A stretch of DNA of 46,664 bases from Deltaproteobacteria bacterium (GCA_016874735.1 VGTI01000034.1:1-46664), one strand, 5' to 3'. Counted from the first letter of the stretch, positions 1-46,664 are shown. Program-made: numbers and translations. The notes: generated by a model from the sequence alone, not told the origin.

Positions 1-281
1 GCATTTGCGCGTGTAAAATCGCAGCATATAGCACCTTAGAAGATTGGCTGCAGAATCATTCCGCGGCACTCGCACTAGCATGCAACAACGCTAGTGGGGG
101 TGCTACATGCGCTGGTGTACTAGGTACGGTCTTTTCGTTATCACCCGCCTCAGGTTATTTGGACTATCAGTAATCTATCATCAAATTCGTCTCTATATCC
201 TGGTCTTAACCCCCGCGATTACAAAATCCTCTAAAGCCCCTACCGCCATGCTCCGATACCTCTCCCAGGGTGGAGGTGGCT
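1..281. other. Left flank and leader of array unit 1
   Basis: No gene is supported here. From about position 130 the sequence resembles the segment that precedes A genes elsewhere in the array (for example the ATTCGTCTCTATATCCTG stretch near 186, then GCTCCGATACC and the ribosome binding site). Bases 1-130 show no match that I can see to a C gene, so either the array starts near 130 or the preceding C gene has been lost. Confidence 0.5.
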
Positions 282-671
282 ATGGATCCTCGGCGCGAAA
301 AGTTTGAAAAGCAATCAAGAGACCTTCATGCTTTTTTCAAGCTAGTGGGTAAGGTGTGGATTTACGAAGAGCTTAAATTTTTGGACTTAGAGCCTCAGAT
401 GATGACTGGTGAGTTTCGTTCGTGCCATGCTCAGTCTTTACTCGACTTCTGTAGGTCAAATCCTGAGTACCATATTGTAAGCGGTTTTCAACTGAAGGTG
501 TTTAACAAGTTTGTCCCTAATGCACGTATCTACTACTTAGCTGACGGCGATTCGGACCCGGATTTGTATTTTGAATTAGGGACGCGGTTAGGTGTCCAGG
601 AGACCTTGCAGGTGGGACACGCAATGTTTGCGACCAAATTTAGCAAGATCAAACGCAGTAATGATGCCTAG
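282..671 (+). CDS. Array protein A, copy 1 (unknown function)
   Basis: First of twelve copies of an unrecognised family of about 129 aa. Family hallmarks visible here are an N-terminal LHAFFK segment, WIYEELKFLDLEP (about residues 26-38), GEF, a DFC segment, a YHIVS strand, NKFVPNA and YYLADGDSDP. It has no signal peptide or membrane segment, so it should be cytosolic. ATG 282 is chosen over an in-frame GTG at 270 because GGAGG lies 5 nt before it. The last 84 bp are shared, on the opposite strand, with B copy 1. The protein is acidic to neutral and rich in aromatic residues. I do not know its function. Confidence 0.8.
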   Translation: MDPRREKFEKQSRDLHAFFKLVGKVWIYEELKFLDLEPQMMTGEFRSCHAQSLLDFCRSNPEYHIVSGFQLKVFNKFVPNARIYYLADGDSDPDLYFELGTRLGVQETLQVGHAMFATKFSKIKRSNDA

Positions 672-950
672 CGCCTTAGCGTGGGACTCACTGAATTCAT
701 CCGTCAATGAGGTATTGTGGAGATACAGCATATCTGTCGCTGAAATAAATTCCAGGGAATCCTCCCCGTATTTTCGCCAATAGACCAGCTGCAGGTATGA
801 GAATACCGCAGCTGAGTCAAAATGGTCTGCTTGCGTAAAGCCTGAAACTATTTCATTTACTTTTTCGGAACCTCGTAGGTCGTATTGGTAAATTACTTTA
901 TTTGACGAGGTATAACCGACCAGTGATGGGACAAGACTTGGGACTTCCAT
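588..950 (-). CDS. Array protein B, copy 1 (unknown function)
   Basis: Unrecognised family of about 116 aa; this copy has 120 aa. Conserved blocks are an N-terminal LVGYTSSNK, IYQYD, then DHFDSAAVFSYLQLVYWRKY (about residues 48-67) and a C-terminal AFDLAKFGRKHCVSHL. This copy carries a 12-bp in-frame duplication giving VPSLVPSL near the N-terminus. Start at 950 matches the start of all other copies; a longer reading to 1040 adds only non-conserved residues. The 3' 84 bp run antisense to the end of A copy 1. No membrane segment is seen. Confidence 0.78.
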   Translation of the reverse strand: MEVPSLVPSLVGYTSSNKVIYQYDLRGSEKVNEIVSGFTQADHFDSAAVFSYLQLVYWRKYGEDSLEFISATDMLYLHNTSLTDEFSESHAKALGIITAFDLAKFGRKHCVSHLQGLLDT

Positions 951-1023
951 TTTTGGTAGGGCCTTTTGGTGACTCGGTGACACAAACCAGGTAGTGATTA
1001 ACAGAAAATATCGGCTGGTGCGA

Positions 1024-1053
1024 GTGACATAGGTTCTCAAATTGATATGTCAC
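1024..1053. promoter_or_regulatory. B-C intergenic inverted repeat, unit 1
   Basis: Perfect GTGACAT at 1024-1030 and ATGTCAC at 1047-1053, separated by 16 nt. It lies 74 bp upstream of the B start. The same element recurs in nearly all units, so it is probably an operator for a dimeric protein or another functional site. Confidence 0.6.
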
Positions 1054-1054
1054 G

Positions 1055-1121
1055 CCATGAACAACGCATTGGCGCACTTGAGGTTACGGTCATGGATCAT
1101 GTGGGTTAGCATGGGCGTGCA
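1055..1121 (+). pseudogene. Remnant of C gene, unit 1
   Basis: Only the last part of the C family survives here: the segment equivalent to HRIGALEVTVRDHVGEHERS can be followed with substitutions and an early stop. It starts directly after the inverted repeat, so nearly the whole coiled-coil gene was lost by an internal deletion. Confidence 0.55.
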
Positions 1122-1277
1122 GGACATACAGGCATTTTACGGATCTTTGCCAGTTTGAATCTGTCGCAAATTAAGCGTGACCTAGTATTCAAATCGCTGG
1201 CTTAGTCGCCAAGATGCAGGCATCGCCTAAAGGCCTCGGCACCATGGTCCGATATCACTCCGAGGGTGGAGGTGGGT

Positions 1278-1667
1278 ATGGAGGGGAATCGCAAGTTGTT
1301 TCGTGAGTCATCCCGAAACCTTCATGCTTTTTTCAAGCGGGCGGGTAAGGTTTGGATTTACGATGAGCTTAGGTTTTTGGACTTAGAGCCAGAAATGCTG
1401 ACGGGCGAGTTTGGATCAGATAGGGTCCAAACATTGATTGATTTCTGTAATGCCAATCCCGAATACCACATCATCAGCGGTCTTGATGGCAAGGTGTTTA
1501 ATAAATACATACCAGATGCCTCAATCTATTACCTGGCGGATAAGGATAACGATCCAAGTCTCATGGTGGATTTGTGGGGGGCGCTAAGTGGCGAGGAGTT
1601 CTTGCAGATAGGGTACGCAATGGTTACGCCCATAGTTGGCAAGATCAAATGCGGTAACGATACCTAG
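1278..1667 (+). CDS. Array protein A, copy 2
   Basis: Intact 129-aa member of the A family starting MEGNRKLFRESSRNLHAFFK, with WIYDELRFLDLEPEMLTGEF, the DFCNANPEYHIISG block and IYYLADKDNDP, where most copies have ADGD. ATG 1278 follows GGAGG at the standard 5-nt spacing. Its leader (about 1190-1265) differs from that of copies 1, 3, 7 and 11 and is closer to that of copy 6, which points to more than one leader lineage in the array. The 3' 84 bp overlap B copy 2. Confidence 0.8.
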   Translation: MEGNRKLFRESSRNLHAFFKRAGKVWIYDELRFLDLEPEMLTGEFGSDRVQTLIDFCNANPEYHIISGLDGKVFNKYIPDASIYYLADKDNDPSLMVDLWGALSGEEFLQIGYAMVTPIVGKIKCGNDT

Positions 1668-1934
1668 ACGTTTCGCATGTTGAATACGGAACTTTCCGTT
1701 AATTAAAAGTCCATGAGACGTTAACATGTCTGTTGCGTCCTGAAAATCCTGAGAAACATCACCATACTTGCGCCAGAAGATTAATTGCAAAAAAGAAAAA
1801 ACGGCGATCGCGTCAAAATGATCCTCATGGCTAAATCCTTTAGTCACTTTACTGAGATTCTCGGAATCACTAATATTGCACATATAAATACACTTCGCCG
1901 ATGACGTGTACCCGACTATTGAAGGGATATTCAT
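1584..1934 (-). CDS. Array protein B, copy 2
   Basis: Intact 116-aa B-family protein: NIPSIVGYTSSAK at the N-terminus, EDHFDAIAVFSFLQLIFWRKYG in the middle and IVTAFDLANYGRNHCVPYL at the C-terminus. Two cysteines near the N-terminus replace the usual YQYD context (IYMCN). A GAGGA lies 6 nt before the ATG. The end overlaps A copy 2 tail to tail. Confidence 0.8.
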   Translation of the reverse strand: MNIPSIVGYTSSAKCIYMCNISDSENLSKVTKGFSHEDHFDAIAVFSFLQLIFWRKYGDVSQDFQDATDMLTSHGLLINGKFRIQHAKRLGIVTAFDLANYGRNHCVPYLQELLAT

Positions 1935-1998
1935 GGGGATTCCTCTGTGTCAAGTTTTTAGTCTTTCGTGTGTTACCATCATCGTTTTGAGCCCGCTA

Positions 1999-2028
1999 GT
2001 GACATGAGCGGCACTTGTACGATGTCAC
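1999..2028. promoter_or_regulatory. B-C intergenic inverted repeat, unit 2
   Basis: Perfect GTGACAT (1999-2005) and ATGTCAC (2022-2028) with a 16-nt spacer whose sequence differs from unit 1. Keeping the arms and spacing while the spacer changes suggests the arms are what is selected. It sits 65 bp upstream of the B start. Confidence 0.6.
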
Positions 2029-2039
2029 TTAGCCATTGA

Positions 2040-2474
2040 TTGGATCCGTCAGTCAGAGACTATATCGGTGGCGTGGTCCCACTCAATCTCAGGGATCCCA
2101 GCGTGCAGCTAAACGAGACTAACCTCAAGTCGACAATTAAATCCGTCGTCAACGAAGCCATCGACGAGCATCCCACCATCCAGCGGATGGGCTCAGAGAT
2201 TGGTGAGCTAAAGAGTGGTGTTGCTGAATTTAAGATCCACACTAGATCAAACACGTAAGCCATCAACCAATTAATCATTGAGCAGCAACGTCAGGGTGTG
2301 ATGTTGGAGGACATGCGCTCGGATTTGAAGAAATTGATTAAGTTCGTCATCCCATCAATGATAGGCGAGGAGCAGTATGACCGGATGGAGCGCCGCGTGG
2401 AGAATCATGACCACCGCATTGGCGCGCTAGAGGTTACGGTCAGGGATCATGTGGGTGAGCATGAGCGGTCGTAA
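2040..2474 (+). pseudogene. Coiled-coil protein C, copy 1, interrupted by a nonsense codon
   Basis: The frame reads DPSVQLNETNLKSTIK, then VVNEAIDEHPTIQRMGSEIG, and stops at TAA 2256-2258, where an intact copy (at 3384) has CAA. It then continues in the same frame through EEQYDRMERRVENHDHRIG to a proper end at 2474, so a single C-to-T change explains the break. This copy has almost none of the 21-bp heptad repeats. The start is unclear; TTG 2040 is only the first in-frame candidate. Confidence 0.65.
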
Positions 2475-2499
2475 AGGCGCTGGGTGCTGCCACACATAA

Positions 2500-2628
2500 A
2501 ACTGTTTAAACTATCAGTAATATGCCGCCAATTTCGTCTCTATATCCTGATCCTAGCTCCCGAGATTATAAAATCCCCTAAAGCTCCTACCGCCATGCTC
2601 CGATACCTCTCCCAGGGTGGAGGTGGCT
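2500..2628 (+). promoter_or_regulatory. Conserved leader upstream of A genes (unit 3 as example)
   Basis: About 100-130 bp between the C stop and the A start is conserved across units, most strongly CTATATCCTGATC, a GATTA-containing stretch, CCTAAAGC or CCTCAAG, then CGCC(A)-GCTCCGATACC and GGTGGAGG before the ATG. Equivalent leaders end at 281, 1277, 3993, 5815, 6908, 8152, 9350, 10975, 12577, 14230 and 14826. The CTCC/CCTC run just before the SD can pair with GGAG/GAGG, and unit 4 has a perfect CCTCC/GGAGG pair. It probably holds the A promoter, and the mRNA leader could mask the SD. Confidence 0.45.
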
Positions 2629-3012
2629 ATGGATCCTCGGCACAAAATATTTGATCAGACTTCTGAAGAGCTGCACGCTTTTTTCAAGCGAGTTGGCCGA
2701 ATTTGGATTTATGAAGAGCTCAAGTTTTTAGGGCTGGAGCCACAGATGATTTCGGGCGAATTTTGGTCGGACGGTGTTTCTAATTTGACCGAGTTTTGTA
2801 AGGCAAATCCCGGCTATCACATCATTAGTAGTACAGAAGGTAAGGTGTTCAATAAGTTCATTCCATCTTCACACTTCTACTTTTTAGCTGACGGAGACGA
2901 TAATCCAGATCTCATGATTGATTTGTGGGCACACCTAAATATCCAAGATTTTTTGGAGATAAGGCAAGCAAAGGCAACGTCCATACTTGGCAAGATCAAT
3001 GGCGGTGATTAA
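2629..3012 (+). CDS. Array protein A, copy 3
   Basis: Intact 127-aa A protein, two codons shorter at the C-terminus than most copies (ends KINGGD). It has LKFLGLEPQMISGEFWSDGV in place of the common LDLEP...MMTGEF, and FYFLADGDDNP for the ADGD motif. It is almost identical at DNA level to copy 7, 5.5 kb away, and its first third also matches copy 11, so these arose by recent duplication or gene conversion. The overlap with B copy 3 is 78 bp. Confidence 0.8.
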   Translation: MDPRHKIFDQTSEELHAFFKRVGRIWIYEELKFLGLEPQMISGEFWSDGVSNLTEFCKANPGYHIISSTEGKVFNKFIPSSHFYFLADGDDNPDLMIDLWAHLNIQDFLEIRQAKATSILGKINGGD

Positions 3013-3285
3013 ACCTAGTTTCTTTGCGTGTGTCTTGAAGAATTCAGCCGGCACCAGTCGATTGTGACAAAGGAGCATGTTTGTCGCACTCTTTAGGTCA
3101 AGAGAATCCTCACCGTACTTACGCCAGTAGACAAATTCCAGGTAGGAAAAGACGGCAATCGAATCAGAGTGATCCTCGTCGCTAAAATCCGAGATTTTAT
3201 GACTGAGGTCTTCAGGGTTGCTGGTGTCGTATTGGTAAATGAGTTTTTTTGATGATGTATAGCCGACTAGTGAGGGGATGACCAT
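2935..3285 (-). CDS. Array protein B, copy 3
   Basis: Intact 116-aa B protein (VIPSLVGYTSSKKLIYQYD at the N-terminus). The central motif reads EDHSDSIAVFSYLEFVYWRK, with Ser replacing the usual Phe after DH. The C-terminal block is ITAIDLAKYGRCLCLPYL. A purine-rich AAGGAAGGAG precedes the ATG. It serves as the intact reference for frameshifted copy 7. Confidence 0.8.
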   Translation of the reverse strand: MVIPSLVGYTSSKKLIYQYDTSNPEDLSHKISDFSDEDHSDSIAVFSYLEFVYWRKYGEDSLDLKSATNMLLCHNRLVPAEFFKTHAKKLGLITAIDLAKYGRCLCLPYLQKILDI

Positions 3286-3350
3286 GCTCCTTCCTTTCTT
3301 GGTATTCCGAAGCTGTAAGGGTTTTTAGCACCGGCTTGTTCGGGTTACGA

Positions 3351-3380
3351 ATGATATTGGTACTTCAACTAATATGTCAC
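3351..3380. promoter_or_regulatory. B-C intergenic inverted repeat, unit 3
   Basis: The right arm ATGTCAC (3374-3380) is perfect and the left arm ATGATAT matches five of seven bases, at the standard 16-nt spacing and 66 bp upstream of the B start. The same variant occurs in unit 7. Confidence 0.5.
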
Positions 3381-3383
3381 TCA

Positions 3384-3836
3384 GTGCGTGATTTTTCGCC
3401 GCTGTCTAACACCACGGTATTGCCAAAGTTCCACCCGGTTCCAATCAATCTCAAGGATCCCAGCGTGCAGCTAGACGAGACTACCCTCAAGGTCACAATC
3501 AAAACAGTCGTCAACGAAGCTATTGATGAGCATCCCACCATCCAGCGGATAGGATCGGAGATTGGTGAGCTGAAGAGCGATGTTGCCGAACTCAAGATCC
3601 AAACTAGAACTAACACTCAAGCGATCAACCAGTTATTCATAAAGCAGCAGCGTCAGGGTGTGATGATGGAGGATATGCGGTCTGATATCAAGAAAGTGCT
3701 TGAGATCGTCATGCCATCAAAGATGCGCGAGGAGCAGTATGACCGGATGGAGCGCCGCGTGGAGAATCATGGCCAACGCATTGGTGCGCTTGAGGTCAAG
3801 ATCAGGGATCGTGTGGGTGGGCATGAGCGGTCGTAG
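3384..3836 (+). CDS. Coiled-coil protein C, copy 2
   Basis: Open C gene of about 150 aa. After an N-terminal stretch of low conservation it carries DPSVQLDETTLKVTIK, VVNEAIDEHPTIQRIGSEIG, a short heptad region (ELKSDVAELKIQT), a QQRQGVMMEDMRSDIKKV helix and the conserved end EEQYDRMERRVENH...GGHERS. The long heptads predict a parallel coiled coil, probably a cytosolic scaffold or oligomerisation protein. The start is uncertain: GTG 3384 is taken because the earlier TTG 3336 would place the inverted repeat inside the gene. No clear SD is seen. Confidence 0.6.
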   Translation: MRDFSPLSNTTVLPKFHPVPINLKDPSVQLDETTLKVTIKTVVNEAIDEHPTIQRIGSEIGELKSDVAELKIQTRTNTQAINQLFIKQQRQGVMMEDMRSDIKKVLEIVMPSKMREEQYDRMERRVENHGQRIGALEVKIRDRVGGHERS

Positions 3837-3993
3837 CGTGGACGTCCTTTTGCGCAGTTTAGCAAGTTTGGGCTATTGGCAAGTTGTTGATTATTTCTTG
3901 TACATAACTTGGTCTTATTTCCCGCGATTACAAATACGCCTCAAGACTCTGCTGCCCATCGCCGATACCTCCCCCAAGGTGGAGGGAACGGGT

Positions 3994-4383
3994 ATGGATC
4001 CGCGGGTCAAAATGTTTCGTGATACCTCAGACGAGCTTTATTATTTTCTTAAGCGAGCTGGTCGCGTTTGGATCTACGATGAGCTAAAGTTCTTGGACCT
4101 GGAGCCGGACACCCTCACGGGTGAATTCTGGCAGGGTAAGGAGCAGGTGCTGACAGATTTTTGCACTGCAAACCCCGAGTACCATGTTATTAGTTGTCAT
4201 GTTCCACATGTTTACAATAAGTTTGTCCCTGATGCGTGTATTTACTACCTTGCCGACGGTGACGCTGATCCAAATTTGATGTTTGACTTCGAGACACGTC
4301 TCAACCTAGATGAGCTCTTTCAGATAGGACACGGTGTGTTTGCGCCCGTACTTAGCAAGATCAAAAACCGTGACGATTCCTAG
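3994..4383 (+). CDS. Array protein A, copy 4
   Basis: Intact 129-aa A protein of a subtype shared with copy 8: MDPRVKMFRDTSDELYYFLK, then EPDTLTGEFWQGKEQVLTDF and a C-terminus ending SKIKNRDDS. A much longer in-frame extension upstream (to 3700) is not supported, because it runs through the end of the preceding C gene. ATG 3994 follows GGTGGAGGG. The leader contains CCTCC and GGAGG that pair perfectly. It overlaps B copy 4 by 78 bp. Confidence 0.8.
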   Translation: MDPRVKMFRDTSDELYYFLKRAGRVWIYDELKFLDLEPDTLTGEFWQGKEQVLTDFCTANPEYHVISCHVPHVYNKFVPDACIYYLADGDADPNLMFDFETRLNLDELFQIGHGVFAPVLSKIKNRDDS

Positions 4384-4650
4384 CAGTGCTTTTTGGCTAT
4401 CCCGAAACTCAACAGTGGTGTGACGAGTATAAAGTAGTAACATCTTAAGGCCGTCGCGGAATTCATGCGATTCCTCGCCATACTTTCGCAAGTATACGAG
4501 TTGCAAATGTGTGAAAACAGCTATGGCATCAAAATAATCTTCGCTTGAGAAATTTGGCGCCACCGCAGTCTCGTCCCTCAAATTGTTAAGATTATACTGG
4601 TAAATTTCTTTGCGGGTGCGCGTATAGCCTACGAGTGTTGGAACATCCAT
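4306..4650 (-). CDS. Array protein B, copy 4
   Basis: A 114-aa B protein of the subtype that accompanies A copies 4 and 8: VPTLVGYTRTRKEIYQYN, EDYFDAIAVFTHLQLVYLRK and a shorter C-terminus ending YLKELI. A and B of units 4 and 8 carry matching subtype changes (A with LDEL, B with TRT and THLQ), so the pair has co-diverged or moved together. GGAGG lies 11 nt before the ATG. Confidence 0.8.
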   Translation of the reverse strand: MDVPTLVGYTRTRKEIYQYNLNNLRDETAVAPNFSSEDYFDAIAVFTHLQLVYLRKYGEESHEFRDGLKMLLLYTRHTTVEFRDSQKALLGIVTVFDLAKYGRKHTVSYLKELI

Positions 4651-4723
4651 CCTAAGTTAATCCTCCAGCTTAATTAAAGGTCCAGACCTGCAAGGTATTA
4701 GCTCCTGCTGGGGGATGTTGCGA

Positions 4724-4753
4724 GTGACATATGCTCTTGCATCAAGATGTCAT
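4724..4753. promoter_or_regulatory. B-C intergenic inverted repeat, unit 4
   Basis: GTGACAT (4724-4730), 16-nt spacer, ATGTCAT (4747-4753): thirteen of fourteen arm bases match the consensus. It lies 74 bp upstream of the B start. Confidence 0.58.
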
Positions 4754-4973
4754 TGCTTAAAAGCGACGGGAGCGAGATGCGACGTGATCAATCTAAGGAT
4801 GGATGCACTTTCGCTCGGGTGATTTCGTTTGGTCTAGTGGCAAGTTGCTAGCTGATGCTTCGATGATCAATGGTTGATTCGACTTAACGAGGTTGGTGCC
4901 ACAGTAATCACCACTTACCACAAGTCCGCTCCCACCCCCGCCTCCTCCATTCCACCCACCCCCAACCAGTGCT

Positions 4974-5498
4974 GTGGTGCCCCACACCACGGCGTTAACA
5001 CGGTCCCTCACGGGGGTCCACGTGGTCCCACTTAATCTCAAGGATCCCAGCGTGCAGCTAGACGAAACCACCCTCAAGGTCACAATCAAAACTGTCGTCA
5101 ACGAAGCTATCGACGAGCATCCCACGATCCAGCGGATGGGCTCAGAGATTGGTGAGCTGAAGAGCGACGTATCGGAGCTGAAGAGCGATGTCGCGGAGCT
5201 TAAGACCGATGTCGCGGAGCTTAAGACCGATGTCAGGGACCTTAACAGCAGGTTCGAAATTCACGCCAGGACTACCAACTACTCCATCAACAAGCTCCAT
5301 GATAACGTCCACAAATTGAGTCTGGATATGGAAGAGATCAAGTCAGGTCTCAACAAAGTGATTGAGATCGTCATGCCTGCAAAGATACGTGAGGAGCTGT
5401 ATGACCGGATGGAGCGCCGCGTGGAGAATCATGACCACCGGATTGGCGCACTTGAGGTCAAGGTCAGGGATCATGTGGGCGAGCATGGCCGATCGTAG
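4974..5498 (+). CDS. Coiled-coil protein C, copy 3
   Basis: Intact 174-aa C protein. Layout: N-terminal MVPHTTALTRS, DPSVQLDETTLKVTIK, VVNEAIDEHPTIQRMGSEIG, four 21-bp repeats (5154-5237) giving ELKSDVS/ELKTDVA heptads with Leu and Val at the a/d positions, then RDLNSRFEIHARTTNYSINK, an SLDMEEIKSGLNKVIEIV helix and the conserved EELYDRMERRVENHDHRIG end. GTG 4974 corresponds to the start position used in copies 7, 8 and 9, but no SD is visible. Upstream of it the proline-rich sequence is open in another frame as well. Confidence 0.7.
   Translation: MVPHTTALTRSLTGVHVVPLNLKDPSVQLDETTLKVTIKTVVNEAIDEHPTIQRMGSEIGELKSDVSELKSDVAELKTDVAELKTDVRDLNSRFEIHARTTNYSINKLHDNVHKLSLDMEEIKSGLNKVIEIVMPAKIREELYDRMERRVENHDHRIGALEVKVRDHVGEHGRS
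5154..5237 (+). repeat. Four 21-bp tandem repeats within C copy 3
   Basis: Units of the type GAGCTTAAGACCGATGTCGCG repeat four times with few changes. Each adds exactly one coiled-coil heptad, so copy-number change keeps the reading frame. Confidence 0.85.
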
Positions 5499-5815
5499 GG
5501 CTGTTCATTCTCGGTACTTCTCAGTACGTTCAGTTTTGACCCTGCTCTAGCTCGCTTTGCCCACCGGATAACATCAAGAATCTTTTCTTTAAACCACGGC
5601 CGCCAACTTAACATGTCGGTTGCCGCGTTTATTCGCGAAGTAGCCAAGCTTCAGGCGTACACGCACTCTGCGATAGGTTTTAGGCACTTGCCTACCTTCT
5701 AATACAAAGAATACATCAATTCGCCCGTTGAACCGACCACTTGCATCTATGTTTTATCAGCGAACCTCAAGGCATGCCTGTCAATGACCGATAAAGAGTT
5801 GGTATGGAGGTGGCT
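5499..5815. other. Atypical spacer between C copy 3 and A copy 5
   Basis: Only the last 60 bp (CCTCAAGGC...CCGATAAAG) resemble an A leader. The rest is not shared with other units. On the - strand it contains two short protein-like open stretches in different frames, described separately. Confidence 0.4.
5510..5754 (-). pseudogene. Possible gene remnant of unknown origin
   Basis: On the - strand, 5754 to about 5595 reads a basic, protein-like stretch (NGRIDVFFVLEG, PKTYRRVRVRLKLGYFANKR, GNRHVKLAAVV) that then stops. An overlapping frame continues with RPWFKEKILDVIRWAKRARA down to about 5510. Together they look like one broken gene with a single frameshift, perhaps a mobile-element relic, but I cannot name a family. 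It could also be chance. Confidence 0.25.
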
Positions 5816-6205
5816 ATGGGCGCGAGGCGACAGATATTCGATGTCACTGCAGACGAACTGCAGCAGTTTTTCAAGCAGGTCGGCAAGGTGTGGATCTATG
5901 AGGAATTGAAATTCCTTGATTTGGAGCCCGACATGATGACAGGTGAATTTTGGGGCGATAAAGTGCAGTCGCTCATCGATTTTTGCGAAGAAAATCCCAA
6001 ATATCACGTGATCAGCTGCAGTGGCCGTAAAATTTATAATAAGTATGTACCCGACGCATTTAGTTATCATTTAGCCGATGGCAATTCGGACCCAGGGTTG
6101 TTTTTTGACTTTGAATCTCGACTAAGTATCCAAGAGCTCCTGCAAATAGGCTACACAATGTTTGCGCCCGTAATTGGAAAGATCAATAGCGGTGACAATC
6201 GCTAA
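5816..6205 (+). CDS. Array protein A, copy 5
   Basis: Intact 129-aa A protein: MGARRQIFDVTADELQQFFK, WIYEELKFLDLEPDMMTGEF, DFCEENPKYHVISC and YHLADGNSDP. ATG 5816 is preferred to ATG 5804 by analogy with every other copy, since the GGAGG between them is the SD. The leader is the most divergent in the array and carries foreign-looking sequence upstream, so its expression may differ. It overlaps B copy 5 by 84 bp. Confidence 0.8.
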   Translation: MGARRQIFDVTADELQQFFKQVGKVWIYEELKFLDLEPDMMTGEFWGDKVQSLIDFCEENPKYHVISCSGRKIYNKYVPDAFSYHLADGNSDPGLFFDFESRLSIQELLQIGYTMFAPVIGKINSGDNR

Positions 6206-6472
6206 TGTGGCTTTATTTTCGCTAAGAAATTCCTTGGGCAAATTCTGCTCAAATATTTTGAGCATCACCTGACAGCTTATGTAATCCCTGCATTCGTCGC
6301 CGTATCGCCGCCAGTATACCAACTGTAGATACGAAAATACTGCAAAAGCGTCAAAGTGATCCTCGGGTGAGAAATGCGACACCAATTTCTCGAGAGTATC
6401 AATTTCTATGGTGTGATACTGATAAATTGGCTTACTCGACGAAGTATATCCAACTAGAGAGTGGGTGATCAT
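6122..6472 (-). CDS. Array protein B, copy 5
   Basis: Intact 116-aa B protein: ITHSLVGYTSSSKPIYQYH, EDHFDAFAVFSYLQLVYWRR and VTAIDLSNYGRKHCVAYL. The start at 6472 aligns with all other copies; an upstream extension to 6640 would run through the inverted repeat and C remnant and is not conserved. Unlike other copies it has no obvious SD, so translation may be weak. Confidence 0.78.
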   Translation of the reverse strand: MITHSLVGYTSSSKPIYQYHTIEIDTLEKLVSHFSPEDHFDAFAVFSYLQLVYWRRYGDECRDYISCQVMLKIFEQNLPKEFLSENKATLAIVTAIDLSNYGRKHCVAYLQELLDT

Positions 6473-6547
6473 GGCTATCGTAGTCCGGATTAGGTTAATG
6501 AATTCGTTGCGCACAAGAGTGCTACCATTGCCGCTTGAGCATTGCGA

Positions 6548-6554
6548 GTGACAT
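6548..6554. promoter_or_regulatory. Left arm of inverted repeat, unit 5 (right arm lost)
   Basis: GTGACAT is perfect and 76 bp upstream of the B start. The sequence then runs directly into the interior of a C gene, so a deletion removed the right arm and the C 5' half. Confidence 0.45.
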
Positions 6555-6564
6555 GAGCATTGAC

Positions 6565-6756
6565 CAGCAGCGTCAGGGTTTGATGCTGGAGGATATGCGC
6601 TCTGATATGTAGAAATTGTTTGAGATTGTAATGCCATCAAAGGTGCGCGAGTAGCAGTATTACGAGATGGAACTGCTTGTAGAGAATCATCACCGCCGGA
6701 CCCGCGCGGTTGAGGTTACGGTCAGGGATCGTGTGGGTGAGCAGGAGCGATCGTAG
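6565..6756 (+). pseudogene. Remnant of C gene, unit 5
   Basis: The last 190 bp of the C family can be followed from the QQRQG helix to GEQERS and stop, but TAG codons replace sense codons near 6608 and 6651 and many residues differ. The 5' half is missing. It is more decayed than the other remnants, so probably old. Confidence 0.6.
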
Positions 6757-6908
6757 GGTATCTGGCTACCATTACCCGTAAGCACGTTTGAGATTCTTGC
6801 AAGCTGGCAGCAACTTCGCATCCAAAGCGGGATCTTAGGTCCGACTGTTCCGAAGTCGCCTCAAGGCCTTCTCATCATGCGCCGACACCTCTCCCAGGGA
6901 GGGGTGTT

Positions 6909-7297
6909 ATGGATCCGTGGCGCAAATTCTTCGAGGAGACATCGAGGGAACTTCATGCTTTCTTCCGGCGAGCGGGGAGGTTTGGATTTACGACGAGCTA
7001 AAGTTTTTGGATTTAGAGCCAGAAATGCTGACGGGCGAGTTTGGATCAGACAGAGTTCAGTCACTGGTCGAGTTTTGTAAGTCAAATCCTGAATATCAAA
7101 TCATCAGTGGCTTTCAACAGGCGGTCTACAACAAGTTTGTACCTGCTGCACGCATTTATTATCTAGCTGACGGTGACGCAGACCCAGATTTATTTTTAGA
7201 ACTGGGAGCGAGGTTAGGCATCCAGGAGAGCTTGCAGGTGGGACACGCACTGTTTGCGGCCAAAATTAGCAAGATCAAAGGCGGTGATGATGCGTAG
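6909..7297 (+). pseudogene. Array protein A, copy 6, 1-nt frameshift
   Basis: ATG 6909 begins MDPWRKFFEETSRELHAFF in the expected frame. At about 6981-6985 the run reads GGGGAGG where copy 2 has GGGTAAGG, one base short. The rest (VWIYDELKFLDLEPEMLTGEF to KIKGGDDA) then lies in another frame. Total length is 389 nt instead of 390. Apart from this the sequence is well kept, so the lesion is recent or a sequencing error. It overlaps B copy 6 by 84 bp. Confidence 0.7.
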
Positions 7298-7564
7298 CTT
7301 AACCTCATGGGCCTTGCGAAATTCATCAGACATTGAAGATCTGTGAAAATACAGAAGACCAGTGGCCAAGAGAAATTCTCTAGAGTCCTCGCCGTATTTT
7401 CGCCAGCAGACCAGCTGTAAGTATGAGAATACAGCAGCTGAGTCAAAATGATCCTCCTCGGTAAATCCTGCAACCATTTTAGCTAAATGATCAAGATGTC
7501 TCGGATCGTATTGATAGATATTTTTGTTTGATGATGTATGACCGACTAGCGATGCGATAATCAT
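7214..7564 (-). CDS. Array protein B, copy 6
   Basis: Intact 116-aa B protein: IASLVGHTSSNKNIYQYD, EDHFDSAAVFSYLQLVCWRK and ITAFDLANFGRKQCVSHL. Its closest relative is copy 1, with the same DHFDSAAVFSYLQ and CVSHLQ; the two units also share features in A. GGAG sits 7 nt before the ATG. It remains open although its partner A copy 6 is frameshifted. Confidence 0.8.
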   Translation of the reverse strand: MIIASLVGHTSSNKNIYQYDPRHLDHLAKMVAGFTEEDHFDSAAVFSYLQLVCWRKYGEDSREFLLATGLLYFHRSSMSDEFRKAHEVKLRIITAFDLANFGRKQCVSHLQALLDA

Positions 7565-7734
7565 TGAGTCGCTCCAGCTATGATTTGCAAATCAATTGCC
7601 TTGTTAACACCCAATTTTTCTGCCTGCTACATTTATGAATTGATATTTAAAGATGTCGCTCCGCGAAATCTTATTTGGGTCAACCATCTAAAAAATTTCC
7701 TAAGCCCTCGACCCACAATTTCCTACAACGTTTC

Positions 7735-7998
7735 GGCTTGCAGCTAAACGAGACTAAACCAAAATATCATAATCAAAACTTTGGCCGAAGGTCCCTTCGA
7801 TGAGTATGATACAAAGCAAGTGTAGACACGGAGTCGATGAAAGCAGGTCTCAACAAAGTGCTTGAGATCGTCATGCCATCAAAAATGCGCGAGGAGCAGT
7901 ATGACCGTATGGAAATGCGCATCGATAATCATGACCACGGAATTGACGCGCTTGAGTTTACGGTCAGGGATCATGTGGGAGAGCATGATCGGTCGTAA
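7735..7998 (+). pseudogene. Remnant of C gene, unit 6
   Basis: It begins at the LQLNETK equivalent, is scrambled through the middle with stops, then has a clean 3' half: SGLNKVLEIVMPSKMREEQ, YDRMEMRIDNHDHGI and GEHDRS before TAA 7998. The heptad region is deleted. The inverted repeat upstream is also degraded; only ATGTCGC near 7653 remains. Confidence 0.6.
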
Positions 7999-8152
7999 AG
8001 GCGCTGGGTTCTGCCGCACATAAAACCGTTTAAACTATCAGTAATCTTCAGCCAATTTCGTCTCCATATCCTGATCCTAGCTACCGGGATTATGATGTCT
8101 CCTAAAGCCCCTACCGCCACGCGCCGATACCTATCCCAGGGTGGAGGTGGCT

Positions 8153-8536
8153 ATGGATCCTCGGCACAAAATATTTGATCAGAATTCCAGAGATTTGCAC
8201 GCTTTTTTCAAGCGGGTTGGCCGCATTTGGATTTATGAAGAGCTTAAGTTTTTAGGGCTAGAGCCACAGATGATTTCGGGCGAATTTTGGTCGGACGGTG
8301 TTTCTAATTTGACCGAGTTTTGTAAGGCAAATCCCGGCTATCACATCATTAGTAGTACAGAAGGTAAGGTGTTCAATAAGTTCATTCCATCTTCACACTT
8401 CTACTTTTTAGCTGACGGAGACGATAATCCAGATCTCATGATTGATTTATGGGCACACCTAAATATCCAAGATTTTTTGGAGATAAGGCAAGCAAAGGCA
8501 ACGTCCATACTTGGCAAGATCAATAGCGGTGATTAA
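8153..8536 (+). CDS. Array protein A, copy 7
   Basis: Intact 127-aa A protein, near-identical to copy 3 from about residue 14 to the end. The first residues read FDQNSRDLHAFF rather than FDQTSEELHAFF, a change shared with copy 11. The mosaic pattern suggests gene conversion or unequal crossing-over among units 3, 7 and 11. Standard GGAGG-ATG start; 78-bp overlap with B copy 7. Confidence 0.8.
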   Translation: MDPRHKIFDQNSRDLHAFFKRVGRIWIYEELKFLGLEPQMISGEFWSDGVSNLTEFCKANPGYHIISSTEGKVFNKFIPSSHFYFLADGDDNPDLMIDLWAHLNIQDFLEIRQAKATSILGKINSGD

Positions 8537-8810
8537 ACCTAGTTTCTTTGCGTGTGTCTTGAAGAATTCAGCCGGCACCAGTCGATTGTGAGAAAAGAGC
8601 ATGTTTGTCGCACTCTTTAGGTCAAGAGAATCCTCACCGTACTTACGCCAGTAGACAAATTCCAGGTAGGAAAAGACGGCAATCGAATCAAAGTGATCCT
8701 CGTCGCTAAAATCCGCGATTTTATGACTGAGCTCTTCAGGGTTGCTGGTGTCGTATTGGTAAATGAGTTTTTTGTGATGATGTATAGCCGACTAGTGATG
8801 GAACGAGCAT
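8459..8810 (-). pseudogene. Array protein B, copy 7, 1-nt frameshift
   Basis: Nearly identical to B copy 3 but 352 nt long instead of 351. Near 8771-8776 the T-run reads TTTTTTGT where copy 3 has seven T, adding one base after the LVPSLVGYTSS segment. The remaining frame to 8459 is otherwise intact. A slip at a homopolymer is the simplest cause; it could be phase variation, decay or a sequencing error. Confidence 0.7.
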
Positions 8811-8874
8811 GCGCCTTCCTTGCCTAATATTCCGGAGCTGTGAGGTTTTTACTACCTGTTTGTTCGGGTTATGG

Positions 8875-8904
8875 ATGATATTGGTAGTTCAACTAATATG
8901 TCAC
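8875..8904. promoter_or_regulatory. B-C intergenic inverted repeat, unit 7
   Basis: ATGATAT-N16-ATGTCAC, the same variant as in unit 3, 65 bp upstream of the B start. The spacer differs from unit 3 at one visible base. Confidence 0.5.
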
Positions 8905-8956
8905 TCAGCGCGTGATTTTTTCGGCACTGTTTAACTCCGCGGCGACGCCGCGGCCC

Positions 8957-9191
8957 CACACGGTCCTACTTAACCTCAAGGATTCCAGCGTGCAGCTAGA
9001 CGAGAATACCGAACGCTGCGGTGGTGGAGTACATCCGATCTGATATCAACAAAGTGATTGAGATCGTCATGCCATCAAAGATACGTGAGGAGCAGTATGA
9101 CCGGATGGAGCGCCGCGTGGACAACCATGACCATCGCATTGGCGCACTTGAGGTTACGGTCAGGGTTCATGTGGGTGAGCATGAGCGGTCG
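8957..9191 (+). pseudogene. Remnant of C gene, unit 7
   Basis: It starts like C (LKDSSVQLDENT equivalent), loses the central coiled-coil through a deletion near 9010-9025, and continues with RSDINKVIEIVMPSKIREEQ and the RMERRVDNHDHRIG end. The usual stop after GEHERS is changed (TCGAAG), so the open frame runs on to 9248. The internal deletion removes the heptads. Confidence 0.6.
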
Positions 9192-9350
9192 AAGATTGGA
9201 CGTCCTTTAGCGCAGGTTAGCAAGTTTGGGCTATTGGCAAGTTGTTGATTATTTCGTGTACATAATTTGGTCTTATTTCCCGCGATTACAAAGGCGCCTC
9301 AAGACTCCGCTGCCCATCGCCGATACCTCCCCCAAGTGGAGGGAACGGGT

Positions 9351-9740
9351 ATGGATCCGCGGGTCAAAATGTTTCGTGAAAATTCAGACGATTTTTTTTA
9401 TTTTCTAAAGCGAGCTGGTCGCGTTTGGATTTACGATGAGCTAAAGTTCTTGGACCTTGAGCCGGATACCCTGACGGGTGAATTCTGGCAGGGTAAAGAG
9501 CAGTTGCTTACCGATTTCTGTGCGGCCAACCCAGAATATCATGTCATTAGCTTCCACTTGCCTCTTGTTTACAATAGGTTTGTCGCTAATGGGAGCCATT
9601 ACTACCTAGCGGACGGTGATGCGGATCCAGATTTGGTATTTGACTTCGAAACTAGGCTTAGTCTAGACGAGCTCTTTAAGATAGGAAACAGTATGTTTGC
9701 GCCCGTACTTAGCAAGATCAAGAACCGTAACGATGCCTAG
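9351..9740 (+). CDS. Array protein A, copy 8
   Basis: Intact 129-aa A protein of the copy-4 subtype (MDPRVKMFRENSDDFFYFLK, EPDTLTGEFWQGKEQLLTDF, YHVISFHLPLVYNRFVANG). The leader is also almost the same as unit 4, including the TTGGGCTATTGGCAAG stretch upstream. ATG 9351 follows GGAGGG. Any longer upstream reading passes through leader DNA and is not conserved. It overlaps B copy 8 by 78 bp. Confidence 0.8.
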   Translation: MDPRVKMFRENSDDFFYFLKRAGRVWIYDELKFLDLEPDTLTGEFWQGKEQLLTDFCAANPEYHVISFHLPLVYNRFVANGSHYYLADGDADPDLVFDFETRLSLDELFKIGNSMFAPVLSKIKNRNDA

Positions 9741-10010
9741 CATATCTTTTTGGCTCGCACGAAAATGCGTCGTAGTTCGAGCCGTATGAAAGGTCAACAT
9801 TTTGAGACCGTCGCGGTACTCCTGAGAATCCTCGCCATACCTACGCAAGTAGACTATTTGTAAATGTGTGAAAACAGCTACGGCATCAAAACAGTCTTCA
9901 GGTGTGAAATCTGGTGCGACCGTAGGCTCGTCTCTCAAAGGGTCCAAACTATACTGATGAATTTCCTTTTGGGTGCGCGTATAGCCAACAAGCGTCGAAA
10001 CTTCCCTCAT
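9663..10010 (-). CDS. Array protein B, copy 8
   Basis: Intact 115-aa B protein of the copy-4 subtype: STLVGYTRTQKEIHQYS, EDCFDAVAVFTHLQIVYLRR (Cys replaces His or Tyr in the EDHFD motif) and VTVLDLAKYGRKHTVSYL. AAGGA lies 7 nt before the ATG. Confidence 0.8.
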   Translation of the reverse strand: MREVSTLVGYTRTQKEIHQYSLDPLRDEPTVAPDFTPEDCFDAVAVFTHLQIVYLRRYGEDSQEYRDGLKMLTFHTARTTTHFRASQKDMLGIVTVLDLAKYGRKHTVSYLKELV

Positions 10011-10083
10011 GAGTAAATCCTTCTGCTGAACTTAGGACTCAGACCTGCAGAAACGGACTAGCACTTGCTTGGGTGTGTTGCGA

Positions 10084-10113
10084 GCGACATAGTCTCTGGC
10101 ATCAAGATGTCAT
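10084..10113. promoter_or_regulatory. B-C intergenic inverted repeat, unit 8
   Basis: GCGACAT-N16-ATGTCAT, 74 bp upstream of the B start. The spacer is close to that of unit 4. Confidence 0.55.
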
Positions 10114-10329
10114 TGCTTAAAAGCGACGGGGGGCAAGAGGCGACATGATCAAGGTTGGTGCCACAGTAATCGAAATGACCGTGTACTTTGCCAAGTAGCC
10201 AGAGGATGGTTTTAGTTCAAACAAACTCTAGACTCCTGCTGCCGATGCCCCCCCCAATCCTTTCGACCACTTACCACATGTCCGCGCCCACCCCCGCCTC
10301 TCCCATTCCACCCGCCCCCAACCAGTGCT

Positions 10330-10821
10330 ATGTTACCCCACACCACGGCGTTAACACGGTCCCACAAGGTCCCACTTAATCTCAAGGATCCCAGCGTGCA
10401 ACTAGACGCAACCACCCTCAAGGTCACAATCAAAACAGTCGTCAACGAAGCTATCGACGAGCACCCCACCATCCAGCGGATGGGATCAGAGATTGGTGAG
10501 CTGAAGAGCGACGTATCGGTGCTGAAGAGCGACGTATCGGAGCTGAAGACCGATGTCAGAGACCTTAACAGTAGGTTCGAAGTTCATGCCAGGACTACCA
10601 ACTACTCCATCAACAAGCTCCACGATTCCGTCCACAAAATGAGTGTGGATATGGAAGAGATCAAGTCAGGTCTCAACAAAGTGATTGAGATCGTTATGCC
10701 TTCAAAGATACGTGAGGAGCAGTATGACCGGATGGAGCGCCGCGTGGAGAATCATGACCACCGCATTGGTGCGCTTGAGGTCAAGATCAGGGATCGTGTG
10801 GGTGGGCATGAGCGGTCGTAG
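10330..10821 (+). CDS. Coiled-coil protein C, copy 7
   Basis: Intact 163-aa C protein: MLPHTTALTRS, DPSVQLDATTLKVTIK, VVNEAIDEHPTIQRMGSEIG, three heptad-coding 21-bp repeats (10498-10560), RDLNSRFEVHARTTNYSINK, a VDMEEIKSGLNKVIEIV helix and the conserved REEQYDRMERRVENHDHRIG end. ATG 10330 sits at the position shared with copies 3, 8 and 9. Another frame upstream (10188 to about 10379) reads a proline-rich MSAPTPASPIPPAPNQCYV peptide that ends just inside this gene. Confidence 0.72.
   Translation: MLPHTTALTRSHKVPLNLKDPSVQLDATTLKVTIKTVVNEAIDEHPTIQRMGSEIGELKSDVSVLKSDVSELKTDVRDLNSRFEVHARTTNYSINKLHDSVHKMSVDMEEIKSGLNKVIEIVMPSKIREEQYDRMERRVENHDHRIGALEVKIRDRVGGHERS
10498..10560 (+). repeat. Three 21-bp tandem repeats within C copy 7
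   Basis: Three units of the GAGCTGAAGAGCGACGTATCG type, one heptad each; the last has the GACCGATGTC variant. Confidence 0.82.
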
Positions 10822-10975
10822 GGTTTCTTCGTAATCACTGGCGTCAACTCGCTTGTGCTAAAGACAATCTGTCACCAATTTCGTCTCTTTAGCCTGGTCT
10901 TAGCTCCCGTGATTCCAGGAGTCCCTCAAGCCCCTGCCGTAATTCGCCGATACCCTTCTAAGGGTGGAGGTGGGT

Positions 10976-11365
10976 ATGGATCCGCAACGCCAGACATTCG
11001 ATCAAGTTGCGAGTGAGCTTAACGCTTTTTTTAAGCGCATAGGTAAAATTTGGCTTCCCTATGAGCTGGCGTTTCTCGATCTAGATCAGCACATGATTGG
11101 AGGTGAATTTCTGGCTAATGCAGTGCCGGTTCTGGTTGAATTCTGTCAGTCCAATCCGGGTTATCATATAGTTAGCTTTAAAGATGGCGTGTTCTACAAT
11201 AAACTTGTGGAAGGGGCGATTACGTACCATTTGGCTGACGGTGATGCCGATGCTAATCTCGGTTTTGAATTTGGATCGCGACTAAGTGATCGAGATTTCT
11301 TTGAGGTAGGGTACACAAAGTTTGCGACCGTACTGCGAGTGATCAAAGGCAGTGACGATACCTAG
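10976..11365 (+). CDS. Array protein A, copy 9 (divergent)
   Basis: Intact 129 aa but the most diverged A copy in the array proper: MDPQRQTFDQVASELNAFFK, IWLPYELAFLDLDQHMIGGE, EFCQSNPGYHIVSF, YHLADGDADANLGF and a C-terminus ending LRVIKGSDDT. The positions that stay fixed (the AFFKRIGKIW segment, GEF, YHIVS, ADGDAD) therefore mark likely structural or functional residues. Just upstream an ACCCTT/AAGGGT inverted repeat abuts the GGAGG. It overlaps B copy 9 by 84 bp. Confidence 0.8.
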   Translation: MDPQRQTFDQVASELNAFFKRIGKIWLPYELAFLDLDQHMIGGEFLANAVPVLVEFCQSNPGYHIVSFKDGVFYNKLVEGAITYHLADGDADANLGFEFGSRLSDRDFFEVGYTKFATVLRVIKGSDDT

Positions 11366-11632
11366 AGCGATCGCGTAGTGAGATAGAGTATCCGGCTTCA
11401 TCTTGGATCGATGTTTAGCCAGCATGGCGGTAGCATCGATATAATCATGCGAGTTCTCTCCATACTTACGCCAATAAGCAAATTGTAAGTAGGAAAATAC
11501 AGCTGCCGCGTCGAAGTGATCTTCTTGAGTGAAGTCTTTTAATTTGTCATCAAGATGCCCCATTACGCTTGTGTCGTACTGGTATATCGCCTTTCTTGAT
11601 GCTGTGTACCCGACTAGTGATGGCACGCGCAT
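11282..11632 (-). CDS. Array protein B, copy 9
   Basis: Intact 116-aa B protein: MRVPSLVGYTASRKAIYQYD, EDHFDAAAVFSYLQFAYWRK and VTAFDHSQYGRKLCVPYL. Its N-terminus and the 200 bp upstream are nearly identical to those of copy 10 while the C-terminal halves differ, a mosaic boundary typical of conversion. GAGG lies 7 nt before the ATG. Confidence 0.8.
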   Translation of the reverse strand: MRVPSLVGYTASRKAIYQYDTSVMGHLDDKLKDFTQEDHFDAAAVFSYLQFAYWRKYGENSHDYIDATAMLAKHRSKMKPDTLSHYAIALGIVTAFDHSQYGRKLCVPYLKEISIT

Positions 11633-11695
11633 AATATCGCCTCGGAGATATTTCTGGTTGCTGACTAGTATGATCAGCTCATTTCGCTAATGCGA

Positions 11696-11725
11696 GTGAC
11701 ATAGGAAGAATTCCTTTGATGTCCG
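11696..11725. promoter_or_regulatory. B-C intergenic inverted repeat, unit 9
   Basis: GTGACAT-N16-ATGTCCG, 64 bp upstream of the B start. The spacer AGGAAGAATTCCTTTG itself contains AGGAA/TTCCT arms. Confidence 0.55.
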
Positions 11726-11907
11726 TGCTCGGAAAAAAATGCGGAGAGAATAATTTGCTATAGTCACTCTCGCTGCTTTGCAGCGTGGTTGTTCTAGTTA
11801 AAACAAACTTTAGCCTCCTGCTGGCGATGCCCCAATCCTTCCGGCTACTTACCAGATGTCCGCGCCCACCCCCTCCTACTCCATTCCACTCACCCCCAAC
11901 CAGTGCT

Positions 11908-12421
11908 ATGTTACCCCACACCACGGCATTGCCATGGTCCCACACGGTTCCAGCCAATCTCAAGGATCCCAGCGTGCAGCTAGACGAAACCACCCTCAAG
12001 GTCACAATCAAAACAGTCGTCAAAGAAGCTATCGACGAGCATCCCACCATCCAGCGGATGGGATCAGAGATTGGTGAGCTTAAGAGCGATGTTGCGGTGC
12101 TTAAGACCGATGTCGCGGTGCTGAAGACCGATGTCGCGGTGCTGAAGACCGATGTCAGAGATCTTAACAGTAGGTTCGAAGTTCATGCCAGGACTACCAA
12201 CTACTCCATCAACAAGCTCCACGATTCCTTCCACAAAATGAGTGTGGACATGGAAGAGATCAAGTCAGGTCTCAACAAAGTGATTGAGATCGTCATGCCT
12301 TCAAAGATACCGCGAGGAGCGGTATGACCGGATGGAGCGCCGCGTGGACAACCATGACCATCGCATTGGCGCACTTGAGGTTACGGTCAGGGATCATATT
12401 GGTGAGCATGAGCGGTCGTAG
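11908..12421 (+). pseudogene. Coiled-coil protein C, copy 8, 1-nt frameshift near the end
   Basis: Frame from ATG 11908 (MLPHTTALPWS) runs through DPSVQLDETTLKVTIK, four 21-bp repeats (12076-12159), RDLNSRFEVHARTTNYSINK and VIEIVMPSKI. An extra base near 12310 (ATACCGCGAGG against ATACGTGAGG in other copies) then closes the frame at 12327, 30 codons early. The lost end, ERRVDNHDHRIG to HERS, can still be read in another frame to 12421. The coiled-coil core is intact, so a shortened protein might still be made. Confidence 0.65.
12076..12159 (+). repeat. Four 21-bp tandem repeats within C copy 8
   Basis: Four units; the last three begin GTG rather than GAG, so the heptads read VLKTDVA instead of ELKTDVA. 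Sharing of the variant by neighbouring units indicates expansion within this copy. Confidence 0.82.
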
Positions 12422-12577
12422 GGTTATTGGTTTTCGTTGACGGTTAATTAGATAATTTGGACTTATTAAAATTTGCAGGGAATTTTTCCTCTTTAGTCAC
12501 GCCCTAGGTTCCGTGATTCAGATGTCACCTCAAGACCTAACAGCCAGGCGCCGATACCCCTTAGGGTGGAGGCGGGT

Positions 12578-12967
12578 ATGGATGCTCGGCGCAAAAAATT
12601 TGAAGACTCGTCGCGAGAGCTGCAAGCATTCTTCAAGCGGGTCGGCAAAATTTGGATATACGAAGAGCTTCAGTTTTTGGACTTAGAGCCTCAGATGATG
12701 ACCGGCGAATTTTGGCCGGGAAGTGTGCACATGTTGATAACCTTTTGCGAAGCAAATCCAGGTTATCACATCATTAGTAACTCGGACGGTAAGGTATTCA
12801 ATAAATTCATGCCTAAGGCAGACGTCTATTATTTGGCTGATGGTGATACCGACCCAGATCTAATGATTAATTTATGGGCAGGCCTAAAAGTCCAAGATTT
12901 TTTGGAGATAAGGCACACAATGTTGACGCCCATATTTGGCAAGGTCGATGGTGGTGACGATCCTTAG
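12578..12967 (+). CDS. Array protein A, copy 10
   Basis: Intact 129-aa A protein: MDARRKKFEDSSRELQAFFK, WIYEELQFLDLEPQMMTGEF, FCEANPGYHIISN and VYYLADGDTDP. This copy aligns without gaps to the diverged homologue at 16,076-16,459, from the AFFKRVG segment through ADGDTDP. Upstream, CCCCTTAGGG abuts the SD. It overlaps B copy 10 by 84 bp. Confidence 0.82.
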   Translation: MDARRKKFEDSSRELQAFFKRVGKIWIYEELQFLDLEPQMMTGEFWPGSVHMLITFCEANPGYHIISNSDGKVFNKFMPKADVYYLADGDTDPDLMINLWAGLKVQDFLEIRHTMLTPIFGKVDGGDDP

Positions 12968-13234
12968 TTTCTTAGAGTGTACCTCCTTGAATTCCGCCGA
13001 AACCAAGCGAAAGTGAGCGGAAAGCATATTTGAGGCAGTCATGAAGTCTAAAGAGTCTTCGCCATACTTTCGCCAGTATACTAACTGTAAGTAGGAAAAA
13101 ACAGCTACTGCGTCGAAATGTTCTTCCTGGCTAAAGCGTGTAATTCGCTCACGAAGCTCATCGGGATTGCTGGTCTCGTACTGGTAAATGGCTTTATTTG
13201 ATGCTGTGTACCCGACTAGTGATGGAACGCGCAT
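12884..13234 (-). CDS. Array protein B, copy 10
   Basis: Intact 116-aa B protein: MRVPSLVGYTASNKAIYQYE, EEHFDAVAVFSYLQLVYWRK and VTTIDLAKYGRQHCVPYL. GAGG sits 7 nt before the ATG. Its 5' region matches copy 9 almost exactly. Confidence 0.8.
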   Translation of the reverse strand: MRVPSLVGYTASNKAIYQYETSNPDELRERITRFSQEEHFDAVAVFSYLQLVYWRKYGEDSLDFMTASNMLSAHFRLVSAEFKEVHSKKLRIVTTIDLAKYGRQHCVPYLQKILDF

Positions 13235-13297
13235 AATATCGCCTCGGAGAAATTTCTGATTGCCGACTAGTATGATCAGCTCATTTCGCTAATGCGA

Positions 13298-13327
13298 GTG
13301 ACATAGGAAGAATTCCTTTGATGTCCG
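13298..13327. promoter_or_regulatory. B-C intergenic inverted repeat, unit 10
   Basis: GTGACAT-N16-ATGTCCG with the same spacer as unit 9, 64 bp upstream of the B start; part of the near-identical tract shared by units 9 and 10. Confidence 0.55.
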
Positions 13328-13509
13328 TGCTCGGAAAAAAATGCGGAGAGAATAATTTGTGATAGTCACTCTCGCTGCTTTGCATCGTGGTTGTTCAAGT
13401 TAAAACAAACTTTAGCCTCCTGCTGGCGATGCCCCAATCCTTCCGGCTACTTACCAGATGTCCGCTCCCACCCCCTCCTCTCCCATTCCACCCACCCCCA
13501 ACCAGTGCT

Positions 13510-14076
13510 ATGGTACCCCACGCCACGGCGTTAACACGGTCCCTCACGGGGGCCCACAAGGTCCCACTTAATCTCAAGGATCCCAGCGTGCAGCTAGACG
13601 AAACCACCCTCAAGGTCACAATCAAAACTGTCGTCAACGAAGCTATCGACGAGCATCCCACCATCCAGCGTATGGGCTCAGAGATTGGTGAGCTTAAGAC
13701 CGATGTCGCGGTGTTGAAGACCGATGTTGCGGAGCTGAAGACCGATGTTGCGGAGCTGAAGACCGATGTCGCGGAGCTGAAGACCGATGTCGCGGAGCTG
13801 AAGACCGATGTAAAAGACCTTAACAGCAGGTTCGAAGTTCATGCCAGTACTACCAACTACTCCATCAACCAGCTTCATCATTCCTTCCACAAAATGAGTG
13901 TGACTATGGAAGAGATCAAAGCTAGCATCGCCAAAGTGATTGAGATCGTCTCGCCGTCAAAGTTGAGGGAGGAGCAGTATGACCGTATGGAGCTCAAGGT
14001 TGAGACTCATGACCACCGCAATGGCGCGCTAGTGGTCACGGTCAGGGATCATGTGGTAGAGCATGAGCGGTCGTAA
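13510..14076 (+). CDS. Coiled-coil protein C, copy 9 (longest)
   Basis: Intact 188 aa from ATG 13510 (MVPHATALTRSLTG). An earlier in-frame GTG at 13387 would add a proline-rich stretch. It carries DPSVQLDETTLKVTIK, VVNEAIDEHPTIQRMGSEIG and six consecutive heptad-coding 21-bp repeats (13690-13815), the largest number in the array, then KDLNSRFEVHASTTNYSINQ, a VTMEEIKASIAKVIEIV helix and a more diverged end (REEQYDRMELKVETHDHRNG). The extra heptads lengthen the predicted coiled-coil rod by about 2-3 turns of superhelix-forming sequence relative to copy 7. No SD is visible. Confidence 0.7.
   Translation: MVPHATALTRSLTGAHKVPLNLKDPSVQLDETTLKVTIKTVVNEAIDEHPTIQRMGSEIGELKTDVAVLKTDVAELKTDVAELKTDVAELKTDVAELKTDVKDLNSRFEVHASTTNYSINQLHHSFHKMSVTMEEIKASIAKVIEIVSPSKLREEQYDRMELKVETHDHRNGALVVTVRDHVVEHERS
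13690..13815 (+). repeat. Six 21-bp tandem repeats within C copy 9
   Basis: Six in-frame units; units 4 and 5 are identical (GAGCTGAAGACCGATGTCGC then G), which points to very recent slippage or unequal exchange. Confidence 0.87.
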
Positions 14077-14230
14077 AGTCGCTGGGTTCTGCCGCACATA
14101 AAACTGTTTAAACTATCAGTAATCTGCCGCCAATTTCGTCTCTATATCCTGATCATAGCTCCCGGGATTATGATGTCTCCTAAAGCCCCTACCGCCACGC
14201 GCCGATACCTATCCCAGGGTGGAGGTGGCT

Positions 14231-14506
14231 ATGGATCCTCGGCACAAAATATTTGTGCAGAATTCCAGAGATTTGCACGCTTTTTTCAAGCGGGTTGGCC
14301 GAATTTGGATTTATGAGGAGCTTAAGTTTTTAGGGCTAGAGCCACAGATGATTTCGGGCGAATTTTGGTTCGAAAGCGTCACTCAGTGCGTGGTTTTTTC
14401 GCCGCTGTCTAATTCCAGGGCGATGCCGCGGCCCCACACGGTTCTACTTAATCTCCGGGATTCTAGTGTGCAGCTATACGAGAATGACCAGGGCTGTGGT
14501 GATTGA
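14231..14506 (+). pseudogene. Chimeric A copy 11 fused to a C remnant
   Basis: The first 46 residues match A copies 3 and 7 (MDPRHKIFVQNSRDLHAFFK to MISGEFW). At about 14,370-14,378 the sequence jumps into the right arm of the B-C inverted repeat (CGTCACTCAGTGCG) and reads on into the start of a C gene (LRDSSVQLYEN) before stopping. One deletion therefore removed the rest of A, all of B and the left arm of the repeat. The 91-aa open frame is a deletion product, probably not functional. Confidence 0.7.
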
Positions 14507-14672
14507 TTACAGCCGATAAGTCATGATGAAAGTGCCTTAGATCGTCATGCCTTCAAAAATAGGTGAGGAGCAGTATGACCGGATGGAGCGCCGCGTGGAG
14601 AATCATGACCACCGGGTTGGCGCACTTGATGTCAAGATCAGGGATCATGTGGGTGAGCATGAGCGGTCGTAG
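14437..14672 (+). pseudogene. Remnant of C gene, unit 11
   Basis: The start of C (LNLRDSSVQL equivalent) is followed by a deletion of the heptad region and a damaged centre. The 3' part is clean: IVMPSKIGEEQYDRMERR and the HDHRVGALDV to GEHERS end, with TAG at 14,670-14,672. Confidence 0.6.
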
Positions 14673-14826
14673 GGTTGCCTCGTAATCACTAGCGTCAAGT
14701 TGTTTGCACGATCAGTAATCTCTCATCAAATTCGTCTTTATATCCTGGTCTTAACCTCAGCGATTGTAAAATCCCCTCAAGCCCCGCCCGCCATGCTCCG
14801 ATACCCCCGACAGGATGGAGGTGGGT

Positions 14827-15216
14827 ATGGATCCGCGTCGCAAAAGCTTCGAAGAATCGTCTATAGCACTTCATGCCTTTTTCAAGCGTGTTGGTAAGGT
14901 GTGGAAATACGATGAGCTAAGATTTTTAGACCTAGATCCGCACATGCTGACTGGGCAATTTTGGTGTGACAGAGTGCAATCTTTGATCGATTTCTGTGAG
15001 TCAAATAAAGAGTACCACATCATAAGCAGCGTCGATGGCAAGGTGTATAATAAATTCGTTCCTAAGGCTTGCCACTACTACCTAGCTGATGGGGATGCGG
15101 ATCCTAAATTGGTGTTTGAATTATGGTCTGGGCTAGATGTCCAGGATGTGTTGCAGGTAGGTTACGCAGTGTTTGCGCCCATAGTAGGCACGATCAAAAG
15201 CGGTAATGATACCTAG
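14827..15216 (+). CDS. Array protein A, copy 12 (last unit)
   Basis: Intact 129-aa A protein: MDPRRKSFEESSIALHAFFK, VWKYDELRFLDLDPHMLTGQ, DFCESNKEYHIISS and YYLADGDADP. Gln replaces Glu in the usual GEF motif. ATG 14,827 follows GGAGG. Its B partner is cut short by the array edge, yet the 84-bp coding overlap at the 3' end is still present and readable on both strands. Confidence 0.8.
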   Translation: MDPRRKSFEESSIALHAFFKRVGKVWKYDELRFLDLDPHMLTGQFWCDRVQSLIDFCESNKEYHIISSVDGKVYNKFVPKACHYYLADGDADPKLVFELWSGLDVQDVLQVGYAVFAPIVGTIKSGNDT

Positions 15217-15330
15217 TTGCAGTTCATATTTTTGACGAAATTCAGGGGTAGTTAAACCGGATGGCGCGCCGTGGGGTGAACCAACAAGTTGTTTCGCTCC
15301 CCACCCTGAAAACATAAAAGTTTTTTTCAA
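15133..15330 (-). pseudogene. Truncated B copy 12 at the right array edge
   Basis: Only the C-terminal 40 residues belong to the B family (TTPEFRQKYELQLGIITAF, DRAYYGRKHCVTYL). Upstream of about 15,255 the frame continues into unrelated sequence (MKKTFMFSGWGAKQLVG) for 25 residues. The B N-terminal two thirds and the unit's C gene are missing, so the junction marks where the array ends. Confidence 0.65.
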
Positions 15331-15335
15331 ACCAG

Positions 15336-15366
15336 GGTCGCCGCATTGACGGCGCCCTTGGCGACC
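15336..15366. repeat. Inverted repeat at the array edge
   Basis: GGTCGCC (15,336-15,342) and GGCGACC (15,360-15,366) with a GC-rich 17-nt interior. It lies between the truncated B copy 12 and the ATPase gene. It has no T-run on the appropriate side, so a terminator role is not supported for the ATPase; it could be a structure in either transcript. Confidence 0.4.
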
Positions 15367-15390
15367 AGGTACCTTTAAGAAAATGTGTCT

Positions 15391-15960
15391 CTAATCGTCT
15401 TGCGTTTCAGTTATTCTTAACTGTGAGCATTGCTGAAAAAATGACTTATAACTTGGTAGATAAAGCGCATCTGGATGTGGTGCTACAAGGGCGTTATCAC
15501 TTGGTAGATGGCGGACCTCGATGATAACAAGTTTTGCTTTTTGGATCATGGCGTCAATTAACTGGACGAATAAGTCCTGTAGCCCCAAGCTGTCTTGTAT
15601 GGCGGCAAAGGAATGCAAAAGTAAAATATCGATATGGTGACGATTGGTGGATGGTGCCACATATTTCAGGCGTGATTGCTGCCGAAAATAGTCGTCAAAG
15701 ATTGCTCTACAGCTTTGCCAAGAAACGGTGACTTCATTGTCTCGGGAACGAATTTGTTGCTCGAATGCTCGCATCAAGTGAGTTTTGCCAGAGCCCTTTG
15801 GACCCTGCAAAAGAATGGGCGTCTGGTGCGACAATGGCCAGTTACTGGCAATATGACGCAACGCGCTCCAGGCTTTGTCATTGCCCGTATGTACGCGTAA
15901 ATTATTAGTCGACTGATCGAGTTGGTTAAAATCGTCATGGCATGTCTTGCCAACAGACAA
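15391..15960 (-). CDS. DnaA/Hda-like AAA+ ATPase lacking a DNA-binding domain
   Basis: 189 aa that read like the ATPase core of the DnaA/Hda group. An N-terminal DDFNQLDQSTNN segment resembles the FDNFV box; Walker A is GPKGSGKTHL (about residues 53-62). The strand IDILLLHSF occupies the Walker B position, where DnaA has Asp-Asp, so catalytic acids are replaced by His-Ser. The tail after the sensor-1-like VIIEVRHLPSDN is short, and there is no C-terminal helix-turn-helix. It may bind ATP without normal hydrolysis. Start TTG 15,960 is weak (GGA 7 nt upstream) and in-frame codons before it (QISCGLQ) look conserved-like, so the true start may lie upstream. It is next to the array and downstream of the A homologue. 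Confidence 0.7.
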   Translation of the reverse strand: MSVGKTCHDDFNQLDQSTNNLRVHTGNDKAWSALRHIASNWPLSHQTPILLQGPKGSGKTHLMRAFEQQIRSRDNEVTVSWQSCRAIFDDYFRQQSRLKYVAPSTNRHHIDILLLHSFAAIQDSLGLQDLFVQLIDAMIQKAKLVIIEVRHLPSDNALVAPHPDALYLPSYKSFFQQCSQLRITETQDD

Positions 15961-16075
15961 CTGTAATCCACATGAAATCTGCGGGTAAATTTTTTTATGC
16001 TTGCAGTTGGTTCATTGGCATTCTTTGGTGCCACGAGTCATACCGAAGTTGATAACCCGTCATGAGTGTCTAGTC

Positions 16076-16459
16076 TCACTCACTGCGTGACGCTAGTTCT
16101 CTTAGGCGCATCATCCGTAAACGACGGATGTTTTGCTCGCGCTCAATCTCAAGATTAGTGTGGACCACTAGATAGGGATTCTTATCACCCTCGGCTAGAT
16201 AGTAAACATCATAGCCGGGGACAAATCTGTTAAGCCAACGATATTTACTATCAGACGTGACGATATGGTAGTCGCTATGGGCTTCAACGAAACGGACGAG
16301 CGCACTCACACGCTCGTCACAGAACATACCGGCGGTATTGTCGAGCGTGAATCCAAGCCACTGGATTTCGCGGAAGTCGATGATCATACCGGTCCGGCGC
16401 GTGAACGTGTGCCGATCCGTAATCAGCTCGACCCGATGCTCGTTGGCATAGCCCGCCAT
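16076..16459 (-). CDS. Diverged stand-alone homologue of array protein A
   Basis: 127 aa. From about residue 19 it aligns without gaps to array A proteins: TGMIIDFREIQWLGFTL against VGKIWIYEELQFLDLEP, then AGMF, RFVEAHSDYHIVTS, NRFVPGYDVYYLAEGDKNP. The C-terminus is different and basic (LRMMRLRELASRSE), and there is no antisense B partner. ATG 16,459 follows a strong AAGGAGG at 7 nt. It lies 115 bp upstream of the ATPase on the same strand, so the two may be co-transcribed. This could be a progenitor, a regulator or a partner of the array proteins; its function is unknown. Confidence 0.75.
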   Translation of the reverse strand: MAGYANEHRVELITDRHTFTRRTGMIIDFREIQWLGFTLDNTAGMFCDERVSALVRFVEAHSDYHIVTSDSKYRWLNRFVPGYDVYYLAEGDKNPYLVVHTNLEIEREQNIRRLRMMRLRELASRSE

Positions 16460-16919
16460 GAAATGTCCTCCTTACTGAGTGCTTCGACATTTCCCGACAG
16501 ATGTTTAGCAGGGCGCGCAGATTTTTTGTCGTGAGGTAATTGTTACCCATTGGCGGCATCTTTAATGCGTGGTCAATCACTCAGTGTCATCGGAATTTTA
16601 GTACGAGCGGTATCAAACCTGCCCAGTCGGGATCGGTGTGAGTGGTCGCGGATCGCAGTCCCTGAGGGGCGCGGCGGGAGGCCTGAGGCCTCTCCGGAAA
16701 GTGTCTACTTTATGTTGGCTGTCCGGCCAATTCGCCGCAGTTGCGCTTGGCTACGTGGCCAGCGCTCTGTCCTGCCTAAAAAAATCATGATTATTTGGGG
16801 GTTAACAAAAAGTTGCTGCGGATCAATATGCCCTCAAGATTTCTCTCAATTGTACCGAGGTAGGGCAAGAGGACGAGGGTCTAACTTGTAATTATGGCAG
16901 TTTACAAGGATTGAGCGAG
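16460..16919. other. Intergenic region between the A homologue and the surface operon
   Basis: No convincing gene is present; short open frames show no protein-like features. It contains a GAGGCC-TGA-GGCCTC palindrome (16,678-16,692) and, closer to the next gene, A/T-rich stretches. Divergent promoters for both flanking genes are expected here, but I see no clear -35/-10 pair. Confidence 0.5.
16678..16692. repeat. Short palindrome GAGGCC-TGA-GGCCTC
   Basis: Perfect 6-bp arms with a 3-nt loop and no T-run after it. It may be an operator or a chance palindrome in a GC-rich patch. Confidence 0.4.
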
Positions 16920-17663
16920 ATGACGAAAAGCTTCAAAATTTCGGCTTCAGTGCGGCGCATGTATGCACCTGGCATGACGTCGGCGAAGCCTATATTTGCA
17001 GCGTTTGCGGCACTTGTGCTGGGAGTAAATAGCGCCTCGTGTCGGAAACAAACGATCTCTGTGAATGGGCAGAGTGTAGGCTCGACGATTGATAAATTGA
17101 AGGCAAAAAACGCTAAAAATGTGCCAAACGGTCCCAGTGGGACTCCGATTGAATTGCCCAACGCACTCGTTGCCAACCGCTCTCACTACCAAACACGTAG
17201 TGTAGTCACTCTGAAAATCGAAAGTAGTGAGGTGTCTCCAGGTGCGCCAATTCGTCTCATGTCGGAGACAACGCTCAGGGACCTGCTCACCGGTGTGGCC
17301 GGATCACTGGGCCTAGCAGCACCGGAGGATCCCGCCACTCCAGGGTGGGAGACGCACTTCCTTTCAGATGATAACGGATTCGTGATTCGCCTGTACCCAT
17401 CGGATCCAGCGATTGCAAGTGCGATGAGCTACGGCGAGAACAGCCTCAAACTCCTAGTTGATGAATCAACCAGTCCCAAGATGGCTGTGAGCAAAGTTTA
17501 TCTGCAAGATTTTCCGTACGTGACGATGAGTTTCTCTTCCTTTGACACATCAATGCAGCAACAAGGGGGATTTCAAGGGTCAGTGGATTACGTGACTGGT
17601 ACCACCATCACCAACGGCACTTACCAAATGACGACTGGTAGTGTCGGCTTACCTAACTGGTAG
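16920..17663 (+). CDS. Putative exported lipoprotein preceding the giant repeat protein
   Basis: 247 aa from ATG 16,920, chosen because AAGGA lies 9 nt upstream (TTG 16,911 is the alternative). After a basic start there is a hydrophobic stretch PIFAAFAALVLGVNSASC, whose final ASC resembles a lipobox, so the mature protein may be lipid-anchored at the inner or outer membrane. The rest is soluble, rich in Ser/Thr and beta-strand-like sequence (VVTLKIESSEVSPGAPIRLM). No family is recognised. The stop codon is 7 nt before the ATG of the giant gene and overlaps its SD region, so the two are almost surely one operon and translationally linked. Confidence 0.6.
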   Translation: MTKSFKISASVRRMYAPGMTSAKPIFAAFAALVLGVNSASCRKQTISVNGQSVGSTIDKLKAKNAKNVPNGPSGTPIELPNALVANRSHYQTRSVVTLKIESSEVSPGAPIRLMSETTLRDLLTGVAGSLGLAAPEDPATPGWETHFLSDDNGFVIRLYPSDPAIASAMSYGENSLKLLVDESTSPKMAVSKVYLQDFPYVTMSFSSFDTSMQQQGGFQGSVDYVTGTTITNGTYQMTTGSVGLPNW

Positions 17664-17670
17664 GAGGGAT

Positions 17671-20600
17671 ATGCGGAAAGCTGTTCGCATCGCTAGCCTG
17701 CTACTTGTGGCAATGTTCCTCGGGACCATTGCCCAGGCACAGTCATCATTTGACTTCGTGCTCACGGGGCGGCTAACTGAGGCGAACGGCAAACCAGTGG
17801 TCGGACCCGTGGCTTTGGAAATCGCCTTTTTCCACGACAATCCAGGTACGACCCCGGTCCTCACGGTGTCTCAGGGATTCGAAAACGTTGCCCTTCAAGA
17901 GGGCATCTTCCAAGTGCGCGTGGCCTTGAGCGGTGCCGACTATGCCCAAGTGTTCCCCGACACATCCCAACCTGTTTGGTTCCAAGTCAGTGACCTGACC
18001 CACGGTGGTGCACCCTATCCGCAGCAGCAAGTAGTGACCGTGCCTTATGCCGCTCGTGTCCCCGTGGATGGCCGCACGGTGGCCTTCGGGGACGACGGTA
18101 AACTTGTCGTTGGCCCGACGACCAAGCCCACGGCCAACCAGTTTTTAACCAAAGACGCCAGTGGCAAGATGATATGGAGCACCCCGAGTCCGAACTCCAC
18201 CGCGATCCAAGGGACCAACGTCAGCAACGTTGCGCCCAATCCAGGCCAAGTGTTGAGTTTTGACGGGACGATGTGGATCCCGGCTTCGACTACGGTCACT
18301 GCGATTCCGCCGTTATCGGTGACGATGAACGGAACGACCCCAGTGGTCGGTCAGACCCAAGCTACGAGTATCAGCGATGGCTACATTAGCTCCATCGATT
18401 GGCTGACCTTCAATTCCAAACAGGCTGCCATAAACTCAAACACAACGATCAACACCGGCAGCATGACGACGGCTAAACAAAACGCCATTGAGATTAAAGC
18501 CTTCGGGGCTAACTTAGGGCAGACGGGCGAGCTGCGTTTCAATAGCCTTTCTGCCGGCAACTACGTAGGATTCAAAGCTCCCGATTATGCCATCGGCCCG
18601 CGTATTTGGACCTTGCCCGACTCAGATGGATCAACTGGCCAGCTCTTGCAAACCGATGGCGGCGGTAAGCTCGGGTGGGCATCGCTACCTGTCGTCCCAG
18701 TGCAGTCTGTGGCAGGCAAGACGGGTATCGTGACACTCAACACTAGCGACGTTTCAGAAGGTGCCAACCTCTACTACACAGAATCCCGCGGTCAATCAAC
18801 GGCGCGGTCGTCCATCTCAGCTTACGCACCTCTAGTGTACTCGGCATCCACAGGGACGATGTCACTCTCACAAGCATCGGGCGTATCGTCGGGGTATCTC
18901 TCAGTCCTCGACTGGCTAAGCTTCAACAGCAAAGTCGGTGCCGTACTGGCAGGTCCCGGTGTACTCGTGAGCACAGTTGGTAATAATGCGACCATCTCTC
19001 TACCTAATACAGGCACTCCAGGTGTTTATACGAAGGTGACCACTGATCTGCAAGGCCGCGTCACGAACGGCACGACTCTCATACCTGGCGACATACCAAG
19101 CCTATCGGGCGCCATCATCTCGAGCGGCACAGTCGCGCGCGCCTTCGGTGGTACGGGTGTAAATTCGACGGCAACGTTCCCGACGGAAGGTGTGGTGGTG
19201 ACGCGGGATGCTGTTGAGACTCTTAGCGAGAAAACATTGGTCAAGTCTGTTGTCTCTAGTGGCACCGTATCAGGCGCATCGCTGATCACGGGATCGACGC
19301 GTATTGACACGACAGGCCAGTCAGTGACGGGTTCAGCAACCGTCAATGGCAGTATCACTGTGAATAGTGTTGGTAACGCGACGCAAGTGATTTCACTGAA
19401 GGATAGTACGAATACCAATTCCTTGAACTTTAAGGCCCCAGCTACCATTGCCACGACAATGACGTGGACACTACCTGATACCGAGGGTGGGTACGGACAG
19501 TTGTTAGGCACTAACGGTAGCGGCACGTTGGGTTGGTATTCAGGTGCGCGTCCTTCAGGTGAGGCTGCGGGAGATTTGACGGGTAACTACCCAGCTCCTG
19601 TCCTCGCACCAAGCGGCGTCAATCCTGGCGTTTACGCCAAGGTGACAGTTGACGCTAAGGGCCGCGTGGTGTCGGGTGGTACACTTGACACTGCGGACAT
19701 TCCTGGTATCCCGACATCGCTCATCCAAACCGGCATGTTAGGTGTGGTCAATGGCGGTACTGGAGTTTCCAGCTTCAATACCAACGGCATCGTCTTTGGT
19801 GGTTCCGGTGGCACGCTGACATCGACAACAGCGGGTGCTGCCTACCAGAGTCTGGTGGCACAGCCTGGTGGTGGCGCTCCCATGTTCACCGCGGTGAACC
19901 TAGGTCAGCCTGCGGCTGTCACCGGAATCTTGCCGCGTGCGCTCGGTGGTACCGGTATAAATTCCACGGCAACATTTCCGTCCTCAGGCACAGTAGTCAC
20001 TGAGGACGGTGTGCAAACTCTCAGTGCCAAAACAATATCGGGTTCGGTTTTTAACAATGGAACAATCGGCGGAACGTCGACGCTTAACATTTCCGGAAAT
20101 ATCTCTACGACTGGTACACTCGCCTCGGGTGCACAGACTGTTGATGGCGACATCGTCATTCAAGGTAACGGCAGCGCTGCAAGGCGTCTCGTGCTGAACG
20201 ACCAAACCAACGCTGCATCGCTGTCCTTCGTGGCGCCAAATAATCTTAACGCCTCAGTGGACTGGACCTTGCCGGGTCAGGATGGTTTAGCGGGGCAGCT
20301 CCTACAAACCAACGGGTCGGGGACACTGAGTTGGATTTCTGGTGCAGCGCCGACGGGAGTTGCCTCGGGTGATCTATCGGGTAACTATCCCAATCCGATT
20401 CTAGCTAACACCACGGTCGTAGCTGGGACTTACGCGCGCGTCGTTGTCGATCCCAAAGGCCGTATCATTCACGGGACCACTCTGATCGATGCCAACCTCC
20501 CTCCTCACTCAGCCGATCTCATCACGAGCGGCCTCCTGCCAGTATCGCGCGGCGGCACGGGTGTGGGTTCCTTGGTGAACAACGGCGTACTTCTGGGTAA

Positions 20601-23600
20601 CGGTACGGGTAATGTGGTCCCCACGGCCGCTGGTGCTGCCTACCAAGTACTCGCCGTGCCTAGTAGTGGCGGAACCCCATACTTCACCGCCGTCAATCTT
20701 TCATCCCCAGCTGCCGTCACCGGCGTGTTGCCGCAGTCACTCGGTGGCATAGGCGTAGTATCGACGGCGACTTTTCCAGCAAGCGGTACTGTGGTGACGG
20801 AAGCAGCAGCTGCCACGCTGACCAATAAAACGTTGGCAAGTGCCATTTTGACGACGCCAACGATTGATGGAGCATCGATCACCGGTGCAACCACGTTGGA
20901 TATCGGTGGGACCATAGTATCTTCTAATCACATCGTGAACGGTGATGTGACTATCAGAGGCAGCGGCACCGCAGCCAATCGTTTGCGTTTGCACGATCTT
21001 GGTGCGACGCGAGCCATTTCGCTCAAGGCACCGGATGTGCTCTCAGCATCGGTCGAATGGACACTGCCTGAGACGGACGGCACAGCTGGGCAGCTCCTAA
21101 CCACTAACGGTACTGGTACCCTGCAGTGGGTCTCCGGTACAGTGCCGTCCGGCAACGCTGGTGGCGATCTTTCGGGCCAGTACCCAGCACCAATTCTTCG
21201 GAATACGGGCATTGCAGCCTCGCAGTACACCAAGATCACGGTGGATGAGAAAGGTCGTGCCCTAGCCGGCACCACGCTTTCTGTCGGTGACTTACCGAAA
21301 ATCCCCGCAAGCCAAATAGACAATGGTTTTGTTCCCGTGGAATTTGGTGGTACCGGGGCATCGAACTTTACGACCAACGGTGTGCTGCTCGGCAATGGCA
21401 CGAGCAATATCTTCTCAACGGGACCGGGCAGCGCCTACCAAAGCTTAGTCATGCCATCGACCGGTGGTGTGCCGACTTTTGGTGCCGTCAATCTGTCGCA
21501 GTCAGCTGCTGTAGTCGGCACTCTGCCGACGACGCTCGGTGGTACTGGGGTTAACTCGACTGCTATTTACCCGAGCTCCGGCACCGTCGTGACTCGCGAT
21601 GCTACCGAGATCCTAAACAATAAAACTCTGGGGCGCACGATTCTTAGCTCCGGCACGGTATCTGGTGCGTCCCTGATTACAGGTACAACGACCATTGACA
21701 TCACCGGGACGATTGGATCCGGAGCGCAGACGATTAACGGGGACATAACTGTTCTAGGCAACGGCTCTACCGCTAATAAAATACACCTGAGTGACCAAGG
21801 ATCGGCGCGGCGCGTCAGTTTAAAAGCACCAGACACGCTGTCAAATTCGGTCGAATTTACCTTACCAGGGGCCGACGGAACCAACGGGCAGTTGCTGCAG
21901 ACTGACGGCGGTGGCGCCCTGAGTTGGGTATCTGGGGCAGCACCCACAGGTATCGCATCTGGCGATCTCACGGGCAATTATCCAAGCCCCATCTTGACCA
22001 ACACTGGTGTCGTGCAAGGTACGTTTACCAAAGCACGTGTTGATGCGAAGGGGCGGATCACCTATGCGACGACGTTGGATCCAGCCGACGTGCCACCTCT
22101 CGATACCTCCAAATTGACGACTGGCGTCCTTGGTGTCACTCGTGGTGGTACCGGAGCATCGAGCTTTACTAGTAATGGCGTGGTGTTTGGTACAGGGTCG
22201 GGCGTACTAGCGAGCACGTCCGCCGGGTCACCTTACCAAAGCCTCACGGTACCACTTGGTGGTGGGGCACCGGTATTTGCACCTATCAATTTGGCCCACA
22301 GTTCCGCAGTGAGCGGTATCTTACCAACCGCCAATGGTGGTACGGGTGTTCTGTCGACGGCCACCTTCCCTGCCTCTGGTACAGTGGTGACCGAAGCAGG
22401 ATCGCAAAATTTAACTAACAAAACTTTGACTAGTCCGGTGATCAATTCTGGGTCGCTTGCGGGCAGCACCTTTATCGGCGGCCTGGCGACTGTAAATACG
22501 AGCGGCACTTTTACCGTAGGCGAAGTGAACGTCAACGGTGACGTGATTATTCGCGGTAACAATGTGACACCAAAAAGGTTGGTACTGAACGACCTTGGCA
22601 ACTCCAAGTCCGTTTCGTTGAAATCACCAGACGCCCTGGTCAACTCTGTCGTCTGGACCCTACCGAGTGCCGACGGCAGCAGTGGCCAGCTCCTGACCAC
22701 CAACGGTGGTGGGACTTTGAGCTGGGTTTCGGGTGCTAATCCCACGGGACCTGCTGGTGGTGATTTGTCGGGAGGTTATCCAAACCCAGTTTTGCCTGAG
22801 ACGGGTGTGGGGTCTGGCCAGTACACGAAGATCACGGTTGACGCCAAGGGCCGCGCGACAGCCGGTACCACACTAGACGTAGCTGATGTACCGCCGCTAC
22901 CGATCAGTAAATTGACATCCGGCATTCTGGGCGTGGAATTAGGTGGTACCGGTACGACGTCGCTGACGGCTGATGGCGTACTCCTCGGCAACGGCACTGC
23001 CAATATTTATTCGACAGCGGCAGGGGTTGCCGCTCAGGTGCTGCGCATCCCGAGCGCTGGTGGAGTGCCGTCGTTTGGTGCAGTTGACTTGGCAGAGCCC
23101 AATGCAGTCTCCGGGATTCTCCCAACAACGCGCGGTGGTATCGGTGTTTCGTCTGTTGCCACCTTCCCCACGGCTGGTGTGGTAGCAACCGTCGCTGGAG
23201 CGGAAACATTTAGCAACAAGACGCTGGCGACACCCCTTATCAGTGGTGGCACCATCACTGATGCAGCCCTAATTACTGGTGGTAGTTCGATTGATACGGT
23301 TGGGACGATCAATGCCGGCGAGACGGCCATCAATGGTAACCTCACAGTACGTGGTAGCGGCGTAGCTGCAAACAAAATTGTATTTAACGACAAAGGTAGC
23401 ACTAACTCAGTGTTCTTACGTGCTGCAGACACCGTATCTGGTAGCGCGGTAGGCTGGACCCTACCAACGACTCAGGGATCCGCTAATCAGCTGCTGGCAA
23501 CAAGTGCTTCAGGTGAAATGCATTGGGTCTCTGGCGCTGAGCCAATCGGCACAGCTTCGGGCGACCTGAGTGGTAACTATCCGAGCCCAGTGCTAACCAA

Positions 23601-26600
23601 CACGGGCGTCGGTGCCGGCACCTATCAGAAAGTGGTTGTTGACCTGAAGGGTAGGGTACGCGAAGGCACGACTCTCTCGGTGTCAGACATACCGTCACTG
23701 CCGGCATCTCAAATAGGAAGCGGTTTAGTTCCCGTCAATCGCGGTGGTACTGGTGCCTCGAGCTTCTCAACCAACGGCGTCGTATTCGGTCTGGCCGGCG
23801 GGACTCTGGCGAGCTCGAGCGCGGGAGTCACCTACCAAAGCCTCACCGTTTCGGCTTCAGGTGCACCCGTATTTGCCCCCGTCGACTTGTCACAGGCGGC
23901 CGCCGTGACTGGTGTCTTGCCCACGGATCTGGGTGGTATCGGCGTGTCGTCTAATGCCACGTTCCCGGCATCGGGTGTCGTTGTCACGCGGAGTGAAACG
24001 GAGACGCTTAGCAACAAAACTCTGGCATCACCGGTTATCACTGCGGCGGCTATTGGCGGCGCTACGACCATCGGTGGTAGTACGAGCATCGACACGGTCG
24101 GTACGATAGCTGCTGCTTCAGCCACGACGCGTGGCAACTTGACTGTGCAAGGCAGTGGCAACTACGCCAATAAACTTATTCTCAACGACCGGGGGTCGGT
24201 ACAATACGTATCGCTGAAAGCACCTGAGATCCTGACTGGTAATGTGGAATTCACACTCCCGACAGCTGACGGTACGAACGGACAGCTTCTACAGACGGGT
24301 GGTAACGGTCGGCTTTCTTGGGTTTCCGGTGCCGTACCTACTGGTGGCGCCGGTGGCGATTTGACAGGTAATTATCCCAGTCCAGTGCTCACCACGACTA
24401 ACGTCGCTGCTGGCACTTATCAAAAAGTTTATGTAGATACCAAAGGGCGGGTGTTTGGCGGCTTTAATTTAAGCCCGTCCGACATCCCAAGTTTACCAGC
24501 CTCTAAGATCGGCTCGGAACAGGTGGCGATCGCCAACGGTGGTACCGGCAGCTCCAGTTTCACTGCGAACGGCGTGATCCTTGGTAACGGTGGTGGCAAC
24601 TTATTTAGCACCGCTGCCGGCACGACGTTCCAAGTGCTCCGGATTCCAAACGGTAGCAGTGTCCCGGCTTTCGGTCCCCTAGACATTTCGCAGACTGCAG
24701 CGGTAACGGGTATTTTGCCCACGACCCTGGGTGGTACCGGTCTTTCATCCAACGCGATTTATCCATCTACCGGTACGATTGCCACAGTTGGTGGTTTCGA
24801 AACATTCACCAATAAGACGCTCCAAACGCCTATCGTGACCAATGGTACGATCACCGGTAACTCACTCATCAATGGTCTCACAAGTATTCAGACGTCTGGT
24901 TCCATAAGTGCCGGTGCCACTTCCGTACTCGGTACTCTCTCTGTCCTCGGAACTGGAGTGAACGGCTCGACCAATCTTTTGGCCTTTAACGACGCAGCCA
25001 ACAGTAAATACGTTGCCTTTAGAGCTCCGTCTGTCATCGCTAATCACGTGATTTGGACGCTGCCGGGCACGGACGGCGGTCCCGGTCAAATGCTGACGAC
25101 TAACGGCTCAGGGCAACTAGGCTGGGTGTCGGTTGCGGAAAACATGGGATCAGCAGGCGGTGATCTCAGCGGCTCGTATCCAAATCCACAGCTCATCGAA
25201 ACCGGCGTCTCTAGCGGTACTTATATGAAAGTAGCCATAGACCGGAAGGGGCGGGTCAACGCTACATTTGCGCTCACGGCGGCCGACATTCCGATCCTAC
25301 CGTCCTCGCAGATCGGCTCTGGTATTTTCAATGTCACTAACGGCGGTACGGGAGCCAGCAGCTTTAGTGCAAACGGCGTTATCGTCGGTAACGGTTCGAG
25401 CAACCTCTTCAGCACCGGTTCGGGGCAGGCGTACCAAAGCTTAGTCGTGCAGACTAACGGTGGCGTGCCTGCCTTCGGTGCCGTTAATCTCTCGCAGTCT
25501 GCAGCAGTGACTGGCATACTCCCGAGCGCTCTTGGTGGGACGGGGTTAAATTCGTCGGCGGTATTCCCGAGCAGTGGCACGGTGGTCACTGAAGCGGGTG
25601 CTGCGACCCTTTCCAATAAACTCATTAGCGGTGGCACTATCGACGGAGCCACGATACTCGGTACATCTCTTGTCGGTGGTGCAACGAATATCAACACGAC
25701 GGGTACCCTCAAGACCACAGCCGCAACCTTTGATGGTAATGTCGCAATTACGGGCGACGGCACATTCGCACGGCGTTTGACATTCAACGACAACGGCACT
25801 GAGCATGGCATCGTTCTGAAGGCTCCCGACATTCTAACAAACACCACCGTGTTTGTATTGCCTGCGGCGGACGGGGCGAACGGTCAGCTGCTATCAACCA
25901 ATGGATCCGGCGGCTTAACTTGGGCAAGCTCGGCACCGCCCAGTGGACTGGCCTCAGGTGATTTGGCCGGAAACTATCCGTCACCCAGTTTGACGACTAC
26001 TGGCGTGAGTACCGGCACTTACACCAAGGTTTCGGTGGATACTAAAGGACGCGTATTCAGCGGCGGTCAACTTACCGTAGCCGATATCCCGAACTTGCCA
26101 GCATCGCACATAGCTTCAGGTATGATCCCGGTGGTAAACGGTGGCACGGGCCGCGCCAGTATCACGGCAAATACAGTGATGTTAGGCAATAATTCTGATG
26201 TAGTGAATAATACCAATGTCGGCACGGCGTTCCAGAGCCTAACCGTACCAGCAGACGGCGGCACGCCGCAATTTGGCCCGCTTAACATTGGTCAACCAGC
26301 AGCGACCACAGGTATTTTGCCGAGTACTGCTGGTGGCACTGGGACTTCATCTGTTGCCACTTATCCGACTAGTGGCGTGATTGTGACGCAGACCGCTACG
26401 GAAACTTTAACCAACAAGACTCTTACAGCCCCCCTGATAAATGTTGGGACCATTCAAGGTGCGTCTGTCATCGGTGGCTCAACCGTAATCAACACGCAAG
26501 GATCAATCACCGCTGCTGGCATGACATCGAATGGCGACGTGCGTATCAAAGGTAACAGCACGTCAGCGCAGAGACTGATTTTGCAGGACCGCTCGAGCAC

Positions 26601-29600
26601 TTACTCTATTTCTTTGAAAGCCGCGGATGATCAAAGTCGCGACGTTATCTTTACGCTGCCGACGGCCGACGGGACCACGGGTCAGCTCCTACAGACCAAT
26701 GGACTCGGCTCGTTGTCTTGGGTAACTGGCGCTGCACCAAACGGTAATGCAGGCGGTGACCTCGTCGGTAGTTATCCAAGTCCGACGCTAGCAACTGTCG
26801 CTACTGCTGGCACCTTCCCCAAAGTACGCTTCAACGCCAAGGGTTTGGTGCTCGGTGGTTCGAGTCTACAAGTCTCTGATATCCCCATCTTGCCAGTATC
26901 GCAGATTGGATCGGGGCAACTCGGTGTAGGCTTTGGCGGTACAGGGGCCTCGAGCTTCACTAACAACGGCGTCATGCTGGGTAACGGCGGCGGCAACCTG
27001 CTTACCACAGCGGCCGGTAATGCTTACCAGGTGCTCCAGGTGCCCAGTAACGGCAGTACGCCCTCGTTTGGCCAGCTGAACTTGGGCCAGGCGGCTGCTG
27101 TCACCGGCGTCCTTGCGACTGCCAACGGTGGTACCGGGGTGGCATCCGGGGCTGTATTCCCGACTACTGGTACGATCGTGACGCAAACGGCTACGGAGAC
27201 CCTCAGCAACAAAACGATGATCACCACGCTTATTAGCGCTGGTACCATCAACGGCGCGTCTTTGATCGGTGGGTCCACAAACATCGATACGCAAGGCACG
27301 GTGCGTGCGACCGGAGCGACCATTGCTGGTAACGTTGCCATCCAAGGCAACGGTGTAACAGCAAATCGTTTAGTACTGCACGATAAGGGTACATCCTACT
27401 CCATCGGATTCCAGGCACCAGACGATCTTAATGCCTCAGTGGCATGGACTCTGCCAGGTAACGATGGTGTAGGTGGGCAACTACTCAGCACCAATGGATC
27501 GGGTGTGCTTAGCTGGGTCTCGGGTGCAACTTTGATCGGTGCTGCTGCCGGTGACTTGGTCGGTTCGTTCCCAGGTCCGTACCTAACAACCACGGGTGTT
27601 GTGGCTGGTACTTACACCAAACTGGTGGTTGACGCCAAAGGACGCGCCTTGTTTGGCGGAGGTCTGTCGACATCAGACATACCTAACCTGCCAGTCTCAC
27701 ACATTACGTCAGGTGAGCTGCCAGTGACTCGTGGTGGTACTGGCGTGGGTAACCTAACGAGCAACGGTGTCATCCTCGGTAACGGTACCGGCAACCTGGT
27801 GTCGACGGCGGCAGGTTCGGCTTACCAAACTCTGGTCATACCGGATTCAGGGACGACGCCAGTGTTCGGGCGTCTGAATTTGGCGCGGCCCGAGGCTGTG
27901 ACCGGAATCCTCGCGACATCCAACGGTGGTATCGGCATCGCGTCCAATGCGACCTTCCCAGCAACCGGGGTGGTGGTGACCGACGTGAGCATGCAAACCT
28001 TAACTAACAAGACACTAAACAGTCCCATAATTACCAGCGGTACCATTGGCGCCTACTCGGTGATCACGGGATCGACGCTGATTAATACGAGCGGAACGCT
28101 GACCTCGGGCGCGGCGACCATCAACGGTGATGTCGCTATCCGCGGTACGGGTCTGGCAGCAAATAGACTAGTACTCCACGATAGTGGGACGACAAATTTT
28201 GTGGCCCTCAAGGCACCTCCTGTACTCGGAGCATCGACGGCCTGGACACTTCCATCTTCAGATGGTTCTGCCGGGCAGATGATGGTGACTAACGGCTCAG
28301 GTCAACTCGGTTGGGTGTCTGGTGCTGCGCCCACAGGTGCTGCAGGCGGCGATCTCACTGGCTCTTATCCTGGCCCGACACTCACTGGTACAGGAATTGC
28401 CATAGGTACCTATCAGAAAGTTGCCGTCGACCTCAAAGGCCGCGTCTATATGGGCACCAGTCTGTCGGTAAGCGATATCCCAGCTCTGCCGATGTCACAG
28501 ATTGCCTCTGGTGTTCTTGATGTGGGTAAGGGGGGTACCGGGGCGACGAGTCTGACTGCTAACGGTGTCGTTTTAGGTAGCGGCACCGGTGCTCTCACGA
28601 CGACCACCGGAGGCCAGCCATACCAAAGCCTCATGATCGGGCCAAGCGGCGGCGCACCGCTATTCAGCGCAGTTGATTTGGCGCAGCCGCTCGCTATCAC
28701 TGGCATCTTGCCGCGGGCCAACGGTGGTACAGGACTGGCGTCGAATGCTACCTTCCCGTCCTCTGGTGTGATTGTGACCACTACGGCAGCCGAAACTTTG
28801 AGCAACAAGATCCTGAGCAGCCCATTGATCAGCGCGGCGACGATCAATGGCGCATCTGTAATCACGGGATCGACATCGATTAGCACTTCGGGTGCGCTGA
28901 GTTCTGGGCCGGTGAATGCATCCGGAAACGTCACGATCCTAGGTAACGGCACCAACGCGAGCCGCCTTGTTCTGCGCGATAAAGGCACTCTAAACTTCAT
29001 TAGCCTCCGCGCTGCCGACTCGCTAGCGCAGTCGACCAGTTATACCTTGCCAGAAACCGACGGCTCATCGGGTCAACTATTGAAAACCGATGGCACCGGC
29101 AATCTGGGGTGGGTCACCGGAGCGGCCCCTACAGGTAATGCCGGTGGTGATTTGACAGGTAATTACCCGACGCCGACGTTGACTACCACTGGCGTCACAG
29201 CCGGGACATATCACAAGGTGGCAGTCGATGATAAAGGTCGTGTGTATTCAGGAACAAGTTTAGCCATCAACGACATTCCCCTGCTTCCCGCATCGCACAT
29301 CGCCTCGGGTTACGTTCCCGTAGCCAACGGCGGTACTGGCACGAGCAGCTTCACCAATAACGGTGTCATCCTCGGCAATGGCATTGGCAACTTATTCTCG
29401 ACGGCAGCTGGCTCCGTATATCAGAGCCTAGTCATTCCGTCTCCCGGTGCGGCTCCAGCATTCGGCGCGATTAATTTATCGCAGTCGGCAGCCGTTACGG
29501 GGCTGCTACCTACGACTTTGGGTGGTACCGGCATTTCATCGAATGCAACGTTCCCGTCCACGGGTACTGTGGTCACGCGTGATGCTACTGAGACCTTGTC

Positions 29601-31737
29601 CAATAAAACACTACTGACCCCGCAGATCAGCGCAGCCACGATTGATGGGGCGACTACCATTGCTGGTACGACGACCATCAACACGACTGGTACGGCAGCG
29701 CTAGGTGCCACGACGGTTACTGGCAACTTGACAGTTGTCGGCAACAACACGTCCGCAAATAAACTAGTCTTAAGAGATAAAGGACCTACCTATTCACTGT
29801 CCCTGAAGGCTCCGGATACTCTGAGTACATCTGTAGTGTGGACCCTGCCCAGCGGTGACGGCAGTTCTGGTCAGCTCCTGCAAACGAATGGCTCTGGTAA
29901 CCTGAGCTGGGTGAGTGGTGCGGCGCCCATTGGCACGGCAACTGGTGATTTGACCGGAGTTTACCCAAATCCAACTTTAACGGTGACGGGCGTCCAAGCA
30001 GGCACCTATCCAAAGGTTAGTGTGGACGCTAAGGGTCGAGTACTCGCAGGTATGAACCTCGCCGTCAGTGACATTCCAAGTCTACCAATGTCGGCGATTG
30101 GATCCGGTGTTTTGGATGTCGGGAAGGGCGGTACGGGATCCACAACGTTCACGAGCAACGGGATTCTTTACGGTAACGGTTCTGGCACTCTGCTGGCAAC
30201 CGCTGCTGGCAGCCCCTACCAGACTTTGGTTGTACCCGCCTCGGGTGCTCCTAGTTTTGGTGCTCTCAATCTCGGCCAAACTGCGGCTGTTACTGGCACC
30301 CTTGGTGTTGCAAACGGCGGTACGGGAGTATCCACGACGCCGTCCAATGGTCAGGTATTAATCGGCAACGGTACGAACTTTACGCTGACCAGTCTGACGG
30401 CTGGCACCGGTGTCAATATCACGAACGGTTCGGGGGCGATCACCATCGCTGCCACTGCTGATGCTGCGACCAAGGTGACAAAGGCTGGCGATACGATGAC
30501 AGGTGTCCTCAACCTTGCCGCCAACGGACTCGTCGCTGGCACTGATCAGCTAGTCATCAGCAACGGTAACGTAGGTATAGGCACCGCGACGCCAGCCGGT
30601 AAATTGCATACCTACCGCGTGACCTCCGAGGCGCTAGGTGAACTAGCGCGATTCACTGCCTTCAGCTCAAGCCAAACCAGTCTGCGTATCCAAGGCGGTA
30701 GCTCGGATGTCAATCTGCCTCTGCGTCAAGTGAGTATCGATGCGATGCGCAGCGATACCAACTTTGCGCCTCTCCTTTTGACCCAGTCGAATGCGACCAC
30801 CACCCTCGAGCGTATGCGGGTCGCAGCTTCGGGTAACGTTGGTATCGGTGCTTCGGCTCCGAATAACAAACTAGATGTGGCTGGTTCACTGGCCATCGGT
30901 GCCGTTTACGGCGGTGGTACCTCGGCCTCGGGATTCACGGCTCCGACGAACGGTATGATCGTACAGGGCAATGTCGGCATCGGCACAACCAATCCAGTGG
31001 CTGCCTTGGACGTCGCGGGTAATAAGTCGGGGACCCCGACGTTGACGGGTGCTTATATGGGCTTTGCGGGTGCCACCTTTACCGATAGCATCACCGGTGT
31101 GAGTGGTACCGCTGGTAACATGGCGTTTAACGCAATCGCCGCACCGACTTTAGCATCGACAGCCGCTGGCGTGCAGACCACCTACGCTTACACCTCTTAC
31201 GTAGGCGGCGCGCCGAAAAAAGGCTCGAACAACGTCATAGTCAACGCGATTGCATTAGGCGTCGGCGCAACATCCGTGGGCTCGCAGCCCAATACGCTTG
31301 GTATACCCACCAATAGCTACGGTCTCTATATCGACGCCCAAACTGGCGCGACCAATAACTATACGGCAGCCTTAATGGGCGGCAACGTAGGTGTGGGCAC
31401 GACGGCTCCGCGAGCAACACTCGATGTCAGTGGTCACATCGGTGCTTCAAGCTCTTCGACGCCGACTATAAGCTCCTGCGGCGCAAGTCCCGTGATCGTC
31501 GGTAACGACACGCGTGGCCGCGTCACCTTCGGCACCAGTGCGCCGACTTCATGTACGGTCAACTTCACGACGCCTTATGAGACTACACCGTACTGCGTGA
31601 TTTCCGTGTACGGCGCAACGAATATCAACACCGGTAGTCTCAATGCCCGCATCAGTGCAGCGTCTCATCTGAGCTTTACCATCACTTTGGCTACTGGCAC
31701 GAGCTCGATTGAGTTCAACTACATCTGTCTGCAGTAA
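17671..31737 (+). CDS. Giant exported repeat protein, tail-fibre/adhesin-like
   Basis: 4,688 aa from ATG 17,671, preceded by GGAGGG. Residues 1-24 form a signal peptide (hydrophobic LLLVAMFLGTIAQAQ). An N-terminal beta-rich domain (FVLTGRLTEANGKPV) follows. From about residue 450 to 4,190 there are fourteen repeats of about 266 aa. Each contains GGTG, FPSSGTVVT, ETLSNKTL, a LKAPD...WTLP strand, DGS-GQLL-TNGSG, W-SGA-P-G--GDL-GNYP-P, KVxVDxKGRV and DIPxLP. The C-terminal part has VGIGT-NP-LDVAG motifs as in tail-fibre and surface-fibre proteins, and a last domain with four Cys (one near the C-terminus in YICLQ) that could form disulfides. No intramolecular chaperone (S74) catalytic end is obvious. 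Likely a cell-surface fibre or adhesin. Confidence 0.85.
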   Translation: MRKAVRIASLLLVAMFLGTIAQAQSSFDFVLTGRLTEANGKPVVGPVALEIAFFHDNPGTTPVLTVSQGFENVALQEGIFQVRVALSGADYAQVFPDTSQPVWFQVSDLTHGGAPYPQQQVVTVPYAARVPVDGRTVAFGDDGKLVVGPTTKPTANQFLTKDASGKMIWSTPSPNSTAIQGTNVSNVAPNPGQVLSFDGTMWIPASTTVTAIPPLSVTMNGTTPVVGQTQATSISDGYISSIDWLTFNSKQAAINSNTTINTGSMTTAKQNAIEIKAFGANLGQTGELRFNSLSAGNYVGFKAPDYAIGPRIWTLPDSDGSTGQLLQTDGGGKLGWASLPVVPVQSVAGKTGIVTLNTSDVSEGANLYYTESRGQSTARSSISAYAPLVYSASTGTMSLSQASGVSSGYLSVLDWLSFNSKVGAVLAGPGVLVSTVGNNATISLPNTGTPGVYTKVTTDLQGRVTNGTTLIPGDIPSLSGAIISSGTVARAFGGTGVNSTATFPTEGVVVTRDAVETLSEKTLVKSVVSSGTVSGASLITGSTRIDTTGQSVTGSATVNGSITVNSVGNATQVISLKDSTNTNSLNFKAPATIATTMTWTLPDTEGGYGQLLGTNGSGTLGWYSGARPSGEAAGDLTGNYPAPVLAPSGVNPGVYAKVTVDAKGRVVSGGTLDTADIPGIPTSLIQTGMLGVVNGGTGVSSFNTNGIVFGGSGGTLTSTTAGAAYQSLVAQPGGGAPMFTAVNLGQPAAVTGILPRALGGTGINSTATFPSSGTVVTEDGVQTLSAKTISGSVFNNGTIGGTSTLNISGNISTTGTLASGAQTVDGDIVIQGNGSAARRLVLNDQTNAASLSFVAPNNLNASVDWTLPGQDGLAGQLLQTNGSGTLSWISGAAPTGVASGDLSGNYPNPILANTTVVAGTYARVVVDPKGRIIHGTTLIDANLPPHSADLITSGLLPVSRGGTGVGSLVNNGVLLGNGTGNVVPTAAGAAYQVLAVPSSGGTPYFTAVNLSSPAAVTGVLPQSLGGIGVVSTATFPASGTVVTEAAAATLTNKTLASAILTTPTIDGASITGATTLDIGGTIVSSNHIVNGDVTIRGSGTAANRLRLHDLGATRAISLKAPDVLSASVEWTLPETDGTAGQLLTTNGTGTLQWVSGTVPSGNAGGDLSGQYPAPILRNTGIAASQYTKITVDEKGRALAGTTLSVGDLPKIPASQIDNGFVPVEFGGTGASNFTTNGVLLGNGTSNIFSTGPGSAYQSLVMPSTGGVPTFGAVNLSQSAAVVGTLPTTLGGTGVNSTAIYPSSGTVVTRDATEILNNKTLGRTILSSGTVSGASLITGTTTIDITGTIGSGAQTINGDITVLGNGSTANKIHLSDQGSARRVSLKAPDTLSNSVEFTLPGADGTNGQLLQTDGGGALSWVSGAAPTGIASGDLTGNYPSPILTNTGVVQGTFTKARVDAKGRITYATTLDPADVPPLDTSKLTTGVLGVTRGGTGASSFTSNGVVFGTGSGVLASTSAGSPYQSLTVPLGGGAPVFAPINLAHSSAVSGILPTANGGTGVLSTATFPASGTVVTEAGSQNLTNKTLTSPVINSGSLAGSTFIGGLATVNTSGTFTVGEVNVNGDVIIRGNNVTPKRLVLNDLGNSKSVSLKSPDALVNSVVWTLPSADGSSGQLLTTNGGGTLSWVSGANPTGPAGGDLSGGYPNPVLPETGVGSGQYTKITVDAKGRATAGTTLDVADVPPLPISKLTSGILGVELGGTGTTSLTADGVLLGNGTANIYSTAAGVAAQVLRIPSAGGVPSFGAVDLAEPNAVSGILPTTRGGIGVSSVATFPTAGVVATVAGAETFSNKTLATPLISGGTITDAALITGGSSIDTVGTINAGETAINGNLTVRGSGVAANKIVFNDKGSTNSVFLRAADTVSGSAVGWTLPTTQGSANQLLATSASGEMHWVSGAEPIGTASGDLSGNYPSPVLTNTGVGAGTYQKVVVDLKGRVREGTTLSVSDIPSLPASQIGSGLVPVNRGGTGASSFSTNGVVFGLAGGTLASSSAGVTYQSLTVSASGAPVFAPVDLSQAAAVTGVLPTDLGGIGVSSNATFPASGVVVTRSETETLSNKTLASPVITAAAIGGATTIGGSTSIDTVGTIAAASATTRGNLTVQGSGNYANKLILNDRGSVQYVSLKAPEILTGNVEFTLPTADGTNGQLLQTGGNGRLSWVSGAVPTGGAGGDLTGNYPSPVLTTTNVAAGTYQKVYVDTKGRVFGGFNLSPSDIPSLPASKIGSEQVAIANGGTGSSSFTANGVILGNGGGNLFSTAAGTTFQVLRIPNGSSVPAFGPLDISQTAAVTGILPTTLGGTGLSSNAIYPSTGTIATVGGFETFTNKTLQTPIVTNGTITGNSLINGLTSIQTSGSISAGATSVLGTLSVLGTGVNGSTNLLAFNDAANSKYVAFRAPSVIANHVIWTLPGTDGGPGQMLTTNGSGQLGWVSVAENMGSAGGDLSGSYPNPQLIETGVSSGTYMKVAIDRKGRVNATFALTAADIPILPSSQIGSGIFNVTNGGTGASSFSANGVIVGNGSSNLFSTGSGQAYQSLVVQTNGGVPAFGAVNLSQSAAVTGILPSALGGTGLNSSAVFPSSGTVVTEAGAATLSNKLISGGTIDGATILGTSLVGGATNINTTGTLKTTAATFDGNVAITGDGTFARRLTFNDNGTEHGIVLKAPDILTNTTVFVLPAADGANGQLLSTNGSGGLTWASSAPPSGLASGDLAGNYPSPSLTTTGVSTGTYTKVSVDTKGRVFSGGQLTVADIPNLPASHIASGMIPVVNGGTGRASITANTVMLGNNSDVVNNTNVGTAFQSLTVPADGGTPQFGPLNIGQPAATTGILPSTAGGTGTSSVATYPTSGVIVTQTATETLTNKTLTAPLINVGTIQGASVIGGSTVINTQGSITAAGMTSNGDVRIKGNSTSAQRLILQDRSSTYSISLKAADDQSRDVIFTLPTADGTTGQLLQTNGLGSLSWVTGAAPNGNAGGDLVGSYPSPTLATVATAGTFPKVRFNAKGLVLGGSSLQVSDIPILPVSQIGSGQLGVGFGGTGASSFTNNGVMLGNGGGNLLTTAAGNAYQVLQVPSNGSTPSFGQLNLGQAAAVTGVLATANGGTGVASGAVFPTTGTIVTQTATETLSNKTMITTLISAGTINGASLIGGSTNIDTQGTVRATGATIAGNVAIQGNGVTANRLVLHDKGTSYSIGFQAPDDLNASVAWTLPGNDGVGGQLLSTNGSGVLSWVSGATLIGAAAGDLVGSFPGPYLTTTGVVAGTYTKLVVDAKGRALFGGGLSTSDIPNLPVSHITSGELPVTRGGTGVGNLTSNGVILGNGTGNLVSTAAGSAYQTLVIPDSGTTPVFGRLNLARPEAVTGILATSNGGIGIASNATFPATGVVVTDVSMQTLTNKTLNSPIITSGTIGAYSVITGSTLINTSGTLTSGAATINGDVAIRGTGLAANRLVLHDSGTTNFVALKAPPVLGASTAWTLPSSDGSAGQMMVTNGSGQLGWVSGAAPTGAAGGDLTGSYPGPTLTGTGIAIGTYQKVAVDLKGRVYMGTSLSVSDIPALPMSQIASGVLDVGKGGTGATSLTANGVVLGSGTGALTTTTGGQPYQSLMIGPSGGAPLFSAVDLAQPLAITGILPRANGGTGLASNATFPSSGVIVTTTAAETLSNKILSSPLISAATINGASVITGSTSISTSGALSSGPVNASGNVTILGNGTNASRLVLRDKGTLNFISLRAADSLAQSTSYTLPETDGSSGQLLKTDGTGNLGWVTGAAPTGNAGGDLTGNYPTPTLTTTGVTAGTYHKVAVDDKGRVYSGTSLAINDIPLLPASHIASGYVPVANGGTGTSSFTNNGVILGNGIGNLFSTAAGSVYQSLVIPSPGAAPAFGAINLSQSAAVTGLLPTTLGGTGISSNATFPSTGTVVTRDATETLSNKTLLTPQISAATIDGATTIAGTTTINTTGTAALGATTVTGNLTVVGNNTSANKLVLRDKGPTYSLSLKAPDTLSTSVVWTLPSGDGSSGQLLQTNGSGNLSWVSGAAPIGTATGDLTGVYPNPTLTVTGVQAGTYPKVSVDAKGRVLAGMNLAVSDIPSLPMSAIGSGVLDVGKGGTGSTTFTSNGILYGNGSGTLLATAAGSPYQTLVVPASGAPSFGALNLGQTAAVTGTLGVANGGTGVSTTPSNGQVLIGNGTNFTLTSLTAGTGVNITNGSGAITIAATADAATKVTKAGDTMTGVLNLAANGLVAGTDQLVISNGNVGIGTATPAGKLHTYRVTSEALGELARFTAFSSSQTSLRIQGGSSDVNLPLRQVSIDAMRSDTNFAPLLLTQSNATTTLERMRVAASGNVGIGASAPNNKLDVAGSLAIGAVYGGGTSASGFTAPTNGMIVQGNVGIGTTNPVAALDVAGNKSGTPTLTGAYMGFAGATFTDSITGVSGTAGNMAFNAIAAPTLASTAAGVQTTYAYTSYVGGAPKKGSNNVIVNAIALGVGATSVGSQPNTLGIPTNSYGLYIDAQTGATNNYTAALMGGNVGVGTTAPRATLDVSGHIGASSSSTPTISSCGASPVIVGNDTRGRVTFGTSAPTSCTVNFTTPYETTPYCVISVYGATNINTGSLNARISAASHLSFTITLATGTSSIEFNYICLQ

Positions 31738-31757
31738 ACTGGAAGAGTCACTTGGAG

Positions 31758-33311
31758 TTACTCGACTCCTGTACCCATAACGTCTCCCTCACGGTGCTCG
31801 AGGTCGAGGAGCTCGTTGGGGGTCTTCAAATTGAAGCCAAAGCGGCTCAGCTTGGCCGCGTAAACGCCATGCCGCTCACGTAGCTGGCGCAGCGTTTGGC
31901 GGTAAGCGGCGGTGACTATTTCCGTCCTAATCCGGTAACGCATAGGCATGCCGGCCATGAGATGGGCGCATTCTTCGTCCGGCTGGAAAACCAGAAAATC
32001 CACATCCGGATAGCGCTCCGTCAAGTGGGTGAGGGTCTGATGGAAGCGCGTGTGAACCAGTGCTTTGATGGTCTGCAACACAGCAAAAAAACCACCTCGC
32101 TTGTCCACTGATCCGGGAACAATGGTGGCAAGCGGTTTCATGGGGTCGACAATGACGATGAGGCGGCACTGACGCTCGACGAGAAGCTCGAGATTACAGG
32201 TCTTGGTGACTTGTCCGTCTATAAACCAGCGTCCGTTTATTTGGTGCGGTGTAAAGAACGGTGGCAGCGCACACGATCCTCGCAGGGCGTCCGAGATTTT
32301 GACGTTTTTCCATGCCCCTTTGCCAAAAGTTACGTGTTCAAAGGTATCTTGATCTGTCGCCCCAATGTAAAGCTCAGCGCGTAGTTGTTCAAAAGAGTCA
32401 TCATTGCCATAAGTCTTCATACTCTCGCGCAGATAGTCTTTGAGCCCATCGCCGCGGAAGAATCCCGTTGGAATAGCACGCATCAAGCGGCGTACCCACT
32501 TGAGTGGGTCTAAACCGACTGGACTTAGCGCCGTCCGCATGAGCCTTTTGACGATGTCGGATGCGGCAACGTCAAAAAGCAGACTCCCGTGCAGCGGTGG
32601 CAGCGTATCGGACTGGCCGTGCATGGCGCGGATTACTTCGCCCGTCGGCACGTTGCCGGCTAAAAGAGCTGCACACAGGGAGCCACTGCTAATGCCTGTG
32701 TAGGCATCAACACTGCGCACTGGGCGCCCGTACGTCGCGCGTTCGAGAGCATGTAGCACGCCGACTTGGTAGAGAAATCCCTCTAGTCCGCCACCGCTCA
32801 GAGCCATGCCGACGCGTTTGCTGCGGACCATGGTCTGCGTCAAGATGCGCTTAAGCCACCTGAGGACGTTTGCCGTTTTTTGTGGATTGACGAACACGTC
32901 GCGGACTTGCACGCGGCCGAGCTCGAAAGCCCTTTGCGCGTCGTTTTGTTCGTCGCTGATGATGGCTACGACGCGACTCATCGGGAAGATAAAATCTGGT
33001 CCCCAAAGCTCGCCAAAGGCAATCATATCGCTTTGAATCTTATGCAAGGCCTCGCGGGCCTCGATACCCCCGCCGCGCTCGTCGTAGATCAAAAGATCGA
33101 CAGGATTACGCCGTAGGTGCGGCGTGATGGCATCAAGATTGGCTATCAAGTGAACATTGAGTGAGATTTGATCGAGATGCTGACTTTCGAGGTGAAATGC
33201 CTCTGAGGTTGCCGAGGGGGTGCTGATCGGCGTGGCATTCATACGCGACAAAGCCAGCTTAGTCAGCCTGATCTGCTCGGGTGATGCAACAAACAGAATG
33301 TGGTGCAGCAA
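31758..33311 (-). CDS. Patatin-like phospholipase with a receiver-like N-terminal domain
   Basis: 517 aa. Residues 1-160 have the outline of a degenerate response-regulator receiver: VDLLIYDERGGGIEAREAL near the phospho-Asp position, then VVAIISDE and a late VFVNP in place of the KP loop. From about 170 the patatin domain shows the oxyanion-hole glycines (SGGGLEGF), the nucleophile elbow GISSG (about 207) and a DGQ motif (about 365) at the catalytic Asp, where DGG or DGA is usual. Ser-Asp dyad acyl hydrolase activity on lipids is expected. No signal peptide is seen, so it is cytosolic or membrane-associated. It is convergent with the giant gene, with 20 bp between stops. Confidence 0.82.
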   Translation of the reverse strand: MLHHILFVASPEQIRLTKLALSRMNATPISTPSATSEAFHLESQHLDQISLNVHLIANLDAITPHLRRNPVDLLIYDERGGGIEAREALHKIQSDMIAFGELWGPDFIFPMSRVVAIISDEQNDAQRAFELGRVQVRDVFVNPQKTANVLRWLKRILTQTMVRSKRVGMALSGGGLEGFLYQVGVLHALERATYGRPVRSVDAYTGISSGSLCAALLAGNVPTGEVIRAMHGQSDTLPPLHGSLLFDVAASDIVKRLMRTALSPVGLDPLKWVRRLMRAIPTGFFRGDGLKDYLRESMKTYGNDDSFEQLRAELYIGATDQDTFEHVTFGKGAWKNVKISDALRGSCALPPFFTPHQINGRWFIDGQVTKTCNLELLVERQCRLIVIVDPMKPLATIVPGSVDKRGGFFAVLQTIKALVHTRFHQTLTHLTERYPDVDFLVFQPDEECAHLMAGMPMRYRIRTEIVTAAYRQTLRQLRERHGVYAAKLSRFGFNLKTPNELLDLEHREGDVMGTGVE

Positions 33312-33336
33312 GGACGTCTCACTTCATTGCAAAATG

Positions 33337-35202
33337 TTAGGGCGCTACGTTATGAGATTGGAGAAATTTGTCTAGTTCGCCCAAAAGCGTAGCATCGCTG
33401 ACGTAGCCGGTGATCGCCGTTTGACGCGGGATCTCACCAGTCGATGGTAGCAGCACGAAGGTAGGCAAACTTTGCAGACTATACTTGTGCTGCAGCGCAT
33501 CAACTTCCGCCGTGGTTTCGGTGAAATCGAGTTTGAGTAATATCCAATGGGATTTTAATGCCGCGACGACGCGAGGTGCGGCAAGAGTCGTCACGTCCAT
33601 CTGTTTGCATGCCTCGCACCACTCGGCCCACATATCAATGAAAATTGGTTTACCACTTTGCTGCGCGGCAGCAAAAGCAGACGCCTCATCGTGGTACCAC
33701 GTGAGTGCTTGCGATGGCTCCTCCACCTGCGACTTAGACGTGGCCCACTGACTCGCCGCAAAGAGTCCGAGGCCCAGAGATAACGTCGGTGCGATCATGA
33801 GCGCTTTGGCTTGATGAAGCCGCGATATGCTCAAGATCGCAACGGATAAAAGGAGGCCAAGTCCCAGACTGGCACCGGTGATCGTGGGCCAGGAGTCGTG
33901 CAGTGACTTCATCAGGTCGTAAAACGGTACTCGCAAATAATAGAAGCTCAGTCCAAACATCACTCCGGCAAAGAGGAGTTTCACGCCCAGTTGGGTGAGC
34001 GGTGGTACGCGCCATTTGCTGACCTTGTTGGCGGCAGCGCCAAGGGCGACGTAGGGCAGCGCAAAACCGAGGCTGTACGTGCCGAGTAACGCCGTCGAAA
34101 AGCCGACGCTACTAGCATTTTTAGCGGTGTAAGCAAGTAGCGCCGCTAGGATCGGACCGGTACATGGCGCAGCCACAAGTCCGGCGCCGATACCCATGAG
34201 TACAGTATTCCGCGCCGACGGCTTACCGGTACCAAGGCGGTTACCGATTTGCTGGATCACCGACAAATCGCCAAATCCCAGCATGGTGACGGCAAGCACC
34301 ATCATCACCAAGGCAAAGGCGATATTGAAACCTTTGCTGGCCAGAAGGCTGCCAAATAAGCCTCCACTGAGCGCAGCCACCATCCCGAGCGAGGAGTAAC
34401 TGAGGATGATGCCAGCAGCATAGTACGAGGCATTGCGATAGTGATGGTGTCCTTGGCGTGCTAGCAGCCTGATGGTGATCGGGACCATGGGGGCGACGCA
34501 TGGTGTCAGGTTTGAAAGTAGTCCACCGACAAACACCACGAGAAACAGAGCCCAACTCGATGTCTTGCCGCTATTTATCGACGCAGCCAGGCTCGACTGC
34601 AGATCCTGATCGGGTGGTGCCGGCGCCAAGGTGTCGGTCGCACTGGTTGCGGTATCAGTGATGAGTTGCGTCGCCGGAGCTGGCGGCGGAGTAGGGGGCG
34701 GCGGCGTGTAGGGAAGCTCAACGGTCTGCGTGTAAGGAAAGAGGCAGATGACATGAGTGCAGCCGACGTAGGTCAGGGACACCGGGAACGTCTGACCCGT
34801 CCAAGCGGGAGCGCCCCTGAAGCTCAGGGTGAATTCGCCACCCTCGTAGACTGCGGTCTCGACGTGTTCAATGGGGTCGAGGATGGTTTTTGTCGGCGGT
34901 GCCGCCAGGTTAGTGAGCTCGTAACCAGCGGGGCCGGCAAATTTAAGATTCTTGACGTAGACCTTCCATCCTTGGCTGGTGGTCATGCGCAGGGAGGCAT
35001 CGATGGTTCCGTCTGGCGCGGTAACTGCCTGAAACGCCTGCCAGGTGATGACATCCTGCGGGCGAATGTCCTGGGCCTTGCCGTCGTTAGCGGCAGCGAA
35101 GTCCGGGGTCGCCGCCCGACTCAGACTGCCCGCGCTTCCCGTGGATAGGAGCAGGCTGAGCAAAAAGAGACGCTTACAACCAATATAAGTATTCAGTTTC
35201 AT
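33337..35202 (-). CDS. dsbD: Thiol:disulfide interchange protein DsbD
   Basis: 621 aa from ATG 35,202, which follows AGGGA at 8 nt and begins a signal peptide (KRLFLLSLLLSTGSAGSLS). Three parts are visible. First, a periplasmic alpha domain with the cysteine pair in GCTHVICLFP. Second, an eight-helix membrane domain from about residue 215 with one cysteine in LTPCVAPMVP and the partner in AAPCTGPILA. Third, a C-terminal thioredoxin-like domain with WCEAC near residue 530. It passes electrons from cytosolic thioredoxin to periplasmic or exported thiol proteins, serving cytochrome c maturation and disulfide repair. This suits the many c-type cytochromes and the TlpA-like protein nearby. Confidence 0.92.
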   Translation of the reverse strand: MKLNTYIGCKRLFLLSLLLSTGSAGSLSRAATPDFAAANDGKAQDIRPQDVITWQAFQAVTAPDGTIDASLRMTTSQGWKVYVKNLKFAGPAGYELTNLAAPPTKTILDPIEHVETAVYEGGEFTLSFRGAPAWTGQTFPVSLTYVGCTHVICLFPYTQTVELPYTPPPPTPPPAPATQLITDTATSATDTLAPAPPDQDLQSSLAASINSGKTSSWALFLVVFVGGLLSNLTPCVAPMVPITIRLLARQGHHHYRNASYYAAGIILSYSSLGMVAALSGGLFGSLLASKGFNIAFALVMMVLAVTMLGFGDLSVIQQIGNRLGTGKPSARNTVLMGIGAGLVAAPCTGPILAALLAYTAKNASSVGFSTALLGTYSLGFALPYVALGAAANKVSKWRVPPLTQLGVKLLFAGVMFGLSFYYLRVPFYDLMKSLHDSWPTITGASLGLGLLLSVAILSISRLHQAKALMIAPTLSLGLGLFAASQWATSKSQVEEPSQALTWYHDEASAFAAAQQSGKPIFIDMWAEWCEACKQMDVTTLAAPRVVAALKSHWILLKLDFTETTAEVDALQHKYSLQSLPTFVLLPSTGEIPRQTAITGYVSDATLLGELDKFLQSHNVAP

Positions 35203-35399
35203 TATTGGTTCCCTATGGTCGCTCGGTGAGCCAGTGATCCTAACGTTATAGCAGACGGGTTGCCGTCTCGGGCAGAGTTTAGTCGGGGTCACAAAAAAAA
35301 TCACTTTTGCTGCGAGTGAACTTGACCGTCGCGACGAGTTCCACTAGAACGACTACTTCGCGTTCTGGACCAAAGTATAGACTAGGTGGGTTCTTCGCC

Positions 35400-35756
35400 A
35401 TGCAAACACGTAAATTCAAACAACATGATCCTAAAACAGAATTTAAGAGCAAGCTGCGCAAAGGCGACGAGGTCGTCGTGTTGGCTGGTAAATCCAAGGG
35501 TGAAGTCGCTAAGATCGAGACCTTGGACAAGAAGCGCGGTCGCGTGTTTCTGTCTGGCAAAAATCTGAACAAGCGCCATCAAAAGCCGAGCATGAATAAC
35601 CAAGACGGCGGTATTGTTGACGTGCCGATGCCGATTCACATCAGCAAGGTTGCCCTGCTTGACGCTAAGACCAAGAAGCCTACCCGCCTTGGCTACAAGG
35701 TTGAAGGTGGACTGAAAGTGCGCGTCGCTAAGAAATCGGGCGCAGTAGTCGAGTAA
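35400..35756 (+). CDS. rplX: 50S ribosomal protein L24, stand-alone gene
   Basis: 118-residue L24: the KOW-type segment KGDEVVVLAGKSKGEVAKIE is clear, followed by VFLSGKNLNKRHQKPS and VPMPIHISKVALLD. It binds 23S rRNA early in 50S assembly. The start at ATG 35,400 has AGGTGGG at 9 nt. An upstream in-frame ATG at 35,307 is not supported by the family. L24 is normally between rplN and rplE in the spc operon; here it is alone, with DsbD divergent on one side and its own terminator directly after it. It may be the only copy moved away or a second copy; the window cannot decide. Confidence 0.93.
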   Translation: MQTRKFKQHDPKTEFKSKLRKGDEVVVLAGKSKGEVAKIETLDKKRGRVFLSGKNLNKRHQKPSMNNQDGGIVDVPMPIHISKVALLDAKTKKPTRLGYKVEGGLKVRVAKKSGAVVE

Positions 35757-35782
35757 TCGACCAGTGTACCGCAAGTTTGAAA

Positions 35783-35808
35783 AGACCGGTCTTTGACCGG
35801 TTTTTTTT
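35783..35808 (+). terminator. Rho-independent terminator after rplX
   Basis: ACCGGTC (35,785-35,791), TTT loop, GACCGGT (35,795-35,801) followed by a T-run of eight. A-rich bases on the other side could let it act on the convergent gene as well. Confidence 0.85.
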
Positions 35809-35833
35809 CGTTAGCCTGCCTCCCTTTTTTGTC

Positions 35834-37297
35834 TCAGGGCGCGTGGAACAGGCTGATGATCCGACCGTTCAGGCTATTGAGGAAGGCACCAACGGCTGCC
35901 AGCTCCTCCTTGGTCAGTGCCAGTGGCGATAGGTGCGCGTCACGATTGCCAATCGCTGGAACATCTCGCGGATCATTGAGGTACGACAGCACGGCGTCGA
36001 GGCTGGCAAAGCGGTTGTCATGCATGTAGCTAGTTTTACTGGCAAGCTGGCGCAAACTCGGTGTCCTGAACGCGCCGAGTGCAGCGGCGTTTCGCGGGTT
36101 AAGCGTCAGGGTCTTGGCACAATCAGCAGCGAGAGGCTCTGCGTTGAGTGCGCTTCCAAGGCAGCCCTGCGGATTGGCCGCAGCCTGAAGCACAGCGACC
36201 GCCCGTCCGGCATCGAGGCGCGTACCGCGTTGCGAGAGTCCTAAGTTATAAAAATTTTGATCCGCCAAAGTAGCTCCGTTGTGACAGGAGACGCATTTGG
36301 CCGGGCCTAGAAATAGCTTTAGGCCCTGAAGCTCCGCGGCGCCAAAGCCAGGGCCAAGGGCCTCATTCACGTTAGTGCTGTGAGTGAGGCGAGCGGCAAA
36401 CTGGTCAAATGGAGCATCAACCGTAACTGCCCCTATGATGTACGTGCTTAGGGCGTGTCCGAGGTTGATGAATACTTTGTTCACCGCCGCGGCCTCTGCC
36501 GCAGACAATTGGCTGAACTGGTGTTGCCATGGCCTGCTGACTTGCATCGGTGATAGCGTTCGGCGCGCCAGTTCTGCAGCGGGAGCAATATGTTCGCGCA
36601 GTGACTGTTCAATAATATCGTCGAGGAGGACTGGGCTGCCAATTGACGCGAGGCCAGTGGCCGCGACTGCAACGTCGAGTCGTAGCTGCGGCAACTCCGG
36701 ACTGCCTGTGCCTACGAGGCGCTCCACTGGCGGTAGCGCTGCAGGTAGGGCACCGAAAATGGCCTGGTACTCCCGAGACCACAGCGATCGCGCTGCAGCG
36801 GCGACCACGGCCCTCGAGCTATCAAGTTGCTCGGGTTGCTCGCACGCCGCGAGCACAGCGGCATCGAGGCTATCGCTCGCACCCGCCACGCCGAACCATT
36901 CTTGCCAGGCTAGGTTGACTAACGGACTGGCTGGTGTCCTTTCCGATTTGGTTGTACCAATGGCGCCGTGGCAGGACGCGCAGCTCACCTTACCGTCGCG
37001 ACTTAGCCAGGTGGATTCGTAGATGAGCCGACCTAAATTTGCCTTGAGTCTGGTCTTTTCGTCTCCAACGATGATTCTCTGCGCCAGCGCGTCCGTGGGG
37101 GGCAGCGTTAGCGCCGCTACTTGCGCGCGCAGTTGGTCATCCGACAGCGGTACATCGCGCACGCGCGGGATCGTGGGCTGCATGATGACGTAGGCTAGGC
37201 CGATCAGAGGCACTAACGCCATGCTTAGCCACACTGGGCTACGCCGACCCTTTTGCGCCGCCTGCACCTTATGCCTGTGGACTGTCCTCTGCAGCAC
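35834..37297 (-). CDS. Di-heme cytochrome c peroxidase/MauG-like protein
   Basis: 487 aa. An N-terminal hydrophobic helix (SMALVPLIGLAYVIM) after a basic start acts as a signal anchor, placing the protein in the periplasm. Two heme c sites are visible: CASCH at about residue 104 and CVSCH at about 337. The C-terminal FRTPSLRQLASKTSYMHDNR and SLDAVLSYLNDPRD are typical of bacterial cytochrome c peroxidases and MauG relatives. It likely reduces peroxide with electrons from cytochrome c or modifies a partner protein. It is longer than classical peroxidases (about 330-350 aa), with an extra segment between the hemes. It is convergent with rplX. Confidence 0.85.
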   Translation of the reverse strand: MLQRTVHRHKVQAAQKGRRSPVWLSMALVPLIGLAYVIMQPTIPRVRDVPLSDDQLRAQVAALTLPPTDALAQRIIVGDEKTRLKANLGRLIYESTWLSRDGKVSCASCHGAIGTTKSERTPASPLVNLAWQEWFGVAGASDSLDAAVLAACEQPEQLDSSRAVVAAAARSLWSREYQAIFGALPAALPPVERLVGTGSPELPQLRLDVAVAATGLASIGSPVLLDDIIEQSLREHIAPAAELARRTLSPMQVSRPWQHQFSQLSAAEAAAVNKVFINLGHALSTYIIGAVTVDAPFDQFAARLTHSTNVNEALGPGFGAAELQGLKLFLGPAKCVSCHNGATLADQNFYNLGLSQRGTRLDAGRAVAVLQAAANPQGCLGSALNAEPLAADCAKTLTLNPRNAAALGAFRTPSLRQLASKTSYMHDNRFASLDAVLSYLNDPRDVPAIGNRDAHLSPLALTKEELAAVGAFLNSLNGRIISLFHAP

Positions 37298-37474
37298 GGG
37301 GCCGCCTCCCGATGCACGATGCCGTTAACTTTCCTCAGCTTACCCAGGCTTATGCAAACAGATCCACTTAATTGTTGGTAAATGGGATTGCGACCTTCGG
37401 AGAGAGGGACTATAAATTTGGATCTACTGCAATTTGTTGTAACAACCAGAAACCTCAGCAGATGAGATCACTAG

Positions 37475-37771
37475 ATGCAACTCAACCACGACAGCAGTGC
37501 GGCAGCGCGAAGCTTGCCTTACAGTGTTGTCGTCGGATTGTTGCTGCTATTAGACGTTGCCGAATGGTGTGCTTACGCCGTGCGGGCGGAGTTGCCAGCA
37601 GGTGCCGACTCTTTGGTGCCCGCCCTGCTTGTGGTGACGTTAGCCAAGTTTTTACTGGTGGTAGCTTGGTTGGTAGGTAAAGTCGAACACGTCAGCCTGG
37701 CGCAAAAGGTGACCATGGTCACGAGCGCATTGGCTGGCGGTGCGATTATTTGTCCGCTCATGCTGTTTTGA
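37475..37771 (+). CDS. Small membrane protein, possibly oxidase subunit IV-like
   Basis: 98 aa with three hydrophobic segments (VVVGLLLLLDVAEWCAY; LVPALLVVTLAKFLLVVAWL; MVTSALAGGAIICPLML). The middle segment, with Lys before a helix and a short charged loop KVEH, resembles the KALIVAAFFMHL pattern of the subunit IV gene at 43,061, so a COX4-like fold is plausible but unproven. The SD is weak (GAG 8 nt before the ATG). It lies alone between the peroxidase-like gene (divergent) and PCu(A)C (convergent). Confidence 0.5.
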   Translation: MQLNHDSSAAARSLPYSVVVGLLLLLDVAEWCAYAVRAELPAGADSLVPALLVVTLAKFLLVVAWLVGKVEHVSLAQKVTMVTSALAGGAIICPLMLF

Positions 37772-37772
37772 G

Positions 37773-38219
37773 TTAGTCGGCCGCGCTGCGCGTCGTGGCG
37801 GTGAACGGCACAGTCAGGCCCGACTTCAGTCGCAGGGAACCCTGCACCGTTTGGCCCGGCTTCAAGGTGCTTAGGCCGTGCAGCATGACATGAAAACCGC
37901 CGGGGCTAAGGCTCAGGGTCTGATGCGCCGGAATGGCGACGTCATGAGCGGCGCGCATCCGTGTCATGCCTTTAGGGTCGGTGAATGTCTCGTGCACGTG
38001 GGCGCTGGCGACACCGCTCACAGTGACGGCATCGACAGTTTCAGGGGTGTCGGATTCATTGGCCGCCTCCAGATAGAGTGCCGCCATGTGGCCGCCAGGT
38101 GCAGGCAGGCGCACCCAGGCCTTGGCGACCGTCACCGGTGAGTGTGCCGGGGCGGCAGCTAGGAGTGGCAGTAGCAAACAGGGCAGTAATGGGCCGCGTA
38201 ACTTGGCATAGGCGCGCAT
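37773..38219 (-). CDS. Periplasmic copper chaperone PCu(A)C
   Basis: 148 aa with a signal peptide (LLPCLLLPLLAAAPAHS) and the PCu(A)C domain. Expected copper ligands are visible: His in HVHETF, Met in GMTRM and the GGFHVMLHGL block near the C-terminal third. The family carries Cu(I) in the periplasm and helps fill the CuA centre of oxidase subunit II together with SCO. It lies just downstream of SCO on the same strand (35 bp gap), so an operon with SCO is likely. Confidence 0.88.
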   Translation of the reverse strand: MRAYAKLRGPLLPCLLLPLLAAAPAHSPVTVAKAWVRLPAPGGHMAALYLEAANESDTPETVDAVTVSGVASAHVHETFTDPKGMTRMRAAHDVAIPAHQTLSLSPGGFHVMLHGLSTLKPGQTVQGSLRLKSGLTVPFTATTRSAAD

Positions 38220-38236
38220 GGTCGTTCATCCTCTCC

Positions 38237-38268
38237 GGTCATACTTTATTCTGGTCATACTTTATTCT
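38237..38268. repeat. Two direct 16-bp repeats at the SCO gene end
   Basis: GGTCATACTTTATTCT occurs twice in a row (38,237-38,252 and 38,253-38,268), followed by a further GGTCAT. The SCO stop codon is inside the second copy, so duplication here could add or remove terminal codons. Confidence 0.75.
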
Positions 38269-38941
38269 GGTCATGTATTTGCGTGATGATGGCACTCAGG
38301 GCACCAGGCGCCTGTGGTGGCGACAATGTCTTGATCAATTTGCCACGGGGGTCGACGATAAAAAAGGCACCGCTGTGGACGATAGTGTAGCTGGAGTCGT
38401 TGGTTTCGTTGGTGTCGTTGGTACGGGCGGCATCTGACTTGTCGCTTGCCGTGTCTTTGGCACGGCTGCCGTCGTCAGAGCGCTCGACTTCGTAGTAGAC
38501 ACCAAGCTGTTTAGCCAGCTTTTCGAGCATTTCGGGGCTGCCCGTGGCGCCAACGATACGACTGCTGAAGGCTGCGACGTACCTCTTCAGTACCTCGGGG
38601 CTGTCACGTCCTGGATCCACCGAGACGAATACCGGCTGAAAGGTGTCGGCGGCTGGGCCTGCTTTGGTGAGTTCCCGGTTGAGGTAGGCAAGTGACATGG
38701 GGCACACGTCTGGGCACGAAGCGTAGCCGAAGAACAAGATCATCCAGCGGTCACCGTTGGCGTCCAGGCGAAACTCGACGCCGTCGTCTTTAACGAGCGT
38801 GATGCCGCGGACCCTCGCGGTCGCGGAGATGGCACCGACGTCATCCGCCGTGTCGAGTTTCTGCATCATGCGGAAACCGACTGTGATGGCAACTAACACC
38901 CCAACTGTGACAAAAACCTGGCGCACCTGGCGCATCCGCAT
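38255..38941 (-). CDS. SCO1/SenC family copper chaperone
   Basis: 228 aa from ATG 38,941 (GGAG 9 nt upstream). A single N-terminal membrane anchor (VFVTVGVLVAITVGF) is followed by a thioredoxin-like domain with CPDVC (about residues 73-77) and the distal copper-binding His in YTIVHSG (about 190). These are the three Cu ligands of SCO proteins, which load CuA of cytochrome oxidase. An unusual insertion rich in Asp, Ser, Thr and Asn (RSDDGSRAKDTASDKSDA and on) sits between the two ligand sites. Its gene points away from the oxidase operon, sharing the 235-bp upstream region with the diheme cytochrome c. Confidence 0.9.
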   Translation of the reverse strand: MRMRQVRQVFVTVGVLVAITVGFRMMQKLDTADDVGAISATARVRGITLVKDDGVEFRLDANGDRWMILFFGYASCPDVCPMSLAYLNRELTKAGPAADTFQPVFVSVDPGRDSPEVLKRYVAAFSSRIVGATGSPEMLEKLAKQLGVYYEVERSDDGSRAKDTASDKSDAARTNDTNETNDSSYTIVHSGAFFIVDPRGKLIKTLSPPQAPGALSAIITQIHDQNKV

Positions 38942-39176
38942 AGCACTACTCTCCTCTCTGCAAAGGCATTGCCGCCGTCGCAGCAGCACAGCGGCTGCCT
39001 AGTGCGCGTCTTATCGCGGGCCCCGCATAATGTCTAGCGTCCTACTTAAGTTATTGGACGCTCAGCCCAAAAAAAAACATTCCGAACGCAAGGTCTTTGT
39101 TGTTTGTCGTCTCATGTGAGATTATCTTAGGTGCCAACGTGGACTTTCTTTTTTGACCTTGGTCATTGGTGAATTG

Positions 39177-39839
39177 ATGATCAAAATTGCTACTCAAGTT
39201 GTGTTGTTGTCCGCTCTTGCCCTCTCGATGGTGCCTCGTGCCGTCGCGCAGCCCGCTGCGCCCAGGCCGTGGGATGATCGCCCCGCAGAGCTTTACCGGC
39301 TGTGTACCTCTTGTCACGGACCAGATGGCAAGGGTATGCCCAATGTCGGTGCCCCGGCCATCGCTGGCCTGCCCGAGTGGTACCTGGAGGCCCAGCTCAC
39401 CAAGTTTCATACGAGCGTGCGCGGCGGTCACGTCAAGGACATCAACGGCATGCGGATGCGGCCGATTGGCTTGACCTTGAGTGAAGAGAACCGTAAATCC
39501 ATCGCCAAGTATGTCTCGGCCATGGCGCGTCCCGAGACGCCAGACACGGTCAAGGGTAACCTAGCCAAGGGCGAGAATACCTACCAAGTCTGTCAGGCTT
39601 GTCACGGGCCCAAGGCTGAGGGTATGCAGGCGCTTAACGCACCGCCACTCGTGGGTGCCAACGACTGGTACTTGCTGACCCAGCTCAAGAACTTCAAGGG
39701 TAAGGTGCGCGGGTACGATCCGGCGATCGACCCCAATGGGTACGCGATGGCTGGGATTGCCGCCACTTTGGATGAAGCTGCGATGCTGAACGTGGTGGCT
39801 TATATTAACTCGTTTAAACCGGCACCTGCCGCTAAGTAA
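39177..39839 (+). CDS. Diheme cytochrome c (c4-like)
   Basis: 220 aa from ATG 39,177, with a signal peptide (VVLLSALALSMVPRAVAQ). Two similar cytochrome domains follow, with heme sites CTSCH (about residue 43) and CQACH (about 138) and likely Met ligands in GMRMRPIG and YAMAGIA. Layout and length match cytochrome c4-type diheme proteins, which donate electrons to terminal oxidases in the periplasm. It is the first gene of the oxidase run, 162 bp before subunit II. The SD is weak (GGTGA). Confidence 0.88.
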   Translation: MIKIATQVVLLSALALSMVPRAVAQPAAPRPWDDRPAELYRLCTSCHGPDGKGMPNVGAPAIAGLPEWYLEAQLTKFHTSVRGGHVKDINGMRMRPIGLTLSEENRKSIAKYVSAMARPETPDTVKGNLAKGENTYQVCQACHGPKAEGMQALNAPPLVGANDWYLLTQLKNFKGKVRGYDPAIDPNGYAMAGIAATLDEAAMLNVVAYINSFKPAPAAK

Positions 39840-39865
39840 CTAACGGGATCTCAAGGGGGACTGGC

Positions 39866-39967
39866 GTGAGCACTAATGATCCGGATCTCACGGCGAAGAA
39901 GTTGTTTTTTACGATCGTGGCCGTTATCGGCACCTTTGGCGCTATGGTTTTTATTTTTGTGGTCTGA
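39866..39967 (+). CDS. 33-aa single-span membrane peptide in the oxidase operon
   Basis: Starts at GTG 39,866 after AAGGGGGA at 5 nt. It reads STNDPDLTAKKLFF at the N-terminus, then a hydrophobic span IVAVIGTFGAMVFIFVV to the stop. The strong SD, location between cytochrome c and subunit II, and membrane-helix composition support a real small subunit or assembly factor, comparable to the short accessory peptides of other heme-copper oxidases. No family is recognised. Confidence 0.6.
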   Translation: MSTNDPDLTAKKLFFTIVAVIGTFGAMVFIFVV

Positions 39968-40001
39968 AGCCCTTCAGAGCGGAGGCAGCAGGTAGTCAAT
40001 T

Positions 40002-40727
40002 ATGATGGAATCACTTATCCACGCAGCGTCGTCCTATGCCGGCGAGATTGACAATGTGATCTTAGTGATCGCGGTGCTCAGTACTTTCTGGCTTGTTTTG
40101 GCTGAAGGCGCATTGTTTTACTTCGTCTTCAAGTACCGCCGCTCCAAGAATCCCAAGGCTGAGTACATCACTGGCGAGACCAAGCAGCAGATGAAATGGA
40201 TTCACTGGCCACACAATTTGGTTCTCGTGTGTGACATCGTGATTCTCGTGTTCGCAGTGAGGTCTTGGTACCACGTCAAGCAAGAGATGCCACCGATTGA
40301 CGAAGAGGTGAAGGTTGTCGGTCACCAGTGGGCATGGGAGTTCGTGCACGCGGGCCTCGACGGGCAATTGGGCACTGATGACGATGTTGCCACTGTCGAC
40401 GAGCTTCACTTAGTCGTAGACCGTACCTATAAGTTTAAACTCGAAGCGGCGGACGTGCTCCACAGCTTCTCCATTCCGGCCTTCCGCTTCAAGCAAGATG
40501 CGGTACCGGGGCGGCAGATCGTGGGCTGGTTCAAGCCGACCAAGACGGGTCAGTACGACGTCCCGTGTTCGCAGATGTGCGGTATTGGGCACGGCATTAT
40601 GGGCGGACAGGTCTATGTCCACACGGCCGACGAGTATCGCCAGTGGTTAGAGAAAAAGTCTGCTAAATCGGCAGTTATTTCGGTAAAAGGTGTGGACCAG
40701 ATTGCAATGAATCAGGGTGGGATCTAA
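40002..40727 (+). CDS. coxB: Cytochrome c oxidase subunit II
   Basis: 241 aa. Two N-terminal membrane helices (NVILVIAVLSTFWLVLAEGA; LVLVCDIVILVFAV) are followed by a cupredoxin domain. The CuA site is visible: His in DVLHSFS and CSQMCGIGHGIM (about residues 189-200) giving Cys, Cys, His and Met. HQWAWEF is the conserved aromatic segment that accepts electrons. There is no fused C-terminal cytochrome c, so the separate diheme cytochrome upstream is the likely donor. ATG 40,002 (or 40,005) follows GGAGG at a long spacing. The stop is 2 nt before subunit I. Confidence 0.95.
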   Translation: MMESLIHAASSYAGEIDNVILVIAVLSTFWLVLAEGALFYFVFKYRRSKNPKAEYITGETKQQMKWIHWPHNLVLVCDIVILVFAVRSWYHVKQEMPPIDEEVKVVGHQWAWEFVHAGLDGQLGTDDDVATVDELHLVVDRTYKFKLEAADVLHSFSIPAFRFKQDAVPGRQIVGWFKPTKTGQYDVPCSQMCGIGHGIMGGQVYVHTADEYRQWLEKKSAKSAVISVKGVDQIAMNQGGI

Positions 40728-40729
40728 GC

Positions 40730-42451
40730 ATGTCAACGCACGCACACAGGGCTGCAGCAAGCGATCATGAAGCTCACGGGCATCATGATCACCACGAAAT
40801 GAGCTTTTGGGAAAAGTACGTGTTCCCCCTCGATCACAAGATGATCGGGATGCAATATTTCTTTACCGGCGTCGCCATGGGTGTCATTGGTGCACTTATG
40901 TCCTATGCCTTCCGCATGCAGATGGCATTTCCGGGTAAGGCTGTGCCACTGTTCGGACTCATTACCCCTGAGTTTTATAACTCCATGGTGACCAACCATG
41001 GCTCGATCATGATTTTCTGGTTCGCCATGCCGGTGCTGATTGCTGCCTTCGGCAACTTTCTGATTCCACTCATGTGTGGCTGCGACGACATGGTGTTCCC
41101 TAAGATCAACCGCCTGTCGTACCAGATTTTCCTACTCAGCGCGATTATCCTCCTCGTGTCGATATTCATGCCGGGTGGCGGGTTCGGCAGTGCTTGGACC
41201 TCCTACCCACCGTTATCGTCTAGCGCGACATACAACCAGACGCCTTACGGCGCACCGATGTGGTTGTTGGCTGTAGCATTGGAATTCGTCGCCTTCCTAC
41301 TGGGCGGTATCAACTTCATCACCACACTGATGAATTCCCGCGCTCCGGGCATGAAAATGTACGACATCCCAGTGGTCCTTTGGATGATCGTCATCGCCAG
41401 CATTCTTTTTATGGCTTCGGTCGGTCCGCTGATCGCTGGTGCTGTCATGCTCTTCTTCGACCAGACTATGGGTACGGGATTTTTTGACCCAGCCCGCGGC
41501 GGTGACCCGGTACTGTGGCAGCATTTGTTCTGGTTCTTCGGTCACCCGGAAGTATACGTAGTGCTGTTGCCAGCTATGGGTATCGTGGCTGAAGTACTGG
41601 CTACTTTTGCGCGCAAGAAACTGTTTGGGTACAAGACCATCCTCTGGACGGCCATTGCGACGGGCGTCTTGAGCTTCGTTGTCTGGGCTCACCACCAGTT
41701 CGTAGCTGGTATCGATCCACGGATGGCTAACATATTCACCGTGACGACCCTTCTCATCTCTGTACCTGTAACGGAGATGCTCTTTGTCTATATCGCGACG
41801 CTTTACGGTGGGTCCATCCAGCTAACGACGCCGATGCTCTTTGCCATTGCATTCGTAGCTGAGTTCTTGATCGGTGGTGTCACGGGGATCTATCTCGGGG
41901 CCAGCGGCGCGGACATTTACTTCCACGACACTTACTTCGTACTGGCGCACTTCCATTACACGTTCATTCCGATCGCCGTGATCGCCGTGTTCGCCGGTGT
42001 GTACTACTGGTTCCCGAAGATGTTCGGCCGCATGATGAACGATTTCTGGGGCAAAGTGCACTTCTGGGGTACGGCCGTTCCATTTAACGGTATCTTCCTG
42101 CCGCTCTTCTACACGGGAGCTGCGGGTGACCACCGGCGGAGCTTTGACCTCCTGAACTTCCCAGAGATGAACCAACCGGCTCTGATCTTTGCGCGGCAAT
42201 TCGCAACGGTATCATTACTCGTGATGCTCGGCTTCCAGGTCATCTTCTTCATTAACTTCTTTTACAGCATGTTCCGCGGACGCAAGGCAGGGGCCAATCC
42301 GTGGAATGCGAATACACTCGAGTGGGTGGCGCCTTCGCCGCCGCCTCACGGCAACTTTGCCGAGCTGCCAAACTGCTACCGTGGTCCTTATGAATATAGC
42401 GTACCAGGCAGGTCTTCTGACTTCTGGCCGCAGAACGAACCCGCTAACTGA
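40730..42451 (+). CDS. coxA: Cytochrome c oxidase subunit I
   Basis: 573 aa, the catalytic subunit with about twelve membrane helices. CuB and heme ligands are present: FWFFGHPEVY with the cross-linked His-Tyr, the HH pair in WAHHQF, HDTYFVLAHFHY holding the ligands of both hemes. The PEVY Glu-Tyr set and the GHPEVYVVLLPAMG block mark an A-type oxidase. A His-rich N-terminus (HEAHGHHDHHEM) could hold metal. It reduces O2 to water and pumps protons. It begins 2 nt after coxB, implying coupled translation. Confidence 0.97.
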   Translation: MSTHAHRAAASDHEAHGHHDHHEMSFWEKYVFPLDHKMIGMQYFFTGVAMGVIGALMSYAFRMQMAFPGKAVPLFGLITPEFYNSMVTNHGSIMIFWFAMPVLIAAFGNFLIPLMCGCDDMVFPKINRLSYQIFLLSAIILLVSIFMPGGGFGSAWTSYPPLSSSATYNQTPYGAPMWLLAVALEFVAFLLGGINFITTLMNSRAPGMKMYDIPVVLWMIVIASILFMASVGPLIAGAVMLFFDQTMGTGFFDPARGGDPVLWQHLFWFFGHPEVYVVLLPAMGIVAEVLATFARKKLFGYKTILWTAIATGVLSFVVWAHHQFVAGIDPRMANIFTVTTLLISVPVTEMLFVYIATLYGGSIQLTTPMLFAIAFVAEFLIGGVTGIYLGASGADIYFHDTYFVLAHFHYTFIPIAVIAVFAGVYYWFPKMFGRMMNDFWGKVHFWGTAVPFNGIFLPLFYTGAAGDHRRSFDLLNFPEMNQPALIFARQFATVSLLVMLGFQVIFFINFFYSMFRGRKAGANPWNANTLEWVAPSPPPHGNFAELPNCYRGPYEYSVPGRSSDFWPQNEPAN

Positions 42452-42469
42452 ATTTGAGGTGGACGAGAC

Positions 42470-43048
42470 GTGGGTACCGCAATTCCAATAGCGACTAAGC
42501 GTAGTGCGACAGGCATCGTCACAGGCAAGCTGGCCATGTGGTGGGTGCTAGGGTCAGAGATCGTCATCTTCGGCGGTCTTTTAGCTTGCTACCTCATGAT
42601 GCGGCTTATGTATGACTCCTGGTCTGACGCAGCCTCGCATACCAACACGGTAGCTGGTGCGATCAATACGTTCATTCTACTAACGTCGAGCTTGTTCGCT
42701 GTGCTCGCTCATAACGCTGCCGAGAGAGGCAAGGGCCCACTAGCGGCACTGTACCTGCTACTTACCATCGGTGGTGGTCTCAACTTCCTGGTCGTTAAGG
42801 CCATCGAATGGACCAACGAGATCAAGCATGGGTACACCATCACCACTAACACCTTCTGGTCGTTCTACTATACCGCCTGCGGCCTGCATGCCATGCACGT
42901 GATTGCAGGGATGACGGCCATGGGTATCGTTGCTGTCGGAGCACTCCGCGGCAAGCATCTCCCGCGCGTCGAGTACGTGGGCCTTTACTGGCACTTTGTC
43001 GACATCGTGTGGATCTTCCTGTTCCCTCTGATCTACATCGCGAAGTAA
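42470..43048 (+). CDS. coxC: Cytochrome c oxidase subunit III
   Basis: 192 aa with five membrane helices, the shorter bacterial (caa3/bo3-like) form of subunit III. Recognisable are GKLAMWWVLGSEIVIFGGLL, AIEWTNEIKHG and FYTACGLHAMHVIAG-like helix, then LYWHFVDIVWIFLFPLIY near the end. It stabilises the core and the proton uptake path. The start is GTG 42,470, with GAGGTGG upstream, 18 bp after coxA. Confidence 0.93.
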   Translation: MGTAIPIATKRSATGIVTGKLAMWWVLGSEIVIFGGLLACYLMMRLMYDSWSDAASHTNTVAGAINTFILLTSSLFAVLAHNAAERGKGPLAALYLLLTIGGGLNFLVVKAIEWTNEIKHGYTITTNTFWSFYYTACGLHAMHVIAGMTAMGIVAVGALRGKHLPRVEYVGLYWHFVDIVWIFLFPLIYIAK

Positions 43049-43060
43049 GGAGTTGCGACG

Positions 43061-43537
43061 ATGAGCGAGGCACACGCTTCCCATGAACACCACGGTGCAA
43101 CTGCAGGCCATCACCACGAGCCTCATGCCCCTAGTTACTATGTGAAAATCTGGGCCGTACTGTTAGTCCTTCTGGTCATCAGTATCACCGGTCCGATGCT
43201 TGGTAACAAGATCCTGACGCTCATCACCGCCTTCGGGATTGCGGTCGTTAAGGCCCTAATAGTTGCCGCATTTTTCATGCATCTCAATGTCGAGAAGAAG
43301 TACATCTGGTACGTCCTCCTGACCATGCTCACGGCCGTCGCGATGTTTTATTTCGGCGTGGTTGCTGATGTGCAGCAGTACAAGGGAACTAACTGGACAA
43401 AGCCAGCGTCTTACCAGTATGACGCTGATATGAAGAAGGCTCACGAAGCTGCTGCCGGTGAGCATGGTGGCTCACACGGAGCCGCAGCTGACGGTGGGGC
43501 TACCGACGGTGCCCCCGCCCACGGCGAGGCCAAGTAA
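43061..43537 (+). CDS. Cytochrome c oxidase subunit IV (prokaryotic type)
   Basis: 158 aa. A His-rich cytosolic or periplasmic N-terminus (HEHHGATAGHHHEPH) precedes three hydrophobic helices: KIWAVLLVLLVISITG, FGIAVVKALIVAAFFMHL (the family signature) and VLLTMLTAVAMFYFGVV. The C-terminus is a long Gly/Ala/His tail, longer than usual for the family. AAGGAG precedes the ATG, 12 bp after subunit III. Confidence 0.88.
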   Translation: MSEAHASHEHHGATAGHHHEPHAPSYYVKIWAVLLVLLVISITGPMLGNKILTLITAFGIAVVKALIVAAFFMHLNVEKKYIWYVLLTMLTAVAMFYFGVVADVQQYKGTNWTKPASYQYDADMKKAHEAAAGEHGGSHGAAADGGATDGAPAHGEAK

Positions 43538-43566
43538 TCTGCTAGGTCAGTGTTTGAGGTTGTGCA

Positions 43567-44163
43567 ATGGCTACGATGACGAGTGTTGCGAGAGGGTTGC
43601 TTGAGCGGCGGCCACCAGTGGTTCCTAATGCAGTGATTGGTACCTTGGTTCTGGTCCTGACGGAAGTTATGTACTTCTGTGCATTGATTAGCTCCTTCAA
43701 CGTCATTAAAGCGCAGCTGTTTGGTAACTGGACACCCCCGGGTGATGTCCGGTTGCCGCTAGCGGCAACGGCCTTCAATACGGCTTTACTTATGGCGAGC
43801 GGCCTGACGATGTGGCTGGCCAATCGCGCGTTTAAAAATCCTGCCAAGCGAACCACGGCTCAGCTTCTCTTCGGTCTGACGATCACACTCGGTGCTTGTT
43901 TTGTCGGTTTCCAAGGGTACGAGTGGGTTAAGCTCGTTCAGTACGGTATGACCATGCAGTCGGGCATCTTTGCTGCGACCTTCTTTTTAATCATCGGCTC
44001 GCATGGTGCCCACGTCGCAGCAGCGGTGTTGGTGATGGCGTACCTCTACGTCCGCATGGTTCGTGGTAAGCTCAGTCAGGGCGGCATGCAGGCGATGCAA
44101 CTGTTCTGGCTATTTGTCGTCGGCGTGTGGCCGGTCCTTTATCGTCTTGTCTATTTTGGTTAG
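43567..44163 (+). CDS. Second subunit III-like membrane protein
   Basis: 198 aa with five membrane helices, weakly like subunit III: TLVLVLTEVMYFCALISSF for the first helix, FQGYEWVKLVQYGMTMQSG for the loop with the conserved Glu-Trp, and GSHGAHVAAAVLVMAYLYV for the His-containing helix. It ends LFWLFVVGVWPVLYRLVYFG, paralleling the LYWHFVDIVWIFLFP end of coxC. Having two subunit III-like genes in one oxidase operon is uncommon. GAGG precedes the ATG. Confidence 0.85.
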   Translation: MATMTSVARGLLERRPPVVPNAVIGTLVLVLTEVMYFCALISSFNVIKAQLFGNWTPPGDVRLPLAATAFNTALLMASGLTMWLANRAFKNPAKRTTAQLLFGLTITLGACFVGFQGYEWVKLVQYGMTMQSGIFAATFFLIIGSHGAHVAAAVLVMAYLYVRMVRGKLSQGGMQAMQLFWLFVVGVWPVLYRLVYFG

Positions 44164-44246
44164 TCCTTTGCTGACGCTTTTGCTCCGATTTTTAAGTAGC
44201 CCCCTAGTCCGCCATTTTGAGCCTGTCATCGCCTAGGGAGGCTTTC

Positions 44247-44540
44247 ATGCTTACCGTAATCCTCCACATCCTGTCCGATGCCTTGCCAGCATGGGCCTGT
44301 GCCGTGTGCGGCAACTTGGGTGAGGATCCAGCAGCTGGCGCTATTTTGGCGGGCACGGGACTTTTGTCGGTAGCGCCCATATTGACCATTGGTGGTGGGA
44401 TCTACTACGTATACCGCAAGACCAAACTGGATCAGGGCAGTGCCGGCGATAGCTCTCGCGCCGACGGCTCCGGCGGCTCCGACGGCGATGATAATGTTGA
44501 TGTCGTGCCACCCCAGTCCGTGCTGCCGGCTGCAGACTAG
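44247..44540 (+). CDS. Small membrane protein with a CxxC-type motif
   Basis: 97 aa. ATG 44,247 is chosen because AGGGAGG lies 5 nt before it. An N-terminal segment contains ACAVCGN (Cys-x-x-Cys), followed by one clear membrane helix (ILAGTGLLSVAPILTIGGGIYYV) and an acidic Ser/Gly/Asp-rich tail (SGGSDGDDNVDVV). No family is recognised. Position between the oxidase genes and a TlpA-like reductase suggests a role in copper or heme handling; the CxxC could be a metal or redox site. This is an inference. Confidence 0.6.
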   Translation: MLTVILHILSDALPAWACAVCGNLGEDPAAGAILAGTGLLSVAPILTIGGGIYYVYRKTKLDQGSAGDSSRADGSGGSDGDDNVDVVPPQSVLPAAD

Positions 44541-44548
44541 GCAGCAAC

Positions 44549-45139
44549 ATGAATGGTCCACGGCGTCTACTGCTGCTACTGGCCTTCAACCTTCTGGTTG
44601 GGTTAGGGATGTGGCTCGGTTTTCGCTGGTCTGATCAGCGGGGGCAGGATGGGGTCCCGCCGCCAATCAGCGCCCGTACCAATGATAAAGTTGTGGTCGC
44701 TGAGCCGATCACTAAACTTGCTGCCTGGCCCACATTTCCCGCGGCGCATCCAGGGGAGTCTCAGGTCGCACTGGCGCGTTGGCGGGGGCAGCGGTTCGCC
44801 ATCAATTTCTGGGCCAGCTGGTGCACGGCATGCAGTGAGGAGAAGCCGCTACTCGCGCTTCTCGGGGGCGCATTCCCGCGGCAAATGGTGGGCTTGGGGA
44901 CGCTCGATTCGGTCGAGCAGATTGCTGCGAGTGAGGCCCAGCACCCGCATCCCTATCCCGTGGCGGTGGATGCCGATGGTACACTTGCCGCCGAACTAGG
45001 TGTTGACGTGCTGCCGCAAACGCTCGTTTTCGACGAGCAAGGGCAACTTCTGCGGCGCTTTCGCGGTGTGCTTACGGGGGTTCATGCCGATGCGATTCGC
45101 TTACTTTTAAATCCCAGTGAGCCGCCCACCAACAATTGA
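44549..45139 (+). CDS. TlpA/ResA-like thioredoxin-fold protein
   Basis: 196 aa. An N-terminal anchor (LLLLLAFNLLVGLGMWLGF) faces the domain to the periplasm. The redoxin domain shows INFWASWCTACSEEKPLL, with the WCTAC active site at about residue 91, and VLPQTLVFDEQGQLLRRFRG with the cis-Pro at the expected place. Such proteins reduce apocytochrome c cysteines or the CuA cysteines of subunit II and are re-reduced by DsbD, which is also encoded here. It is 8 bp downstream of the small membrane protein and is the last gene of the run. Confidence 0.88.
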   Translation: MNGPRRLLLLLAFNLLVGLGMWLGFRWSDQRGQDGVPPPISARTNDKVVVAEPITKLAAWPTFPAAHPGESQVALARWRGQRFAINFWASWCTACSEEKPLLALLGGAFPRQMVGLGTLDSVEQIAASEAQHPHPYPVAVDADGTLAAELGVDVLPQTLVFDEQGQLLRRFRGVLTGVHADAIRLLLNPSEPPTNN

Positions 45140-45167
45140 GCGGATCGGGTGGGAGAGCCGACCTTGC

Positions 45168-45716
45168 TTAGAGTCCTTTGACCTCGCTCATCAGGGCGTT
45201 GTAAAGCAGGATCACATCATTATTAGCTTTATGTAGGCGCTCAACGATGACGCGCGCAATCCGTAGCACCACTGGCAAGGCCCACTCCGGGTGTTCGCTG
45301 CAAAAGGCATCGAACGCCTCTTTATGGAGCACCAAAACTTGGCAGTCGGTTTCGCATACGATCGTGGCATTGCGGCGATCCGTTTGCAGCAGTGCCGCCT
45401 CACCGAAACTGGGGTGATCGTCGGCAGTTAAAATTGCCACGGGGAAGAACTCTCCCGCAGTGGTCGACTTGATGACCTTGACGCTACCGGCAAGCAGGAA
45501 GAATGCATCTTTGCCCTCCTCGCCCTCGCGCAAGATGGAGGAGTATTTGGTAAAGGTCTTCTCCTCCACAAGCTGCGCTAGTAGGTCGATGGCTGCCGGT
45601 ATCGTCGTGAGGTTTTCAAACAAGTAAACGCGTCTCAGCCACTCTGTGCGCGACGTCAGATCTTGCGGCGCGGTTGGCGCGTCTTTAGCGGCGAAAAATT
45701 TTGCCAGTGCCGACAT
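45168..45716 (-). CDS. Cyclic nucleotide-binding domain protein
   Basis: 182 aa with one cNMP-binding domain: SILREGEEGKDAFFLLAGSV for the start of the beta barrel and SFGEAALLQTDRRNATI for the phosphate-binding cassette. The cassette Arg is present, so nucleotide binding is plausible. There is no C-terminal helix-turn-helix, so it is not a CRP-type transcription factor. It lies 43 bp downstream of the RCK-domain gene on the same strand, and both domains commonly gate potassium channels, so a joint role in ion transport is a reasonable inference. Confidence 0.85.
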   Translation of the reverse strand: MSALAKFFAAKDAPTAPQDLTSRTEWLRRVYLFENLTTIPAAIDLLAQLVEEKTFTKYSSILREGEEGKDAFFLLAGSVKVIKSTTAGEFFPVAILTADDHPSFGEAALLQTDRRNATIVCETDCQVLVLHKEAFDAFCSEHPEWALPVVLRIARVIVERLHKANNDVILLYNALMSEVKGL

Positions 45717-45759
45717 CAGGAAACTCCACTCTCGAACTAATCATTATAATATTGTTTAT

Positions 45760-46485
45760 TTAAATGACATTTAAGGTGCTGAGTTTGTCTCGCTTCAGCA
45801 GCGTCGACTCCTGCTGGTGAGTGTCTGCGCCATGCTCGTTTACCAAAACGATGGCAGCACTGCCTTTAGTGATCTTGTAGTCGTCGCGCGGGTGAAAAAT
45901 GGGGTTATTGCAGCGCAGCGATTTGACCGTCCGCAGGTTATCGATGAGCGTACTGATACTTGGGGTTTTTTGTGCCTCTTTAAAAGCCAATTCTTTGATT
46001 ATGTGGGGATTGCCTGTGTTGGCGAGGATGCCAATGACCAGCATATCTTGATGTTCTTTGCCGAAGGCACGGCGAAAATCTCCGTAGGTCCTATCGTGCC
46101 ATGCGTCAGAAATGTCCTTAGTCGTTATGAAGGCGCCAGTGCTCGGATCCACGAGATCGTGAAAGACATTCACCAGGCCAGTACCACTGGACGCACTTCC
46201 CAGTAACAGCCGACTATATTCGCGCGAATAGATGATCTCACTGACACCAGCTAATTTGAGATAATGGTCCAGTGTGGAGTCGATGATCTCAGCTGCGACG
46301 ATGGTACCCTTGGCTATATTTGAGAGGGCAATCGCGGTCATAATCGTACGCGCGTCGGCCTCGGTGGCGGTCGGTTTGCGTCCATCGGCTCCCATCGATG
46401 CATCGGCAAGAATGAGTACTTTACGAGCGGCGTCCGGTGCCGCTCTTTGTAACGTTGACTGCTGAAAGTAGTCGCCAATGATCAC
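45760..46485 (-). CDS. RCK/TrkA-type potassium channel regulatory protein, N-terminal part uncertain
   Basis: 241 aa if started at GTG 46,485. It contains the end of a Rossmann-like RCK domain: KVLILADASMGADGRKP, EADARTIMTAIALSNIAKG, AGVSEIIYSREYSRLLLGSA. A C-terminal RCK-C-like part follows (SAAIVLVNEHGADTH). These domains bind nucleotides or Ca2+ and gate K+ channels. The protein-like reading continues upstream of 46,485 in frame (EDIAALKSDPKLAGV) to about 46,547, then a different frame gives YGMVGVLADFP, so one base may be missing or extra near 46,535-46,545. No pore helix is visible; the gene may start beyond the window. Confidence 0.7.
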   Translation of the reverse strand: MIIGDYFQQSTLQRAAPDAARKVLILADASMGADGRKPTATEADARTIMTAIALSNIAKGTIVAAEIIDSTLDHYLKLAGVSEIIYSREYSRLLLGSASSGTGLVNVFHDLVDPSTGAFITTKDISDAWHDRTYGDFRRAFGKEHQDMLVIGILANTGNPHIIKELAFKEAQKTPSISTLIDNLRTVKSLRCNNPIFHPRDDYKITKGSAAIVLVNEHGADTHQQESTLLKRDKLSTLNVI

Positions 46486-46630
46486 TGTGACTCCAGCAAG
46501 CTTAGGGTCGCTCTTGAGTGCTGCGATATCCTCTTGAGATCTATCGGAAAGTCGGCTAGTACTCCAACCATACCGTAGGACGCTTTAGCGTCTGAGGCTT
46601 GGTTGGTGGTGAAGGCCGACACACCGTGAG

Positions 46631-46645
46631 CTTCGCTTGGCGAAG
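46631..46645. repeat. Short hairpin CTTCGC-TTG-GCGAAG at window end
   Basis: A perfect 6-bp stem with a 3-nt loop, inside what may be the 5' part of the RCK gene. There is no T-run. Confidence 0.35.
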
Positions 46646-46664
46646 TGAGCGGTCCGTTACTCGA

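Follow-up and report, generated by a model that had tools for sequence, protein, structure and literature searches.

Tandem array of convergent, overlapping A/B gene pairs with putative FliA-type promoters in a deltaproteobacterial genome

In the type I toxin-antitoxin pairs bsrG/SR4 and txpA/RatA of Bacillus, the two transcripts converge and overlap at their 3' ends, and the antitoxin is an RNA. Type II toxin-antitoxin genes known so far are, to our knowledge, co-directional, and we know of no named system in which two coding sequences overlap tail-to-tail and in register under separate upstream control. In E. coli, Rpn proteins are toxic and act against phage; the antitoxin RpnS corresponds to the C-terminal part of RpnL, translated on its own (PMC10327210). 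Homogeneous polyimmunity loci carry diverged paralogues in tandem, in one direction and with small gaps, and have no toxin genes between them (Zhang et al., 2012, PMC3482391). In Bdellovibrio, FliA (sigma28) drives motile attack-phase genes, many of them non-flagellar, from the consensus TTAAG-N16-CCGATA (Karunker et al., 2013, PMC3627812). Bdellovibrio promoters have already been studied in E. coli with FliA-lacZ reporters (PMC5430801).

The window analysed here, 46,664 nucleotides from a Deltaproteobacteria bacterium, is an entire contig (C34) that begins within a tandem array. The array is real, and its repeated unit is a pair of genes, A and B, rather than the A/B/C trio proposed in the first-pass annotation. 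A (plus strand) and B (minus strand) are convergent and tail-to-tail, with 3' ends that overlap by 78-84 nt in the window, and they encode small, mutually unrelated proteins (A about 130 residues, B about 116). The twelve A copies begin exactly where that annotation had put them, and its orientations, with A and B convergent and B and C divergent, are correct. Its count of twelve units is only a lower bound, given where the contig starts, and A6 and A11 are not intact; A is intact in 10 of 12 copies and B in nine units. The array and a nearby solo A comprise the following genes:

282..671, plus strand: A1, intact
588..950, minus strand: B1, intact
1278..1667, plus strand: A2, intact
1584..1934, minus strand: B2, intact
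2629..3012, plus strand: A3, intact
2935..3285, minus strand: B3, intact
3994..4383, plus strand: A4, intact
4306..4650, minus strand: B4, intact
5816..6205, plus strand: A5, intact
6122..6472, minus strand: B5, intact
6909..7297, plus strand: A6, frameshifted near 6955, -10 mutated to CCGACA
7214..7564, minus strand: B6, intact, partner A6 broken
8153..8536, plus strand: A7, intact
8459..8810, minus strand: B7, frameshifted close to the N-terminus
9351..9740, plus strand: A8, intact
9663..10010, minus strand: B8, intact
10976..11365, plus strand: A9, intact
11282..11632, minus strand: B9, intact
12578..12967, plus strand: A10, intact, AlphaFold2 mean pLDDT 84
12884..13234, minus strand: B10, intact, AlphaFold2 mean pLDDT 93
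14231..14401, plus strand: A11, truncated (match ends after about 57 residues), continuing into a C remnant, without B
14827..15216, plus strand: A12, intact
15133..15255, minus strand: B12, remnant scarcely extending beyond the end that overlaps A12
16076..16459, minus strand: diverged solo A, without B

Units of the array are homologous throughout, which sets them apart from integron cassettes, and differ from one another by 10-50% in DNA; identity among copies is about 50-65% for both the A and the B proteins. The strong divergence with retained motifs reported earlier (YHIVS...YYLADGD in A, EDHFDA in B) is confirmed by E-values down to 1e-56 for A and 1e-46 for B within one genome. Certain frameshifts are possibly assembly errors, the genomes being metagenome-assembled.

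The third gene, C, is a coiled-coil gene that is intact at about 4 of its 11 places in the array, broken at two and reduced to a short 3' piece at four. It is missing beside most A/B copies elsewhere. Because C is mostly broken or a remnant, the term three-gene cassette overstates it; C appears secondary to the A/B pair, and its standing as a constant third member is not supported. Its traces in the array are as follows:

2076..2471, plus strand: C, broken by an in-frame TAA
3438..3836, plus strand: C, intact
5025..5498, plus strand: C, intact, with 21-nt (heptad) repeats
6655..6753, plus strand: C 3' remnant
7813..7995, plus strand: C 3' remnant
9021..9191, plus strand: C 3' remnant
10369..10821, plus strand: C, intact
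11947..12418, plus strand: C, frameshifted
13561..14076, plus strand: C, intact, with the longest heptad array
14541..14669, plus strand: C 3' remnant

The host genome has about 30 A and 29 B matches, which are dispersed. The A/B pair is present in each of the other five species of the genus, with 4-48 A copies per genome, and is sparse in the order; a contig scan with A matched only metagenome-assembled genomes (Lac Pavin, Loclat and Umea, labelled 'Proteobacteria bacterium'). The host is a little-known freshwater bacterium, and FliA usage, kinship and genome sizes tentatively suggest Bdellovibrionota/Oligoflexia. By these counts A/B is a genus-specific multi-copy family, and the window array is one tandemly amplified locus of it. 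The check proposed in the first-pass annotation, whether A, B and C co-occur and form arrays elsewhere, is positive for A/B pairs, with arrays in independently assembled genomes, and does not support C as a constant companion. The six genus genomes contain about 69 intact convergent overlapping pairs, or some 70 natural replicates of the constraint that antisense overlap places on gene loss. The overlap measures 66-93 nt in the genus and, elsewhere in the order, 6-33 nt in pairs from other families, and its length is a multiple of three in every intact pair, which indicates one ancestral register.

Purifying selection acts on both A and B. Outside the overlap, dN/dS is about 0.2 for A and 0.3 for B across the genus, and the medians in the array are 0.14 (A) and 0.24 (B). 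Values so far below 1 argue against satellite or tandem-repeat DNA and bear out the proposal of selection on protein; neutral evolution without homologues elsewhere, which would have spoken for the contrary, is not what we found. Both families also proved as unrecognised as first thought. Neither has a match in Pfam, NCBIfam, PADLOC or PDB sequences, the only PADLOC hit being a non-significant one of one A to Cas8b (E 0.026). Foldseek searches with the A and B models against the PDB, and with B against viral models, gave no significant match. The closest structures to the all-helical B model are the Tai4 immunity proteins (PDB 4j30, 4jur), but this resemblance is not significant (E 0.76, probability 0.47, TM about 0.4). 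No relatives of A were found among viral contigs, so within that set A does not behave as a phage gene.

Upstream of A lies the motif T[ACT]AAG-N16-CCGATA, exact for 11 of the 12 array copies and found nowhere else in the 46.7-kb window:

232..258, plus strand: FliA-type promoter, A1
1228..1254, plus strand: FliA-type promoter, A2
2579..2605, plus strand: FliA-type promoter, A3
3941..3967, plus strand: FliA-type promoter, A4
5767..5793, plus strand: FliA-type promoter, A5
8103..8129, plus strand: FliA-type promoter, A7
9299..9325, plus strand: FliA-type promoter, A8
10926..10952, plus strand: FliA-type promoter, A9
12530..12556, plus strand: FliA-type promoter, A10
14181..14207, plus strand: FliA-type promoter, A11
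14777..14803, plus strand: FliA-type promoter, A12

With up to one mismatch, the motif precedes 75 of 122 A genes (61%), 4 of 284 control ORFs (1.4%) and none of 83 B genes. The whole genome contains 109 exact sites, as against 3 for the reversed control pattern, and the array alone holds about a tenth of them. FliA is encoded (TIGR02479, 286.7 bits; cut-off 189.6), as are eight Flagellin_N matches, and further FliA-type sites precede many lipoprotein-like and signalling genes. The exact motif is missing from the solo A and from order-level A genes. It was also not found at the flagellin loci inspected as a control, a weak control since several of these stretches are flagellin coding sequence and not upstream DNA. 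The -35 element, 16-nt spacer and -10 element, identical in consensus and spacing to the Bdellovibrio sites (PMC3627812), strongly suggest that A has a promoter of the FliA/sigma28 attack-phase class. FliA would then be active on A, one partner would belong to the attack-phase programme known from Bdellovibrio, and the host itself may have a predatory or attack-phase lifestyle. Two differences from the Bdellovibrio regulon are the concentration of sites in one tandem array and a dependence on FliA that is, in this host, predicted from sequence; the portion of Karunker et al. (2013, PMC3627812) available to us does not describe the A/B families.

B has a conserved upstream element of its own, GACAT-N17-ATGTC, which is unlike the A promoter (17 exact sites, none for the reversed pattern). 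The sequences fit either a DNA element or the start of a short leader peptide (ATG-TCN-YTN). In the array it occurs at these positions:

1021..1052, minus strand: GACAT-N17-ATGTC, upstream of B1
1996..2027, minus strand: GACAT-N17-ATGTC, upstream of B2
4721..4752, minus strand: GACAT-N17-ATGTC, upstream of B4
6545..6554, minus strand: ATGTCACTCG half-element, upstream of B5
10081..10112, minus strand: GACAT-N17-ATGTC, upstream of B8
11693..11724, minus strand: element, upstream of B9
13295..13326, minus strand: element, upstream of B10

The same element, at an identical distance of 76 nt, is common to B and to PDDEXK_2 (Rpn-type) nuclease genes of this genome. Coding overlap is a second likeness to Rpn, but A and B are encoded on opposite strands and have no relation to each other, unlike the nested RpnL and RpnS. 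An early suggestion of a regulated surface-variation module gains strong support in its first half, though in an unforeseen form, with a FliA-type promoter on A and a different element on B. Nothing points to the surface: both proteins are small, with predicted compact folds, and an export signal is not evident by eye.

How, then, does A/B compare with known two-gene systems? Like type II toxin-antitoxin systems, it consists of two small linked genes with many dispersed copies, linked divergence and far more frequent loss of one partner. The distance correlation between A and B is 0.84, against a permutation maximum of 0.13. An intact A lacks an intact B 32 times and the reverse holds 6 times, an approximately 5-fold asymmetry among events that are not independent, as copies descend from one another. 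Comparison of the orthologous loci G003:C53 with G001:C210 shows a loss confined to B, and a broken B usually retains just its A-coding part. Unlike type II systems, all intact pairs are convergent, with two separate upstream elements and no operon; neither protein matches a family or fold known for toxins or antitoxins, and toxicity of B is only proposed. The convergent transcripts with overlapping 3' ends recall the type I pairs, but A and B each encode a conserved protein (dN/dS below 1), whereas type I pairs have an RNA antitoxin. Tandem, diverged paralogues of one small protein, with a plausible repertoire role, are shared with polyimmunity loci, from which the array differs in that A alternates with a convergent B and most A copies have their own promoter.

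The reading we tentatively favour, at somewhat less than even odds, is that A/B is a diversified conflict pair with an antidote-like, attack-phase A and a costly B. While the pair anatomy and promoter class are strongly indicated, its function is something we infer. RNA polymerase with FliA would transcribe A, and B would be transcribed from its own element. The two mRNAs would be antisense to each other over about 70-90 nt, and with converging polymerases, expression of one partner would lower the other by antisense interference; A would dominate during motility and B at other times. In such an intracellular toxin/antidote-like module, B may be toxic and neutralised by A, and A may safely outlive B, as the preferential loss of B suggests. 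Tandem duplication and exchange of halves would yield a repertoire of related specificities. The element that B has in common with PDDEXK_2 genes, whose family is toxic, fits a conflict role better than a non-toxic one. Against it, partner matching is looser than expected of a strict toxin and antidote: the nearest neighbour is common to both partners in just 37 of 68 pairs, and certain near-identical A genes are paired with clearly diverged B genes. The 32:6 asymmetry could equally reflect a useful A and a dispensable accessory B. If correct, this reading would describe a new architecture for conflict systems. In its boldest form, which is rather unlikely, a predator-like lineage would hold bidirectional two-protein switches, as many as about 50 across its genome, each an attack-phase gene locked to an opposing one by the antisense coding overlap; together they would make an antidote/toxin repertoire (self versus prey or kin) toggled by the life cycle.

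A non-toxic pair tied to the life cycle is a possible, though less probable, alternative. Here A would be an attack-phase effector or regulator (prey handling, motility), B a growth-phase counter-regulator, the overlap a means of exclusivity that would itself be new, and the multiplicity a reflection of differing targets or prey. The separate promoter and element, the antisense layout conserved across the order and the retention of A are all consistent with it, and the FliA-type sites before lipoprotein-like and signalling genes resemble the Bdellovibrio attack-phase regulon (PMC3627812). The B element common to toxic-family nucleases, a copy number that varies so strongly between species, and neighbours richer in defence and mobile functions than comparison loci fit conflict better. 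Among those neighbours are type I and IV restriction enzymes, AbiEi/AbiEii, PDC-S01 (DUF4143) ATPases and a Zorya-like set; 63 PADLOC families were matched among 73 A/B neighbours and 6 among 59 comparison proteins, a difference that is only indicative, as FliA sites and flagellar genes are over-represented in the comparison set. Together with the variable copy number, they would suit small modules, located in variable islands, that act against phages or mobile elements, the array being a repertoire against different phages. We consider this improbable: A and B themselves have no significant PADLOC match, several pairs adjoin ordinary housekeeping genes in synteny between species, and a flagellar/attack-phase promoter would be unexpected.

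Still more doubtful is a selfish multicopy element that persists by duplication (in tandem, or by transposition in trans through PDDEXK_2/REP-type functions) and by addiction for its own maintenance. Copies are dispersed, PDDEXK_2 genes adjoin certain pairs, and in G005 a 600-bp solo-A segment is duplicated at two unrelated sites with GGGGTCAGGCACT at one end, a repeat that occurs 25 times close to A/B loci in this genome. However, GGGGTCAGGCACT is nearly absent from the other five species, no common ends or target duplications were found for most A/B copies, several loci have orthologues in other species, where their flanks are conserved, and dN/dS is well below 1 for both genes. PDDEXK_2 as a general mobiliser of A/B was rejected, as it adjoins pairs at few loci only. 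Overlapping antisense frames can appear conserved through constraint from the opposite strand, and B might in principle shadow A, or the array be an assembly product. This is in essence refuted. About three-quarters of B does not overlap A, and this portion is conserved, with the low dN/dS and confident fold given above; B also accompanies A elsewhere in the order, in other families; the units differ too much in DNA for mis-assembly; and arrays recur in independently assembled genomes.

Isoelectric points differ between the partners, A being acidic (median pI 5.1) and B near neutral (6.5), which is weak support for the conflict pair. The match in G077 (L097) is an isolated A-like stretch after an apparent MvaI/BcnI-type start.

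A and B are a pair of proteins without recognised relatives, encoded by small convergent genes with overlapping 3' ends (A, about 130 aa, on the forward strand in the window array; B, about 116 aa, there on the reverse strand) in a layout for which we know of no named precedent. Searches of Pfam, NCBIfam, PADLOC and PDB sequences returned no match to either protein. The AlphaFold2 model of B is confident (pLDDT 93) and mostly helical, with a short N-terminal hairpin. The model of A is alpha+beta and fairly confident (pLDDT 84), with a poorly modeled C-terminus that corresponds to the overlap region. Foldseek found no significant match for either model; two Tai4 immunity structures were among the best matches of B, at non-significant E values of 0.76 and 2.1. 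Polar residues conserved in A are H64, N75 and those of a GDxDP stretch; in B they are K14, D38, D41, T94 and D97. A protein of genome G077, whose start resembles MvaI/BcnI restriction endonucleases, contains an A-like stretch (L097:4146-4616; E 1e-9), which may hint at the ancestry of A or may be a chance resemblance.

The window is the whole of contig C34 of the source genome (4.65 Mb, 166 contigs, 97% complete). An A-like gene lies at each of the twelve A starts named in the first-pass annotation, and ten of these genes are intact; A6 is frameshifted and A11 ends after about 57 residues. Of the B genes, nine are intact; B7 carries a frameshift, unit 11 has no B, and B12 barely exceeds the stretch overlapping A12. 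The A/B overlap within units is 78 or 84 nt. Because the contig begins partway through the array, there are at least twelve units. In DNA comparisons, units are about 76-91% identical in patches and the closest pairs of units change from part to part, which is the pattern expected from tandem duplication with exchange. The array is orthologous in three species, with different unit numbers, and in the other two (G005:C69 and G002:C3) it sits beside the counterpart of the giant gene flanking it here, at the equivalent end. The features flanking the array in the window are:

15391-15960, reverse strand: DnaA/Hda-like ATPase domain protein (PF00308, E 1e-11), at the array edge
16911-17663, forward strand: small lipoprotein-like gene preceding the giant repeat gene; both genes also abut the array in G005:C69 and G002:C3
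17641-31737, forward strand: giant repeat protein of 4698 aa, tail-fibre-like, with repeats such as GGTGxxS..FPxSGxVVT..LSNKTL

The space corresponding to the DnaA/Hda-like gene is too small to hold one in either orthologous array.

The units were initially described as a three-gene cassette of A, B and C. The A/B part of that description holds, and the pair recurs and forms arrays elsewhere, but C is not a constant member. Its reading frame is fully open at about four places in the array, and at the others the gene is broken or reduced to a 3' remnant; in the genus it occurs in low numbers, mostly away from A/B pairs. The conserved unit is thus A plus B. C encodes a coiled-coil protein with 21-nt (seven-residue) repeats, the number of which varies among C genes (5154-5245, 10498-10553, 12078-12156, 13690-13811), giving a coiled coil of variable length.

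Profile searches of other genomes, a check proposed in the first-pass annotation, revealed co-occurrence of A and B across the genus and in part of the order. In the source genome, the A profile matched 30 places and the B profile 29. Convergent pairs beyond the array include tandem sets of four on C126 and three on C98, and single or double pairs on C61, C76, C32, C102 and C121. The pair is present in all five other genus genomes, G001 to G005, where A matches 8, 15, 18, 4 and 48 times, respectively. At the level of the order A is sparse, being found in G014, G041, G010 and G038; B is also present, convergent with A, in G014 and G041, and in G038 a remnant of B survives at the end towards A. 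The only named records with A are lake MAGs labelled Proteobacteria.

Overlaps measure 66, 69, 72, 75, 78, 84 or 93 nt in 69 genus pairs and 6, 30 or 33 nt in the order outside the genus. All are multiples of three, as follows if a single ancestral overlap with an unchangeable register gave rise to them; this argues that the tail-to-tail layout predates the genus. Outside the overlap, where the first-pass annotation had called for a test of selection, dN/dS is about 0.2 for A and 0.3 for B (pairs with dS <1), and medians within the array, from few comparable pairs, are 0.14 and 0.24. A and B distances are correlated (0.84; permutation maximum 0.13). The two share a nearest relative in only 37 of 68 pairs, so halves have sometimes been exchanged.

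The motif T[ACT]AAG-N16-CCGATA occurs 11 times in the window, always upstream of an A start, with a spacer of exactly 16 nt and its end 21-26 nt before the start, and nowhere else on either strand of the 46.7 kb. The unit of the frameshifted A6 carries CCGACA in place of CCGATA. With up to one mismatch, this FliA-type motif precedes 75 of 122 A genes, versus 4 of 284 control ORFs and none of the 83 B genes. The source genome has 109 exact sites, compared with 3 when the pattern is reversed; they usually lie 20-60 nt upstream of a start codon, in many cases that of a lipoprotein-like gene. Karunker et al. mapped Bdellovibrio attack-phase promoters, found TTAAG-N16-CCGATA in 92 of 140 and assigned it to FliA (PMC3627812); reporters in E. 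coli demonstrated FliA control of such promoters (PMC5430801). The source genome encodes a FliA that scores above the family cut-off and has eight Flagellin_N matches. At the level of sequence there is almost no doubt about the anatomy of the pair or about the promoter class to which A belongs, and use of these promoters by FliA is very likely. The FliA-type regulon as a whole is large (L221-L250 and others): about half of the inspected downstream genes are lipoprotein-like and others encode FHA domains, resembling the Bdellovibrio attack-phase programme.

B is preceded by a different element, GACAT-N17-ATGTC(G/A)YTCG, mostly 62-103 nt before the start, with 17 exact sites in the source genome and none for the reversed pattern. 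The element is also found 76 nt upstream of PDDEXK_2 nuclease genes, with two copies on C76 and another on C102 (L035:2190-3239, L035:8856-9821, L037:1581-2300), and upstream of one further gene. Its presence at the same distance from B and PDDEXK_2 genes suggests one common regulator. We take PDDEXK_2 to be the Pfam family to which the Rpn proteins of E. coli belong. Rpn proteins are reported to be toxic and anti-phage, and to have an intragenic antitoxin (PMC10327210).

These sequence patterns best support a module of two partners: A would be transcribed as part of the motile or attack-phase programme, B would be controlled differently, and their transcripts, made from opposite strands, would collide and overlap. 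The partners decay unequally. With contig ends excluded, both genes are intact at 62 places, A is intact with B broken or gone at 32, and B is intact with A broken or gone at 6, counts that are not independent events because copies derive from one another. The typical broken B is cut back to the end overlapping A, which survives because it is shielded by A coding. At orthologous loci (L091, L201), the pair is intact in G003:C53, and in G001:C210 there is a clean loss confined to the part of B that does not overlap A. Because A is acidic and survives preferentially, and because B has an element in common with nuclease-toxin genes, we propose, tentatively and at somewhat less than even odds, that B is a costly partner and A its antidote. 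The main rival, a non-toxic pair serving the life cycle, we consider rather unlikely. On layout and family match, the pair falls outside known toxin-antitoxin, polyimmunity and catalogued defence families; if B is indeed toxic and A its antidote, it would be better classed among toxin-antitoxin systems.

The neighbours of dispersed pairs include restriction genes of types I and IV, AbiE, DUF4143 ATPases, ISL3 and TnpB-like genes, and also ordinary metabolic genes. On C61 (L031), an A-A-B locus is close to hsdM, an Mrr endonuclease and a Zorya-like set made up of a helicase and of MotA-like and OmpA-domain genes. Defence matches are far fewer at comparison loci, an enrichment that is indicative only, as the comparison set was selected from the surroundings of FliA sites and flagellar genes. 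In G005, two unrelated sites carry copies, 96% identical, of a 600-bp segment that contains a solo A (L085:3545-4138, L103:4867-5466). One end of this segment carries the repeat GGGGTCAGGCACT, present in 25 copies near G005 A/B loci and in 0-1 copies in other species.
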